A stretch of DNA of 64,000 nt from Rhodamnia argentea (lineage: Eukaryota; Streptophyta; Magnoliopsida; Myrtales; Myrtaceae). The translations under genes were made by a program, and so were the position numbers. Positions 1 to 64,000 of this stretch are shown here, piece by piece (the first letter of the stretch is position 1; the number at the start of each line of letters is the position of its first letter). The notes under the pieces were generated by a model. That model searched no databases, was not told where the DNA came from, and was given only the letters and a program-made list of their open reading frames with translations. The stretch is taken from positions 9,610,001 through 9,674,000 of the forward strand of contig NC_063150.1 of assembly GCF_020921035.1 (NCBI RefSeq), written 5' to 3'.

Positions 1-1759
1 TTTTTCTCAATGGTTCAACTAGACATGTCAAAATGAGTCATAAACCCATTTCTTAATCCTTGTATGATGGGCTATGTTGTTATTTGAGTTAGTTATATCC
101 AATAAATAGGTCGTAAATTAGTCTAAACATAATATAAGTGTTAAATTAATCGTAACTGGGTAATAAATGGATGTACAACTTACTTAAACTCAACTTATCC
201 GTAGAACTCTCTCTTCTTATTCTCTCCCGCCCTCACTCGATTTTATACTCACTCGCTCCGCACTCTTACCTTAGGTTAGGTATGAGTTTTCCTTGATATA
301 ATCGGTCGGGTATGAGTTGGGTCGGACATGAGTTACTAGATTTTACATTGCGATAAATGAGTTCATAAACAGGTTAATCGGGTCTATTTGGCTCGAATCA
401 TTTAAGACTCAACTCAAACAGACCTGACCCACCAATTTGTTTGACGGGTTTAGGTTCAACCATCCCCACTGGACTCGTCGGTTGGATTGTAGAAGCATCG
501 AAGAGCACAGAAAGACGAAAGAGAAACTTGGTGCGCTTGCTTCGTCAAAACACACGCTTTGAATTATAGTACCGCTAGAAATTAAACTTTCGCGTGATGT
601 TTGGTTTGATTTCCCAATTGGGTGAAGAGGAGAAGATAATCATCATGGCAGCAGGACGTGTCGAAGAAGTTATGGATGACTTTTAAGCGCAAAACATCCC
701 TCCGTCGGCGTTGAATTGTCTTAACGGAGCGGGACGATCGATCCCGTGAACGATCCAGAGCTACAGAGCGTCAAAGGGGTTGGCTAGCGGCTGAAGCGAT
801 GGAGAGAGACATTCTGGTTCATTAAGGTTGACAAATGGCGTGATTAGGGCATGCTCCAAAAGCGACTGGAGGCTGAAATGCAAATAAAAAAAAAAAAACT
901 ATCTTCATAAACAACTTTATTAGGACATGAAGAAGCCAAGAACGCTCGTGCTCCCTTTATATTATATTGAAGGAAGAAAAAGTCTTTGGCCATACCCACG
1001 GATTTCGTTTCTTTAAGCGTGAAGATCTGGGAAAGGAATCAAGATGTGTAGTTTGTCGGTTCAAATTGCGGAATCATCTTGAAAATTTTACGCAGAATGT
1101 CGCTGACCTTTCCATTTGGTCTTTTGATTATACAGGTTTCAAGTTAGTTGTACACATTTGCTGTCCGACTCTTTAAAGCAAAGATATTTTTTTCTTTGAA
1201 CAACAACAGTAGGAGCCTGATAGGGATCAACCACCGGACCAAAATCTCATGAGATATTCTACTAACCTCGTGATTTACTTAGTGCTCGTTATTCAGAATA
1301 TCAAAGTACAAGTGGGCAGTCGAGAAGTAAGATTATGTTCGACACTCGGCAAGAGGGAGCCATGCCACTTCCTCGTCCAATTTCGCAAATCGATCTTAGT
1401 ATTAATGGAAGTACTAATGAAAATCGTCATCAGTATAGCCATAGACACGTCCAAGTTGAGCAGCTTGTTTGGATACCTATGACTCACTTTTGTTTCTCCT
1501 CCGGTGACCGGAGTACAGGACAAAAACTTAAGAGAACATCCAGAATCCAACACAGAAACATATGCACATTTAATTGAGAACCTCCCAATGACCACCCTAG
1601 AGAGAGAGAGAAGCCTCACCTTACATATCTTCATTCATAACATAAAACCCTAATCCAACATCTTATGCTTCCACGGCCAAAAAACCAAAAAGAAGAAGAA
1701 AGAACTGTCTATCAGCGGGAGACACCGCTTGTGACTCCATAAGGTGCCGCCCAACGTCT
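1..1759. other. Gene-free flank with fold-back-type repeat
   Basis: No gene is recognised here. Bases 1 to about 480 are a degenerate dispersed repeat built from alternating phrases such as AACCCATTT, GGGTCGG and GACTCAACTC. The same phrases recur at 52.66-52.78 kb and 53.6-54.4 kb. From about 480 to 1700 the sequence looks unique but carries only short open frames without recognisable motifs. It lies 3' of the RUS gene, so part of 1.5-1.76 kb may be its 3' untranslated region. Confidence 0.5.
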
Positions 1760-4700
1760 TCAGTCAGCTATGAAACTGTACCGAGCCTGCTCCTGTGTGC
1801 TCAACAAAATATTCTTAGCAGCCCAGCCCATTGCCGCGATTTGGTCGCTCACCGTGTGAAAACTTCTTTCAGCACACTGCCTGCTATCATCGGCCAATTT
1901 AAACCACTCTTCGAAACCCAAATCTGATACATAGTAGGCCCCTAAAATCTGCTCCCATCGATTCTCATTCTGAATTAGGGCCTTGCGAATGTAACACGCC
2001 TTCATGCATCATGGAAGACGCAGATAATCAAAATCTCATAGGTAAAGGAATTGTACAGATTGACTTTGACAACCTCCAGTGAATGTTAACCAAGAAGGGT
2101 AAAAAAGATGCCATTGAAAAACATGGCATGATGAAATTAACTGCAATTACCTGCAACAAACCCATGATAACATCTGAAGTGCCAGCTCCTTCTCTTAGAC
2201 AAAGCAGGATATTTCGCTGAATTTCAAAAAAATAAATCACGAAAGATTCTATATAGAGTTAACAGAGGAAGTGATTCGACTAACTCTCCATTCAAGCACT
2301 CACTTCCGCGTTTCTTGCCAATCCACCAAAGGTCTCCAAGCAGATGAAGTAATAATCTTTGCTTTTCACAGATTTCATGGCCATCAATGGCAACCTGGGA
2401 ATCTGAACCTTGGTGCTCAAGCTCCCTATTCTTATGGGCCAAGAGTCTTTGTCTGATAAAAAGAACATTTCTTGTTCAACTACATTGCTCTTGAAACAGC
2501 TCATTATACCAAAAGGCAGTCAAAATGCAAACACAAGACTCACTTTTATGACTGAATATGTCAATCCCCTCCTCTTTGCTTACTTCAGCAGGCAAGGGCA
2601 CGTAACCAAACTCGATCCATGTATTTAAGATTATCTCAAGCCTGTCCTGAATAATTTCCCCAGGCGTTTGTGTGAAAGAGGAGAGAGGAGGAAGAGAAAC
2701 ACGGAACCTTTAGTCAGTTAATTGTAGATTCTAAGGAGGTTTCCCCCCAGCTCATAATACAAAGACACAAGCTATGGAACCTAGCGTCATGAGGTTTGGA
2801 TATATTCATTGTGTGTTTTTGAAATGCAGACAGAGAGAAACATGACCTTTGCTAGGTACCATTCTTTGTCATCAATTATGCATTAGTTAGAAGGCTATAT
2901 GTTCTTTATAATGGAAAATGCATGCAAACAAGGACAGAAACTTGTAGTACTTCTCCAAAGCAAATAAATAGGGGGATGTGATGAGCTTCTACTTGTTCAC
3001 AAGACAACTAACTTCAATACAGATTCTGAATGAAAATATGTTCATGAATTCTGCACCATGATAAAATGAAGGAACAGTGAATCTCACTATCAAAATATAA
3101 AGGAGGTTGACAACAAAAACGCAGCTCCTGAAGTTAAAAATCACTAAACATGTAGGAATTAGGACTACAGTCCAAAGCAGTGCTCATAAAATGTCGTGGG
3201 TGTACTGAAGTACTTTCTTTTTCCAGTGCCTGTGTATGAAATAAACCTAAAAGCTATAGGATGATACTAACCCACCTTAGTTAGAGTTTGCAGGTGGACA
3301 TACTTGAGTCCCTGATATATTCCCAAAAGGTCTAGTGCTGCGAAGATAGGGTATACTGCAAAAGGCAAAGCTGCAAGCAATCTAACACATATGAAGGTTA
3401 GAAACGTTAAAAAGCAACTAATACAAGTTCCTGGCTTGAATCTGGCCAAGAAAACACCAATAGTTTGGTTCTTAAAACATCCTCCAATTAAATCATCATA
3501 TAGGTTCAACAATTAACGGAACGTAATACAACTAGAAACAGTTTAAGGATGCTAAGATTCAAATGTCTTTGACTGCTGGCAGCCCGAGTATATGGTTAAG
3601 AGCAATTTGAAGCACACAAACAACTCCACCAAAGATTTGCATTTATGACCCAAGAAATGTGTGAGAAGATCTTGCAGCCTCAGCAGCACTAACTTGCAAC
3701 AAAATGAATTATGGCTGACTTAGCTTAAGCCAAAATATGAACAGAACTTGAGCGATTTATATACAAAATATAACAAACTAGAGGGAAAGGCAGGGAATAT
3801 GAACCTTTGATTGTTCTTGAGTGACATGTTAAGAAGTGCAGCAAGCATAAGGCCAAGATTATCAAAACACACTGCCTGAATCTGAAGGCAAACCAAGAGG
3901 AAATCACCAACAAACAACCAAGAAGAATAACAAAACCTTCTTTTAGCAGAAAAGCAAGCAATGCCTAAAAGGAATGTACTGGAGCCTGACCTGTGCTTTC
4001 GCAGAAACTTCACCAAGGTTATCAGCTACAGCAAAGCTCCGATGAACAGCAGACTTTCCAAAGAAAATGACAACCACAAAGCAAAAAACATTTAAGTCAA
4101 AACAGAAGATGGCACATATAATGCAAGACAGCTAACATAAAAAACTCTGTGTCAAGAGTAAGGTTCATGAAGTGGATAAAGTTGGTGGAAAAAGATCAGG
4201 AAAAATAAATCAACACCATAGATGGATCTCATGGTGGCAGATAATTATGCCATGCCATACCCAACAAACATGAGTCCGAATATCCACTTTTGGCTGATAG
4301 AGCACAAGAAAGGAACTCAACAAGATGTCAAACCAGACAACATTGTGAAGGAGCTAGATTAGGTTCAGTTCCCATTCCAGTAAACCAACCGTGATGCTTG
4401 TGATACAGATATTTACATGACCATTCTATGTGAAAAGAAGGAAATGAGAAACAACGGAGAACTAAAACTGCTAGAACTCATATATCTCAATCAACAACCT
4501 TTTGAGCTATCTTTACTTTCTTTGTTACCAAATCTTCTCATTTTTATTCTAGAGAATATAAGCAAACTTTGATCCCTAAACCCCATGTTCCAATCTCTCA
4601 CCTTCTTGAATTGACCCAGCTTATGATTTATTTTCCACTTGGCTCCTAAACCCCATGCAGCAGGGAAAGCACTTTTCACACACATACATTTGGCCTAGCG

Positions 4701-6129
4701 TTCAAAATATCGTCTTACACACGTATAAATAGTTTTACCATATCATACAACTACAAATAAAAAACTCACAGATAGATCCTCGAGGCATCAGAGTGAGAAG
4801 ATACATTATAGAGATCCTTTTCAATATCTGGAATATCATAAATGAGCTGGGGCACAATTCTTACACCAGTGACCAAATAGCATGCGAGGCTGATTTGTTT
4901 CGCGATGTTGGCTATGGATGCAAGAAGTAGGAAGTATTGTGGGAATACAGGAGTCAGCAGCTCCACACCAATACTCAAACTGAAGATAACGGATGTTGAG
5001 AACCGAACCCTCTTCAAATAAAATAACTCATCATCAGAGATATATCAAGACATGAGTATTAACACAATACTGCAAATCACAAAATGCAAGATTTCTGCTC
5101 TACTTGTCACTATTATATCCAACCACCATATAGCAGTAAGGTACCAAGTTAACATTAGAACTATGAATAGGAATGACTATTGACAAGAACAAAGGAAAAA
5201 GGTTTTTACTACAATGCAGAGTGGAAGGACGCTAAAACTAAAAGTGAAACCTTCAAGTTGGTATCAAAAGCAGATGCCAGGCTAGCAGTGTAAATGCACC
5301 TACTCAGCCGTCCAAGTCCATCTTTCAAGACCCAATTCAATGCAGCAGCCGAGGGCAGTGATCGAGAGTATCCAATCCCTATAGCTCGGAACATCGCCTG
5401 AAATTCCAAACAATTAATCATCAAAGTAACTTCTTGAAAGCAACATCTTGCAATAAAACATCAACCATCTACTAAAAATATGTACTGTACATTTCGAGCA
5501 CGTAAGAGCATTGCATATACATAATTGGGGCAGCTGAGCAATGATTTTAAGGTCCAACCCCACCAGGCATCATAATCCGAGAATATAACTAATCAGATTC
5601 AAAGAAACCCACCGAGCTAGTGTTTTCACACATTTTCAAACGAAAATTGAAGAAACTTCCCGATTACCTGAGTAGCAAGAACCTGAAGAGCAGAGCTGAA
5701 GACACGGTGCAAGAGCTTCCATTTCACATAGTCCATGTAGCTCGCACTCACTTGCTTCGGAATGAAGAAATTCCTCACAAACACCCCACAGGCTCTTCCC
5801 AGTTCCCGAACCCCACCATCGAAATCGAGACCAAACGACGCAGCCCCACCGTCAACACTCACCAGTCGCAAGCAATCCCCATCCCAAACGTACCTAGACA
5901 CCTTACCGGACTTCCTAATCACCACCGGAAGCTTCGCCGCCGCAGGCAAAGAAGTGGGTCCGAAGCCTTCTCCGCGGAGTTTATCTTCCTCGGGGTCGGA
6001 GTGAAGGGGAGTTCTCAAAGAGTTGATGACAATTCTCGGTTTTTTCGAAATGGGTGTTAGGGGTTCATTGAGCTGGCGAGGGAGACGGAAGTGGCGTGGG
6101 TTGGGCGTTGTGCGGAGAGTGGATTGCAT
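1760..6129 (-). CDS. RUS4: Root UVB sensitive (DUF647) family protein, RUS4-like, ten exons
   Basis: Seen: ten exons joined by GT-AG introns with consistent phase give 519 aa. Exons are 6129-5668, 5397-5251, 5011-4865, 4053-3991, 3881-3805, 3381-3276, 2646-2544, 2452-2304, 2216-2151 and 1999-1760 (TGA). The first ATG in the aligned frame (6129) is used. Residues 1-110 are a low-similarity leader, basic and Ser/Pro-rich, compatible with a plastid transit peptide. The DUF647 core follows, with FIPKQVSASYMDYVKWK, LPSAAALNWVLKDGLGRL, VELLTPVFPQYFLLLASIAN and AALDLLGIYQGLKYVHLQTL. The C-terminal half has WPIRIGSL, LREGAGTSDVIMGLLQ and a closing NILLSTQEQARYSF. Known: RUS proteins act in plastid or membrane-linked processes; RUS1/RUS2 in UV-B and root development, RUS4 in fertility and secondary-wall traits. 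Inferred: length and N-terminus fit RUS4 best, but RUS6 is not excluded. It appears intact and is unrelated to the neighbouring cluster. Confidence 0.9.
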
Positions 6130-7332
6130 GAGAAATTTGAATGGTTTGCGTTCACAGAGAGGACAGAGAAAATTGCTGGAAACAAAAGAGTTTGAAGTGG
6201 GAAGTTTGTGATGGTGTGAGGCGGCTGCTACGACCGCTTCGCTTCGAACGCGCAGAGAGAGAGAGAGAGCCGAATCCCTTGAACGTGCGTCTCTTCTGTT
6301 TTGTGCGTCTTCCCTCGCAAGTTGCAGGATTTGCAATGGATTTCGCATTCTGAATGATAATGAAAAGACGAAACTACTTATCAATAAATAACATGCTTTT
6401 CTAGAGTTATGTTACCTGAATATAACTTTGCTATCTTAGTTTACAATACAATAATTAACACAATGATTATTGTGAATTAAACGGGTCAATCAAGATGATG
6501 TCCATTGCAGTTCTATTCTGTCACTGTTGTTGCACCAGCACAGCATAATCCTACGCATCCTCACTTTTTCTCAGGGCTGCATCGAACTCCAGATATCAAA
6601 TTTCAAAAGTCATTGTTTTTGGTTCAACAAGAACTTCACGGTCTACACATTCGTGAATCCAGGTCTTATACAATCAGCCTGTTGCTATGCTCGACCTCAC
6701 CAAATCGTGTCCGCTCCAACACTTCGAGTCAGCAACTGCAAAAGGCTTCATCCGGAACATCTCGAGCATCTCAATCCGGGGATCAAGCGTCGCAGTAGAA
6801 AGAAGCTAGTAGATTTTCTTTCGTTAGTGAAAATGTTCCGTTAAACCGAGAGACAAGAAGTTGGCTGGGCCAAGCTTTAGCTATCAAGGAGCACACTTCA
6901 TTTTGTTTTGGTGGTGTTGCAGGACAGAGCTCCATGTATAGAACGACTTCAGGGGTATTTGCTACTAGTTTCCTTTTAATAGGAGTCCAATTTTCCGGTG
7001 ACATTCTGGATGTTCTTCGTGACGACGAGAACCATATCAGGCCATTTGGCAACTTGTGCTGGAAAACTTCACTCTAGGATAGTCCTTGTCCTGCACATTG
7101 ATGTGCAGTGCAACTAAAATCTTTACTACCATTCACTTTTTGTATTTGGCATCAAGCACCATAAACTGTTGATGCACCAACCCCATATCCTTCCAGGGAG
7201 AACACTGCCATGATTTTGTTTCGAATCAACCCAGATGCAAACGACCTCCCAATGAGCTTCTAGGAGAACTTCAGATGGATTCTGTCTTCCAATTTGGCCG
7301 AGCCATTGCTCTCAGTTGGACACACACATCAG

Positions 7333-7720
7333 TCATCTTTCACCAATTCGACTTCCAAGTCTCTGCAGCAAACGAACCGATGTCCAGTGCAATCTGCAGG
7401 TCGAATTGGAGGAGTTCCTTATCAACCCCTTTTGCTCGCAGTTGTGCGCCTTACTTTCGCCTGTCTGTTGGACCAGATAAGATATGATAAACTGAGTCAT
7501 TTGAGAGACAGTTGTACCGTCACGATTTTGCGCACTACTCGCCAATAGGCCCTGTAAGGACCAAAGCCAGTCAAACACGGCATAGAAGTTCCCAGAAACG
7601 CTGATGAGACTATTCTTGCTCTGTCCAGGAAAAACTCTATAATGGGACAGTGAAGCAATTGGTCCAGACCTAGTCTTGTAGCGATTGAAGAAGGTTCAGA
7701 TGCGTTAAATCAATCCTAAG
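7333..7720 (-). pseudogene. CYP82-like P450 relic I (exon 1 fragment)
   Basis: On the minus strand, 7625-7500 reads AFLGTSMPCLTGFGPYRAYW followed by RVVRKIVTVQLSLK and then a stop. This aligns with [20 protein letters not shown] and [10 protein letters not shown] in the intact P450 genes of this window, the helix C region with its conserved WR. Flanking sequence towards 7333 keeps only patchy resemblance. No start, heme-binding exon or splice site is found. It lies 3' of the B3 gene of unit I, the same order as the intact P450-B3 pairs further on. Confidence 0.7.
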
Positions 7721-7827
7721 ACTTTATGTGCTAATGTCCATCTTCCAAAATGATTAAGACAAAGGGAAAAACTGATCCACAATATATATTTCGGTCTTTT
7801 GCTTTTATTTTATTTATTTTTGAGTTC

Positions 7828-7886
7828 ATCGACCTCCGACCCCAACTAGTTTGGGTTGAAAGTGGTGTTGATGTTGATGTTGATCT
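7828..7886 (+). mobile_element. Probable RTE-type LINE 3' tail
   Basis: The string CCGACCCCAACTAGTTTGGG followed by a degenerate (TTGATG)n tract matches the usual 3' end of plant RTE-clade LINEs (ACCCCAA-TAGTTTGGG plus a TTG-type tail). The matching position of unit II near 14.2 kb appears to lack it, which suggests insertion after the unit duplicated. Only the tail remains; no coding part is visible. Confidence 0.45.
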
Positions 7887-8133
7887 CCTTTCCCTTGAAA
7901 CTCAAATTCGCAGCTGCAGATTTTCTGAGAATGCGTTGGAAAGATGTTATGTACCAGGAAAAAAGAGAACGTGCTATTGTCATAAAAGTACACAGTAGAA
8001 ATTCATGTACATTTGTTAAAACTCATGTACCAAGATTTGAGGAAGACGAAAACTGCCCAAACAAATTATTCTCTAACTACCAGAACATCCGAGACCCCAT
8101 CCTTTTTAGGATGTCGATTCCACTACACGCACA

Positions 8134-10178
8134 TCAAGCCTTCACGACGAAGTGATTCTTTTCTATTTTGAGGCCCCGCGGAAGAACTCTTGCTATTGTT
8201 TCACTGCATGTGTTTCCCTCTCCAAGGACAAACTCGAACACGCATTGATTGCCTAATCTCAAATTCTTCTTCCTAAACTCAATCCACCCTGAGGACAGAA
8301 AGAACCGTCCATCTTTCGTTTCTTTAATCTGCGTGGGCCACGTCCTCCCATTTTGATCCCGCACAATCATCTCCTCATCGGGATTTAGCTTTATTCGATT
8401 TGTCTTTAGGAATGGAGTAGGGATATACTGCATCAAATGTGACCAGACAAAATGGAAGGATAATCGAAGCAGCCAAATGTTCAGTAAACAAATTGCAGCA
8501 GCGAAATGTTCAATCACATGTATTGTCTCGTTCGTGTTATATTAATTAGATTTCCAAGTAATCAGTCATCTCCCGTTCTAAGTGACGATGGATTAATTGC
8601 GACAACCTCTTCCAAGCTTTTAAACCTATTTAGTGCTGCTGAAATGCCTTGCAGAGAAGCAGACTCTGTTAAACTTATCAATTAGCTGCACAAATCTAAG
8701 GAAACTATTACTCTGAGTGATTTGGTCGTGATCACACTTGTTCAAGGTCATCTAAACCGAAAGTACCTCTAGGCTTTACGAAGCTCCTACTAGTTTTTTC
8801 ATGTACCACCCATTATTCTGCTATCAACAATCCAATAAATATACGATGACCTTAAAACGGTTTTGTATGTGACGTGACTCCAAGATTAGCAGCTTAAGAT
8901 CCTGAGGTGCTCCTACGACAAACGCAAGATCTGTTAAAGGAGTATTCTACAATCAAGATATGCAGACTAACCAGGAATGACATTACTGAAACTATGGAGT
9001 ACTGAAAATTAAATAAGTCTAATGCGAAAGACTAACCATCGTTCTCATGCGATATTTCGAGATGGATGATACAAAGTGCGGATTCTTCGGCATGGCATAT
9101 GTCTCCGAGGAGCACTTGCGAACAGTTTCCCCAACAAACTCTGGTTTCGTTTTGAATTGGGAATCTCTTTGCGAAACTGTAGAAAGGAAAGCATGCAAAG
9201 GTCAGGAGGCAACACCAATATGCCAGAAAAAAAAAAAAGTAACAAGCAAGTACCATGATTTTCCATTCTCCTGATATTCAATTCCGAGAACTTCCGCTTA
9301 CAAGCCCGAACGGGCCTCCTCTGGTTCTGTTCTGTCTCATTTACTTCGTCTGCCAGCTCTTCATTCTTCATAACAGCGACTGGTCTATTGATTCTGGAAG
9401 TCAGTTCTTTCCTGCACCCATTCTTACCAAATACTTTGACGAGGAACACCGAGTCCGTATTGTATCTGAAAATGAGTAGATCAGCAAAATCTAGAGAATG
9501 ATCTATCACGAAGTCCCGCCAACCGCTCTTCATGAACAATTTATTTCCAACTTCTGCTATCCTAATTGGCCATGATCTCCCTGTAGTATCCTTGAGAACT
9601 GCATCTTTTGGCACAACTCCCTTAAAATGCTTCACGAAATCCAGCGGTATAAGCTGCAATGGAAAAATTGAATTTCCATATACCAAATCAGCAGACGATA
9701 AAAAGCAAAAACATATAAATCTCAGAACCCAGCTAAGGGCCTTTTCATCAGTGGGAGCACCCAATGCAGTTGTCTATTCTCAAATTTTCTTGCTAGTCCT
9801 GATTATGAAATTCATCAAATACCGAATGTCGCATGAAAGAATGTCCATGGGACATGATTTTACATTGGCAATTATCACATTCAAACTTTTGTACATGATG
9901 TTGAGCAATTATTTAATCTAGAATATTTCTTCCCTCGCAAAATCACTCAAAAAGGCACAACCTCTCCCACTTGATAAGGCCCCAAGCAAACTCTTCACGT
10001 ACAGTTCCCTAGGTTTCAACAAGATAAGTGGGTTATAAGAGCACACTAGGGTTTCCATTAAGCTAGTAATATCGCACTCATAAACTGTTTCCTTACAAAA
10101 TTTGTCTAATGCCCTAGAAAACATAAGAAAGGTACAGAAAGCAGGCATTCGCGAAGAAACGTGCATGTGCATGTGCAT

Positions 10179-10229
<51 letters not shown>

Positions 10230-10351
10230 AGTTGGTGAGAACTGAAGGAGGGAAGATAAACTTTGAAGAACTCGAGAGGCTCGCCGGAGGAAGAGGTCTT
10301 CCTGGGACGACGGTCGCTCATGGTTTTCCTGCTTTGCCGAGGTGGTTTCAA
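8134..10351 (-). CDS. B3-domain (REM-type) transcription factor, two B3 domains, unit I
   Basis: Seen: four exons, 10351-10229, 9653-9254, 9176-9037 and 8427-8134 (TGA), phases 0, 1, 0, giving 318 aa. The first B3 domain spans about residues 27-121: EFFKVYLPSFSSHQL is split by intron 1 from LIPLDFVKHFKGVVP, then GRSWPI, KSGWRDFV and FLVKVF. A basic linker follows (RRPVRACKRKF, residues 157-167). The second B3 domain, about 206-305, has NPHFVSSISKYRMRTM, then YIPTPFL, GRTWPTQIKE, SSGWIEF and VFEFVLGEG. Known: REM proteins are plant nuclear DNA-binding factors, many expressed in meristems or reproductive tissue. Its pseudogene copy lies at 14.65-16.93 kb, a P450 relic lies 3', and an AG microsatellite abuts the intron 1 donor. 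The donor GTCTCT is far from consensus, so the exon 1 boundary is the least certain part. Confidence 0.82.
10183..10227. repeat. (AG)n microsatellite at the 5' splice site of B3 unit I
   Basis: 45 bases of uninterrupted AG (CT on the coding strand), directly following the predicted exon 1 end, so intron 1 starts GTCTCTCT. The copy in unit II (about 16793-16811) is shorter. Confidence 0.95.
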
Positions 10352-11790
10352 TGGTGGTCGCCGTTGGGAAACAGGAGGGATGTCGAAGGTTTAGGAAGAG
10401 GGAGAAACAAAAGGAAGCCGAAACGTCTAGGAAGAACGTGGGTTTATCACCAAAAATCAGCAAAGAAGAAAGGAAAATCCCAAGATTCTTATCCTTCTTG
10501 ATTTCAAAATTAGACCTTCTTATCCGTTTTCCCTTTTTCGGTCCCAAGAACCTGCGAGATAGGTTTTGATTTATAAGCAAGTCATTAAGTCATAATTTAA
10601 TGGGAGTTTTATACTATGCAATTGCTGGCGGTAGTTCTGATATGGATTTTATCGAGGAGATGTAAATTAAGTTTCGATTAATCTTGAAACTTCTTTGCTA
10701 GTAATTTAATTCCCTAGAATGCTTTCACATAAGGTGATTTGACGGTCTCGCATCATACCATTTACTTTGCACTCAAAATTACGCGCGCTTTCCTTTTATG
10801 TTCGTGATTAGATTAGATTCTGTGTACAAGTAAGTTACGGGTAGATGAATAAATAAATTATTGAGTAAAAGACGAACCTATATTTTAATAAACTTAATTT
10901 AGAACAAACCGTGTAGAAATTAAAATATTTGAAAGGAAATGAATAAGAAAAAGGAGATAATGCAACTTACGCTGAGTTATGTAAATGAAATTCTAATTTG
11001 TTTGGAAGTTTTGAAGATCATGAACTTATCCATGCATGAAAATGCCAACATCTATGCAAAGGATAATTAAGAGCATCATAGGGGAAAAGGAGAAGTTGTT
11101 GCTCAAAGATTTGATAAGAGGTGAATTCTCAAATTTACATATTTGTGCTGCGTATAATATCTTCTAAATAGATTGTCAGAGCAACAAAAAAAAAAAAATT
11201 CGTGTAAATAGACGTCCTTTTCAGTTACGTGCGGAATAGATGTCTCTTCGGTTCATGTGTAGCGAAGTTTCTAATTTTAAGAAGATCTGTTTAGTTCTTG
11301 AGTAATGGTTCTCAAGGTTTGCTAGTTTTGAGAAGTGATCGACTGAGTGTTGTTCATATAGTGCTCATACAAATAGATTCGAGGTGATGTATATTGAGAG
11401 ACATAATTTGTAAATCTATAAAGCATCGTAGGAACTAATGAGATTTGGTAATCCGTACCTCACCTCTTATTTAATAATTTTCCCATTTTATAGAAATTGT
11501 GCAAGTCCAAAATTAGTTTGTAATTTAGTCATCTTTTCTTGTTAAGATGATATATAAATTGTCTTGGTCATTATCAAAATTCATTATCACTTTCTTAGAG
11601 TTTTTATCTCTGTTAATGTTTTTTTATTGCAAAAGACAATATTGTGTTACGTATACAACAAGTTTTACTTGGTAATTTGCTTTTGACAGTCACTTGATCC
11701 ATCGTAGGTACAAATCCATCTACTTTTCATGAGAATAAAATCCTACATTTGATATAACTCCTATCACCGGTTTTTCTTCATATATATTTG

Positions 11791-12251
11791 GGTTAATACC
11801 TACGTGATATACCCGTGACAAATTTATCACAAACTAATTTTTTGGCTACAAAAACCTTAAGCTATTACACCTATGACAAATTTATCCCAAGCTAGTATAC
11901 ATGTAATAAATTTACTTTTCATTAGTTTTCATTAAATTTTACCGTCAAATTGATAAGTTAGATGACACATGGCAGTTGATGGGGTTTATTGGTTTGGAGT
12001 TTTTACTATTCGTTTATCACAAGTGTTCTAATTTAGATTTTTTTCGTGGTATTAATTCAATTTTATAGAAATTAACGAAGGGTAAATTTGCCACATGTGT
12101 ACCAGTTTGGGATAAATTTGTCATAGGTGTACCGTTTTGAGATTTTTTTTGTGGTCAAAACATTAGTTTGATGAAATTGGTCACATGTGTACCGGTTTGG
12201 AGTTTTTTTGTCAAATGTGTACTAGTTTGGAATTTCTCGTGATATTAACCC
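11791..12251. mobile_element. Fold-back element, GGGTTAATACC family (copy 1)
   Basis: It begins GGGTTAATACC and ends GATATTAACCC. The internal phrases (ACCTATGACAAATTTA and CCAGTTTGGGATAAATTTG) are reverse complements of one another, so the whole element can fold back. Near-identical 9-base flanks (TATATATTT on the left, CATATATTT on the right) look like a target-site duplication. No coding capacity. Confidence 0.75.
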
Positions 12252-12289
12252 CATATATTTTTATGCCCATCATATCCTTCATCTCGTGA

Positions 12290-12720
12290 TATTTTCCATA
12301 TGGTCGAGGCTTGTCGGCCTCAGCCGAGCTCGAACTTGTCGGGATTGGATGAGCCTTGAGCTCACTAGCCTATGTCATTGCCGATTACCAAACTACGGCT
12401 GTCGCCAAGGCTTGCAATTGGAGGAGGAAGAAGGAGAAAGGAAAGAAAAGAAAAGAAAAAAATAAAAAGAAAAAGAAAAAGAAAAGAGGAAAAATAAAAA
12501 ATTCAAATTATTTAAAGAAAATAAAAAAAACTAAAAAATAAATAAAAAGAAAAGGAATGTGTGATGAGTGGAGGAAGGAAAGATGAGGAGGACGTTTTCC
12601 TCCTCTTCTTAATGAGAGGAAATCTATTTTCCCACTTTTGAATGCCTTTTTTTTTTTTTTATGGGCGAAAAACATTTTCCTGGAAATTGTCTTTCGTCAA
12701 ACAAATGAAGCCTAATCGAA
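12290..12720. repeat. Purine-rich fold-back repeat
   Basis: A GC-rich core (TCGGCCTCAGCCGAGCTCG...) is followed by a long AAAGAAAAAG tract and an end GAAATTGTCTTTCGTCAAACAAATG that resembles the termini of similar copies at 22.54-23.16, 48.15-48.79 and 59.64-60.33 kb. The open frame through the lysine-rich tract is low complexity and not a gene. Confidence 0.55.
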
Positions 12721-13429
12721 ATGGTTAAACCCTTGTCCTGCTCTTTAGTTATTAAGAATCAAGAATCAACTTTTAAATTGTGGGAATTGAATCGGGGAGC
12801 ATATATCCAGAGGTGGCATGTTCCCATCATCCTGTCATCGTTCGTCAAGAGTTGGATTTGCGCCTTGGGGCAATCATACACTAATCAATAAAACAAAAAC
12901 TTCAGGGACCGATGGACTTTTGTGGCTTTTGCTTCCTTTTGTTGCAAGAACACATCATAATAGCATATCCTATTCATCCTCACATTCTCCGGGCTGTATC
13001 AAACTTCCGAAGATAATGTCTTCCATTTGTGAATTCTGGTCTTATACAGTCAACCTGTCGCTATGTTCAATCTCATAAAATCATGTCCGCCCGAGCACGT
13101 CGGGACAGCAACCGCAAGAAGCTTCGTTCTGAACGTCTTGGGCATCCCAATCCGGCGACCAAGACCTCAAGAGAATGAAATTGATGCGCTATGCGAAACC
13201 AAGTCCCAGGGGTAAAAACAAGCCCATACATCTTATTTCGTTAGTGAAGTGTTCCATCAAAAGGAGAGACGAGAATTATCATGGCCAAGATTTCGTATCA
13301 AGATCATCTGAATTCAGAAGCACCAAAGGTTGTTTTAGTGCTGCAGCGGTACAGGGCTCTCTCTATAGAACGACTACACTAGTACCCATTAGTACTGAGC
13401 TTTTATTCGGCATCCATTTTTGTGCTAGC

Positions 13430-13710
13430 CAATGTCGTCGTGCAATCTGCGGGTCGAATTCAAAAGTTCCTTAACTACCTTTTGCAGTTCTACGGCTTTA
13501 CGGTGTTTTGTCGTCATCTGTTGCACCGGTTCGATATGATAAACTGTCTGTTTTGAAAACAGGTCCTATCATCACAACTTTGCGCACTTCTTGCCAGTTA
13601 GCCCCGTAAGGACCGAAGCCAGCCAAGCATGGCATAGTCATACCCAGAATAGTCCATGAGAGCATTTGCTCTATCCAAGAAAAACTTCAAAATGGGTCAG
13701 TGAAGCGCTC
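13430..13710 (-). pseudogene. CYP82-like P450 relic II
   Basis: The minus strand near 13660-13570 reads ALMDYSGYDYAMLG in one frame and then AGFGPYGANWQEVRKVVMIG in the next, matching [20 protein letters not shown] in the intact genes. There is therefore at least one frameshift inside the helix C region. Further 3', RKAVELQKVVKELLNSTRRL (about 13505-13440) may correspond to the following helices, with stops after it. No heme-binding exon is present. It sits 3' of the B3 pseudogene of unit II. Confidence 0.7.
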
Positions 13711-14320
13711 TGTGCAGACCTAGTCTTCGAGCGATTGAAAATTGGTCAATAGTCACTAGACATCGTGCCTTCAATTTTTGCAGTAAGTTCGTCCCCATCA
13801 AACAGCTGCGACGTCATCTAATAATAGGCCATCCGCCGTCGTTTTCAGACACGTTGCATGGCCTTCTTGACCTGCGTCACCATCAGGTAGGGACGGATTT
13901 AGCAAGGCCAAGCATGAGATTGAGGTTATCAGGATCTGACACAGGGCCAAAATGTATAATTTAGGTTCAGAATTAGGATTTCTGCCATAAATCAATCCTA
14001 AGACTTCATGTGCTAATGTCCATCTTCCCAAAAAAGTGATACTTTCACACTTTCCAGTAATGCAGTTCAGTTCCTCTGCCTTCTCCTCTTAATGAAATGC
14101 TCAAGTTGAAGGGCAATTGATCCGCAATGTACATTTCTACAGTCTGGATGCATCACAAGCACACAAAAATGAACAGAAAACCAGAGTTATACTTTCTGTA
14201 GTCAAACTTCCTTGCCTTTGAATCTCAAATTCGCAGATGCAGATTTTCCGAGAATGCATTGGTAATATGTCATGTAACCGGGAAAAAGGAACATATAAAT
14301 GCCGTAAAGGATTACAGTAG

Positions 14321-14462
14321 AAATTTAAGTTTCAGAACAGTTCCAGGATTCCTCAAGAACAAATGAAACAACAAATTACAACTAAGGAGCAAAAATTTAA
14401 CTTTCAGAACAGTTCCAGGATTCCTGAAGAACAAACGAAACAACAAATTACAACTAAAGAGC
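14321..14462. repeat. 72-bp tandem duplication
   Basis: Two adjacent copies (14321-14392 and 14393-14462) of a sequence starting AAATTTAA and containing TTTCAGAACAGTTCCAGGAT differ at only a few positions. This lies in the 3' flank of the B3 pseudogene and is absent from unit I, so it is recent. Confidence 0.9.
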
Positions 14463-14652
14463 TACCGCAATTGCCTCTCACAACATGAAAGCCATTGAGG
14501 CTTTATTTCGAAAATATCTAGTGTTACAATTGTTAAAAACTCTATGTACCGAGATTTGAGGAAAACGAAAGCTGCACGTTTGTTAAATCTATCAGAACAT
14601 CCGAGACGTCGTCGTTTTTTAGGATGTTCACTCCACTACACACAAATCAAGC

Positions 14653-16934
14653 CTACATGACGAAGTACTTATGATTCTTTTGTATTTTGAGGCCCAGTGG
14701 AAGGACTCCAAGGTTCATTTTGCTGCACCTGCTCCCCTCTCCAAGGACAAACTTGGGCACGCATCGGTCACCTACTCTCAAATTGTTCTTCTCCCCAAAC
14801 TCGGTCCACCCAGAGGTCGGATAGATCCTGCCGTCTTTCCTGACATTAATATGCATGGACCACGTCTTCCCATTTTGATCCCGAACAATCATCTCTTTGA
14901 GATTTAGCTTTATTCGATTTCTTCTTAGGAATAAACCTGGGATATTGCATTATATATGAGCAGAAAAACTAAGGAAAATTGGAGCTGCTACATGTTCAAT
15001 TATATGTGTATAGGATGACTACATTAGGTTTCGTGAACTATTAATTGAACTTACCAAGTAATCACTCATCTCCCTTGCTAAGTGATAGAGGATTCATTGA
15101 GAGTCAACCCTTCAAATAGTTAAAACTATTGAGCGCTGCCAAAATACCTCACAGAGAAGCAAACTCCATTAAACTTATCAATTTGCTGCTCAAATATTAT
15201 GACCGATTGGATGTGCACCACACACATCCAAAGCATTCGGTCGGGTACACACACATCCAATGTGGCTGAGATTACTTACCCAAAGTACCTCAAAGCTTTA
15301 TGACGCTTCTACAAGTTTTTGTTTGTCACCTGTTGTACTGCTATCAACAGTCCATTGAATTTTTTGACCAAAAAAAAACAGTCCATCGAATTTACAAAGA
15401 CGTTTAGTACAATTTTTGACATGACTCCAACATTAGCAACTTAAGATCCTCAGGTGTTCCTATGAGACAACCAGGGACGATATTACTGAAATTATAGAGC
15501 ACTGAAAATTAAATCAGTGTAAGGTGAGTAACGAACCATGACTTTCGGCAAACATTTGGAGATGCATGATACCAAGTTGAGGATTGTTCATCATAAACAT
15601 ATGTCTCCAAGCTGGACTTGCTAACATTTTCTCCGACGAACTCTTGTTTCTGCTTGAACAGAGAATATCAGTGAGAAACTGTCGAAAGTAGAGCATGCAA
15701 AGGACAGGAGGCAACCCAATTTCGCCAGGACAAAAAAGTAGTAACAAACAAGTACCATGATTTTCCATTCTATCAATATTTAAGTCCATAAACTTCCGCT
15801 TACAAGCCCGAACCGGCCTCCTCTGTTTCTGTTCTGCCTCGTCTGCCTGGTTTACTTCGTCTGCCAGCTCTTCCATCTTCACAGCAGCTAACTGTCTATT
15901 GACTTTGCAAGTGGCTTCTTTCCTGCACCCGTTCTTACCGAACACTTTGACAAGGAACACCGAGTCCCTACCGTATCTGAAAATTAGGAAATCTGCAAAA
16001 TCTAGAGAATGGTTGATCACGAAGTCCCGCCAACCACTCTTGATGAACAAATTATTTCCTACTTCTGCTATCCCAATTGGCCATGATCTCCCTGCAGTAT
16101 CCTTTAGAACCGCCTTTTTTGGCACGACTCCCCTCAAATGCTTCACGAAATCCGGTGGTATAAGCTGCAATTAGAAATTCCAATCCCATGGATCAAATTA
16201 ACAGATGATGGAAAGCAAAAACGTATAAAACTCAGAACCCAGATAAGAGCCTTTTCACCAGTGGGAGCACACAATGTAGTTTTATATTCTCAGATTTTGT
16301 TAGTGGTGCTCATCATGAATACCATAACATAATTATGAACGGCTTTCAAAATTCATCAAATCCCGAAAACGCTGCACAGAAGACTGTCCATAGGACATGA
16401 TTTTACATTGGCACATAACACATTAAAATTCTGTGATGTTCTCATAGGCGATTAGTTAACCTAGAATGTTTCTTCCACGCAAATTCACTCAAAAGGCACG
16501 GACAATTTCTCCCACTTGATAAGGCAATCAAGAAAACACTTCACGTACCATTCGCTAGGTTGCAAACAAGATAAGCGGAGTATCACAATCCAGTTCAAAG
16601 GCAAGCCAAAAAGAGCACGCTAGGGTTTCATCAAGCTAGTAATATTGAGTCCATGAACTGTGATCATATAAGCTTTTCTCTATCACTGTAAAAAACATAG
16701 GAAAGTTATAAAAGCCGGCATTTACGGATAGTTAGGTTCGTCCTAGATAATTCATGCCGTGAACAAACGTGCATGTCCATATGCATTCATGAGAGAGAGA
16801 GAGAGAGAGACCAGTTGGTGAGAACTGAAGGAGGGGAGATAAACTTTGAAGAACTCGAGAGGCTCGTCGGAGGAAGAGGTCTTCGCGGGACGACGGCCGT
16901 TCATCGTTTTCCTGCTTTGCCGAGGTGGTTTCAA
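14653..16934 (-). pseudogene. B3-domain pseudogene, unit II copy
   Basis: The exons correspond to those of the unit I gene: 16934-16812, 16164-15756, 15678-15537 and about 14945-14653. Exons 1 and 2 are open and keep the first B3 domain (FFKVYLPSFSSHQL, then LIPPDFVKHLRGVVP, GRSWPIGI, KSGWRDFV) and the basic linker RRPVRACKRKF. Exon 3 has an in-frame TGA at 15670-15668, four codons in, and is 2 bases longer than its partner, shifting the frame through the start of the second B3 domain. At exon 4 the acceptor CAG of unit I reads CAA with 2 bases missing, so no AG remains at that place. Exon 4 itself is still largely open (EMIVRDQNGKTW, TSGWTEFGEKN). A truncated one-domain protein ending soon after exon 2 could still be made. 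Confidence 0.85.
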
Positions 16935-17273
16935 TGGCGGTCGCTGTTGGGAAACAGGAAGGATATCGTTCGTGGTGGGTTATGAATGGAGAAAAAGGAA
17001 ACCGAACGTCTGACAAGATCGCGGGTGAAAATCATCCCTAAGATTTTCTACCTCATTCAAATTTCAAATCAGTCCTTCGGATTTGCTTTCCTTTCTGGGT
17101 GCCAAAAACCTATCGAGAGAGGATTTGGTTCAGAAGAAACAATCTTCGACATGTGATGAACAGTCGATTGCAAGTGATTTAATGACATAAATCTTAAGTT
17201 CATTGGGGAGATGTAACTTGGTTTTTTTTCTCTTATCATTTACAAGTATTCAAATAAATTTGAAAACTATTTT

Positions 17274-17512
17274 GGCTACTTTCGTTTCTCAAAAAAATGA
17301 ACAATCTAATTTTTTTTTTTTTAAACTTATCGTTTATATCGCTTACAAAAATGAATGAACAATTTTTTTTCATCATCCACAAAATTATTTAGACATAAAT
17401 TATTGCCAATGATGAAATATTTTTCATTAACTAATTATTTCAAATGACACAAACTATCTTTTTTAGGAAAATAATTTTCAAATTATTTATTTTTCGCGAA
17501 ATAGGAGAAGCC
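17274..17512. mobile_element. Small fold-back MITE
   Basis: The ends GGCTACTTTCGTTTCTC and GCGAAATAGGAGAAGCC are near inverse copies. The interior carries the AATTATTTAGACATAAA and ACTAATTATTTCAAATGA phrases shared with 17.83-18.08, 45.15-45.39 and 55.00-55.21 kb. Absent from unit I. Confidence 0.65.
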
Positions 17513-17828
17513 TCCATTAGTGGTTGAATTCTATAAAATGCTTGCCCTTGAGGCGATTCAAAGGTCTAGCATCATGTCATTGACATTACTTTTATATTCG
17601 CGGTTAGGTCGGATTTCGGTATGCAGTGAGTTACGAGTAGATGAATGAATCAATTTTTAAGTAAAAAAAGAATTGTGTACAATAATCATAATTGTTTATA
17701 AAGTTAATTTAGAACAACCCATGTAGAAGTGATAGTTTTCAATGGAATTAATAGGAGAAAGGAAATAATGCAACTTATGTTCAGTTGGGTCCATGGAAAT
17801 TTTAATTTGTTCGGAAGTGAAGGATGAT

Positions 17829-18077
17829 TAAGCTCCCTTTTGTTTTGAGGAAAACGAAGTATTTTGACAACATTTCCATAAAAATAGTTGTTTGTATCGC
17901 CTAGAAAAATAAGTAAACAAAAAATATTTTTGTCATCCTAGAAATTGTTTAGGCATAAACTGTTATTGACAATAAAAATATTTTCAATTAATTAATTATT
18001 TCAAGCGATACAAATGATCATTTTAAAAAAATATATATATTTTTAAATCATTCATTTTTTATTAAACAAGTGGAGCC
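17829..18077. mobile_element. Small fold-back MITE
   Basis: Same family as 17.27 kb. The left end is AAGCTCCCTTTTGTTTTGAG; the right end is TTTATTAAACAAGTGGAGCC. Confidence 0.65.
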
Positions 18078-18177
18078 AAAAATAGTCAACAATTGTTCTT
18101 TGGCCAAAAGTAGATATAAATTAAAAGAACCTAAAAAAGGTAGGAAAGTGAATACTCTAAACTCTTGATTCTTTTTA

Positions 18178-18695
18178 GGGTTAATACCATGAAAAACTCC
18201 AAATTAGTACACATGTGACAAATTTACCCCAATTATTTTTTTGATCACGAAAAAATTCCAAAATAATACACCTGTAACAAATTTACTCATAACTATTTTT
18301 TTACCATAAAAATCATAAACTGGTACACTTGTGATAAATTTACTTTAAATTAATTTTTTTGACCATGAAAAAAATTCAAAATAGTACACCTATGACAAAT
18401 TTACTCTTCATTAAAATGGGTTAATATCAAGAAAAATTTCAAATTGATACACCTATGATAAATAGAGGGTAAAACTCTAAACTGGTATACCCAAGAACCA
18501 CCATGTGCCATCTAACTCAGCAATTTAAAGGTTAAATTTAACGAAAACTAACGGAAGGAAAATTTGTCACGGATGTACCAAGGTGGGATAAATTTGTTAG
18601 AAGTGTATCAGTTTATGGTTTTTTGTAGTAAAAAAGATAGTTTGAGATAAATATGTCACATGTACACTAGTTTAAGATTTTTTATGATATTAACC
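18178..18695. mobile_element. Fold-back element, GGGTTAATACC family (copy 2), with 9-bp TSD
   Basis: It begins GGGTTAATACCATGAAAAAC and ends GATATTAACCC. It is flanked on both sides by TTCTTTTTA, a perfect 9-base direct repeat. The internal arms alternate GACAAATTTAC-type and GGGATAAATTTG-type phrases. Nine-base duplications with long terminal inverted repeats are the mark of Mutator-like elements; this copy is non-autonomous. Confidence 0.8.
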
Positions 18696-19297
18696 CTTCT
18701 TTTTAAAATTAGTCTTTGCATCTTGTCATTGCAAGAAGAAGGTGAGGGGGATTTCTCCACGATGATTAGAGGTATTTGTCCACGATGAAGTTTAGTTGGT
18801 ATGTATTATTATATGTATATACATTAGCTAGTGATCTCTTCTTGGTGGGATTTCCCCCAATTCTACCAAGTCAGACTTTCCAATTCTAATTTTTGCAAGA
18901 AAACCGGTTAAACAAAAGGAGAGGTGGCTGCTCAAAGATTTGATAAGTAGTTGATTCACAATTTTTACATATTTTTCCCTTCGGATAGTATCTTCTAAAT
19001 AGATAGCTAGAGTAGAAAAAAAAAAAATTCAATAGTAGGAATATATAAAGTTTAAAAATTAATTACTGCAAACTTTAAACACTTGGAGGACAAAATCGAA
19101 AAAAAAAAAAATGCCTCAGTATTCCACAACCGCTTCACTGTATAGCTCATAATCTCTTTAGACTTGTTCCAATCTGCAGAATGTTTCAATTTAAAGTTCG
19201 ACATTCTATAACTAACATGTCACTTGACAATTTCAATACCAATTACTTACAAATTGTCTCCGACTTCCGACTCCAAAAAAGCCCCGATAGAAGCTAG

Positions 19298-19533
19298 GCG
19301 GGTATGGTAACATTTATGCTCTAGAAATCAACTTCCAGAGAGAAGTAACTTTTTTTTACTTCTTCAAATGGTTTCAAAATTACTTGTGGAACAAAAAAAA
19401 TGCTCCAAAAAGTAGAAAAATAAAGTTACATAACTAAACGAATTTCTGCTACAGAAGTTGTATTATCAAATGAATTTCTGCTTCAAAATACTTTTGGTGT
19501 AGAAATTCTACTCCGTATGTATTGTCATACACG
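19298..19533. mobile_element. MITE (TATGGTAACATTT-end family)
   Basis: The left end GGGTATGGTAACATTTATGC and right end ATGTATTGTCATACACGC are imperfect inverse copies. The interior repeats AAATTTCTGCT and AGAAGTAAC phrases. A related copy lies at 26.35-26.59 kb, in the matching 3' flank of the next P450 gene. Confidence 0.6.
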
Positions 19534-19759
19534 CTCATATTCTTCTCTTCCTAGACCAATACCTATGTAAAATAATTAAGTTAATCTATTATATGTAGGA
19601 TATATATATATATATATATATGCTATTTTAAAGGTATTCTTTATTGTTTTTCTTGAGATACCCTCCATGACGTAAACTGAAACAAATCATTGATTAGACG
19701 AAAATTTATAAACTAACATTAAGAAAGTAACTTTTTGAAAAATTTTAGGACTTGATTAT

Positions 19760-20990
19760 GCATTTTGGAAGTGTTAGAGTGCAACTAAACTGTTTCACGA
19801 AGCAAGCGATCGAATAATAAAATAAACAAAATTAGAAAATAAATAGAACACTAGATTTACGTGGTTCGATCGTAGAGATATACGTCCACGGGAAGAGCAG
19901 CAATGAATTCCATTATAAAACAATCGATGCAGCGAAGATTACAGACTACACTCGAATTACTCAAACACTTTCAGTATTTCCCAACCCCCAATTACATCCA
20001 ATAATCTATAAGTGTTTAGCCTCACGATTTAAAGGGGTTTATTAAAACCGAATTAGACGATCACACGGACAATCAAGAAAAATTAAAATGACGCACGAGA
20101 TTACCCAGGTTCACCTCAAGATTAGGGCTACGTCCCGCAAAGAGATTTCACTATATTTTTTGGTTTACATCCAATTCAACAATTACAACGATAAAACCGA
20201 GCAAAATATATATGCCCAAAAAACGGGCTAAAAAACCTAAAACCTCTTAATCCCAACCATTTGGGCCAGCTTAAATAAAAGCCCAAACCCGTAGAGGTTT
20301 CGGGGGCGCCGCCCCCGAATCCCCGCCCGCTCATCGGCGAATGGGGCAACCGTCCGCCGACCGGGCAGCGGAACCCCCGTCGGGAGGCGCCGCCCCCGAA
20401 TCCTCGCCCGCTCATCGGCGAATGGGGCAACCGTCCGCTAACCGGGCAGCGGAACCCCCGTCGGGAGGCGCTGCCCCCGAATCCCCGCCCGCCGACCGGA
20501 CAATGGGACACCCGTGTCGGGAGCGCTGCCCTTGAACCCCCGCATCCCGCGCACGGGGATCACATGTCGTTGGGTAACACTTCAGTTTTCCTAAGCTCAC
20601 GTGGGCGTACCCGGTATGAGAAACAAGGGTCCTTGAAGTATTCGCTAACTCCAATAATGATTACTCTCGAAATAATCTCTCATTCTCACATAAAGAAATT
20701 ACACAAGTCTTACTTAGGATCTAATCGGTTTCGATACTTGAATACTTAATGTAATTTCGCGATAATATCCACCACCAAGCACTTGTAAAAGAAACGACGC
20801 TTCAATAATTTTACGTGTGGATCAAACAACTGTGTGCTTTCTTACGGCAAAACAACGACCCATAAATAAATGAGAAAAATAGCAAAAAAACCCTTCTCGA
20901 AAGTCTCACGCTATAAAGGAAATCTATGTTACAGTTTCGGTCAATATAAATCTCTTTTCCGAGTCCTCAACTTCTGTTATTTCTTATTTA
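19760..20990. repeat. Unclassified retroelement-like insert with GC-rich minisatellite
   Basis: This stretch interrupts homology between the 3' flanks of P450 genes A and B. It contains ACGTGGTTCGATCGTAGAGA, a common motif of plant LTR-type repeats, and TCGAATTACTCAAACACT, shared in diverged form with about 47.69 kb. In the middle is the GC-rich 81-bp minisatellite. No gag, pol or clear LTR pair is visible, so the class is open. Confidence 0.45.
20301..20510. repeat. 81-bp GC-rich minisatellite
   Basis: GCCCCCGAAT recurs at 20311, 20392 and 20473, an exact 81-base period, with CTCATCGGCGAATGGGGCAA in the first two units. Because 81 is a multiple of three, the minus strand stays open as a 27-residue Gly/Arg-rich repeat. 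Nothing supports it as a protein. Confidence 0.9.
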
Positions 20991-21323
20991 TTTATTTATT
21001 TCCTTTCCTTTTTATTGGCTAACAACTATTGCACATAACTTTGTATACAGAAATATTCAACTTGGACTCATGCTGAACGGGAAATATAATTTTCACGGAT
21101 GTGGTTCATACATGTTTATTTATTTCTGCAATTCAAATTTTCGTTTCAAGCTCAAATTCGAGACATATTTTAATACAAATTTCTATTACGGCACTTATTC
21201 CCAAAAACAGATATAAATGTTACTGGGTTCAAGTTCAATATAGCTGAAAGTCATAGTTTTTTTAGGTAAGAACACATACATTCCAGAGAAAATGCAGCCT
21301 GAGGCTCTCCTCATAATAAACTA

Positions 21324-24300
21324 CTAACTATAGACAAAAGATTTCGTATTCTCCTGCTCGCCTCTTTCATAAACTCTCTGATCAAGACGTGGAATGAGCA
21401 CAACTTCAAGCGGGCTCGCCTTCATATTCAACAACCCGGGGCTCTCGGTCATGTCCATCGCTTCTTCCAAGACCGTGCCAATTTCGAAACATTGCAGTAA
21501 GCTAGCCAGGATCAAGTGCACCATGTGAAGAGCCAGTGAGGTTCCGGCGCAGGACCTCCTCCCAGCACCGAATGGGATGAGCTCGAAGTTCTGACCTCTC
21601 ATGTCCATATTCTCGTGCGTCGTGAGGAACCTCTCGGGCTCGAACTCGTCCGGGTTGGACCATACACGCTCGTCCCTCTGTATTTTCCAGATGTTCAACA
21701 CCAAACGCGTACCTAACCAGTGACGGAGTATAAGAGCTTATCATGGACCACATGCTTATTTAGTGAACCGGCTCGGTTTATGGCGTCGATTTTAGAGCAT
21801 GTTTTTTCATGCCAAAGAGACCATCCTATACATCGAGATCCTATATGCTACTGATTTCTGCTGGCATGCAAGGGCCACATACCTGCCGGAATGCGGAAGC
21901 CAGAGGAGAAGGTGCACTCTTCCATGGACCTTTTAAGACCGTTCACTGGCGCTGGGGGATACAAACGCATTGTTTCCTTGACGATGGCTTGGAGGTAGGT
22001 CAAGTTCTTCACATCGGACTCTTCCACAGGCCGACTCTTGCCGACATGGGCGTCCAGCTCTTGTTGTGCCTTCTTCAATGTGCGGCGGTTGTTCATTAGC
22101 AGCGACAGCGCCCAAGTGAGCGCCACCGTCAAAGTCTCGGTCCCTCCTATTATCATGTTCTATACCCAGGAAAAATAAGGGATCAACTCAAGTGCTTTAA
22201 CATGAAAGGGTGGAAGATGTCACATGATTTCGATGTCATGTATCATTTAAAGAGTATATTCGTTAAATGAACTTGAACCAAACTAGCATCACACTCTTAA
22301 AGTTCGACACAGATCTCATATAAAAACTCAGATAAAGGAGAGAAGCAAGATGAAAAATCTCTTGTTTAAGTAAGTTCCCGAATCTTTGATATTATCTCTA
22401 GTCGTTTGCTTTGCTAAAGTGGCAAGTGTTTCGTCCTTTTTGTTTAAAGCCTAGTCCATCACCTTACTCCAATTCCAAGAATATGAATCTCGTGGTGCAT
22501 GGAACTGGGAGCTATCCCACCCGATAAAAAATGTGATGTTTCTGAAAAATATTTTATATGAAGTCATTTTTCAGAAAAATAACAATGTTTTCTGGTATTT
22601 GATTGAAACCTAATGAATTAGAAAATATTTTTTATCGTTTGATATCGAAAAACGGATTTGATTTTCCTCCGTACACTCCTTTTAATAATATTTTTATTTT
22701 ATTTTTTCTTTTCTTTTTAAAAGTATCGAATTTTTAATTATTTTTATTTTTTTCTATTCTCTTTCCTTTTTTAGTTTCTTTCTTTTCCTTTTTCCTCCTT
22801 CCTTCGCCGTGACTAACTGACGACGACCACCAGCTAGCTTAGGCTTGCGGGCCTCGAGCGGGCTGCATTTGTGGCCGATCACAAGGTTGCTGGCCATCAC
22901 CAAGGCTCGGAAACGGACGGAGGAAAGGGAAAAAAATGAAAATAAAGAAAAGAAGGAAAAAAGAAATGAAACGAAATATTATTAATAAAAATAAGAAAAA
23001 TATTTAAATAAAAATACAAAATATTAAAAACACGAAGTACGTAGATAGAGAGAGAAAAGAGAGAGAGATTGGTCTTGACGGAATTCCACAAAGAAGGTGT
23101 CTTTCTACTAATGGAAAATTTTCTCGTTGAACGCTGAAAAGATTTGAAAAATTAATTTTGTAATGTTATTTTCTGCAATGAACGGTGCCTTGACCGGGTG
23201 AACAAACCGGTCTCACGTATACTGCCAAGAAAAACACAGAGATTCTTTCTTGGACCCATTTTCTTTCTGCTTTGGATATTTTATTATGGTGATAACGATG
23301 AATTAACGCCATCTTCCGAAAGCAGACAAGTGTTCCTCTCTTTCCGTTCAGACGTAGACAGATAAGGTTATAGGAAAGATGCAATCTTTGACTGTCGTCA
23401 TTCGGGGACAAAAAAGAAAGTTGTGTATACGGCGCTACAGGTCATGATCTGTTGGATGAATGCCAAAGGTAATGAATTATTGCCCGTCTAGTCTATCCTT
23501 TGGATTCTATACGAGCACAAAATGTCAACATCAGTACAACGTAGGAAAGCAAACTAATGCTAGGTAGGAAAAAACTTTAGCTACTCCCAGATTAAACTAT
23601 AGTAGAGTCCAAGGATCAATTTTGATTTCCATGTGTGTACCAATGTGTCGCGATATTGTCTTTTTTGAAATCTGATGATCGCGATGGCTCCTCGAGCAGA
23701 AAAAAGATCTGCCCAAGAGCACCTGGTATTTGCTCTATACAAACAAACTGAAACTGGTTGTTCTCCAGACACTAAGACTAGATTACTACGTAACTGTTCC
23801 GACTTTTAATGGATGTTAGAGGAAGAGAAGAAGAACACAAGCCGCTTGTTTAAAGTTCCATTGGCAATCAATGGTATATCTTAGACTACTAATTCAGTAG
23901 ACCAATCTTAACATGTCTTGCATCGCTCTCTATGTCTCTGAATCAATAGCTTCTTGCAGAGTTTCTCATAGCAACTAAGAATTTACATCAGAACGGATCG
24001 AAACTAATGATTCTTTTGGTCCCAAATGTAGATAGTTCGCATAAGTTTAAATGTTTATTACTGGCCAGCATCTATTACAAATTGCTTGATACAATCAAAC
24101 TGTATTAAAAGAAACATGTGAACAGGTGATAAGTTTATTATTACTAATTAGAAGTGGATTTTGCTCAAAATACTATACCTCTGTTGCTTGTGGATGAAAT
24201 GACTCCAACAATATTGCATTCGTGAAAATGCTTAAGGTTTTCAAGTATTGATGGGAAGAAGCATTAGTGAATGCATTAGCATGACTTCAGATCCACTTTT

Positions 24301-25289
24301 ATGCACACAGTTCTATCTTCAAAACATCACAAGCTGGAATTACTCACCAAACAAGTCGCCTTAATGACTGTATCGGCATCAAAATCTGAAAATTTTGCCT
24401 CTTCCATGACGTTTAGCATCAAATCCATGAAATCTTGCTCTCTATCACCTCCGGGCCGGAACAACCTCTTCCTTCTATGCTCCTCCAGCCACCCCTGAAC
24501 CAAAACATCCAACTCTTTAGCAGTCTCCTTCATCGATCGTTCATAGCCACCTAAGTCCAACCAGCCGAGAGCCGGGATCGAATCTGACAACACAAGGACC
24601 CCGAACAGATCAAAAAACCTCCTAATCGACCTTTTGCACCTATTCGCCTCGGCGGCGTCGCAGTCCATGTTTGAACCGCAGTATCTCTTTCCTCCTACCA
24701 TTTTGACAGATATATTGAGCATCAAATCTGCTAGCCAAGACTTCATTTCCACTAGGACCCCACTTCTGGGCCTACCCTTTTCGATCCAGGATTTGAACAA
24801 GTCTTTTATGGCCATCTCCACCTCGAGAGCTCGTATGTGCTTCAGTGAGTCAACCCGGTTGTTCGAGAGGAGCTCGATCATTGCAATCTTGCGCATCTCT
24901 CGCCAATATTCTCCATGAGGGCCGAAGCCGAACATGGCACCGTTGTAGCCCATGAGCCTCGTGGCGGTGATCAACGGCCGGTCAGCGAAGGCCTTGTCGT
25001 GTACGGTGAGGCACTCCTTAGCCACTTCCCAACTGCTCACGACGATTGCCCGATGACAGCCTAATCTTATGGCAAAAATCGGTCCATACTTGTCAGCCAT
25101 GGATCCCAACTTTTCGTGCATCAGGTCCTTGCTGCTGAACAGAGGAAGGTGGCCAAAAATAGGCCAACCGCCTTCGGCTTCAGGTGCATTGCGATGGTCT
25201 CTGTTCTTGTGTGATCGGTAGAGAGAGATGGCTGTCAGCAGGGCCAAGGTTGAGATCAAAATTATCAGCAATTCAATCAGGATTGGCAT
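21324..25289 (-). CDS. CYP82: Cytochrome P450, CYP82 family (gene A)
   Basis: Seen: three exons, 25289-24348, 22159-21883 and 21712-21324, phases 0 and 1, 535 aa. An N-terminal hydrophobic anchor (residues 3-24) precedes a hinge [12 protein letters not shown]. Helix C has [10 protein letters not shown]. The I-helix reads [19 protein letters not shown], the ExxR motif is KETMRL, then EPERFL and the heme loop [11 protein letters not shown] with the Cys ligand. The end [18 protein letters not shown] is typical of CYP82. Known: CYP82 enzymes are ER-bound NADPH-dependent monooxygenases of phenolic, terpenoid or alkaloid metabolism. Inferred: substrate unknown. The tail is about 13 residues longer than in genes B-D because the shared stop is lost. 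Intron 1 is the longest of the four (2.2 kb) and carries a fold-back repeat. Apparently intact. Confidence 0.9.
22540..23160. repeat. Fold-back repeat in intron 1 of P450 gene A
   Basis: AT-rich arms with TTTCTGAAAAATATTTTATA and GAAAAATATTTTT-type phrases surround a GC-rich core (GGCTTGCGGGCCTCGAGCGG). The matching introns of genes B, C and D lack it, so it inserted after the P450s duplicated. Confidence 0.6.
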
Positions 25290-26099
25290 GACGGATGATT
25301 CCAGATGTGTAGCAGGAGAGATCTGGGAAATTTTCCTTTTAAGAGCTCATATGCTGTTTTCCTGGCAGGTTTTTAAGTGGTAGAATAGTGTGAATGGACC
25401 TAATATTTTTTCTAAATGAAGTGCTCATTATCCTTTTGCCCTTTTTTTGGAAGCTTGGAGTGTGTGGGGACAAAAGCCAAAAGTCAACGTAAGACTAGAT
25501 TGCTCTGAAGCAAGTTGATAATCGACCACCACCTAAATTACTGCTCACTATTAAGTAAGTCTTCCGTGGCATGATGATAATCACTTCCCAAATTGCTTGT
25601 TCTATGCTGCTTCTGCTTGCTAATTTTGATCACGCGCGAAGAAATACAGGGGAGTCGGGTGTACCTCATTGTTCAACCCGATGATTCCTCTAATATCAGC
25701 AACTTTTTATAACAAAATTTACCAGAAACTGTAGTTGCCTCAGATCGTTTGTTAGTCATACAAGTACTTGGTTCTGGTTCTGTTCAGTTCACTGATAGTC
25801 GCATGCATTCAATTCTGGTATGACCGTGTAGAGATGCTCTTCTTCCAGATCATGTAATATTTGACCTTAAATCCTAGGAATCTTCCATTTTTATTTCGAA
25901 TTGACATATGTGTCCTCTTGTTCATCCTATGCGCGACGAAATAAAGGGCTTGAAAAAGGATTTCCAACTTGTCTATTGCTGCAATGAACAAGTAAAAGAC
26001 GTAGACCGTTGCAGAAACTAACTTCAAGCGAACCTGCGTGAAACTATTTGAAACTGCCTCTTCCCCCTGAAGCGACCCTGAATTTGGCATTTCTCATTT

Positions 26100-26337
26100 T
26101 GCAAAGCCTTGCTCAATCAACATCGACAATACCTTAAACACGATGTCTTCTCCATCAATCGACTCGAACAGACAGGTATCTCCAGACTGCAAAGTATCGT
26201 TCTTCGCAAAAAAGGCTCCAACCTCCTTCGTAGAGTCCTTCTCGAAATTTCGGATAGGCGCACGATCTCACCATCCACAATCGATTTGCATACTGAAACT
26301 TCACGACCCCAAAAAAGTAATAGGTTGCTCGCCTTAA
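26100..26337 (-). pseudogene. Truncated B3-domain relic between P450 genes A and B
   Basis: The minus strand reads VVKFQYANRLWMVRSCAYPK, then FREGLYEGG. After a one-base shift it continues FFAKNDTLQSGDTCLFESID and GEDIVFKV. This is the second B3 domain of the 50.82-51.97 kb gene (TAELQYADRSWLVRL, GFYEGWTAFAKSNNLLSGDA, FELIDGEE), with a frameshift. The 5' side is cut off by a MITE starting near 26.34 kb. The downstream non-coding sequence (25.45-26.09 kb) also matches 49.91-50.48 kb. Confidence 0.85.
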
Positions 26338-26341
26338 TAGT

Positions 26342-26590
26342 GGCTAGGGTGCGCATGACAACACTTCTGGAGCATAAATCTGTTCGGTATCGCAATTTCT
26401 AGAGTAGAAATCTGTTTGATTACATAACTTTTTTTTTTTACTTCTGGAGCAAAAAATTTGGAGCCACTTGAAGAATTTTACTTCAATTCGGAGGCAGAAA
26501 AATGAACTTTCGCTTAGAAATAAAAGTAGAAAAATCAATTTCTGGCTAGAAGTTAATTTCTAAAGCAAAAGTGTTGCCATGCATATCCTA
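26342..26590. mobile_element. MITE truncating the B3 relic
   Basis: The left end GCGCATGACAACACTTCTGG and right end AAAGTGTTGCCATGCATATC are inverse copies (GCATG-CAACACTT). The interior has TTTTTACTTCTGGAGC and AGAAAAATCAATTTCTGGCT. Related to the copy at 19.30 kb. Confidence 0.65.
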
Positions 26591-26869
26591 ATTTTTCTCT
26601 TCCCAGTCCAATGCCTATTGTTGTATAATGAAAAGAGATGCCACTTTTTAAAAGGATTCATTTATTGTTCTCTAACCTATACCCTCCTAACTAATATTTA
26701 AACAGTTTTGATGCCATGAAAATTTGTACACTAGCAAAATATGAACAGAACTGATCATTTAAGTAATTGGCTTCAAGTTTACCATTATTAATTGGCTTCA
26801 AGAGACAATGGAGCTTGTGGCTCTCCTCGTAATAATGTAGTAACTATAGTCAAGAGATTACAATTTCTC

Positions 26870-29825
26870 CTACTCAGCTCTTTCATAAACCTTCTGATCA
26901 AGGCGTGGAATGAGCATGACTTCAAGCGGGGTTGCCTTCAAATTCGACAAGCCGGGGCTCTCGGTCATGTCCACGGCATCGTCCGAGACCGTGGCGATCT
27001 CGAAACTCTGCAGCAAGCTGGCCAGCACCAAGTGTGCCATGCGAAGACCCAGCGAGGTTCCCGGGCAGGACCTCCTCCCCGCGCCGAAGGGGATGAGCTC
27101 GAAGTTCTGACCTGTCATGTCCACGTTCTCGTGCGTCGTGAGGAACCTCTCGGGCTGGAACTCGTCCGGGTTGGACCAAACGCGCTCGTCCCTCTGTATT
27201 TTCCCGATGTTGAACAGCAAACGCGTACCTAACCATTGACCGAGGATAACAGCTTGTGTAGAAAAAGTGCAAACACAAGAAATTTTTTACAGAGATCTCA
27301 GGAACGAAGATGCAAGTCAAAGTCCCTGAGAAATTTTGGCAAGTTGGGAAGTGGGACTTGCCCTCTTGAGTCAATAAAAAGGTTCAAATTTTTGATTTTA
27401 GATTATGTATTTTTCCGTGCCGCAGAGACCATAGTATAAAACGAAGTCCTACATGCGATCGATAAGTTACTACTGAAATGCGATGGCCACATACCTGCCG
27501 GAATGCGGAAGCCGGTAGAGAAGGTGCACTCCTCCATGGAACTTCTAAGACCAATTGGCACAGGGGGATACAAACGCAGCGTCTCCTTGACGATGGCTTG
27601 GAGGTAGGTCAGCTTCTTCGCATCGGACTCTTCCACGGCCCTGCTCTTGCCGACATGGGCGTCCAGCTCTTCTTGTGCCTTCTTCAACACGCGGCGATTG
27701 TTCACTAGCAGCGACAACGCCCACATGAGCGCTGCCGTTATAGTATCGGTCCCCCCTATAATCATGTTCTGCAACCCCCAAAAAAACAAAAATGAGATCA
27801 TTTGAATGAAATATAATTGACATGTCATATCTCCCATTGAAATGATTTAGATACGGTATTCGTATATAACTCGAATCGAGCTAGATTGATATTATCAAAA
27901 TTTCACACGGATCGCATTTGGAAAATAACAAATCTTCGATTTAAGTAAGTTTCTGAGAATTATTAGTCGGGAAATCAAGAGAGTCCCACATTACTTTTTG
28001 GTCTTCCTAGGCAACAAATATATTCTTACTGAAGAGGCGAAATGCCATTGCTCCTTTGGCGCTTATGTGCCATATTATATCAGCTTTTGATATATTAATA
28101 TTATCTTAAGTTAGACGATCTTTGACCAATCTCCTCTGTCCAATGGTATAGAGTTTATGATGATAACGATGAATTAACGCTCTCTCTCAAAAGCAGACAC
28201 TTGTTCGTCTCTTTGTGTACAGATGTAGACAGATATAGTTATAGAAAAGATGCCAACTTTGACTGTCATTCATTGTCCAGCGGGAAAGATTCATTCGGGG
28301 ACAAAAGAAAGTTTTTTTTTATACGACACTACAGGTCATCATCTGCTGGATGAACGCGAAATGCACTAAAGTATTGCCCGTCTAGTCTATAAAAATATAT
28401 ATAAATAACTATTCATGAGTCAAAATCTAAATTACTAACGAAAAAAAGATATGATTTTAAAGCGTATAACAGGATTCACGTGTTTTTCTGTCGTTGGAGA
28501 GTATGGATCATATTCCAGCAGGAGAGAGACCACTTGAATATAAAGAGCATATAAAACCCGTTATCAAGCGACATTTGATAACTATTTTAGCAATTCCGAT
28601 AATTGATTTTCATGTTCCTGAAATTACCACTTTCTGCAGAGTTTCGTACTGCAAACTTAAAATTCATTCAGACAAGATCGAAACTAGTGGTTCTGTAGAT
28701 CCCACAAGTAGGTAGTTCAGACAAGGGCAAAGGTAATTCCATTTTCCAGCCAACATCTATTGTAAAATCTCGATATGATCAATCTGTATTTGGGAAGACA
28801 TTTGAAGATGAAATAAGTTTCTTGTCATTGAATTATAAGTGGAATTTGTACACAGATCTAACTTCAAAACATTATAAGGTAGAATGACTCACCAAACAAG
28901 TCGCCTTAATAATTGTGTCCGCATCAAAATTTGAAAAGCTCACACCCTCCATGGCATTCAGCATCAAATCCATGAAATCTTGCTCTGTCTCGCCTCCGGG
29001 GCGGGACGACCTCTTCCTTCTATGCTCCTCTAGCCACCCCTGAGCCAAAACATCCATCTCTTTCGCCGTCTCCTTCATCGCTCGTTCATGGCCACCTATA
29101 TCCAACCAGGCCAGAGCTGGGACCGCATCAGACATTATGAAGACCCTGAACTCATCGAAAAACCTCCTGATCGACCTTTTGCACGTCTCTGCCTCGGTGT
29201 CATCCTTCGAACCAAAGTAGCTCTTCCCTCCAACCATTTTCAAAGACACATTGAGCATCAAATCTCCTAGCCAAGACTTCATTTCCACTAGGACCCCACT
29301 TCTGGGCCTTCCCTTTTCGATCCAGGCTTTGAACAAGTCTTTTATCGCCGTCTCAACCTCGAGAACTCGTATGTGCTTCAGTGAGTCAAGCCGGTGGTTC
29401 GACAGGAGCTCGATTGTCCCAATCTTGCGCATCTCTCGCCAATATTCCCCGTAAGGAGTGAAGCCGAACATGGCTCCGTTGTAGCCCATGAGCCTCGTGG
29501 CGGTGATCAGCGGCCGATCCGCAAAGGCCTTGTCATGGACGGTGAAACACTCCTTAGCCACTTCCCAACTGCTCACCACGATTGCTCGATGACAGCCTAA
29601 TCTTATGCTGAAAATAGGTCCATGCTTGTCAGCCATGGAACCGAACTTTTTGTGCATCAGGTCCTTGCTGCCGAACTGAAGAAGGTGGCCGAAAATAGGC
29701 CAACCGCCTTCGGCTTCAGGCACATCGCAGTGGTCTTTGGACTTGTGCGATTGGCAGAGGGAGATGGCCATTATCAGGGCCAAGGTTGAGATCAAAATTA
29801 TCAGCAGTTCAATAAGAATCGCCAT
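26870..29825 (-). CDS. CYP82: Cytochrome P450, CYP82 family (gene B)
   Basis: Seen: three exons, 29825-28893, 27768-27495 and 27228-26870, 521 aa, same phases as gene A. The membrane anchor starts [19 protein letters not shown]. Helix C has [18 protein letters not shown]. The I-helix reads IIGGTDTITAALMWALSLL, ExxR is KETLRL, then QPERFL and the heme loop [11 protein letters not shown]. It has one residue fewer before helix K' (PPVPIGLRSS against PPAPVNGLKRS in gene A) and lacks one or two residues near GSKDDTEAETCKRS. The regulator-like [18 protein letters not shown] segment before the intron is shared with the other copies. Inferred: an ER monooxygenase whose substrate may differ from gene A, because the differences fall near substrate-recognition regions. 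No lesion seen. Confidence 0.9.
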
Positions 29826-31529
29826 TGAAGGACAGCGTTTATCTGGAAAAGTGCGACGAAATACTGAGTAGTCGCGTGCACTTCACCGTTCAACCTGATG
29901 ATTCCTTTGTCAGGCGCGTCAGCTTAACTAAACCAAACGATAAGAATAATAATAGTAATCACAGTTTTTAATTAGGTTGGACTCGGCGGGACTGATTGAA
30001 CGCCGCAACCTCGAGACGGTAGGATTAGTATTTGTTTTTAAATTAATGCAAGCAGCTTCGTCAGTATTTGCATTAATTTATGGCATAATGTCATCTAATC
30101 ATATCCTTCGCCCTCGGCCAATGGGAAGAAAACAACAAAAAGAAAAAGATAGAAAAGAAATAAAAAAGAAATGAAAAATACAAAAATATTAAAAATATTA
30201 TTAAAAGTTGTCCACGTCAGTGTCGAACGGCCAAATATATTGTACTGGCACAAATACAAAAGGTTTAGGACTCAATTTGCAAAAAAAAATAAAAATATCA
30301 AGGCCGAATCAGCACAATTGCAATATGTCACAACCTAAAATTCAAAAATTTAACGTTAATGGATTACTAGATTAATTAAATGAATTAACTAACTTAGTCC
30401 GAGCTATCCCACGCTCTACTAATTCGCAACTTATGTTCACATAATTTTTATCAAAAGAATTTTTAATTTTGGAGCAGTCACTAATCTTATTTTGGTAGGT
30501 AGATTAGAAACCTAAGTAAATTAATGGGAGAACTAAATTATTTTTACTAATCCAAGATTTTAAGTTCGAGAACTTGATTACGTTAGATTACTATAATGCC
30601 ATTTCGGTACCATTTTTATTTCATGAAAAATCATTTGAAAAGTCAATATTAATTGATTTTAACGTAAGTCCCTAATAAAAGTTATCATGCGGTTCACAAC
30701 CAATTAATTTACCAAAAATTGCTTTCCTATTTTGCAGTTCTCGTCGAAATTGCTTGCGGACGAGGGACTCACTTTCGGGCGATGGAACAGCAACGGCGCG
30801 GCAATCGACGGCTTTTGAAGTTTTCTTCACAAGCTTCTGACTTCTTCTTCTTCTTCTTTTCTCTCTTTTTTCATGCGTTATTAATCCAGAAGAGAAGAAA
30901 ACACATCCTGCCTGATAGTTGGACACAATAAACATGAAAATACACCAGCAGAGGAATAAAGCCGAAGAAGAATACACCCTTTCAATCGTGGACGTTGGGT
31001 TCGCAAGGTCAATGGCAAGAGCCGTTTCGCAGATGGTGCAATGGCAACCGCCGGGTGTCTTTCGAGAGTGACTCAACAGCTTTGCTTCAACGTCGAAGAC
31101 AGGCACGGGATGGCGCGGACGAGGTGACGCAGCGGCTGATTCGTCGGAGCTGTAGGCTTGCTGAGTTGGACTAGAATTGTAGGGATGACGCCATGGACAT
31201 CAGCTCGTTGAGGCTATTTTGGTCGTGGACGAGAGGATCTCGGTCATGAAAGCCGGACCCCAGACTCTCTCTTTCTCTCGATGGCCGTGTTCTTTCTTTG
31301 CACCGAACGTTTTCTAGAGAGAGGAGACCCTCGAAAAGAATCTTTTTCTCTCCTTTCTTTTTCTCTTTTGGCCGTATTTTGAGTCTGGATGTGAGGCCAT
31401 GAATTGTCTTCTTGGGGCTTCCCAATCTGCTGTGTATGAATTTTGTATAGCCCTTCTTTCTTCCTCTATCGTTTTAGCGTGGCCACCTGATGTCTTCGGC
31501 CGTGCATTGCAATGAATGGCCCCCCTTTG
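29826..31529. other. Gene-free spacer between P450 genes B and C
   Basis: No gene is recognised. 30.10-30.34 kb is low-complexity AT/purine-rich repeat (half of the fold-back family seen at 48.15-48.79 kb). 30.4-31.5 kb has short open frames on the minus strand rich in Arg/Ser and Lys without motifs. Confidence 0.5.
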
Positions 31530-31928
31530 AACTGAAGTGTAAGCGCACTTATATGGACAGTCCTAGGATTCCGCAGCTTTCGCACACTGTCTTGAAAGCT
31601 AGGGTACGTTACCGACAAGTCGATTCAAAGACATTATGCGAAGCATAGGTTGACGACATAGGAGCCGAAGCTTCGATGATTCGCCCCAGGCGCGGGACGG
31701 TACTATATGACCCTACCTAGCGGTAGCCATTTGAAGATAACGTGCAGTCTACTTTCCCCACCATCACCCCCTAAGTTGAGAGAAATTGTTTTTCTTCCCT
31801 TCATCCCAGGGAATACTCCCGAAATTTACGTCTCGTAGTTCAGAGAAGTAGTTTAAGGACTTTATTTAGGTCCAAAACTGAAGTGTAAGTGCACTTATAT
31901 GGACAATCCTAGGATTCCACCGCTTTCG
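31530..31928. repeat. Direct repeat pair, 346 bp apart
   Basis: About 53 bases starting AACTGAAGTGTAAG and containing CACTTATATGGACA and TCCTAGGATTCC occur at 31530-31582 and 31876-31928 with a few mismatches. The right copy overlaps the 3' end of the LINE coding fragment, so this looks like a partial duplication within or beside the LINE remnant. Confidence 0.8.
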
Positions 31929-32236
31929 ATTATTTTGTGGAATAGTCCTCCAAATTTTAGATATTTGGGAGTTCCAAGCCTTTCCAAAAGAGAGGAAGTA
32001 CATTTGTGCTCAATTTCCTCGATCCCCTTCTTTGGCAATACAAAAAACATTACAGCGGTGAATAATATGCTCACCAATACTGATGAAACCACCTGAAGTC
32101 TCCCTGCCAATGACAGATTTTGAGAAGGCCAGCTAGGGATTCCCCGTAAAATCTTGTCCAACAGAGGCTTACAATCATCTGCATTAACTTGCCTCAAAGT
32201 GGAGGCACCCCAGGGTATTTCACAGGAAAGAGCCAT
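31895..32236 (-). mobile_element. LINE reverse-transcriptase fragment
   Basis: An open frame of 113 residues carries ADDCKPLLDKILRGIPSWPS, QNLSLAGRLQVVSSVL and VLPKKGIEEIEHKCTSSLLE, then GGLFHKIIESGGILGL. This is the conserved stretch after the catalytic domain of plant L1-type LINE ORF2 (typically LI-RI-W--K-LS-AGR-QLI-SVL...LP). The catalytic YADD part and both ends are missing. It lies just 3' of P450 gene C. Confidence 0.85.
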
Positions 32237-32311
32237 GCTTAAAAGTTAAAACCAGTAATGGCCAGAATATCTGCTATAGAATCACTAGACAAAATATTAC
32301 AAACTCCCCTT

Positions 32312-35076
32312 CTAGTCTCTTTCATAAAACTTCGGATCAAGGCGCGGAATGAGTGTAACTTCAAGCAGGGTCGCCTTCATATTCGACAAGCCGGGGCTCT
32401 CGGTCATGTCCATGGCTTCGTCCGAGACTGCGCCGATGTCGAAACTTTGCAGCAAGCTAGCCACGGTCAAGTGCACCGTGTGCAGAGCCAGCGACATTCC
32501 CGCGCAGGACCTCCTCCCTGCGCCAAACGGGATGAGCTCCAAGTTCCGACCTCTCACGTCCACATTCTGATGTGTTGTGAGGAACCTCTCGGGCTCGAAC
32601 TTGTCCGGGTTGGACCATACGCGCCCGTCCCTCTGCATTTTCCAGATGTTCAACATCAATCGCGTACCTAACCAATGACGGAGTGTAAGTGCCTTTGTAG
32701 AAAAAAGTGCAAACACGAGAAAAATTACACGGACGTTAAGGAATGAAGATGCCAGTCCAAATTCCGAGATCGAACACCAAAGAGATGAAAAGGCTATATA
32801 ACCAAAAAGATTCACATACCTGCCGGAACGCGAAAGCCGCCGGAGAAGGTGCACTCTTCCATGGTAGTTCTTAAAGCGTTGACCGGCCCCGGCGGATACA
32901 AACGCATCGTCTCCTTGACAATAGCTTGTAGGTAGGTCAAGTTCTTCACATCGGACTCTTCCACGGGCCGGCTCTTGCCGACATGGACTTCCAGCTCTTG
33001 TTGCGCCTTCTTCAATACGCCGCGGTTGTTCACCAGCAGCGATAGCACCCATGTGCTCGCCACCATTAAAGTGTCGCTCCCCGCCACTATCATATTCTAT
33101 AACAAAAAAAAAAAAAAAAAATGGGATTACCTCAAGTACTTTACCATGAAAGGTTGGAAGATGTCAGGTTATGGTGATAAGGATTGAATCCAATGTGATT
33201 TTAACTGAATTGACACTAATGCAATAAGTTTAGGGAATTTTTGACACTTTCTCAACATTGTTTATTCCTAAATTGGTGGTTGCGATCGCTCCTCGAGCAC
33301 AAAAACAATCTACTCGGGAGCACTTGGTATTTGCTCTAGATGAACAAACTAAAATTAGTCCTATTTTTAAATCTTTGGATCATATTAGATATTAAATGAG
33401 AAATTGAATATAAGCCGCTTGTTTAAAGATTCATTTGCAATTTGCGGTAGGGAAATGCTTTCATGACAGTCTTGTCGGGGACGATATAATCTCAACCATA
33501 GATGCACACATCATTATCGTGTGTTTTGCATAAAACACCCATTGATTGGAAGATCGTGTGATAAAAAATAAGTGATAGTATTGTCATCTTGTCAAGCTAG
33601 CAGCTTCCTCCATATATCTTAGTTATGATTTAGTAGACATGTCTTAGTTTATTTAGCATCACACTCTCATGTCACTAATTCTAAAACTTTTGACAGAGTT
33701 TCTTACAATCACTTAAAACTTGCACCGACCATATTGAAACTATTGATTCTCTTAGTGTTAGCAGTTCACACAAATATAAACGCTTCTCTATCGCGGGCCA
33801 ATATGATCAAACTACATTTGGAAAAGCATGTGAACATGAAATAAGTTTCATAATTAAACTGAAAATGGATTTTGACCACAAAAAAAATAAAAAAACTAAA
33901 GGTGGATTTTGCTAAAAGTACTGTACTTCAGCCGCTGGGTTTTGCTAAAAGTACTATACTTCAGCTGCTATGGATGAAATGACTCCAACTAAATTGCATT
34001 CATGAAAATGCTTGCAGTTTTCAAGTATTGACAGGGAAGTAGCACTAGTGCGTGATGCATTAGCATGATGCCATATCAACTTTTATGCACACAGATCTAA
34101 CTTCAAAACATTGTGAGCTAGAATTACTCACCAAACAAGTTGCCTTAATAACTGTATCGGCGTCGAAACCTGATAAATTTGCACCTTCAATATCTTTCAG
34201 CATCAAATCCATGAAATTTTGCTCTCTATCGCCTGCGGGGCGGGATAACCTCTTCCTTCTGTGATCCTCTAGCCACCCCTGTGCCAAAATATCCAACTCT
34301 TTTGCGGTCTCCTTCATCAATCGTTTATAGCCACCTATGTCCAACCAACCTAGAGCCGGGAAGGCATCCGACACCACTAGGACCCCAAGCAGCTCGAAAA
34401 ACGTCCTCATCAACGTTTTGCACCTCTCTGCCTCCATCTCATCGCAGTCCGCATTCGAACCGCTGTATCTCTTCCCTCCTACCAATTTCGACAATATATT
34501 GAGCATCAAATCTCCTAGCCAAGACTTCATTTCCACTAGGACACCGCTTCTGGGCCTACCCTTTTCGATCCAGGACTTGAACAAGTCTTTTATCGCCATC
34601 TCAACCTCGAGAGCTCGAATGTCCTTCAGTGAGTCAAGGCGGTGCTTCGAGAGGAGGTCAATCGTCCCAATCTTGCGTATCTCTCGCCAGTATTCCCCGT
34701 AAGGAGCAAACCCCAACATGGCACCGTCGTAGCCCAAGAGTTTTGTGGCGGTGATCACCGGTCGATCAGAGAAGGCCTTGTCGTGGACGGTGAAAATCTC
34801 CTTAGCCACTTCCCAACTGCTCACCACGATTGCTCGGTGAGAGCCTAATCTTAAGGCGAAAATCGGTCCGTACTTGTCGGCCATGGAACCCAACTTTTTG
34901 TGTATCAGCAGATCCTTGCTGCTGAACAGAGGAATGTGGCCCAAAATAGGCCAACAGCCTTCGGCTTTGGGCACGTTGCAACCGTCTTTGGACTTGTGCC
35001 GTCGGAAGAGATAGATGGGCACTAGCAGGGCCACGGTTGAGATCAAAGTTATCAGCAATTCAATCAGAATGGGCAT
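32312..35076 (-). CDS. CYP82: Cytochrome P450, CYP82 family (gene C)
   Basis: Seen: three exons, 35076-34132, 33096-32820 and 32667-32312, 525 aa. The anchor is [20 protein letters not shown] and the hinge [12 protein letters not shown]. It has one extra residue in [13 protein letters not shown]. Helix C has [18 protein letters not shown]. The I-helix is [19 protein letters not shown], ExxR is KETMRL, then EPERFL and [11 protein letters not shown]. This is the most diverged of the four ([19 protein letters not shown] in place of FELIPFG, GMSLAL after the heme Cys). Intron 1 is the shortest (1.03 kb) and holds a 35-bp tandem duplication near 33.90-33.97 kb. Inferred: a functional ER monooxygenase; the divergence suggests an older split or a different substrate. 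No stop or frameshift seen. Confidence 0.9.
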
Positions 35077-35599
35077 GATGAATGGTTTCTGATGATTCGT
35101 ACCCCTCTCAACTTGACCTTAAACTATCTGATGATTCGTACCCTTCTCAACTTGACCTATGGAAACCTTGCCTTTACTAATAAGATTTTTTAACAAGGTG
35201 ATAGAGATACCATTGTACCTAATTGATTCACCTTCCATATGAACGCGTCTTTCTTGGAAAGTTGGGATATTGCATATTAAGAAAACATCTTTTCCTTATT
35301 CTGCATATTTCTTTCTTTGATTAGCTTGATCTCTTATATATAAATAGGATTGTACACAAAAGGTCTCTTTATGAGAAAGTAATACATACAGTTTCCGATT
35401 TCCCAATTCTCTGTTACATTGGATCGTCTCATATCTTGACACAAGGGTTTCCAGGCACTTCTTAAGCAAGCAATTAAGGAATGTTTGTGGGTTTTTTATA
35501 TATTGTTCTTCTCATATTTTATTTGGTCATGGTGTTGAACACTGAAAAGCTGCTAATTAAGTATGTTTAACAAACGTCCTGGTATTCGTTAACATGGAC

Positions 35600-36410
35600 C
35601 TTATTGAAAAAAGGTGCCGGAGTCTACTGCGTGATTAAGATGACGGAGAAACACTTACCAGTAATTCTTCCATCACGTTTTCAAAATTGTGTTAAGCTTA
35701 TTCCTTGATATTGCCGGCTAAGAAGTTTCTCTTCGTCTTGTTGCACTTGTTCGCGATTAAGACGATGGAGTTGGGACTTCTTTTGTCATTGCCGGCCAAG
35801 AAGGTTTTCTTTGCCTCGCCACAGTCGTGTAAGTTTCTCTTCCATTGATATGATGTTTTCAAAATTGTGTGTTAAGCATAATTCTTTGATTGCCGGCTAA
35901 GAAGGTTGCCTTCGTTTTGTCGCACTTGTTCGTGATTAACATGATGGAGTTGGGCTTGACTTATTATTTGACTCGCCACAGTCGTGCAAGCTTATCATAC
36001 TACTTCTTAGGAATATTGTTTTGGCTAGTGATAGATAGAGTCTGGTGCGTACCCGTGATTAAGATGACGGAGAAACACTTCCGTTAATATTACGTTTCCA
36101 AAATTTTTGTTAAACTTATCGTTAGATTCCGGCGAAGATTGTTCTCTTTGTCTCGTTGCACTTGTTTGTGATTAAGATGATGGAGTTGGACTTTATTCGT
36201 TGATTGCCGGCCAAGATGATTCTCCATTTTTTTTTTTTTTTGGTTGTCGGAGAACAAGTTATGCATTTCATTAAGTAAAAGTTTGAGCAGACGAAATAAC
36301 AGCTTTGACGACCCAATCCGCAACCTTATTGCACTCTTTTCTACAATGGGCCATCTTGAGGTGTGGGAAAAGCTTTGCCCGAGCTTCCATTAATTCTTCC
36401 ATCATGTTTC
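35600..36410. repeat. Degenerate tandem repeat array
   Basis: Phrases recur in order. GATTAAGATGACGGAGAAAC occurs at about 35633 and 36056. Variants of TTGCCGGCTAAGAAG occur near 35711, 35788, 35890 and 36205, each followed by TTCG-CTTGTTGCACTTGTTC and GATGGAGTTGG. The larger period is about 425 bp with an internal duplication. No coding frame survives and its origin is unknown. Confidence 0.7.
36224..36390 (-). mobile_element. LINE 3' end with poly-A
   Basis: The minus strand reads HCRKECNKVADWVVKAVISS and a stop, resembling the C-terminal RNase H-like segment of plant LINE ORF2 (H--RE-N-VAD-LAK). About 50 bases later comes an A tract of roughly 16 (T tract 36226-36241 on the plus strand). 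It is inserted inside the tandem array, whose sequence resumes near 36390 (TAATTCTTCCATCATG). Confidence 0.65.
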
Positions 36411-36785
36411 CTAAATCTTTGTTTCACCAGAAATCAAAAATTGGTATTCGTCGCAACTAGTGAAAAACCTTTCACCAGAGGTTGATCTTTGGTATTTTTG
36501 TTTGAGTTCAATATTCGATTCGAACATGAATTGAATCGTGTCACAAGGTATAGGAATAATGAATTTAAAGGAAACATAATGCAAGTACTGGAAATTGAAT
36601 ATTTTTTGATAAATTGAAAAAGTAAATAGGTTTGCGATTATCATCGAGGATTTCTTTACAACGTCGCACTCTGTTTTTATACTCTACTAAACGTAACTAT
36701 TTATAAATCTTTGTGATTTCTTTGATAATCATACACTGAACTACACTTTCCATCATTAGCTTAACACATAACACACATGTACACA

Positions 36786-37110
36786 TTCACTTTTTCAGCC
36801 ACACACCAAATTCCTTTCACTTATAATCCCCAAGCTTCTCTCATCAATGTGCCCAAGATGCATATGCCATAATTCAAACGATCGAATAAATGCATCTGAC
36901 GTCTCCGCAGCGAAATTGGTTATTGTCTTAACTTGACACTTCTAAAGAACACTATGCTTGATTCTTCTCATTAGCACTAGGGCACCTCGAATGACCTTTC
37001 CGAACTTCAACTTTTGAAGTGTATCGGCATCAAGTTGAATCTAGGGCACCTTTCTTCAATTGAGAAACATGTCTCACTCCAATCAATGTATTACAATACC
37101 ATCATGCATT
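36786..37110 (-). mobile_element. Ty1/copia polyprotein relic
   Basis: One minus-strand frame contains FELWHMHLGHIDERSLGIIS, the GAG-pre-integrase signature (LWH-RLGH-S---L), preceded by IGVRHVSQLKKG and other pieces of the protease-to-integrase spacer with at least two internal stops. No LTRs, integrase core or reverse transcriptase were found nearby. A dead fragment. Confidence 0.75.
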
Positions 37111-38136
37111 ATGTTTTCGAATTTTGTAAGAGTAATCATTGTTTTTTCTAATTGAGTCACTTAAGTGACCCAAATTTTAACCAATTTTTCTAAGAGAATT
37201 TATTATATAATAGTCTTTGGATGTCTGTTATGCAAACAATCTGTTTTGGGCCTCGAAAAGGAAATAACAATTAGTTCAACGTTATTATGGGATCTATTCT
37301 TTTAAGAATTTGTGGCTCACAACATACTGTTATTCTAATAGTCATTCAAAGACTGTTATACTAGCAAAGTCCTTTTTCAAACTCACAGACTGGTGTCGTC
37401 CAAAAATTATTCTAATGTCTATGAACCAGATCGCTTCACTGCGGCGACAGCAACAATACCAGGAGATGAGCGACGTTCAAGTAGATCACTTCACAGATGC
37501 AAACTTCAGTAAGAACGATTCACCTCATTTAATAGCTGACGACACGAAATCTAATCATTTAAAGATTATCAGCACATGTTCTACACGAGCAAGCAACTTC
37601 TCGGGCAATCTATGAGAGAGCCACAACATCGGCTTCATTTTGTTCATTGCAACTCCACAGACCCAATTCCGACAAGATGAAAATTGATTGCAGAAGACGC
37701 GAAAAGGTTGTTCTTATTTTCGATGGTTTTACCTTCTTCTTTTTTAATCTATTTGGCTTCTGCTCGGATTGAATCTCAAGCAGGTGAGATCACATACTTA
37801 AATAATTCTATCTCATGACTGTAAAATAGTCGGAGCATGTCTTTTCCTCGCATTTCAACGTACCAAAATCTCTAGATCATGCACGTATAATCTACGTACA
37901 TATATCCAGAATTATAGAATCTGATAACTTGTAAGCAGGCTGTATTTTGCCAACCATAGTATCTCAAGGTGAAAATGGGCAAAACTATTCGACCCAGTTT
38001 TCTGAGAATCTTTTGGCAGATAGTAGAACTTACACATATTCTCATGGTCTGTAAACTACATGTGCTAACAGCAACTGGTTTATAGTCTTCAGGACGTTGC
38101 AGAAGAGAGACAACCGGTTGCCGTTATCGCTGCAAC
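37111..38136. other. Gene-free spacer
   Basis: No gene is recognised. A 101-codon plus-strand open frame at 37310-37615 has no familiar motif. The part near 38.05-38.13 kb (ACTGGTTTATAGTCTTCAGG) is also found in diverged form near 52.37 kb, so it belongs to the duplicated 3' flank of the B3 gene. Confidence 0.5.
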
Positions 38137-41100
38137 TTAGTCAATGTCATACCTGAAGATGGAGACTCTAAGGACCATGAGATCCAAATTGAGGAGCTCA
38201 AATATGCAGATATCTCCCACTTGAAGAGCATTGCCCCTCGCAAAGTTGAACCACCCTGCAGAGATTTTGCCCTTGAAGCAGTTGGAGTTGGGCTGAGGAT
38301 ACACGCAAAGCTTGACACGCCATGTTTTGTGGCCAACTCTTAGAGTCCCCTTTATGTGCCGGTGCTCTAAGTACCTCCTGATAAAGCCGGCCGGAAGACT
38401 CTGTGTGCAGACCGTCGGTGTACGTTAGATGCATTGGAATAGACAAATGGGTGCGAGCTCGGCTCAGTTTGGAAAGTTTAGAAGACAAAGTATACAGGAG
38501 CACATCTGCGAAATGTTTGGTGCAAATGATTGCCTAGATTTACGGAAGGATGGTCAGTTTGTGTGAAACTTGATTGCAGCTTCGAAAGAAGTTGTTCTTT
38601 GTTATGCATGGCATGTTTTCTCTCCATAGAACAAAACTATTTGGTATTGTCACTAACCGGAGTAGATCTGTGCAGGTGTTTCAGGCAAATGACTACTCGG
38701 AAGGATGGTCGGTTCGTGCAAAACTTGCTTGCAGCTTCAAGAGGTTTTATACCAGTTGGACAAGACGTTCCACCGGTGCCTTCTCCATCGCCGTGACTGC
38801 ATGCTTTGGGAGGCTTGAACATTTCCATGGCTGAATATTAGACCGAAGCATCATTTTGAAGATAATGTCTACAAATTAATGTTAATCTTCTACATTTGGA
38901 TCTGAAGCTTTTTTACCTGGTTCAACCGTAAAACTTTTGCCTGCACATTGATCATGAGTGGCAGGTTCTTCATTTTTGGCCTGGCCATACTTAGATTCGT
39001 CAGGTTCGCCGGAGCTTGTTTGGAGCTTGAATTGAGAAGCTTCATTTGTTTGAACTGTTCTTGCCATAGAGGCAAAAAGAAAAACAAGGTTTGCACATCA
39101 CAACCCAAAATCATAAAGACCATAACGGATCATGACCATTAGGAGCTGAAGAGAGTTTGGTTACAAAGTTATACAAGCTCAAATGAAACAACTCAGTTCA
39201 ACAACTTGATTGGAGAAAATGCTCAAGGTTCTGAAATAAAATCAAGTCGTACCTTTATCTAATAGCCTAAACTTTTGAATAAAAACCCATTGCCAAATGC
39301 GTCATGTCCAAACAGAAGACACAAATTGAAGTGGATAATCGCATGAACACCCTCTAAATCATTAGATAAGGAATGAAACAAATTCAGTGTGCAAATTATT
39401 CGTCACCTACAGAGTTCGATTGCGTCTTGGTTGGCTCTGAAGATGACGACTCTGAATGAAACGTGGCCAACCTTCCTGATCAATTCAAACACACAAACAT
39501 CACCCACCTTGAGATTGTTGTCTTGCACAAAACGTTTCCAGCCACGGTGGACTTTGACTTGAGGTTTTCGGCTGTATATCCCAAACAAGTACCGCACCGA
39601 CCAGAATATCTCATTGGACATGTATAGATCTATGTCTCCACCGCTTCTATAACTAGGAATATACTCCATGAAAAACTTAGCCGGTGCACTCTGCAACATG
39701 GCACGGAGTTGAAATACTACGTTACTAGGATATGGCAATGTAAAATATTTATACATTCCAAACAAGTGAGAACATTTTCAACACTCAATAGCAATATCAT
39801 ATAGCAAACGAATGATTCACATAGACTTGACTGTTCTTAAGAGCACTCAAGAATTATAACCCCAGTGAGTATTTGAATGGGGAGTAACGTAAAAACAGTA
39901 GAGAAAGACTCCAGTCGCCTAACTCATTTGTGCCGGCAAAACCACATTGTCATTTTATCCGAACAAACCATGATTTTACTTCCCATCAGCATTTATCGCA
40001 TCGTTCATTAGCTGATAAGTATTAGTAAAGGATCTTCAAACCGATGTTGCTACTGTAAAATCAAATGATGATTCAAATATCAGTCCTGACTCTTTGACAT
40101 TAGCTAGAGCTTACTGATTTTTATTCCCCTTACCAAATTGTGGCGAATGGTGTATGGTTGCATGAAAGCCAAGAAGAATGGATTTGGAGATTGGAAAGAA
40201 GCAGCTCTTTTTAAGGCCTCAGATTTTTCAGTGACTCTGGAACGGCGGCTTCTCCAGTAGCCAGATTTGAGGCCTGCATTGACATCACAGACAATAGCCT
40301 TGTCACCCTGAAATCCCAGACATACGAATACAACATCTTAAAGATCACTGTTCGGTTGCAGGAATAGCCTTGTCGCCCTGAAATCCTGTTCTAACAAAGA
40401 CTATAGTAGCTATGCCGTAGCTGTGTCAACCTTCGCTACATTAACTGCATACTAACATCGATCTAATTAACATTAGAACTATGCTTTTGATTTACTAAAA
40501 CTGTTTTCGACAGACTTTTATAAGATAACATAGGTTGTGTATGGTGCACTTGCTTAAACGCTCACTAATAATATCATTCAGTAAACTAATCATGCGCATT
40601 GAGATAGTCATAGCGTTGCTGAAAAAATGTTTAAGTTGCTCATAATGTTCCAATAAAGAGTGCAAAGTCAGAGCTACCTCCAACTGCCTGCTTATTCAAG
40701 CGCTCGTTTGTTTTCTTCTTCTTCGAAGATGGAGATGGTATTGACGCCGAAGGCAGCTCTTGCCTTTGGTTTCGGCGCGTCTGATCGGAATGATCCTCGA
40801 ATGCTTCAACGGACATGTCCCCCTCATCTTCTTCCATTTTCGGATCGCCATTTTCAGGGACGACGGGGTACTCAATCTCCGAAGCACTCTTGTCGAATAT
40901 GACCACGCGAAACGCGGAGCCTCCTTCGTGTCTGAACACCAGGAAGTGACCTTGTTGGATGGCGTAACGCTTCGCGAAGTCCGGCCATCCTCTCCGCAGA
41001 AAAGCGTTGTCATTCTCTCTCAGCAGCTCCACTTCCCAAACGTCGCCACTGGCTACATGGAGGGAGACCAGGCCCGGCAGATTGCTTCCATATTTCCTCA

Positions 41101-41298
41101 CGAACTTCTTTGGGATTCCCTGTCGCACGATGAACATGAAAACGGCAAACTTACGTTGGCGCTAGTCCTTCAGGGACTCGTTTTGAAAGGAGAGAGAAAG
41201 GGAGATATTACGAGTCTTCCATTCTGAAGGGCATCAGATAGAACAATCTTGAAGAAATGTGGAGTCTCCGACTCAAAATATCTGCATCCCTTGTTCAT
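38137..41298 (-). CDS. B3-domain (REM-type) protein with three B3 domains; one splice-phase conflict
   Basis: Seen: exons 41298-41212, 41119-40678, 40307-40134, 39690-39407, 39059-38917, 38830-38658 and 38400-38137 (TAA), about 520 codons. Domain 1 is HFFKIVLSDALQNGRL plus GIPKKFVRKYGSNL, WEVELL, RRGWPDFAKRYAI and FRVVIF. Domain 2 is NPFFLAFMQPYTIRHNL plus SAPAKFFMEYIPS, HRGWKRFVQDNNLKVGD and SFRVVIF. Domain 3 is RPSFRVVICLKHL plus SLPAGFIRRYLEHRHIKG, WRVKL, SAGWFNFARGNALQVGD and RVSIF. Between them are an acidic stretch after domain 1 and a Ser/Glu-rich linker before domain 3. All junctions agree in phase except exon 2 to 3: exon 2 ends in phase 1 and exon 3 reads in phase 0. The matching junction in the 55.75-59.01 kb gene is consistent. 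Either a micro-exon or different splicing exists, or the gene is broken there. Nuclear DNA-binding role by family. Confidence 0.72.
38526..38605 (-). pseudogene. Dead duplicate of B3 exon 6
   Basis: Minus-strand EAAIKFHTN, stop, PSFR repeats EAASKFCTNRPSFR of the working exon at 38658-38830, about 165 bases away. The nucleotide match covers roughly 50 bases (GGAAGGATGGTC-GTT-GTG-AAACTTG). It lies in the intron between exons 6 and 7 and carries a TGA, so including it would end the protein. Confidence 0.75.
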
Positions 41299-41659
41299 CT
41301 CTTCAGGGACTCGTTAGAAGCTTACGTGCAGTTTTGCGTTTGAAAGAAAAGGTCTGGCGAGCTCCTACCCATGAAGGGTTTCGTATCCTTTGGTTTGAAA
41401 ATTTCGTCGTCTTCCAAAATCGCTGCCCCAGCGTTTTGCAGGAGCTGGAGCTTGACCAGAAACTCAGGAGACGTCAAGTCCCGAGTCCTTCCCTCTCCCG
41501 TTGACTGAAGCTGTCTCCATGCATTGGTTAACCAGAACGTTTGCTGCACCAAAAATAAATTCTTACCCTCGCGACTCGTGAAAGCTTGCCTCTATCCGTG
41601 CCACCCAATTGACTTCTAGTGATTTTTTTTTTATTTTTTATTTACTTCTAGTGATTAAA

Positions 41660-42193
41660 CAGTGTATGTTGTCTATTATTTTAAATTGATATATTTATGA
41701 TGAATTTACCTTAAATTATTATTTTGATTACGAAAAATTTTAAACTGATACACATATAATAAATTTACCCCGAAGTATTTGATTGACCACGAAAAATCTC
41801 AATGCGGTATACTTGTGATAAATTTATTTCAAACTAATTTTTTTTATCATAAAAGATCTTAAACTGGTATACATGTGACAAATTTACCCTCTTTATACCA
41901 CGGAAAATCCTAAATCGATATACATGTGACAAACGGAGTGTAAGAACCACAAACTAATATACCCATCAATCGCCACGTAACATCTAACTCAGTAATTTGA
42001 CCGTAAAATTTAATAAAAAGTAATGGATGGTAAATTTGGCATAGGTGTACTAGTTTGAGAATTTTATGATAAAAAATTTAGTTTGGGGTGAATTTATCAC
42101 AAACGTACCGGTTTGAGGTTATTCGTGATAAAAAAATAGCTTGGGGTAAATATGTCATAAGTGTACAAGTTTGAATTTTTCATGGTATTAACC
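41660..42193. mobile_element. Fold-back element, GGGTTAATACC family (copy 3)
   Basis: Same alternating phrases as copies 1 and 2 (ATACACATATAATAAATTTA, CACGAAAAATC, GGGGTAAATATGTCATAAG). It ends GGTATTAACCC at 42193. The left end is eroded. Confidence 0.7.
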
Positions 42194-42922
42194 CTAGCTA
42201 TAAACGTGTGGAGTTTTGTGGCTCATGTGACAAAGTATGCCGCTCTATTCAAAGAAAGAAAATATATATTTACGAAAGTATATTGTACTTGCAATGTCAA
42301 ACCCATTTGAAAAGTATGTAAATTTTTTTGAAAAACTTTGGTAATTTACTCAAATAAAAATTGCTAACAGAAAGTTCATTGATAACTTAATCGAAAGCTA
42401 ATAAATCGCTTGAATTGGATTAGGAATTTTATGTATGAGATGAAAGATATAAGGAGTAGTTAAGAAATGTACTAACAACGTTGGTAATTAAAAGAAAAAT
42501 CAACCATAAACGAACAATAACTGCAAATGCATAATGCTAGCAAATCAACAAGAAGAATTGCTACTAATTTCTAGAAACTTACAGAGCAAAAACAGGTTTC
42601 CAAGTATTCCTATGCTAAAAAAAAGAGATAAAGAAGAAAGTATCTAATCAATTAAGATACGTTTGGTAATGCTAATTAACTGAGAATTCATGTTGTTAAT
42701 ATGACTAAGAAAATATTGAAACAATTCATTGAGGCGATGAAAACTTGGAAACTAACGACATGACTAAAAACGATTATCGAAGTAAATGGATTCAAACGTA
42801 ATATAATTGAAATTCTTAGGTGGGAACACGTACATTCAAGTTTGATTTGCAAGAGAAAATGGAGCTTATGGCTGTCCTCATAATAAAGTACAAACGATAG
42901 TCAAAAGAGACTACAAACTCTC
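42194..42922. other. 3' flank of P450 gene D, nothing recognised
   Basis: AT-rich sequence without genes or clear repeats. The last 100 bases (AATGGAGCTTATGGCTGTCCTCATAATAAAGTA) resemble the 3' flanks of genes A and B and may be transcribed 3' untranslated region. Confidence 0.45.
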
Positions 42923-45900
42923 TTAATCGTCTCTTTCATAAACCTTCTGATCAAGGCGTGGAACCAGCATAACCTCAAGCGGGCTCGCCTTCAAATTCGA
43001 CAAGCCCGGGCTCTCGGTCATGTCCACCGGTTCATCCGAGACCGTGCCAATTTCGAAACTCTGCAGCAGGCTAGCCAGCGTCAGGTGCACCGTGTGAAGA
43101 GCCAGCGAGGTTCCAGCGCAGGACCTCCTCCCTGCGCCAAAGGGAAGGAGTTCGAAGCTGTGACCTGTCATGTCCACATTCTCGTGAGTCGTCAGGAACC
43201 TCTCGGGCTCGAACTCATCCGGGTTGGACCACACTCGCTCATCCCTCTGTATCTTCCAGGCGTTCAACAGCAAACGCGTACCTAACCAATGACGCAGCAC
43301 AAGGGAAATTCACCAAAAGTACAAACCCAAGCAAATCTCTTATACAGATATTAAGGAATGAAGATTCAGGTCAAGGTCACAGAGAAATCCTGGCGAGTTT
43401 GGGAAGCGGACTTGCCCTTTTGAATCAATTGACAAGATTCCAATCCCGAGTTCGAGTTTAAAGACGAAAGAGGTAAAAAAGTTTTTGGATTATGACATAG
43501 TACAAAAGACTGTGACTCATTGTGACACAGCTCATATTCATCATGTTGGCGCGGATAACGGTCTTAGAAGATACCACAAGGCTGGGTATCTAAAAATTAA
43601 TCCAAAAAACTTTTCGACAAAACCATGATCATAAACTATAATCCTGTGTTACCTTACCCCAAAAAAAAAAAACTATAATCCTGTGTAACAGCATGGTTCA
43701 TTCATGACCCAATGGATAAAAGACTTGGTACCGATCCTTCATTTCATGAATTGACCCCGTTCATCGCTTCGATTTTAGAGTATGTATTTTAATGCCAAAG
43801 AGACCATACTATACATCGTGTTCCTATATGCTACCCACATCTGCTGGCATGCAAGGGCCACATACCTGCAGGAATGCGGAAGCCGGCGGCGAAGGTGCAC
43901 TCTTCCACGGAACTTCTAAGACCGTTGACCGGAACCGGCGGATATAAACGCATGGTCTCCTTGACGATGGCTTGGAGGTAGGCCAAGTTCTTCACATCGG
44001 ACTCTTCCACGGGCCTGCTCTTGCCGACACGGGCGTCCAGCTCTTGTTGCGCCTTCTTCAACGCACGGCGGTTGTTCACTAGCAGCGATAGCGCCCACGT
44101 GAGCGCTACCATCAAAGTGTCGGTCCCTGCTATTATCATGTTCTATATCCAAGAGGAAATAGGATTAAAACTCAAGTGCTTCAACATGAAAGGTTGGAAA
44201 GACGTTAGATGTTCCGATGATTTGAACAAAATACTTGTGAATGGACATATCCAGGATCAAAATTTCAAATAGATTGCATCTTGAACAAGGAGAGACTTAA
44301 AGTAAGTTTGTGAATTTTTTATTTAACCTCAAATGATCGGTAAAATGGTTAGTGTCTTCGTCCTTCTTGTTTGAAGCCTAATTCATCACCTTACTCCACT
44401 TCCAAGAGTATAAATCTCAAAGGTATGTGGAATGGGGAACTACTAAGAGCGCGCGGCAGAAATTTAATACCTTCACCGAACAAATCGCCAAGAGGGGAGC
44501 CCAAATTCAAATCCTGTTGGACTCATATTCACTCAAAAGATTAATCACACAAATGATGGGCCGGATACATTGGCTTCTTCGCATCATACTAATTCTCCCA
44601 TTTGAGAATTTTTTAACATTACTCAGAAACGTGATAAATTCGTGCTGACTAGTCAAAATGTACTTACTACTTTGGCGCTTTGTGCCATTTTCTTGGTGCT
44701 TTGGATATCTTATTATTTTAAGAGATAGTTGATCTCTGACTAATCTGCTCCATGGTGATATGACAATGATAGAATTAACGCTATCTTTCAAAAGCAGACA
44801 AGAGCTTATCTCTTTGTGTTAAACAGCCAATAGACATAGTTACGGATTAGATTTAAACTTCTGGTTAACTATTTTCTCAAGTTAAGGGATCATATCTTCT
44901 GGATGAAAGCGAAATGTACTTGCCAGTCTATTCCGGATTGAAAACGAGGGCAAAATATAACATTAGTAAAACAAAAGTAAGCAAACCAAACAAAAAAAAA
45001 AAAATGTTAGGTAGGAAATTTGATTTGCATGAGAATCAAATAGGTCATCATATTGTCTTTTCCTAAATCCGATGATTGCGGTCACTCCTCGAGCACATAA
45101 AAGGTCAATTCGGGAGTATCAGTTATTTGTTCTAGATAAATATGTTAAAGCTCCGTTTGTTTCACGAAAAATGTATAATTAAAAAAATATTTTCCTAAAA
45201 AAATAGCTTATATATCTCTTACAAACTAAATGAAAGAAAAATATTTCTATCGTCCATGAAAATATTCGGACACAAATATCGGTTATAATGTACTATTTTC
45301 CATTGACTAATTATTTTAAGTGAAAGAAGAAATTATTTTCGCAAAACATTTTCCAAATTATTCGTTTTCCGCAAAACATACGGAACGTGAAACTACTCTC
45401 GCTTTTTTTAGATTGCCAAATGATAATTAGACATTAATTGGATATAAATTCAAAAAAGAATACAAGCTGTCATTATTCTTCATGTCTCTGTGTTTTATAG
45501 CTACTTGTGGAGTTTCTTATCGCGACTAAAATATATCCTGATCAGACCGAAAGTAATGATTCTCTAAGTCCAAGAAGTTGATAATTCACACAAATTTTAT
45601 GCATACAGTTCTAGCTTCAGAACATTATAAGCTGGAATACTCACCAAACAAGTTGCCTTAATTATTGTATCAGCATCAAAATCTGAAGACTTGACACCTT
45701 CAATGGCGTTCAGCATCAAATCCATGAAATCTTGCTCTCGATCACCTCCGGGGCGGGACAACCTCTTCCTTCTATGCTCCTCCAGCCACCCCTGAGCCAA
45801 AACATCCAACTCTTCTGCGGTCTCCTTCATCGATCGTTTATAACCACCAATGTCCAACCAGCCGAGAGCTGAGATGGAATCCGACAACACGACGGCTCCA

Positions 45901-46586
45901 AATAGATCAAAGAACCTCCTGATTGACCTTTGGCACCTCTTTGCCTCGATCACGTCACAGTCGGCGTTCGAACCACAGTATCTCTTCCCTCCTACCATTT
46001 TCACAGATAGATTGAGCATCAAATCTCCTAGCCAAGATTTCATTTCCACCAGGACCCCACTTCTGGGCCTACCCTTTTCCATCCAGGCCTTGAACAAGTC
46101 TTTTATTGCTGTCTCAACCTCGAAAGCTCGTATGTGCTTCAGTGAGTCAAGCCGGTGGTTCGAGAGGAGCTCAATTGTCGCAATCTTGCGCATCTCTCGC
46201 CAATATTCCCCGTAAGGACCGAACCCAAACATGGCACCGTTGTAACCCATGAGCTTTGTGGCGGTGATCATCGGTCGATCGGCAAAGGCCTTGTCCTGGA
46301 CAGTGAAACACTCCTTAGCCACTTCCCAACTACTGACCACGATTGCTCGATGAGAGCCCAATCTTATGGTGAAAATTGGTCCGTACTTGTTGGCCATGGA
46401 ACCCAACTTTTTGTGCATCAGATCCTTGCTGGTAAACAGAGGAAGGTGACCGACGATAGGCCAACCGCCTTCCGCTTCGGGCACATCATGACGGTCTTTG
46501 GACTTGTGTGATCGGTACAGAGAGATGGGCAATAGCAGGGCCAAGGTTGAGATCAAAATTATCAGCAATTCAATGAGAATTGGCAT
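42923..46586 (-). CDS. CYP82: Cytochrome P450, CYP82 family (gene D)
   Basis: Seen: three exons, 46586-45645, 44142-43866 and 43281-42923, 525 aa, same phases as A-C. The anchor is [20 protein letters not shown] and the hinge [12 protein letters not shown]. Helix C has [18 protein letters not shown]. The I-helix is [19 protein letters not shown], ExxR is KETMRL, then [21 protein letters not shown] and the end [18 protein letters not shown]. It is close to gene A, and the proximal 5' flanks of A and D also match (CTTGGAAGCTTGG-type strings at 25.45 and 46.76 kb), so the two probably share promoter elements and a recent ancestor. In D the flank is broken at about 46.79 kb by an insertion. Inferred: ER-bound monooxygenase of unknown substrate. 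Intact. Confidence 0.9.
45150..45387. mobile_element. Small fold-back MITE in intron 1 of P450 gene D
   Basis: The left end GCTCCGTTTGTTTCACGAAA and right end TTTTCCGCAAAACATACGGA are inverse copies. The interior has the GACACAAATATCGGTTATAA and CTAATTATTTTAAG phrases of the 17.27 kb family. Confidence 0.7.
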
Positions 46587-46713
46587 GATGAATGATTCTT
46601 CAAGTATAGCAACAGAGAGTTTATATGGAAAATTTTCCTTCTAAGAGTTCAGTTGCTGCTTTCCTGGGAGTCTCTAGTGAAAGAAATAGATTGTGTTGAA
46701 TTTTAAGTCCAAT

Positions 46714-46730
46714 GGACATATATATATTCA
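46714..46730 (-). promoter_or_regulatory. Possible TATA box of P450 gene D
   Basis: GAATATATATATGTCC on the minus strand lies about 130 bases before the ATG, giving a plausible short leader. A second TATA-like string (CCATATAAAC, about 46617-46627) is only some 35 bases from the ATG and less likely. Confidence 0.3.
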
Positions 46731-46795
46731 AAACGAAGTGCTCAACTCCCGGCCTTCTTCTGGAAGCTTGGTGTTGCAAAAAATAGGGGATTAAA

Positions 46796-47613
46796 CACAA
46801 TGACAAGCAAGATTTTCCAAGTCGTTGAAATGAACAGAGGAAAGTGGCTCTCCTCATTCTCTCGCCTAGGGTTTCTCGCCGCCGCCCAACCTTAGATGAT
46901 GCCCCAGTCCCTCCCCTTCTTCCTCCCAATTTATGTTCCCTGTTTGTTTCTTTATTTCTAGCTTTAGGCTTTTTCGTAGATTTCATGGAAGACGCAGTCA
47001 ACATTCTCCACGGAAATGAGCTCTGAAAATTGAAGCACGAGTACCTCAAAAGAATTTGCTCTATTAGAGTCTGCTCGCTCCAGCTCTAGGTGCTTGCTTC
47101 AGATAGTAAAGCGCTCTACAAGTCTTTGAGGTTCTTTTGCTACAGTCCGCTTATTTAAAAGTAATGTTGTGATCAACTGGTACAAGATCTAGATTTAGAT
47201 GCTCTTCTATCTTGATCTAGAGATAAATCTGGAATTTATAAGGCATTTTCTGTATTCTTTCAATTTATTGGTATTGTTGTGGTCTCTATACGGTGGTGGT
47301 GTTAGGGATACCGAAGTTAGGCACGCACCACTTTTTGGCAAAACCGTAGTTTCCGAGAGGAATTTCTCTGCGTATGCTCATCATTGATGTTGATGAGAGA
47401 TTCAGTGATCGACCACTATATGAGCTTTGATGCTATGATAAATCCATTTTTGTGGAATAGACCAGTCTTTACGAGCAATATCCTAATTCACTTTTTAAAT
47501 TTATTTGTTTTATTTGCTTTGTGGGATTTGCAGCTTTGTCTTGAAGTTATATGCTCATTTTTCATATGAAATGGAGATTTCCATTCCGACCAAAAAAAAA
47601 AGCACAATGACAA
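46796..47613 (+). mobile_element. LINE-derived retroposon with poly-A and target-site duplication
   Basis: CACAATGACAA occurs at 46796-46806 and again at 47603-47613, directly after an A tract (47592-47601), flanking a 796-base body. Near the left end is a CTCTCGCCTAGGGTTTCTCG leader of the kind seen at the 5' end of plant L1 elements, then a short MEDAVNILHGNEL frame that stops at once. No ORF1 or ORF2 proper is present, so it is internally deleted or a non-autonomous relative. A processed transcript of an unknown gene is the alternative. Confidence 0.75.
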
Positions 47614-49119
47614 AGAAAGAAAGAAAATTAATTGGGGAGAGGAGCACACGATTTCATTATAGATCATCCCGGACAACGATCACACTCAAGTAACTCAAAT
47701 ACTCTCGGTATTTATCGGCCACCAATTACATCTGATAACTCACTTAATGTTTAGCCATGGCACTTTATCATGAAATAATCCCTCAATTTCATGAAACAAT
47801 TACACAGAATTTACCACTAGATGTATTTGGTTCACAATACCATTCAAATTTTACCTTGATGTAAACATGATGAAGCCCACATTTGTGATGTTTTGTGAGA
47901 TCACTGCTAATTGTTCAAAAATTTTAAGTTATTAGATGATAAATGAGTTTAATGTCTAAATATTCTAACACTCCCCATCACGTGTAGGGCGAACTTTGGC
48001 CTAAGCTAGACCTCTTGCTGTGATATTATGTGAGATATTGTCAGACCACTACAACTGCTCTAAAAGTTTAAACTTTTAGATAAATACTTGATTTAATATT
48101 TAAAATTATAATAATTCATATCGAGTACAGCATACCCACGGCTACACTTACGAGAAAATTTTCCAAAAAGTTTCAAACTTATTGCAGTTTTGCCAATTAT
48201 ATTCTCAACATTTCAATTTTATTAATTGAGTCGCAAATCTTTTCACAATTTGCCAATTGAGTCAATCCTATCAATTTTACCTAAAATTACTAAGGGTGAC
48301 GCCGGCCGTCTAACATGACACAATTGGCACTAATATGGATAATTTTTAACAATATTTTATTATTTTTATTATTATTTCTGATTTTTTTTTCTTTCCTTTT
48401 TTGCCCTTTCTTCTTCCTTTTACTGGTGGCTGACTATGGCCATGTGAGCTGGCCTTGCCTAGGCGAGGGTTAGCCTTGCCCGAGCTCGCTCGAACGTGCC
48501 TTACCTATGGCAGGCGATAGTGACGACGAGCTTCGCCCGGTCGAGGCTAGCCCACACGGCCATGCTACCAGCCAAAAAAAAAAAAAAGAAAGGGAAAAAA
48601 AATCCAAAATAAAAAGAAAAACCAGAAAAAATATTAAATTATTTTTAAAAATTGTTCACGTAGGACAACCGGCATCCACATCAATGAAATTTGGTTGAGA
48701 GTGAACGGATAAATTCAATTGACAAAATTAAAAGATTTAGAACTTAATTGGAAAAAGTACAATATATTTATAATTTTTTTTTTGGACAATTCTTCCCTAC
48801 ACTTACAGCGCGTTTAAAACATTCACATGGCACTATTTTTTGGTTTTTGGTCGGGACATGGCACTAACTTAAACAGCCCGTAAAGTGGTTGTCTTTAAAA
48901 TATTAGAAAGCAAAACTTAGTCCGCTCCAACTTAAATTAGAAAAGTTTATATCTCAGTATTATTCCGAAACTAAGTCCTGTTTGGACTTCCCTTTACAAT
49001 TTCCAAATTCGGATGTCCATCGAATAAAGGTCTAACATCTCAAATAGGAAATTTCCCATGTGAATTCGGATTTTTATGTACGGGCTCGAACTTAAAAAAT
49101 ATGCTAACATTACGGGTAT
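47614..49119. other. Repeat-rich spacer without genes
   Basis: 47.69-47.76 kb matches 19.96-20.03 kb (ACTCAAATACTCTCGGTATT and CCAATTACATCTGATAA), a piece of an unclassified repeat. 48.15-48.79 kb is a fold-back repeat with CCAATTGAGTC/CAATTGACAAAATT arms around a GC-rich core and purine tracts. No coding sequence. Confidence 0.5.
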
Positions 49120-49905
49120 TTGGTGAGGGTGAGCAAATGGGACCAACCAAACCGGGAAACGCTCGGACAGGACTGGACCGGTGGCCCGGTTCCCGATTCC
49201 AGAGGTTGGCAATCCGGTTCTCAATCCTTCAAATTGGAACTGGTGACCAAGCGGTCCGGTTCTCGATTCCAGGGGTATAGGACCGGATCAGTCCGATCGA
49301 TTTTTTTGGTCCACCTAGTTGGCTTTTCTCTTTACCTGAAAGAGAAAGCAGATACCGTATGATCGATTCTATGTTCTTTTTCATTGGTATACCAGTATCA
49401 TTGTTTCTCTCTCCAAGATTAGCTTTTGTTTATGGTAGACATACATATGTGTAGGATTCTCATGTACCTTATTTGACAGGCTTCCTGAGAATTCTTTATC
49501 GCAAGCGAAACTATGTTGGGGGCACCGGGCATGAGTGTCAACTGTTTCTTCAGGAAACAGTGCTTATATGTGCCTTGTTGGATGTACTCGAGTGCACTTT
49601 TCCACCACTCCAAAGGGAATGTCCTATGTCACTTCCAGTTTTAAGCTGGATTGCCTGATGACTCTTGAATATGGAAGGCAGCGTTATAGCGTTATCGTGT
49701 TACAAAGGTTGTCCGAGACAAGGCCCAGAGCACAATTTGTAGCAATGGATCCTAGATATTGCTGCATCTTACCAATTCTATTAAACCACCGGGAACCGGA
49801 CCAGACCGACTGGTCCACGGTTCTAAAAATTGAAAATCGGGACCACCGGTCCGGTTCTCGATTCTTGAGGGGAACTGGACTGGACCGGGAACCGCGCACC
49901 CTTAG
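49120..49905. mobile_element. GGTCCGG-rich inverted-repeat element
   Basis: The left arm 49120-49310 starts GGTGAGGGTGAGC and is full of CCGGTTC-CGATTCC phrases. The right arm 49785-49903 reads GGGACCACCGGTCCGGTTCT and ends GGGAACCGCGCACCC. The arms are inverse to each other, with about 470 bases between them. It sits at the right breakpoint of the interval that interrupts P450 D/A flank homology. Same family as 56.56-56.95 and 62.78-62.88 kb. Confidence 0.7.
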
Positions 49906-50821
49906 TATTTGGGGACAAAAGCCAAAAGTCAGCGTATGACTGATTGTTTTTGAAGCAAATTAACCATTGACGCCAACCTAAATAACTGCTCAATAGTAAG
50001 TAAATCTTCTGTAGCATGATGATCATCACTTCCCAAATTGCTTGTTCTTGCTGCTTCTGCTTATTTATTTCGATTATTCCCCAGATACCAAGAACTTTCT
50101 GTATGCAAATTTGCCAGAAACATTGATTATGAGTCACATAAGTTACTCGGCTTTGGGTTCTGTTTAGTTCTCTGTTAGTTGCATACATTGAATTCTGGCA
50201 TGATCAAGGGGTGATGCTCTTCTTCCGGATCATGCAATTTTGACCTTAACTTGTAGGAATCTTCGATTTTTATTCCGAATCGACACACATCCTCCGGTTC
50301 ATCCTATTTGACGGAATGAAGGGCCTGAAAATGGATTTCCAACTCGTGCGTTTCCAAAATGAACACAGAAAGACATAGACCAGTGCAGAACTAGCTTCAA
50401 GCGAACCTGTGCGAAAATACTCGAAACTGGTTCTTCCCCTGAAGAAATATTCGCTATGGTGACCCATCATCTGCATCTTCCCTGAAGTGCGTTCGACATA
50501 TTCACTGAAAACCGAGATCTATGGCTTACCTTCGCAGTGTGCAAATCCGATCTTGGACAAACCACGCTCTTATCTCATTGCCAGTATGAGAGCAAAAGAA
50601 AGGTGGTACTCTGGAATTCCTGTAATTAGACACTCCAAAGAAAGGTACTCTGAAATTCTCTCAGAATCATTTGACATCACACTTACATCCCCAGCACAAG
50701 AAAGGTCGACCTGTCTGAAATGAGTATGAAAATGTTATGGCCTAAATCACGAGCGCACTAAAATCCAAGACACGTTCATTCGAACCATCTCCAAGAACCT
50801 TACTTTAGCATGTCTCACTTG

Positions 50822-51973
50822 CTAAAGCATCACATTTGTGTGAACGGATACCTTGAACACAATTTCTTCCCCATCAATCAACTCGAACAAACAGGCGTCT
50901 CCAGAGAGCAGATTATTGCTCTTTGCAAAAGCAGTCCAACCTTCATAGAATCCTCCCTGGAAAGATGGAAACACACGCAACCTCACCAGCCATGAACGAT
51001 CTGCATACTGAAGCTCCGCGGTTTGCTTCCCAGTTCCGATGTAATCCTTAATGAATTGCCAAGGCATGCGCTGAAGAAAATCAAAGAGAATTTATCTTAA
51101 TCCACAATCACAATGACATAAAGTGAAGTCTTTGAATCTAGGGAAGATGCAAACTCATGACCCTTTCTACTAGAAAATTCGGGTTATACTTAAAATACCT
51201 TCTTCCTAAAATCTAGCAGATAAATGAATACTGCAGAATATATAAGAATGGCTTATCAAAATTCATGGTAGTTAGATAGGGTCCTGAACCTACCAAATAT
51301 TGGAGAGAATTCGATGTGATAACCACATTGAAGCAAGCATGAACCACTCCATTCACATCCATGTAAATCAGAGTCTCCTCTGCATCCTTGTCAGGCTCTG
51401 GTACGGAATCGGTATCTTCATGCTTGAGATTCGGTCCGAATGAACGAAACACGCCACGCTCTTCGCCGCCCACGTCTGCTGTAGGATTATTTGCCTCAAT
51501 TAGAGCAGACTCGCCGCGTTTGCGCTTCCTAGCGAACGGCGGGACCTCCTTCTCGCACGCGTGCAATCCGTACGCCCTCACGTAGAATCTGGAGGCTCCA
51601 TTGAACTTGAAAACCAGGAAGTCGCCGAACTGCAACGAATTGTCCTGAGCAAATGCTTTCCAACCCCTCGTGAAGAACAAGCCATCGTCGACCTTCTCAA
51701 TGTCCACGTGCCAAGATCTTCGGGCGCAATTCGTTAGCTTGAATCTTTTGGGAATTATGAGTCCAGGAAGATGATTGACGACAAATGCAGGGGGGATTCG
51801 CTGCCAAAATTTTAAATTTTGCAGGAATTGTAGTGAATTCGTTAGCAAATAAGGAGATTAATACCGCAAAAAAAAAAAACCGAGAGCGCAAAACTCACCA
51901 ACCGGGTGTTGAAGTCATCATGAATAAGAACCTTGAAGAATCTAGTTCTCGAGCTCCTTCTTTTGCCGTCCAT
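50822..51973 (-). CDS. B3-domain (REM-type) transcription factor, two B3 domains
   Basis: Seen: three exons, 51973-51899, 51800-51294 and 51070-50822, all phase 0, 276 aa. The first B3 domain (residues 11-105) has TRFFKVLIHDDFNTRL split by intron 1 from RIPPAFVVNHLPGL, then RSWHVDI, TRGWKAFAQDNSLQFGDFL and FYVRAYG. A basic/acidic linker carries FARKRKRGES (likely nuclear localisation signal) and an acidic EDTDSVPEPDKDAEET stretch. The second B3 domain (about 178-270) has HACFNVVITSNSLQYL, RMPWQFIKDYIG, SWLVRL, YEGWTAFAKSNNLLSGDACL and FKVSVH. Known: REM-family nuclear DNA-binding protein. Neighbours: it lies upstream of P450 gene D; a decayed copy of its second domain with its 3' flank lies upstream of gene A. 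No lesion seen. Confidence 0.88.
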
Positions 51974-52439
51974 TTCCGTTCTGTTGACGAACGATGACGT
52001 TCGAGAGATCAAGAGGAATTTTTTCAGAGATCTGCTCAACAAGGGCATGAAAACTTTTTGGCATTATGCAGATGAAGGGGAGTTGGGTCGGCCATCAGAA
52101 AGTAATCACTTTACTGCTGCTGAGGTGTGGAAGAAAGAGAGGCGAGGGAGATGAAGCATCAGCTTCTCTTTTGGGAGAGCGTCGATCCATATTCGGGACG
52201 TTGTTTTTAGTACGTGATCGAGATGCCACTAGTCATTCCGAATCAAGTATCAACTTTTAGGTGTTGGGGACTATGCTGCAAAGGATTCTTCAAACTTCAG
52301 GCTTAGGAACTTTGCAACCGACATTTAATTCATCAACCCGTACGCGCATTCAGAAATATTCACTGGTCTATAGTCTTGAGACGCTGAGATATGGCCGCGG
52401 AGAGGGAAAAAAGCGGGGCAGAATTGGTCGTCCTCGGCA

Positions 52440-52600
52440 CTCGCAGACAGAGGCTTTGGGGACCATGAGTTTCAAATTGATGTGCTGATAGCTCCGGTTT
52501 GAGAACCATTGTCCCTCAGCAAAATTGAACCACCCGGCAGAGATTTTGCCCTCATCTACTATCCTTAGGGAGCAGGAGCTGCTTCTGCATATGGTCCCTT
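52440..52600 (-). pseudogene. B3-domain relic
   Basis: Minus-strand EGKISAGWFNFAEGQWFSNR and INLKLMVPKAS match KGKISAGWFNFARGNAL and LNLDLMVLRVS of domain 3 in the 38.14-41.30 kb gene, with the GDICIFEL part lost. The sequence 3' of it (to about 52.36 kb) also matches 38.05-38.13 kb. No other exon remains, so this is the end of a vanished three-domain B3 gene copy. Confidence 0.75.
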
Positions 52601-52786
52601 TAGCCTTTTCAAGTTTTAAGCTCTAGTGGCTGTTCACCTTCAGTGCATCTCTCAAACAAGTGGGCGGGTAAAAAATGGTTCGACTCATATTAATCTATTT
52701 TTATACAATACAAATCTAGCGACTCATACTCGACTCGACCCATATTACTAAAACACTTATATATTCAATCCTATATAAATGGAAAT

Positions 52787-53484
52787 GGAAAAAGACATTA
52801 AGAGTACCAATATTTGTGTACGGCGCCTATTTTCGTGCCGATTTTTTTTTATCACTTAAGTGCCAAATCGGAAAAAAATGATCACTTAAGTGCCAATTCC
52901 GGCAAAAAACGATCACCGTAGTGTCAATTCCGTCCAAACAATACACGCGGCTTTTTATTAATTTTTTAATATTATGTGGATTTTTTTTAAAAAAACCAGT
53001 CCACATGGCATCCACGTGGCAATTTAAAAAAAAAAATCAGTCCATGTGGATGCCACGAGTAATATCTTTCTACAAAATAAGCTAAAATATTTTTAAAAAA
53101 TTAACTAAATAAGTAAAAAAAAAAAAAAGGAAATTCATCAGTTCCAGCAGTGAGGGCTTGGAAGCCCTCACCACACCCGCCCACCATCACCAGCCATTCC
53201 AAGCCCTAGTCGCTGCAATATAGATTTTCTTTTTTTTCTTTTTTTTGGTTTCTTATCTTATTTTTTATTTTTTTATTTTTTTTATTTTTGAATTTTTTTT
53301 GTTGCTGACTTGAAAGCTCCGGCAAGCCACGTAGATGCCACATCAGATTTTCGGTGAAACTCACCGGAGTTGGCACCGAAATAACTGTTTTTCAAAAAAA
53401 ATGGCAATGAAGTAATCCAAAAAAAATATTGGCACTAAAGTGAGCTCCGTACACAAATATTAGCACTTCTAATGTCCTTTTGCC
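52787..53484. mobile_element. MITE with about 34-bp terminal inverted repeats
   Basis: The left end GACATTAAGAGTACCAATAT continues TTGTGTACGG. The right end CCGTACACAAATATTAGCAC continues TTCTAATGTCC. The two are inverse with a few mismatches. The interior carries CACTTAAGTGCCAA repeats and CATGTGGCATCCACGTGG, plus T-rich tracts. No coding capacity. Confidence 0.8.
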
Positions 53485-53539
53485 AAAAATAAATTGTTTC
53501 TCATAAGTTTCTACTTTTCTTTTCTTTTTCTTTTTTTTA

Positions 53540-54370
53540 AAGGAAATGGTTGGGTTTCCTTCTTCTTTCACTGGCCGCTAACTAGCCACAATTAGAGGTG
53601 TCAAATGGATAGATCGAGTCAAAATCCACCATACGGCTACATGCAGTGACGTTCCACCTCTTGAACAGTTTTTATATTTTCTAAATAGTATTTTTCTTTC
53701 TTTCTTTTACTTGCAAAAAATAAAAGTTAAAAAAATATAAACTAATATACATGAGGCCCGTGGCCCCAAGCCAAGTCCAACCCAACTAATAATTTAATGC
53801 ATCGAAAGTGGGTTCAACTGTGTAACCCATTTTTGAGCCATCTCATTCTACTTAATTTTTTTAGACTCATTCTTATTGAACCCTCTAAAAGCTCACAACC
53901 CATATACAACTCATTTGCAAAAAATATGAATTAGAAAATGATCATGGGCCCATATTGACTGTTCTACTGATGATTGACTGCCGCCGATCGGCTAGACCTC
54001 AGCGAGCATGAGGCTCGCTCGAGACTAGCGAGGCTCTAGCTCACCTGTGGACGTCACTGGCCAGCCACAATAGAGGAATAAGGAAAAAGACAAAGAAAGA
54101 ATAAAATAACATAATAAAATAAAAATTATTAAGAATACTTTGCAGCCTCGCTGGTTTTCGTAGAAGAAAAAAGAAAAATAAATTAAATTAATATAAATAT
54201 AAATAAAATATTCAGAAAATTAAAAATTCAGAAAACTTGTTTATAAGCCATTTAAGACCCATTAAATTGTTAAAGTAGCCCATTTATGGCCCACTTAAGA
54301 TTATTTTTAAAAATAAATACAACACATTTATGATTCCTACTATTAAATATTATATAGTTAATATACGTGT
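53540..54370. repeat. Dispersed repeat with ACCCATTT-type phrases
   Basis: It starts near AGAGGTGTCAAATGGATAG and ends with CCCATTTATGGCCCACTTAA and GGATCCATTTTGCC-like strings that are roughly inverse. The core is GC-rich (GAGGCTCGCTCGAGACTAGC). The same phrases occur at 1-480. Confidence 0.5.
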
Positions 54371-55751
54371 TTTAGATCCATTTTGCCGCCCCTACCCTTC
54401 AACACTCTAGTCCTTCCACGATTCCAATACTTTGTTCACCTTTCGTGGAAAGCACTACCATCCAAGCCTTAACAAGTCCGGTTGCACAACTTGGTCATCT
54501 TCTACACAGGTCCATCCTGGTTTAGCCTATTATAACGGCCAATACTTTTATTCACCTGTTGTAGAAAGCACCACCAGCCTTTAGATGAGCCTGCTGGGAC
54601 TCAATCTTTATGTTGTCCTGTGCATCTACAAAGTTTACTTCGGACTTAAACAACCAATTGCACACATTAAAAGCCTTTATTGATTTGTTATTTTCGAGAC
54701 ATCATGGAGAATTTTCCCAACAATCTATCATTTTTTTTATGGTGTTAAACTAATCTCTATAAGTCAATATGCATATGCTTTCACGCAGCAAATGACATGA
54801 GATTTAGATGTGCGTGTAATTTAAAATGAGATTTATTTATCATGCCAACACAATTTGAGTTCGAGCATCACAAGCAAGCATTGTAATCTCCAAATTATAA
54901 GGTATTCAATGAATATTACAGGCGATACATGTAAAAGCAATATGAGCAAAAATATGAGGGTTTGTGCCAGCTCTTACTTCGACAAAAATTATTTAGGCTA
55001 CATTTGTTTCACAAATAAAAATAATTTAAAAAATATTTTCATAAAAACAATCGCTTGTATCAATTGAAATAATTTATCGATAAAAAGCATTTTCATTATT
55101 GACAACTATTTATATTTCATTCATTCATTTTTGTAATCGATACAAATGATCTTTTTCAGGAAAATGTTATCCAAATCATTCATTTTTCACGAAATAATCA
55201 AAGCCTCAGTTACATGAGAATCAGGTGAGAGTAGTATCTCATTATGGGACATAAATGATATTCTTAAATGTTGTCTAGCATTTTTAAGGATTAATCAGAG
55301 TCACTCATTCTGCATGATTCAACTTATTCCCTAAATGCATCTGCCACCTTAGAATTACTCAAAAGTTAACTGCTCTTATAGAAACTGTAGATACAGTGCC
55401 TTCCGCAGAGTGACAAACTATGCTTACGCACACACTGCACCTGCACGAAAACTTTCCTGCATCTGCAGGTTAATATATCTTCCCAGTTATGCAGACACGA
55501 AACACAGATGCATATGCGTATACCTTCCCCACCTTTCTGTTGAATTCAGAAGAGAGCCAAGTGAGGAACATTCAACTTCATTCATTCATTCATAGCAGCT
55601 GGTCAGTCAAAAGTCAAAACAGAGAAAACATAAGACTGAAAAACGTATGATACTAGGGAGGAAATGGGGCCTTGATACTGCAAAAAGTTTCAGACCATTC
55701 CCATATTTTGCTGAGAACGGGAGGTGATTTCGAGGTCTGAGTAGGGTCAAG
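54371..55751. other. Gene-free spacer with one MITE
   Basis: No gene is recognised. A small fold-back MITE of the 17.27 kb family occupies 54996-55205 (ends GGCTACATTTGTTTCAC and ACGAAATAATCAAAGCC). 55.6-55.75 kb may be 3' untranslated region of the next B3 gene. Confidence 0.5.
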
Positions 55752-58700
55752 TTAAAGGTTGATAGGATCGACGCGTGATAGAGATTGGATCATTTTTTTC
55801 GCTCGAAAAAGACCATGGCAAAAGGCTTTTGGCAAACCTTTCACCTTGATGACAAAATTGTCAATCTCTGTTGCTTGGACCTTTAGCTCATCAAGAGTAC
55901 TCGTGACCGGACAGATAGCAGGCTCATCCTCCTCAGCATCACTTATCAAGTTAGGCTCCTCTTGGGTCGTAGCCTTTGTTTTCTTTGGTGGGGTTCCCTC
56001 CACTGGTTTTTCCTTCTGTGGCGTTTGCTTCTGCATACTCATTGATTCCTCCTGTTTGCGCTTCCTGCTGCCATCTGCTTCGCTCCCTGTCATTCTGTTC
56101 CCCAACAGAGTTCTCGCTGCAACCTCATCTTCATCTGTCGGTCTCAGGGAGTAAAGAAGTCATGATCAAAATCATAAAAACAAAGTTTAAGATGAATATT
56201 ATGCGCCACTTACCGCGTTTGCCACAAGGGCACCAACGTGCATCTATATCGGCTCTGAAAATGACTATCCTGAAGGAAACTTTGTCGGTCCTTACCAATT
56301 CGAACGCACAAACGTCACCAACCCTCAGAGTATTGTCTCGTGCAAATTCTTTCCAACCTCGACTGATCCTCACTTGTGCTTTTCCGTTGTACATCCCGAA
56401 ACAGTATCGCCCATTCCACATTCTCCTGTTTGAATCGTAGAGATGCACATCAAGTTTTCTATTCACGTTAGGTACGTGTGTCGTAAAAAACCGACCGGGC
56501 GCATTCTGCACAAAAAAGAAGAACAGAATCTCAGTTAGATGTATGTAAGTGTAACTATCGGCAAGGGTGAGCAACACAGACCGATCGAATCGGAAACTGT
56601 CAAGACCGGACCGAACGAGCCGGTTGGGTCCAGTGTCGGGGGCGCTAGTCTAGTTCCCCGTTCTACAAAATTGGAAATGGACCAGGCTGATTATTTTATT
56701 TTATTTTATTTATTATTTCTTAAACGTAAACCTAAGAATTCATCGATTATTTTTTTTATTTATTGAACACAAACCTAATTTTAATTAAGGATATTAAAAT
56801 TAAAATCTATATTCCTCACCCTTACTAATAATTCATTGGTTCTATTGAACCGCTCGGGAGCCAAACCGCAACGTTCCGAGAAACCGAGAACTGGTCCTTC
56901 CAATTCGGTACCCGATTCCCGAACGGGACCAGATTGAAAACCTATCACCCCTAACTATAAGTTTAGAATATACTTTCTCCTATAGGGAAATTCATCGATG
57001 TTAGATTGCCCAACTTCTTATAGCTTACAAGAGACGTTGACCACTATCTCAAAACTCTCACGAAAATATTGAAATCTAATTCTCTGAAAATTGATTTGAT
57101 TTCCCGAGAATTGGACCCACCACACCTTTTATAACATTTTATAGCACAAATATGTTTAGATTAGAGCTTTATTTGGTTTATTTCTTACCAAATTAAATCT
57201 AGGATGAAGGAAGGATGGTTTCATGAGAACCAAGAAGAATGGATTTGTGGATCGAAATGAAGCCGCTCTTTCCAGCACTTCACGCCCTTTATTACAGCCG
57301 GTCAGAGGTTGGACCCTCCTCCAAAACCCAGATTCAACGCATGAATTATTGGCACAAGAAATGCTCCCACCACCTTTTGCCACAAAGAGAATTTCCGACA
57401 TTTAGTACATAACTTCAGGCCAAAGGGGGAAAAAATTAAATAGAAAGCATAAAAACATCAATCAGATGTAGAACACGACTGAACCTGCCTAAAGTTCTTG
57501 GGTCAATCTCTTTCTTTTTTTGTCGTAACGTTTTAATACGCATACAATAAAACAAAGCCACATCCTGTGGTTCGCTTAATCGAGAGAAGAATGATGCTAG
57601 ACAAACTAAAATTAGTTTGTAAAATTGATGGGTCAACGACGTGGCAAATTGTAGATGGAGATAAAAATAAGTTAGTAATGTGCAATAGTCAATAGTATAG
57701 TCTGCCACAAAAATGCAAGAAAAAGAAATTAAAGTCTTCCCCCTGCTATTTCCTTTTTCTCTTCATCAACCATCATCATTCTTCCAACTTAAACTAGCCA
57801 AAGTATCATGTCAATGAAATTGATTTGATAAATATTTTATAACTGCCTTTGAACCGACGGTTCCACCGTAAAATCGAGAACTGAACAAGTTCTAAGTTAA
57901 AGCAGATTCAGGACACCGAACCGGTTCTGCCTAGAACTGGAGTTCGAACGGTCGGTACAAATCAATCTGGTTCTTTCCTAGCTTGAATCGGTTCCGGTCG
58001 CGAACATGGAAAATGGGACAAAAAGCTTTTATATTCTTTTCTGATACCTAAGAGATGTCATATGATAATTGTTTTTTGTGCAGGACAATTAGCAAGAAAA
58101 AATATAATATATTCTAATAGAGAGGGCAAATAGTCAAGTTGTCAATTCATACCTGCGAGTTCCTCTTCCTTCGACCTTCCTCTTATCTCAACCTGAGACC
58201 TGTCTCTGCAAATCGAAGAAACGCCCGAGCTACCTCCAACTCCATTAATGGCTTCCTCGTTCGCATGCTCATCACCAGAGGCTTGTGAGCTTGTTTTCTT
58301 CTTCTTCTTCTTCGAAAGCAGAGATAATGCCGGCGGTGATGGCAGGTCCTCGAATCCTTCTCTGACCAACACCACGTCCCCTTCGTCTTCAGCCTCCACC
58401 TTTGGCGACAAAAGATGCTTGCCGCCACCGCCATTTTCGGAGACGATGGGGTAGTCGATCTCCGTTGCGCTCTTGTCGAATATGACCACCTGAAACACGG
58501 AGTTTCCTTCATATCTGAACACTAGGAAGTGGCCATGTTCGATCGAGTAGCGCTCCGCGAAGTTCGGCCAATTCCGTCGAAGCCAAACACCGTCGTTCGT
58601 CCGCAACAGCTCCACTTCCCAGGCGTCGCCGTTGGCCAGCTTGAGGAAGACCGAGTCAGACAGATTGCTCCCGTGTTTCCTCATGAATTTCTTTGGAATT

Positions 58701-59012
58701 CCCTGTTGCATGAAGAACACGAGAAGAGAAGTAGCCATATCTGACGCAAAACTGACGCAAATATATAAAAACAAAATGTGGTACAAGCATGAAGTAGCCA
58801 TATCTGTTATCAACCGAAAACTTTTTGTGCGAGAATTTCGTGAAAATCTCTCAAAGAGAAGAGTGAATTCACAAGCTTAGATTCCAGAAGAAACCACATC
58901 AAAAACACAAAAACAGAGGGAGCGACGTTACGAGCCGGCCATTTTGGATGGAATCAGAGAGAACTATCTTGAAAAAATGGGGAGCTTCCGACTCAGAAAC
59001 TCCGCCTCCCAT
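55752..59012 (-). CDS. B3-domain (REM-type) transcription factor, two B3 domains and long basic tail
   Basis: Seen: five exons, 59012-58932, 58702-58153, 57373-57189, 56505-56214 and 56134-55752 (TAA), phases 0, 1, 0, 1, giving 496 aa. Domain 1 (residues 11-105) is HFFKIVLSDSIQNGRL plus GIPKKFMRKHGSNL, WEVELL, RRNWPNFAERYSIEHGHFL and FQVVIF. A linker of about 110 residues has a KKKKKK run and acidic patches. Domain 2 (about 252-358) is NPFFLVLMKPSFLHPRFNL plus NAPGRFFTTHVPN, SRGWKEFARDNTLRVGDVC and SFRIVIF. The tail (368-496) contains RKRKQEES and PPKKTKATTQEE, candidate nuclear localisation signals, and no third B3 domain. It is paralogous to domains 1-2 of the 38.14-41.30 kb gene. Two introns carry GGTCCGG-family or related insertions without harm to coding. 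Intact. Confidence 0.88.
56559..56951. mobile_element. GGTCCGG-family element in a B3 intron
   Basis: The left end has AAGGGTGAGCAAC and the right end CCTATCACCCC, inverse to each other. TAACTAT flanks both sides (56552-56558 and 56952-56958), a likely target-site duplication of 7-8 bases. It lies in intron 3 of the 55.75-59.01 kb B3 gene. Confidence 0.7.
57850..58015. repeat. Degenerate GGTTC/GAACC repeat in a B3 intron
   Basis: GAACCGACGGTTCCACCG, CACCGAACCGGTTCTGCC and GAATCGGTTCCGGTCGCGAA resemble the arms of the GGTCCGG elements. No clear ends. It lies in intron 2 of the B3 gene. Confidence 0.5.
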
Positions 59013-59639
59013 CGTCTTGAGCTCGGGGACCGTGATCGCCTTGGATCAGAGAAAAGCTTGTGCGGGCTGTCTGCAACGAAACCAAGACAATGTGGAGTTA
59101 ATTGCATGCAAATGTCCTTCATTTGATTTTCGTTGTTTCCAAAGAAAGGTAAGGGCAAGATCGGTCATTCGTTCATTGATTTGATCGCCCCTCTCTTAAA
59201 CCATTTGTCAGGGAAGAATTCCAGACGCAACAACAGTAAATGTCTCCCCTGCAATTTCAGCTGAACTGGCTTGTTGTGTCGGGCTCGGAACAGAGCCCTC
59301 TCGCTGAATATATCTCCCAGAATGAAATATATTAAGCTTCTGTTTGTGTTGTGGTAGTATGAAAAAGATAATCACCTTTCGCTTTTTGTCAAGTAAGAAG
59401 GTTGAGAAGGCGTGAACAATACTAACAACCTTTTGGATGTTACTATAGAAGTTTCGCACTCGACCAAAATATTAGTTTTGAATCATTAATTGCTACCCAT
59501 TTTAAACGAACAAATCAATGTCGCACAGTCGAATGCAAATCAAAATGAAGTTGAAGTGATCATTCCAACTAACGATAAGTCGAACTTACACTAGAGAAGA
59601 ATAAAGAATCTTGCTTATGGACGAGTGATTGAAAGATTC
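59013..59639. other. 5' flank of the last B3 gene, nothing certain
   Basis: No gene is recognised. A minus-strand open frame at 59208-59459 ends SPTQQASSAEIAGETFTVVA and could be a leftover terminal exon of another gene, but it has no family signature. Confidence 0.4.
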
Positions 59640-60335
59640 AAACTTACTCCGTTTTGTTTCGTGAAAAATATTATATGTTTTGAAAAATGTTTTTCGAAAT
59701 GTCATTTCTAGGAAACTCACAATATTTTTCAGTGTTTGGTTAAATCCTAAAAATAAACTGAAAAATATTTTTTGTCACTGGGTAAGGAATTGATTTTCCT
59801 CAGAGAATTACCAAAAATTTTGATTATTTGGTTATCTTTTGTTTCTTTGAACAAAAAATATTTTTGTTTTTTATTTTTATTTTATATTTTATTTTTATTT
59901 TATTTTCTCTACCCATCGCCGATCACGGTCACGGCTGGTGACCGACTCAACCGCCGGATCCGGTGAGGTGAGCTCCCCCGAGGCCAGCCATCTCGACCTC
60001 ACCAACCTTGGGTGAGCTGATGTGGTTTGTAGCCGCTTGCCGACAATCGGCAAAGAAGAAAAAAAAATAATGAAAAGGAAAGAATAAATAATACCAAAAA
60101 ATATTTAAAAAATCAAAAATGTGTTTTAATATAATTAAAAAGGAAAGAAATGTGAAGGAGTGGGGGAAGAAAAGATGAAAAATATGGAATCATTTTGCTC
60201 ACTTTTGAAAATGTTTTACCCATGAGTGAAAAATATTTTCCTTGACTGTTTATTTTATGTAAACAAAACGCCGGAAAATCCAAAAAATATTTTCCTGGAA
60301 GTTGTTTTTCGAGAAACAGGCGGAGCTTTATTGTG
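59640..60335. mobile_element. Fold-back element with GC-rich core
   Basis: The left end CTCCGTTTTGTTTCGTGAAA and right end TTTTTCGAGAAACAGGCGGA are inverse copies. Between them lie repeated AAAAATATTTTT phrases, a GC-rich core (CACGGTCACGGCTGGTGACC) and purine tracts. This is the most complete copy of the type seen at 12.3, 22.5 and 48.2 kb. Confidence 0.7.
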
Positions 60336-60677
60336 ATAAAAAAAAATTTCTCAATTAATTGGAAATAAGCTCTAACCAACTAGACTAATTACCGAGAAAA
60401 GTACCCAAAATTTATAAACTCATTGCATTGATATCAATTCGGTGCTAAACGCTTCAATTGAACAAATTTAGATCTAAACCTTTTGGATTTGTTCAACTCA
60501 GTCCATTTTATCTGAAAAACACTGGCGTAAGTGCTTACCATTAAAAATAAATCTCATCAAATTATTTGTTTCGATCTTATGCTTTACGTACTCAAAGACC
60601 TATAGTTAAGATTTTTTGTTTTTGTCATTGCTAATACACTAATATTGTTTGAGGAGCAAACCATGCAAAATTGGAAA

Positions 60678-61234
60678 GGGTTAATACCACGAAAAATCCT
60701 AAACTAGTATACATATGATAAATTTATCCCAAATTATTTTTTTTACGACATGAAATCCCAAATTGGTACATCTATGATAAATTTACCTCAAACTATTTTT
60801 TGACCATCAAAAATCATAAATTGATATATTTGTGATAAATTTACCCTAAACTGGTACATTTGTAATAAATTTACTCTCTATTAGTCTCCGTTAAATTGAG
60901 TTAATACCTTGAAAAATCTCAAACCGATACATCCGTGACAAACGAATGATAAAAATCCCAAATGGGTACATCCATCAGCTACCACATATTATCTAACTCA
61001 TCGATTTGATTGTAAAATTTAACAAAAACTAACAAATTGTAAAGTTGTCACAAGTGTACTAGTTTATGGTAAATTTGTCACAAGTATATCAATTTAGGAT
61101 TTTTGGTGATAAGAAAAAATAGTTTAGGGTAAATTTGTTATAGATATATCAGTTTAAGGTTTTTTGTGAAAAAAATAGTTTGGGATAAATTTATCACAGG
61201 TGTACTAGTTTGAAATTTTTCGTGATATTAACAC
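60678..61234. mobile_element. Fold-back element, GGGTTAATACC family (copy 4), with near-perfect 9-bp TSD
   Basis: It begins GGGTTAATACCACGAAAAAT and ends GATATTAACAC. The flanks are AATTGGAAA on the left and AATTGAAAA on the right (8 of 9 match). Same family and duplication length as the copy at 18.18 kb. Confidence 0.8.
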
Positions 61235-61331
61235 AATTGAAAAAACATCTCGGATCAAAAGATACGTTTATTTTTTGGAAAATGAAGTATTTGAAGACCG
61301 TTTTCCTACAAATGACCACTCATAAAAAGAA

Positions 61332-62400
61332 GGGCTAATACCACGAAAAACCTCAAATTAGTACATTTATGACAAATTTGCCTCAAACTATTTTTTTGAC
61401 CACGTAAAACCCCAAACCGATACATATGTGATGAATTTATCCATAAACTATTTTTTGACCAGCAAAAATCCTAAATTAGTATATCCGTGACAAATTTACC
61501 ATAACTCGGAACACTTGTGATAAATTTATCCTCCTTTAGTTTTTATTAAATTTTATAGGCAAATTGCTAAGTTAGATGACACGTAGTAGTTAACCGATAT
61601 CTTTGCTTGTCATAGGTATATCAGTTTAGGATTTTTTGTGGTATTAACTCAATTTAATGGGAATTAATACCACAAAAAATGCCAACTCTTACACATACGA
61701 TAAATTTATCCCAAATTATTTTTTAACCATAAAAAAACCCCAAACAAGTATATCTGTGATAAATTTATCTCAAATTATTTTTTCGGCCACCAAAAATCCC
61801 AAAATGGTGCATCTGTAATAAATTTATCCCAAACTAATTATTTTGACCATTAAAAATCCCAAACTGCTATACATGTAATAAATTTACCCTTCGTTAGTTT
61901 CCGTTAAATTGGATTAATACTAAGAAAAATCTCAAATTGATACACATGTGACAAATAGAAGGTAAAAATCCTAAATGTGTACATCCAATAACTGTCATGT
62001 GTCATCCAACTCGGTAATTTGATGATACAATTTAATGAAAACTAACGGATGGTAAATTTATCACAAGTATACCAATTTGGGGTAAATTTATCACAGGTGT
62101 ATCAATTTAGAGCTTTTGGTGGTCACAAAAAATAGTTTTGGGTAAATTCATCACGAGTGTATCGGTTTGAAATTTTTCGTGGTATTAATCAATTTAACAG
62201 AAACTAACGGAGGGTAAATTTGTTACAAATGTATCGGTTTGGGGTAAATTTATCACATGTACACGAGTTTAGGATTTTTGGTGGTCAAAAAAATAAATTT
62301 GAGGTAAATTTATTACAAATGTATCAATTTGAGGTTTTACGTGATCAAAAAAATAGTTTGGGGTATATTTGTCACAAATATACTGAAAAAAATTTATTGA
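61332..62400. mobile_element. Nested or concatenated GGGTTAATACC-family copies
   Basis: It starts GGGCTAATACCACGAAAAAC. Several internal terminus-like strings (GGTATTAACTCAATTTAATG near 61631, GTGGTATTAATC near 62180) show two or three copies joined or inserted into one another. It runs to about 62400, where a different fold-back remnant takes over. Confidence 0.7.
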
Positions 62401-63250
62401 CTAATTATTTCAAACAATAGAATTAATTACTTTTAAATAATTATTTTCTGAATTATTCATTTTTCACAAAATAATTGGAGCCAAACTCCGGACATATCGT
62501 CACTTACTTAATACAGCTATTTTCAGTATAACTTGATTGAGATTTCGCTATCAAGCCACATGACAAGATAAAATTTTCAGGGTGGTGGAAGCACCGTTGC
62601 TAAGCTATCGTTATTCATAGAAGTTTCCAAAACAAATTAAAGAAAAATAAATAATCCACATGCACATCAAATCTCTGCTTATATATATATAGCTCTCCCA
62701 GCTCCATCTCTTCCCGCTGTGCTCACGATTTTATACTCCATGACATTACCCTCACCTTGAACGTACTCGAACATAAGGGTGTCGCTAGGGGTGATCGGTT
62801 CCCGGTCCGGTCCGGTTCCCCTCAAGAATCGGGAACCGGACCGGACCGTCGATTCGGTCCTGTTCTCGATCGATTCCAAAAAATCAATAACATGATAAAT
62901 TTCTGCACATCTATTAGATTTCACGTCCATTCTCTACATATTTGCTTCTTTGAAAGATATTCGGTGGCCAAAAATCCTTCCAGCTATTGCGTGTCGAAAT
63001 CCCTCGACGAGGCCCAAGCGGATGAATCTTGGCCCAAAAGGGGTTGAAGCCCAAAAGAATTGCTGACGCGAAAATCTTTTATCAAATTTAATTCGTTCGT
63101 TTTCTAATAAGGAGTTCGGGTCGAGTTTTGGACAGAGTGTCAAATGCAAAAGATAATTATATTAACACCGGGGGTGCAATACGGACTTTTGACGATTCGA
63201 CAGCCCACACATTCGACAGTGAGATGAACTTCGACATACTAGGACTTAGG
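62401..63250. other. Spacer with repeat fragments
   Basis: 62.40-62.48 kb is one arm of a small fold-back MITE. 62.78-62.88 kb is one arm of a GGTCCGG element (GGGGTGATCGGTTCCCGGTC). The rest has no recognisable gene. Confidence 0.5.
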
Positions 63251-63254
63251 ATGC

Positions 63255-63505
63255 GACTCCAGAATTTAATCAACGGGGCCGAACCAGATTGTATGACACA
63301 ATGTCGGAATCTAATCGATGACACTCGGACGGGGAATGTAGGACACACTACCGAAATTTAATCGACGGTATTGGACGAGATGAGCGAAGGGTACAACATC
63401 GGAATTGAATCGACGATGCTGAACCTAATGAGCAGACGCCAAAATTTAATCGACGATACCTAACTCTGGATATGAAACTCGCCGGAATTGAATCGACGAC
63501 GGGAA
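63255..63505. repeat. Degenerate 40-48-bp tandem repeat
   Basis: Variants of GGAATTTAATCGACGAT recur at 63261, 63306, 63353, 63401, 63441 and 63484, with diverged 25-30-base spacers. The units are too unlike one another for a recent satellite. The downstream sequence (63.5-64.0 kb) has the look of an LTR or its leader, so this may be part of a retroelement that continues beyond the window. Confidence 0.75.
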
Positions 63506-64000
63506 TCTGAAAGCTACAGCTAAGCTAAAGGCTAAGAGTTTAATTGTAAAAATAAGTGTTTGTGTGTGTGTCTTGTAGCCACGGGGTATTTATAGACTAG
63601 CTCTGGTAATCGTCAAGCGGTTAATTCCTTTGGCTCCACGTTTTATCATTTTCCGATAAGTCGTATGGATAGTTTTTTGACGGTTTCTTGATTTTCGCAT
63701 CCTTTCTTTTCACCTCGTGGGGTTTACCACCAATCTTTCAAGAACCGCCCCGATTGTGGCTCCTTTCGTGTGCTTCTCCTTTTGTCCTCCAAGGAAGATG
63801 CCGCCAAAACTTTCTTTGGCACGTGGCATCTTCGAGGTTCTCCTGAATCTGTCTTCGATACACCTGCCCGCGAGCGATCAAAACTCCTGCTCGTGCCCCG
63901 TCACGTGGCTCTTGGAGTAACTTTGGGTGTTAACACCAACCAAACAAAGCAGTCCAATAACTCTTCAGTTGCGCAAGCAGACAATTGTCTTGTTAGTCAT
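63506..64000. other. Possible LTR fragment at window end
   Basis: A GTGTTTGTGTGTGTGTCTTG tract and GGGTATTTATAGACTAG (a TATA-like string of the kind seen in plant LTR promoters) precede CACGTGGC-type strings. No LTR pair or coding part is visible within the window. Confidence 0.35.

Follow-up and report, generated by a model that had tools for sequence, protein, structure and literature searches.

An alternating array of P450 and B3 genes

The window, a 64,000-nucleotide stretch of Rhodamnia argentea DNA, carries cytochrome P450 and B3-domain sequences that alternate along its length (Table 1). All of them lie on the minus strand, as an earlier note made from the sequence alone had recognized. 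Each of P450 A-D is an open three-exon model. All four have an open coding sequence and the motif FGAGRRSC, which we take to be the P450 heme-binding motif, and are thus cytochrome P450s; among the stretches submitted, Pfam p450 matched P450 A exon 1 and a stretch of P450 C. The best PDB matches of P450 D exon 1 were two plant diterpene P450s. CYP82 membership requires at least 40% identity to named CYP82 proteins; we call the window P450s CYP82-like, a putative assignment. P450 was the sole enzyme family among the window frames scanned (part of all frames), ten additional reading frames of the window gave no Pfam row under 0.05, and an Rfam search of the window gave no matches.

The B3 sequences are of two kinds. 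Two-domain genes include B3 I, with an additional 5' exon near 10.3 kb, and B3 II; the second exon starts with CAG in the former and CAA in the latter. The two-domain gene beside P450 D (51 kb) had a single PDB match, At1g16640 (1yel; phmmer 2.8e-8), presumably a REM family member. The Pfam B3 and At1g16640 matches identify a REM-type B3 gene, the REM comparison having been made for this 51-kb gene. The second kind has three domains. What the earlier note had split into a B3 relic (52.5 kb) and a separate B3 gene (56-58.7 kb) is one three-domain gene, collinear with the gene at 38.1-41.3 kb; its third domain (52.5 kb) is degenerate. The best relatives of copy 1 outside the window lie on C5.

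Table 1 Features of the P450-B3 array (window coordinates).
Feature	Position	Strand	Remarks
Composite unit I (P450 relic, spacer, two-domain B3 gene)	6648..11201	-	Collinear with unit II
P450 relic I (part of exon 1)	7500..7631	-	tblastn 39-45% to P450 A-D
B3 I, two B3-domain exons	8185..9659	-	Pfam B3 1e-13, 1.1e-11
Composite unit II (P450 relic, spacer, two-domain B3, probably degenerate)	13024..19030	-	Collinear with unit I
P450 relic II (parts of exon 1)	13567..13983	-	Contains stops
B3 II, two B3-domain exons	14746..16170	-	Pfam B3 1.5e-12, 1.9e-11
P450 A, 535 aa, open	21324..25289; exons 25289-24348, 22159-21883, 21712-21324	-	
Upstream spacer of P450 A, with a B3 fragment	25300..26300	-	Matches D spacer 46600-46774, 49904-50444 and B3 exon 50848-51015
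P450 B, 521 aa, open	26870..29825	-	P450-only copy
P450 C, 525 aa, open	32312..35076	-	P450-only copy
Three-domain B3 gene, copy 1	38140..41290	-	Pfam B3; collinear with copy 2
P450 D, 525 aa, open	42923..46586; exons 46586-45645, 44142-43866, 43281-42923	-	
About 3.1 kb in D spacer, absent from A spacer	46775..49903	.	No clear target-site duplication
Two-domain REM-type B3 gene beside P450 D	50843..51857	-	Pfam B3 3.9e-14, 7.8e-10; 5' exon near 52.0 kb
Three-domain B3 gene, copy 2	52460..59010	-	Five collinear matches to copy 1

Two duplications span both genes and the spacer

Homology runs through P450, spacer and B3 in two cases. In the first, units I and II align collinearly through the P450 relics, the spacers and both B3 exons, which bears out the proposed match between their spacers. 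The matching pieces are 72-82% identical, except for one of 45 bp that reaches 96%; the longest spans 2597 bp (72.5% identity). Ks for the B3 domain-1 exon (0.30-0.33) and K2P for the non-coding pieces (0.20-0.34) give dates that agree within the I/II unit; Ka/Ks of the B3 genes is 0.22-0.54. Among 19 P450s compared, P450 A-D scored best against both relics. Units I and II are related to A-D at the protein level; at the DNA level no spacer match between them was found, just repeats and short stretches of P450 sequence (about 50 bp).

In the second case, the spacer upstream of P450 A matches that of P450 D, as had been claimed, with the D copy interrupted. Positions 25459-26072 match 49904-50444 (618 bp, 71%, E 6e-90), and a B3 fragment on the A side (26129-26300) matches the D-side exon at 50848-51015 (E 8e-25). 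Ks among P450 A-D (0.35-0.45; Ka/Ks 0.17-0.38) and K2P of the A/D spacer (0.25-0.34) again agree in date. Because the quartet of P450 A-D is almost star-shaped, it does not establish A and D as sisters. The interrupting sequence was considered as a clean transposon, a candidate that we rejected because neither a target-site duplication nor a terminal repeat was found.

The rest of the array was not formed in this way. P450 B shares just 54 bp of B3-side spacer with A, and P450 C matches the other copies over the gene itself plus the 18 bp that precede its start, its spacer matching neither that of A nor that of D; neither gene therefore belongs to a P450-B3 block, contrary to the initial reading. 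Between the two three-domain B3 genes, Ks is 0.71, 0.94 and 1.46 in the separate segments and 0.99 when these are pooled, which makes the genes older duplicates than P450 A-D. The earlier note had described a composite block duplicated several times, in which an enzyme and a transcription-factor family moved as one unit. Two composite duplications (I/II and A/D) are indeed present and the families were co-duplicated at least twice; however, B, C and the three-domain B3 genes are separate, and the array is not one repeated block.

We also considered a single duplication of a large block comprising a P450, a two-domain B3 and a three-domain B3 gene (21.3-41.3 versus 42.9-59.0 kb), with B and C added later. 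Gene order is consistent with such an event and the three-domain genes are collinear paralogues, but their Ks exceeds both the 0.45 reached among P450 A-D and the divergence of the A/D spacer. This disfavors the one-block model, which we consider very unlikely.

Elements at 11.8, 18.2, 41.7 and 60.7 kb have terminal sequence in common. Those at 11.8 and 18.2 kb occupy different aligned places in the two composite units. The target-site duplication is 9 bp long and perfect for the 18.2-kb element, and 8 of 9 bases match for the 11.8-kb element. The two thus look like separate insertions, and we rejected repeats as the cause of the duplication.

P450-B3 linkage recurs at other loci

Relatives of the window P450s at C2:17.27-17.30, C11:20.36 and C2:0.64-0.67 Mb each lie downstream of B3 genes on the same strand (3/3), at distances of 2-47 kb. 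Of 469 candidate B3 exons in the genome, 150 were scored and supplied the listed B3 matches. A listed match lies within 60 kb of 4 of 47 P450 clusters (the window, the two C2 loci and the C11 locus), which hold similarity ranks 1, 2, 3 and 5. For the P450 relatives found at C7:22.08, C7:24.95 and C1:5.29, none of the listed B3 matches is close by. Outside the window, B3 II is most similar to genes at C2:0.673 (43%) and C2:17.35 (38%).

Could the array have arisen purely by local tandem duplication of chance neighbours? The B3 genes found beside P450s elsewhere would then be coincidental, since both families form many arrays. Proximity without regard to rank is compatible with coincidence: with the listed B3 matches, 3 of 46 non-window clusters are linked within 60 kb (P 0.12, not significant), 2 of 46 within 10 kb (P 0.18) and 3 of 46 within 200 kb (P 0.43). 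The same can be said of the 47-kb separation at C2:17.3, and of the two C2 loci having no B3 match between their P450s. However, the three linked non-window clusters fall among the nearest relatives of the P450s in the window (ranks 1, 2 and 4 of 46, a placing reached by 2 of 15180 triples; 1.3e-4), strand and order are constant in all three, and the B3 ranking leads to the same loci. We therefore regard a purely local origin as unlikely. Linkage at the two C2 loci and at C11 instead suggests that the P450-B3 association is probably older than the local array. In Arabidopsis, the locus numbers of REM34 (AT4G31610) and CYP82C4 (AT4G31940) hint at an old linkage too; our literature search found no paper naming both At4g31940 and At4g31610.

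In the P450 tree, C1 genes A-D form one clade (support 100), and C1, both C2 loci, C11 and C7:22.08 group together (support 73; order within, support 32). The B3 tree splits (support 65) the P450-linked two-domain B3 genes, C2:17.35, C6 and C7:29.33 from the C5/C9 genes and the three-domain window genes; in the former group, the genes at C6:11.05-11.06 and C7:29.33 are more than 60 kb from any P450 match. The two families have expanded separately from each other at C2:0.64 and C11. The flanking RUS gene (PF04884) had no match on C2 or C11, and does not serve as a shared flanking gene that would mark an origin by whole-genome duplication. Among the loci compared, no shared gene was found beyond the P450 and B3 families.

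Probable one-by-one loss of partners

The P450 is dead in units I and II, the B3 is dead beside P450 A, and both partners are open in D alone. Of the four true pairs, just this one looks open for both partners, which suggests passive co-duplication, and the surviving partners do not point to a pair kept as a working unit. These states bear on a functional module in which a REM protein controls the adjacent P450 and selection keeps the pair. The recurrence of linkage with constant order and strand would fit such a module, as would Ka/Ks below 1 for both P450 A-D and B3 I/II. Yet three of the four window pairs are without at least one partner, P450 B and C manage without a paired B3, and the families expanded separately at C2:0.64 and C11; a selected module is accordingly highly improbable. 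We are also doubtful, and see little likelihood, that an ancient REM/CYP82-like enzyme-regulator module, with REM upstream, has kept a fixed order and orientation since before the split between Arabidopsis and the window lineage and has been repeatedly copied as a unit.

We consider it likely that an old linkage between REM-type B3 and P450 genes was followed by tandem composite copying and one-by-one loss of partners. The linkage, with the REM-type B3 gene lying upstream of the CYP82-like P450, would predate the divergence of the C1, C11 and two C2 loci. At the window locus, tandem copying of the linked pair would have followed, with unequal crossing-over as the probable mechanism; one composite duplication would have given units I and II and another A and D, the spacers being carried along. 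P450 B and C would be P450-only copies, and a second, three-domain B3 lineage would have become interspersed. Partners would then have been lost singly, so that the neighbours look to have been passively carried along in the duplications. In this account the common spacers, the recurring linkage and its strand and order are observed, and the crossing-over, the linkage's age and the passivity are inferred.

Relation to known gene pairs and arrays

A review describes metabolic genes that occur as pairs, and pairs that form arrays, with TPS-CYP and EAS-EAH as examples, and cites ancient TPS-CYP blocks in eudicots (PMC9298681). As in those systems, two unrelated genes in the window occur and multiply as a pair. 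Unlike the enzyme-enzyme pairs that the review describes, the window pair has a B3 gene as one member. REM B3 genes have undergone tandem duplication in Arabidopsis, rice and poplar, and vary in B3 domain number (PMC2688026). The window genes likewise vary in domain count and have expanded in tandem, but are interleaved with P450 genes, which go unmentioned in that paper's account of REM arrays. Tandem CYP82 copies are also known from Tripterygium (11 CYP82D genes in 133 kb; PMC9936527) and common bean (10 CYP82C-like models; PMC6835575), and the descriptions of these arrays make no mention of B3 genes. No paper was found that combines CYP82, REM and tandem as whole words; among the matches listed by a broader search, the one containing all terms was a maize transcriptome paper. 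The P450-B3 pair, which occurs at four loci in a fixed order, lends itself to the question of whether regulation is preserved by the linkage itself or old neighbours just ride along, and published plant genomes together with RNA-seq allow this to be tested directly.

Joint duplication of P450 and B3 genes

As the earlier note had proposed, P450 and B3 genes alternate on the minus strand across the window, which occupies C1:9,610,001-9,674,000 of the genome, and we found this to hold at exon level. Gene models built from splice signals comprise four open, three-exon P450 genes (A-D). Units I and II, composite blocks of a P450 relic, a spacer and a two-domain B3, align collinearly through the relic, both B3 exons and the spacers that had been reported to match (longest piece 2597 bp, 72.5%). 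P450 A and D match in parts of their introns, in the spacer upstream of each gene and in the terminal part of a B3 exon, in agreement with their claimed spacer homology. The D-side spacer carries an extra stretch, at which no clear target-site duplication was found. The E-values rule out chance; thus, enzyme gene and B3 gene were duplicated jointly at least twice in the window (I/II and A/D).

Features of the window (window coordinates)
Feature	Position	Strand	Observation
RUS-family (UVB_sens_prot) gene	4865-6411	-	Left edge; in-frame stop inside one matched stretch, possibly intron
Unit I (pair I)	6648-11201	-	P450 relic; B3 exons open
Unit II (pair II)	13024-19030	-	P450 relic; B3 with altered splice-acceptor site
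P450 A (pair A)	21324-25289	-	535 aa; B3 partner a fragment
P450 B	26870-29825	-	521 aa
P450 C	32312-35076	-	525 aa
P450 D (pair D)	42923-46586	-	525 aa; B3 partner open
51-kb B3, partner of D	50843-51857	-	Two-domain, REM-type
Three-domain B3, copy 1	38140-41290	-	
Three-domain B3, copy 2	52460-59010	-	
A/D upstream spacer match	25459-26072 to 49904-50444		
A/D B3 exon-end match	26129-26300 to 50848-51015		
Extra D spacer stretch	46775-49903		3.1 kb
Inverted-repeat elements, GGGTTAATACC-type ends	11790-12251; 18178-18696; 41682-42196; 60677-62383		All intergenic

Both partners are open in one of the four pairs (D), which argues against selection on the pair as a unit, without excluding it. 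Passive co-duplication is the best account of the P450-B3 pairs; a putative regulatory module is possible.

Separate histories of the parts

The further claim that one block was copied repeatedly did not hold: P450 B has only 54 bp of the A spacer, DNA comparison within the window found none in P450 C, and the three-domain B3 genes are older. Three B3 pieces (52.5, 56.3 and 58.7 kb), previously read as a relic and a separate B3 right of D, form one three-domain gene, with five pieces collinear with the gene at 38.1-41.3 kb. Ks between these two genes was 0.71 (B3-1 core), 0.94 (B3-1 exon) and 1.46 (B3-2), or 0.99 when B3-1 core was pooled with B3-2, versus 0.35-0.45 for all six P450 A-D pairs, which makes the three-domain genes older duplicates. 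The P450 quartet is nearly star-like (AB versus CD, UFBoot 73), and support for grouping C with D was 64 once relatives were added.

The best outside relatives of the three-domain genes (contigs of the same genome, positions in Mb) are the C5 arrays (up to 55%), then C1:9.679 (49%), 5 kb right of the window, and C9 genes (54%); none of 128 P450 matches is closer than 60 kb to the C5 or C9 relatives. The earlier observation is partly right: P450 and B3 moved together in two composite duplications, but each family also expanded separately.

The C1 relative, a minus-strand B3 gene nearest to the three-domain genes, lies at C1:9.677-9.679, 3-5 kb right of the window. The B3 arrays on C5 (14.68-15.32 and 28.43-30.09) are very large, and several of their matches have identical scores, mirrored order and opposite strands, which suggests either inverted duplication or a duplicate created in assembly.

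P450-B3 proximity elsewhere in the genome

A search of the genome (346.7 Mb, 74 contigs) with the protein of D exon 1 found 128 matches; with 126 of 186 candidates scored, the nearest outside loci were C2:17.27-17.30, C11:20.36, C7:24.95 and C2:0.64-0.67. We examined the surroundings of three. C2:0.64-0.67 holds five P450s and, upstream on the same strand, two two-domain B3 genes; the distance to the last P450 is 2.1 kb, and to P450 remnants 0.8 kb. On C11, a single P450 has four two-domain B3 genes and a B3 fragment upstream, 8.3 kb away and sharing its strand, and an extra B3 match (20.365) lies downstream on the opposite strand. C2:17.3 has four P450 copies (exon 1 of one was not found there) and, 47 kb away, an upstream B3 gene in which three domains matched. 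Across 59 pairs, P450s from separate loci show 44-55% identity; those of C1, C2, C11 and C7:22.08 form one group (support 73) with internal order supported at just 32.

The best outside matches of B3 II are C2:0.673 (43%), C2:17.35 (38%), C7:29.33 (35%), C11:20.35 (31%) and C2:0.677 (34%); those of the 51-kb B3 are C6:11.06 and 11.05, then C2 loci (36-37%). In the tree of first domains (25 sequences), a split with support 65 separates 13 genes (I, II and the 51-kb B3 of the window; three on C2, four on C11, two on C6; C7:29.33) from 12 that include the three-domain window genes and C5 and C9 genes. Nodes joining different loci on the 13-gene side have supports of 20-87, and at two of its six loci (C6, C7:29.33) none of the 128 P450 matches lies within 60 kb.

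These P450 matches and the B3 matches from several searches were compiled by hand, with C5 arrays entered as whole ranges, and then clustered. B3 genes lay within 60 kb, a threshold chosen after the 47-kb case was seen, of 4 of 47 P450 clusters: that of the window and those ranked 2, 3 and 5 in similarity. Absence elsewhere is not certain because just 150 of 469 B3 candidates were scored in one of the searches. Ignoring rank, 3 of 46 non-window clusters is not significant (P = 0.12); with rank (1, 2 and 4 among 46), 2 of 15,180 triples are equally good (1.3e-4). At 30 kb, two of 46 clusters (ranks 2 and 4) remain, equalled by 6 of 1,035 pairs. For sets picked after the matches were seen, three of four close relatives (C2 twice, C11, C7:22.08) lie near B3 (7e-5), or three of six with C7:24.95 and C1:5.29 (3.5e-4). 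The P450-REM linkage is probably older than the two composite duplications overlying it.

In Arabidopsis, REM34 is AT4G31610 (PMC10267284) and CYP82C4 is AT4G31940 (PMC10896297); locus numbers 330 apart suggest neighbours on chromosome 4, a lead only.

Repeats and other observations

The inverted-repeat element at 18.2 kb has a perfect 9-bp target-site duplication, in line with expectation for Mutator-like MITEs.

The B3 fragment at C11:20.3464 shares 87% identity with a B3 gene at C3:24.43 and adjoins one arm of an inverted pair (470 bp, 94%; C11:20.334 and 20.346), which suggests that it dispersed recently.

On C9, exons of the RUS family (PF04884) at the contig start (0.6-3.1 kb) score the same as, or close to, those at 8.514-8.517 Mb, possibly a duplicated assembly fragment.
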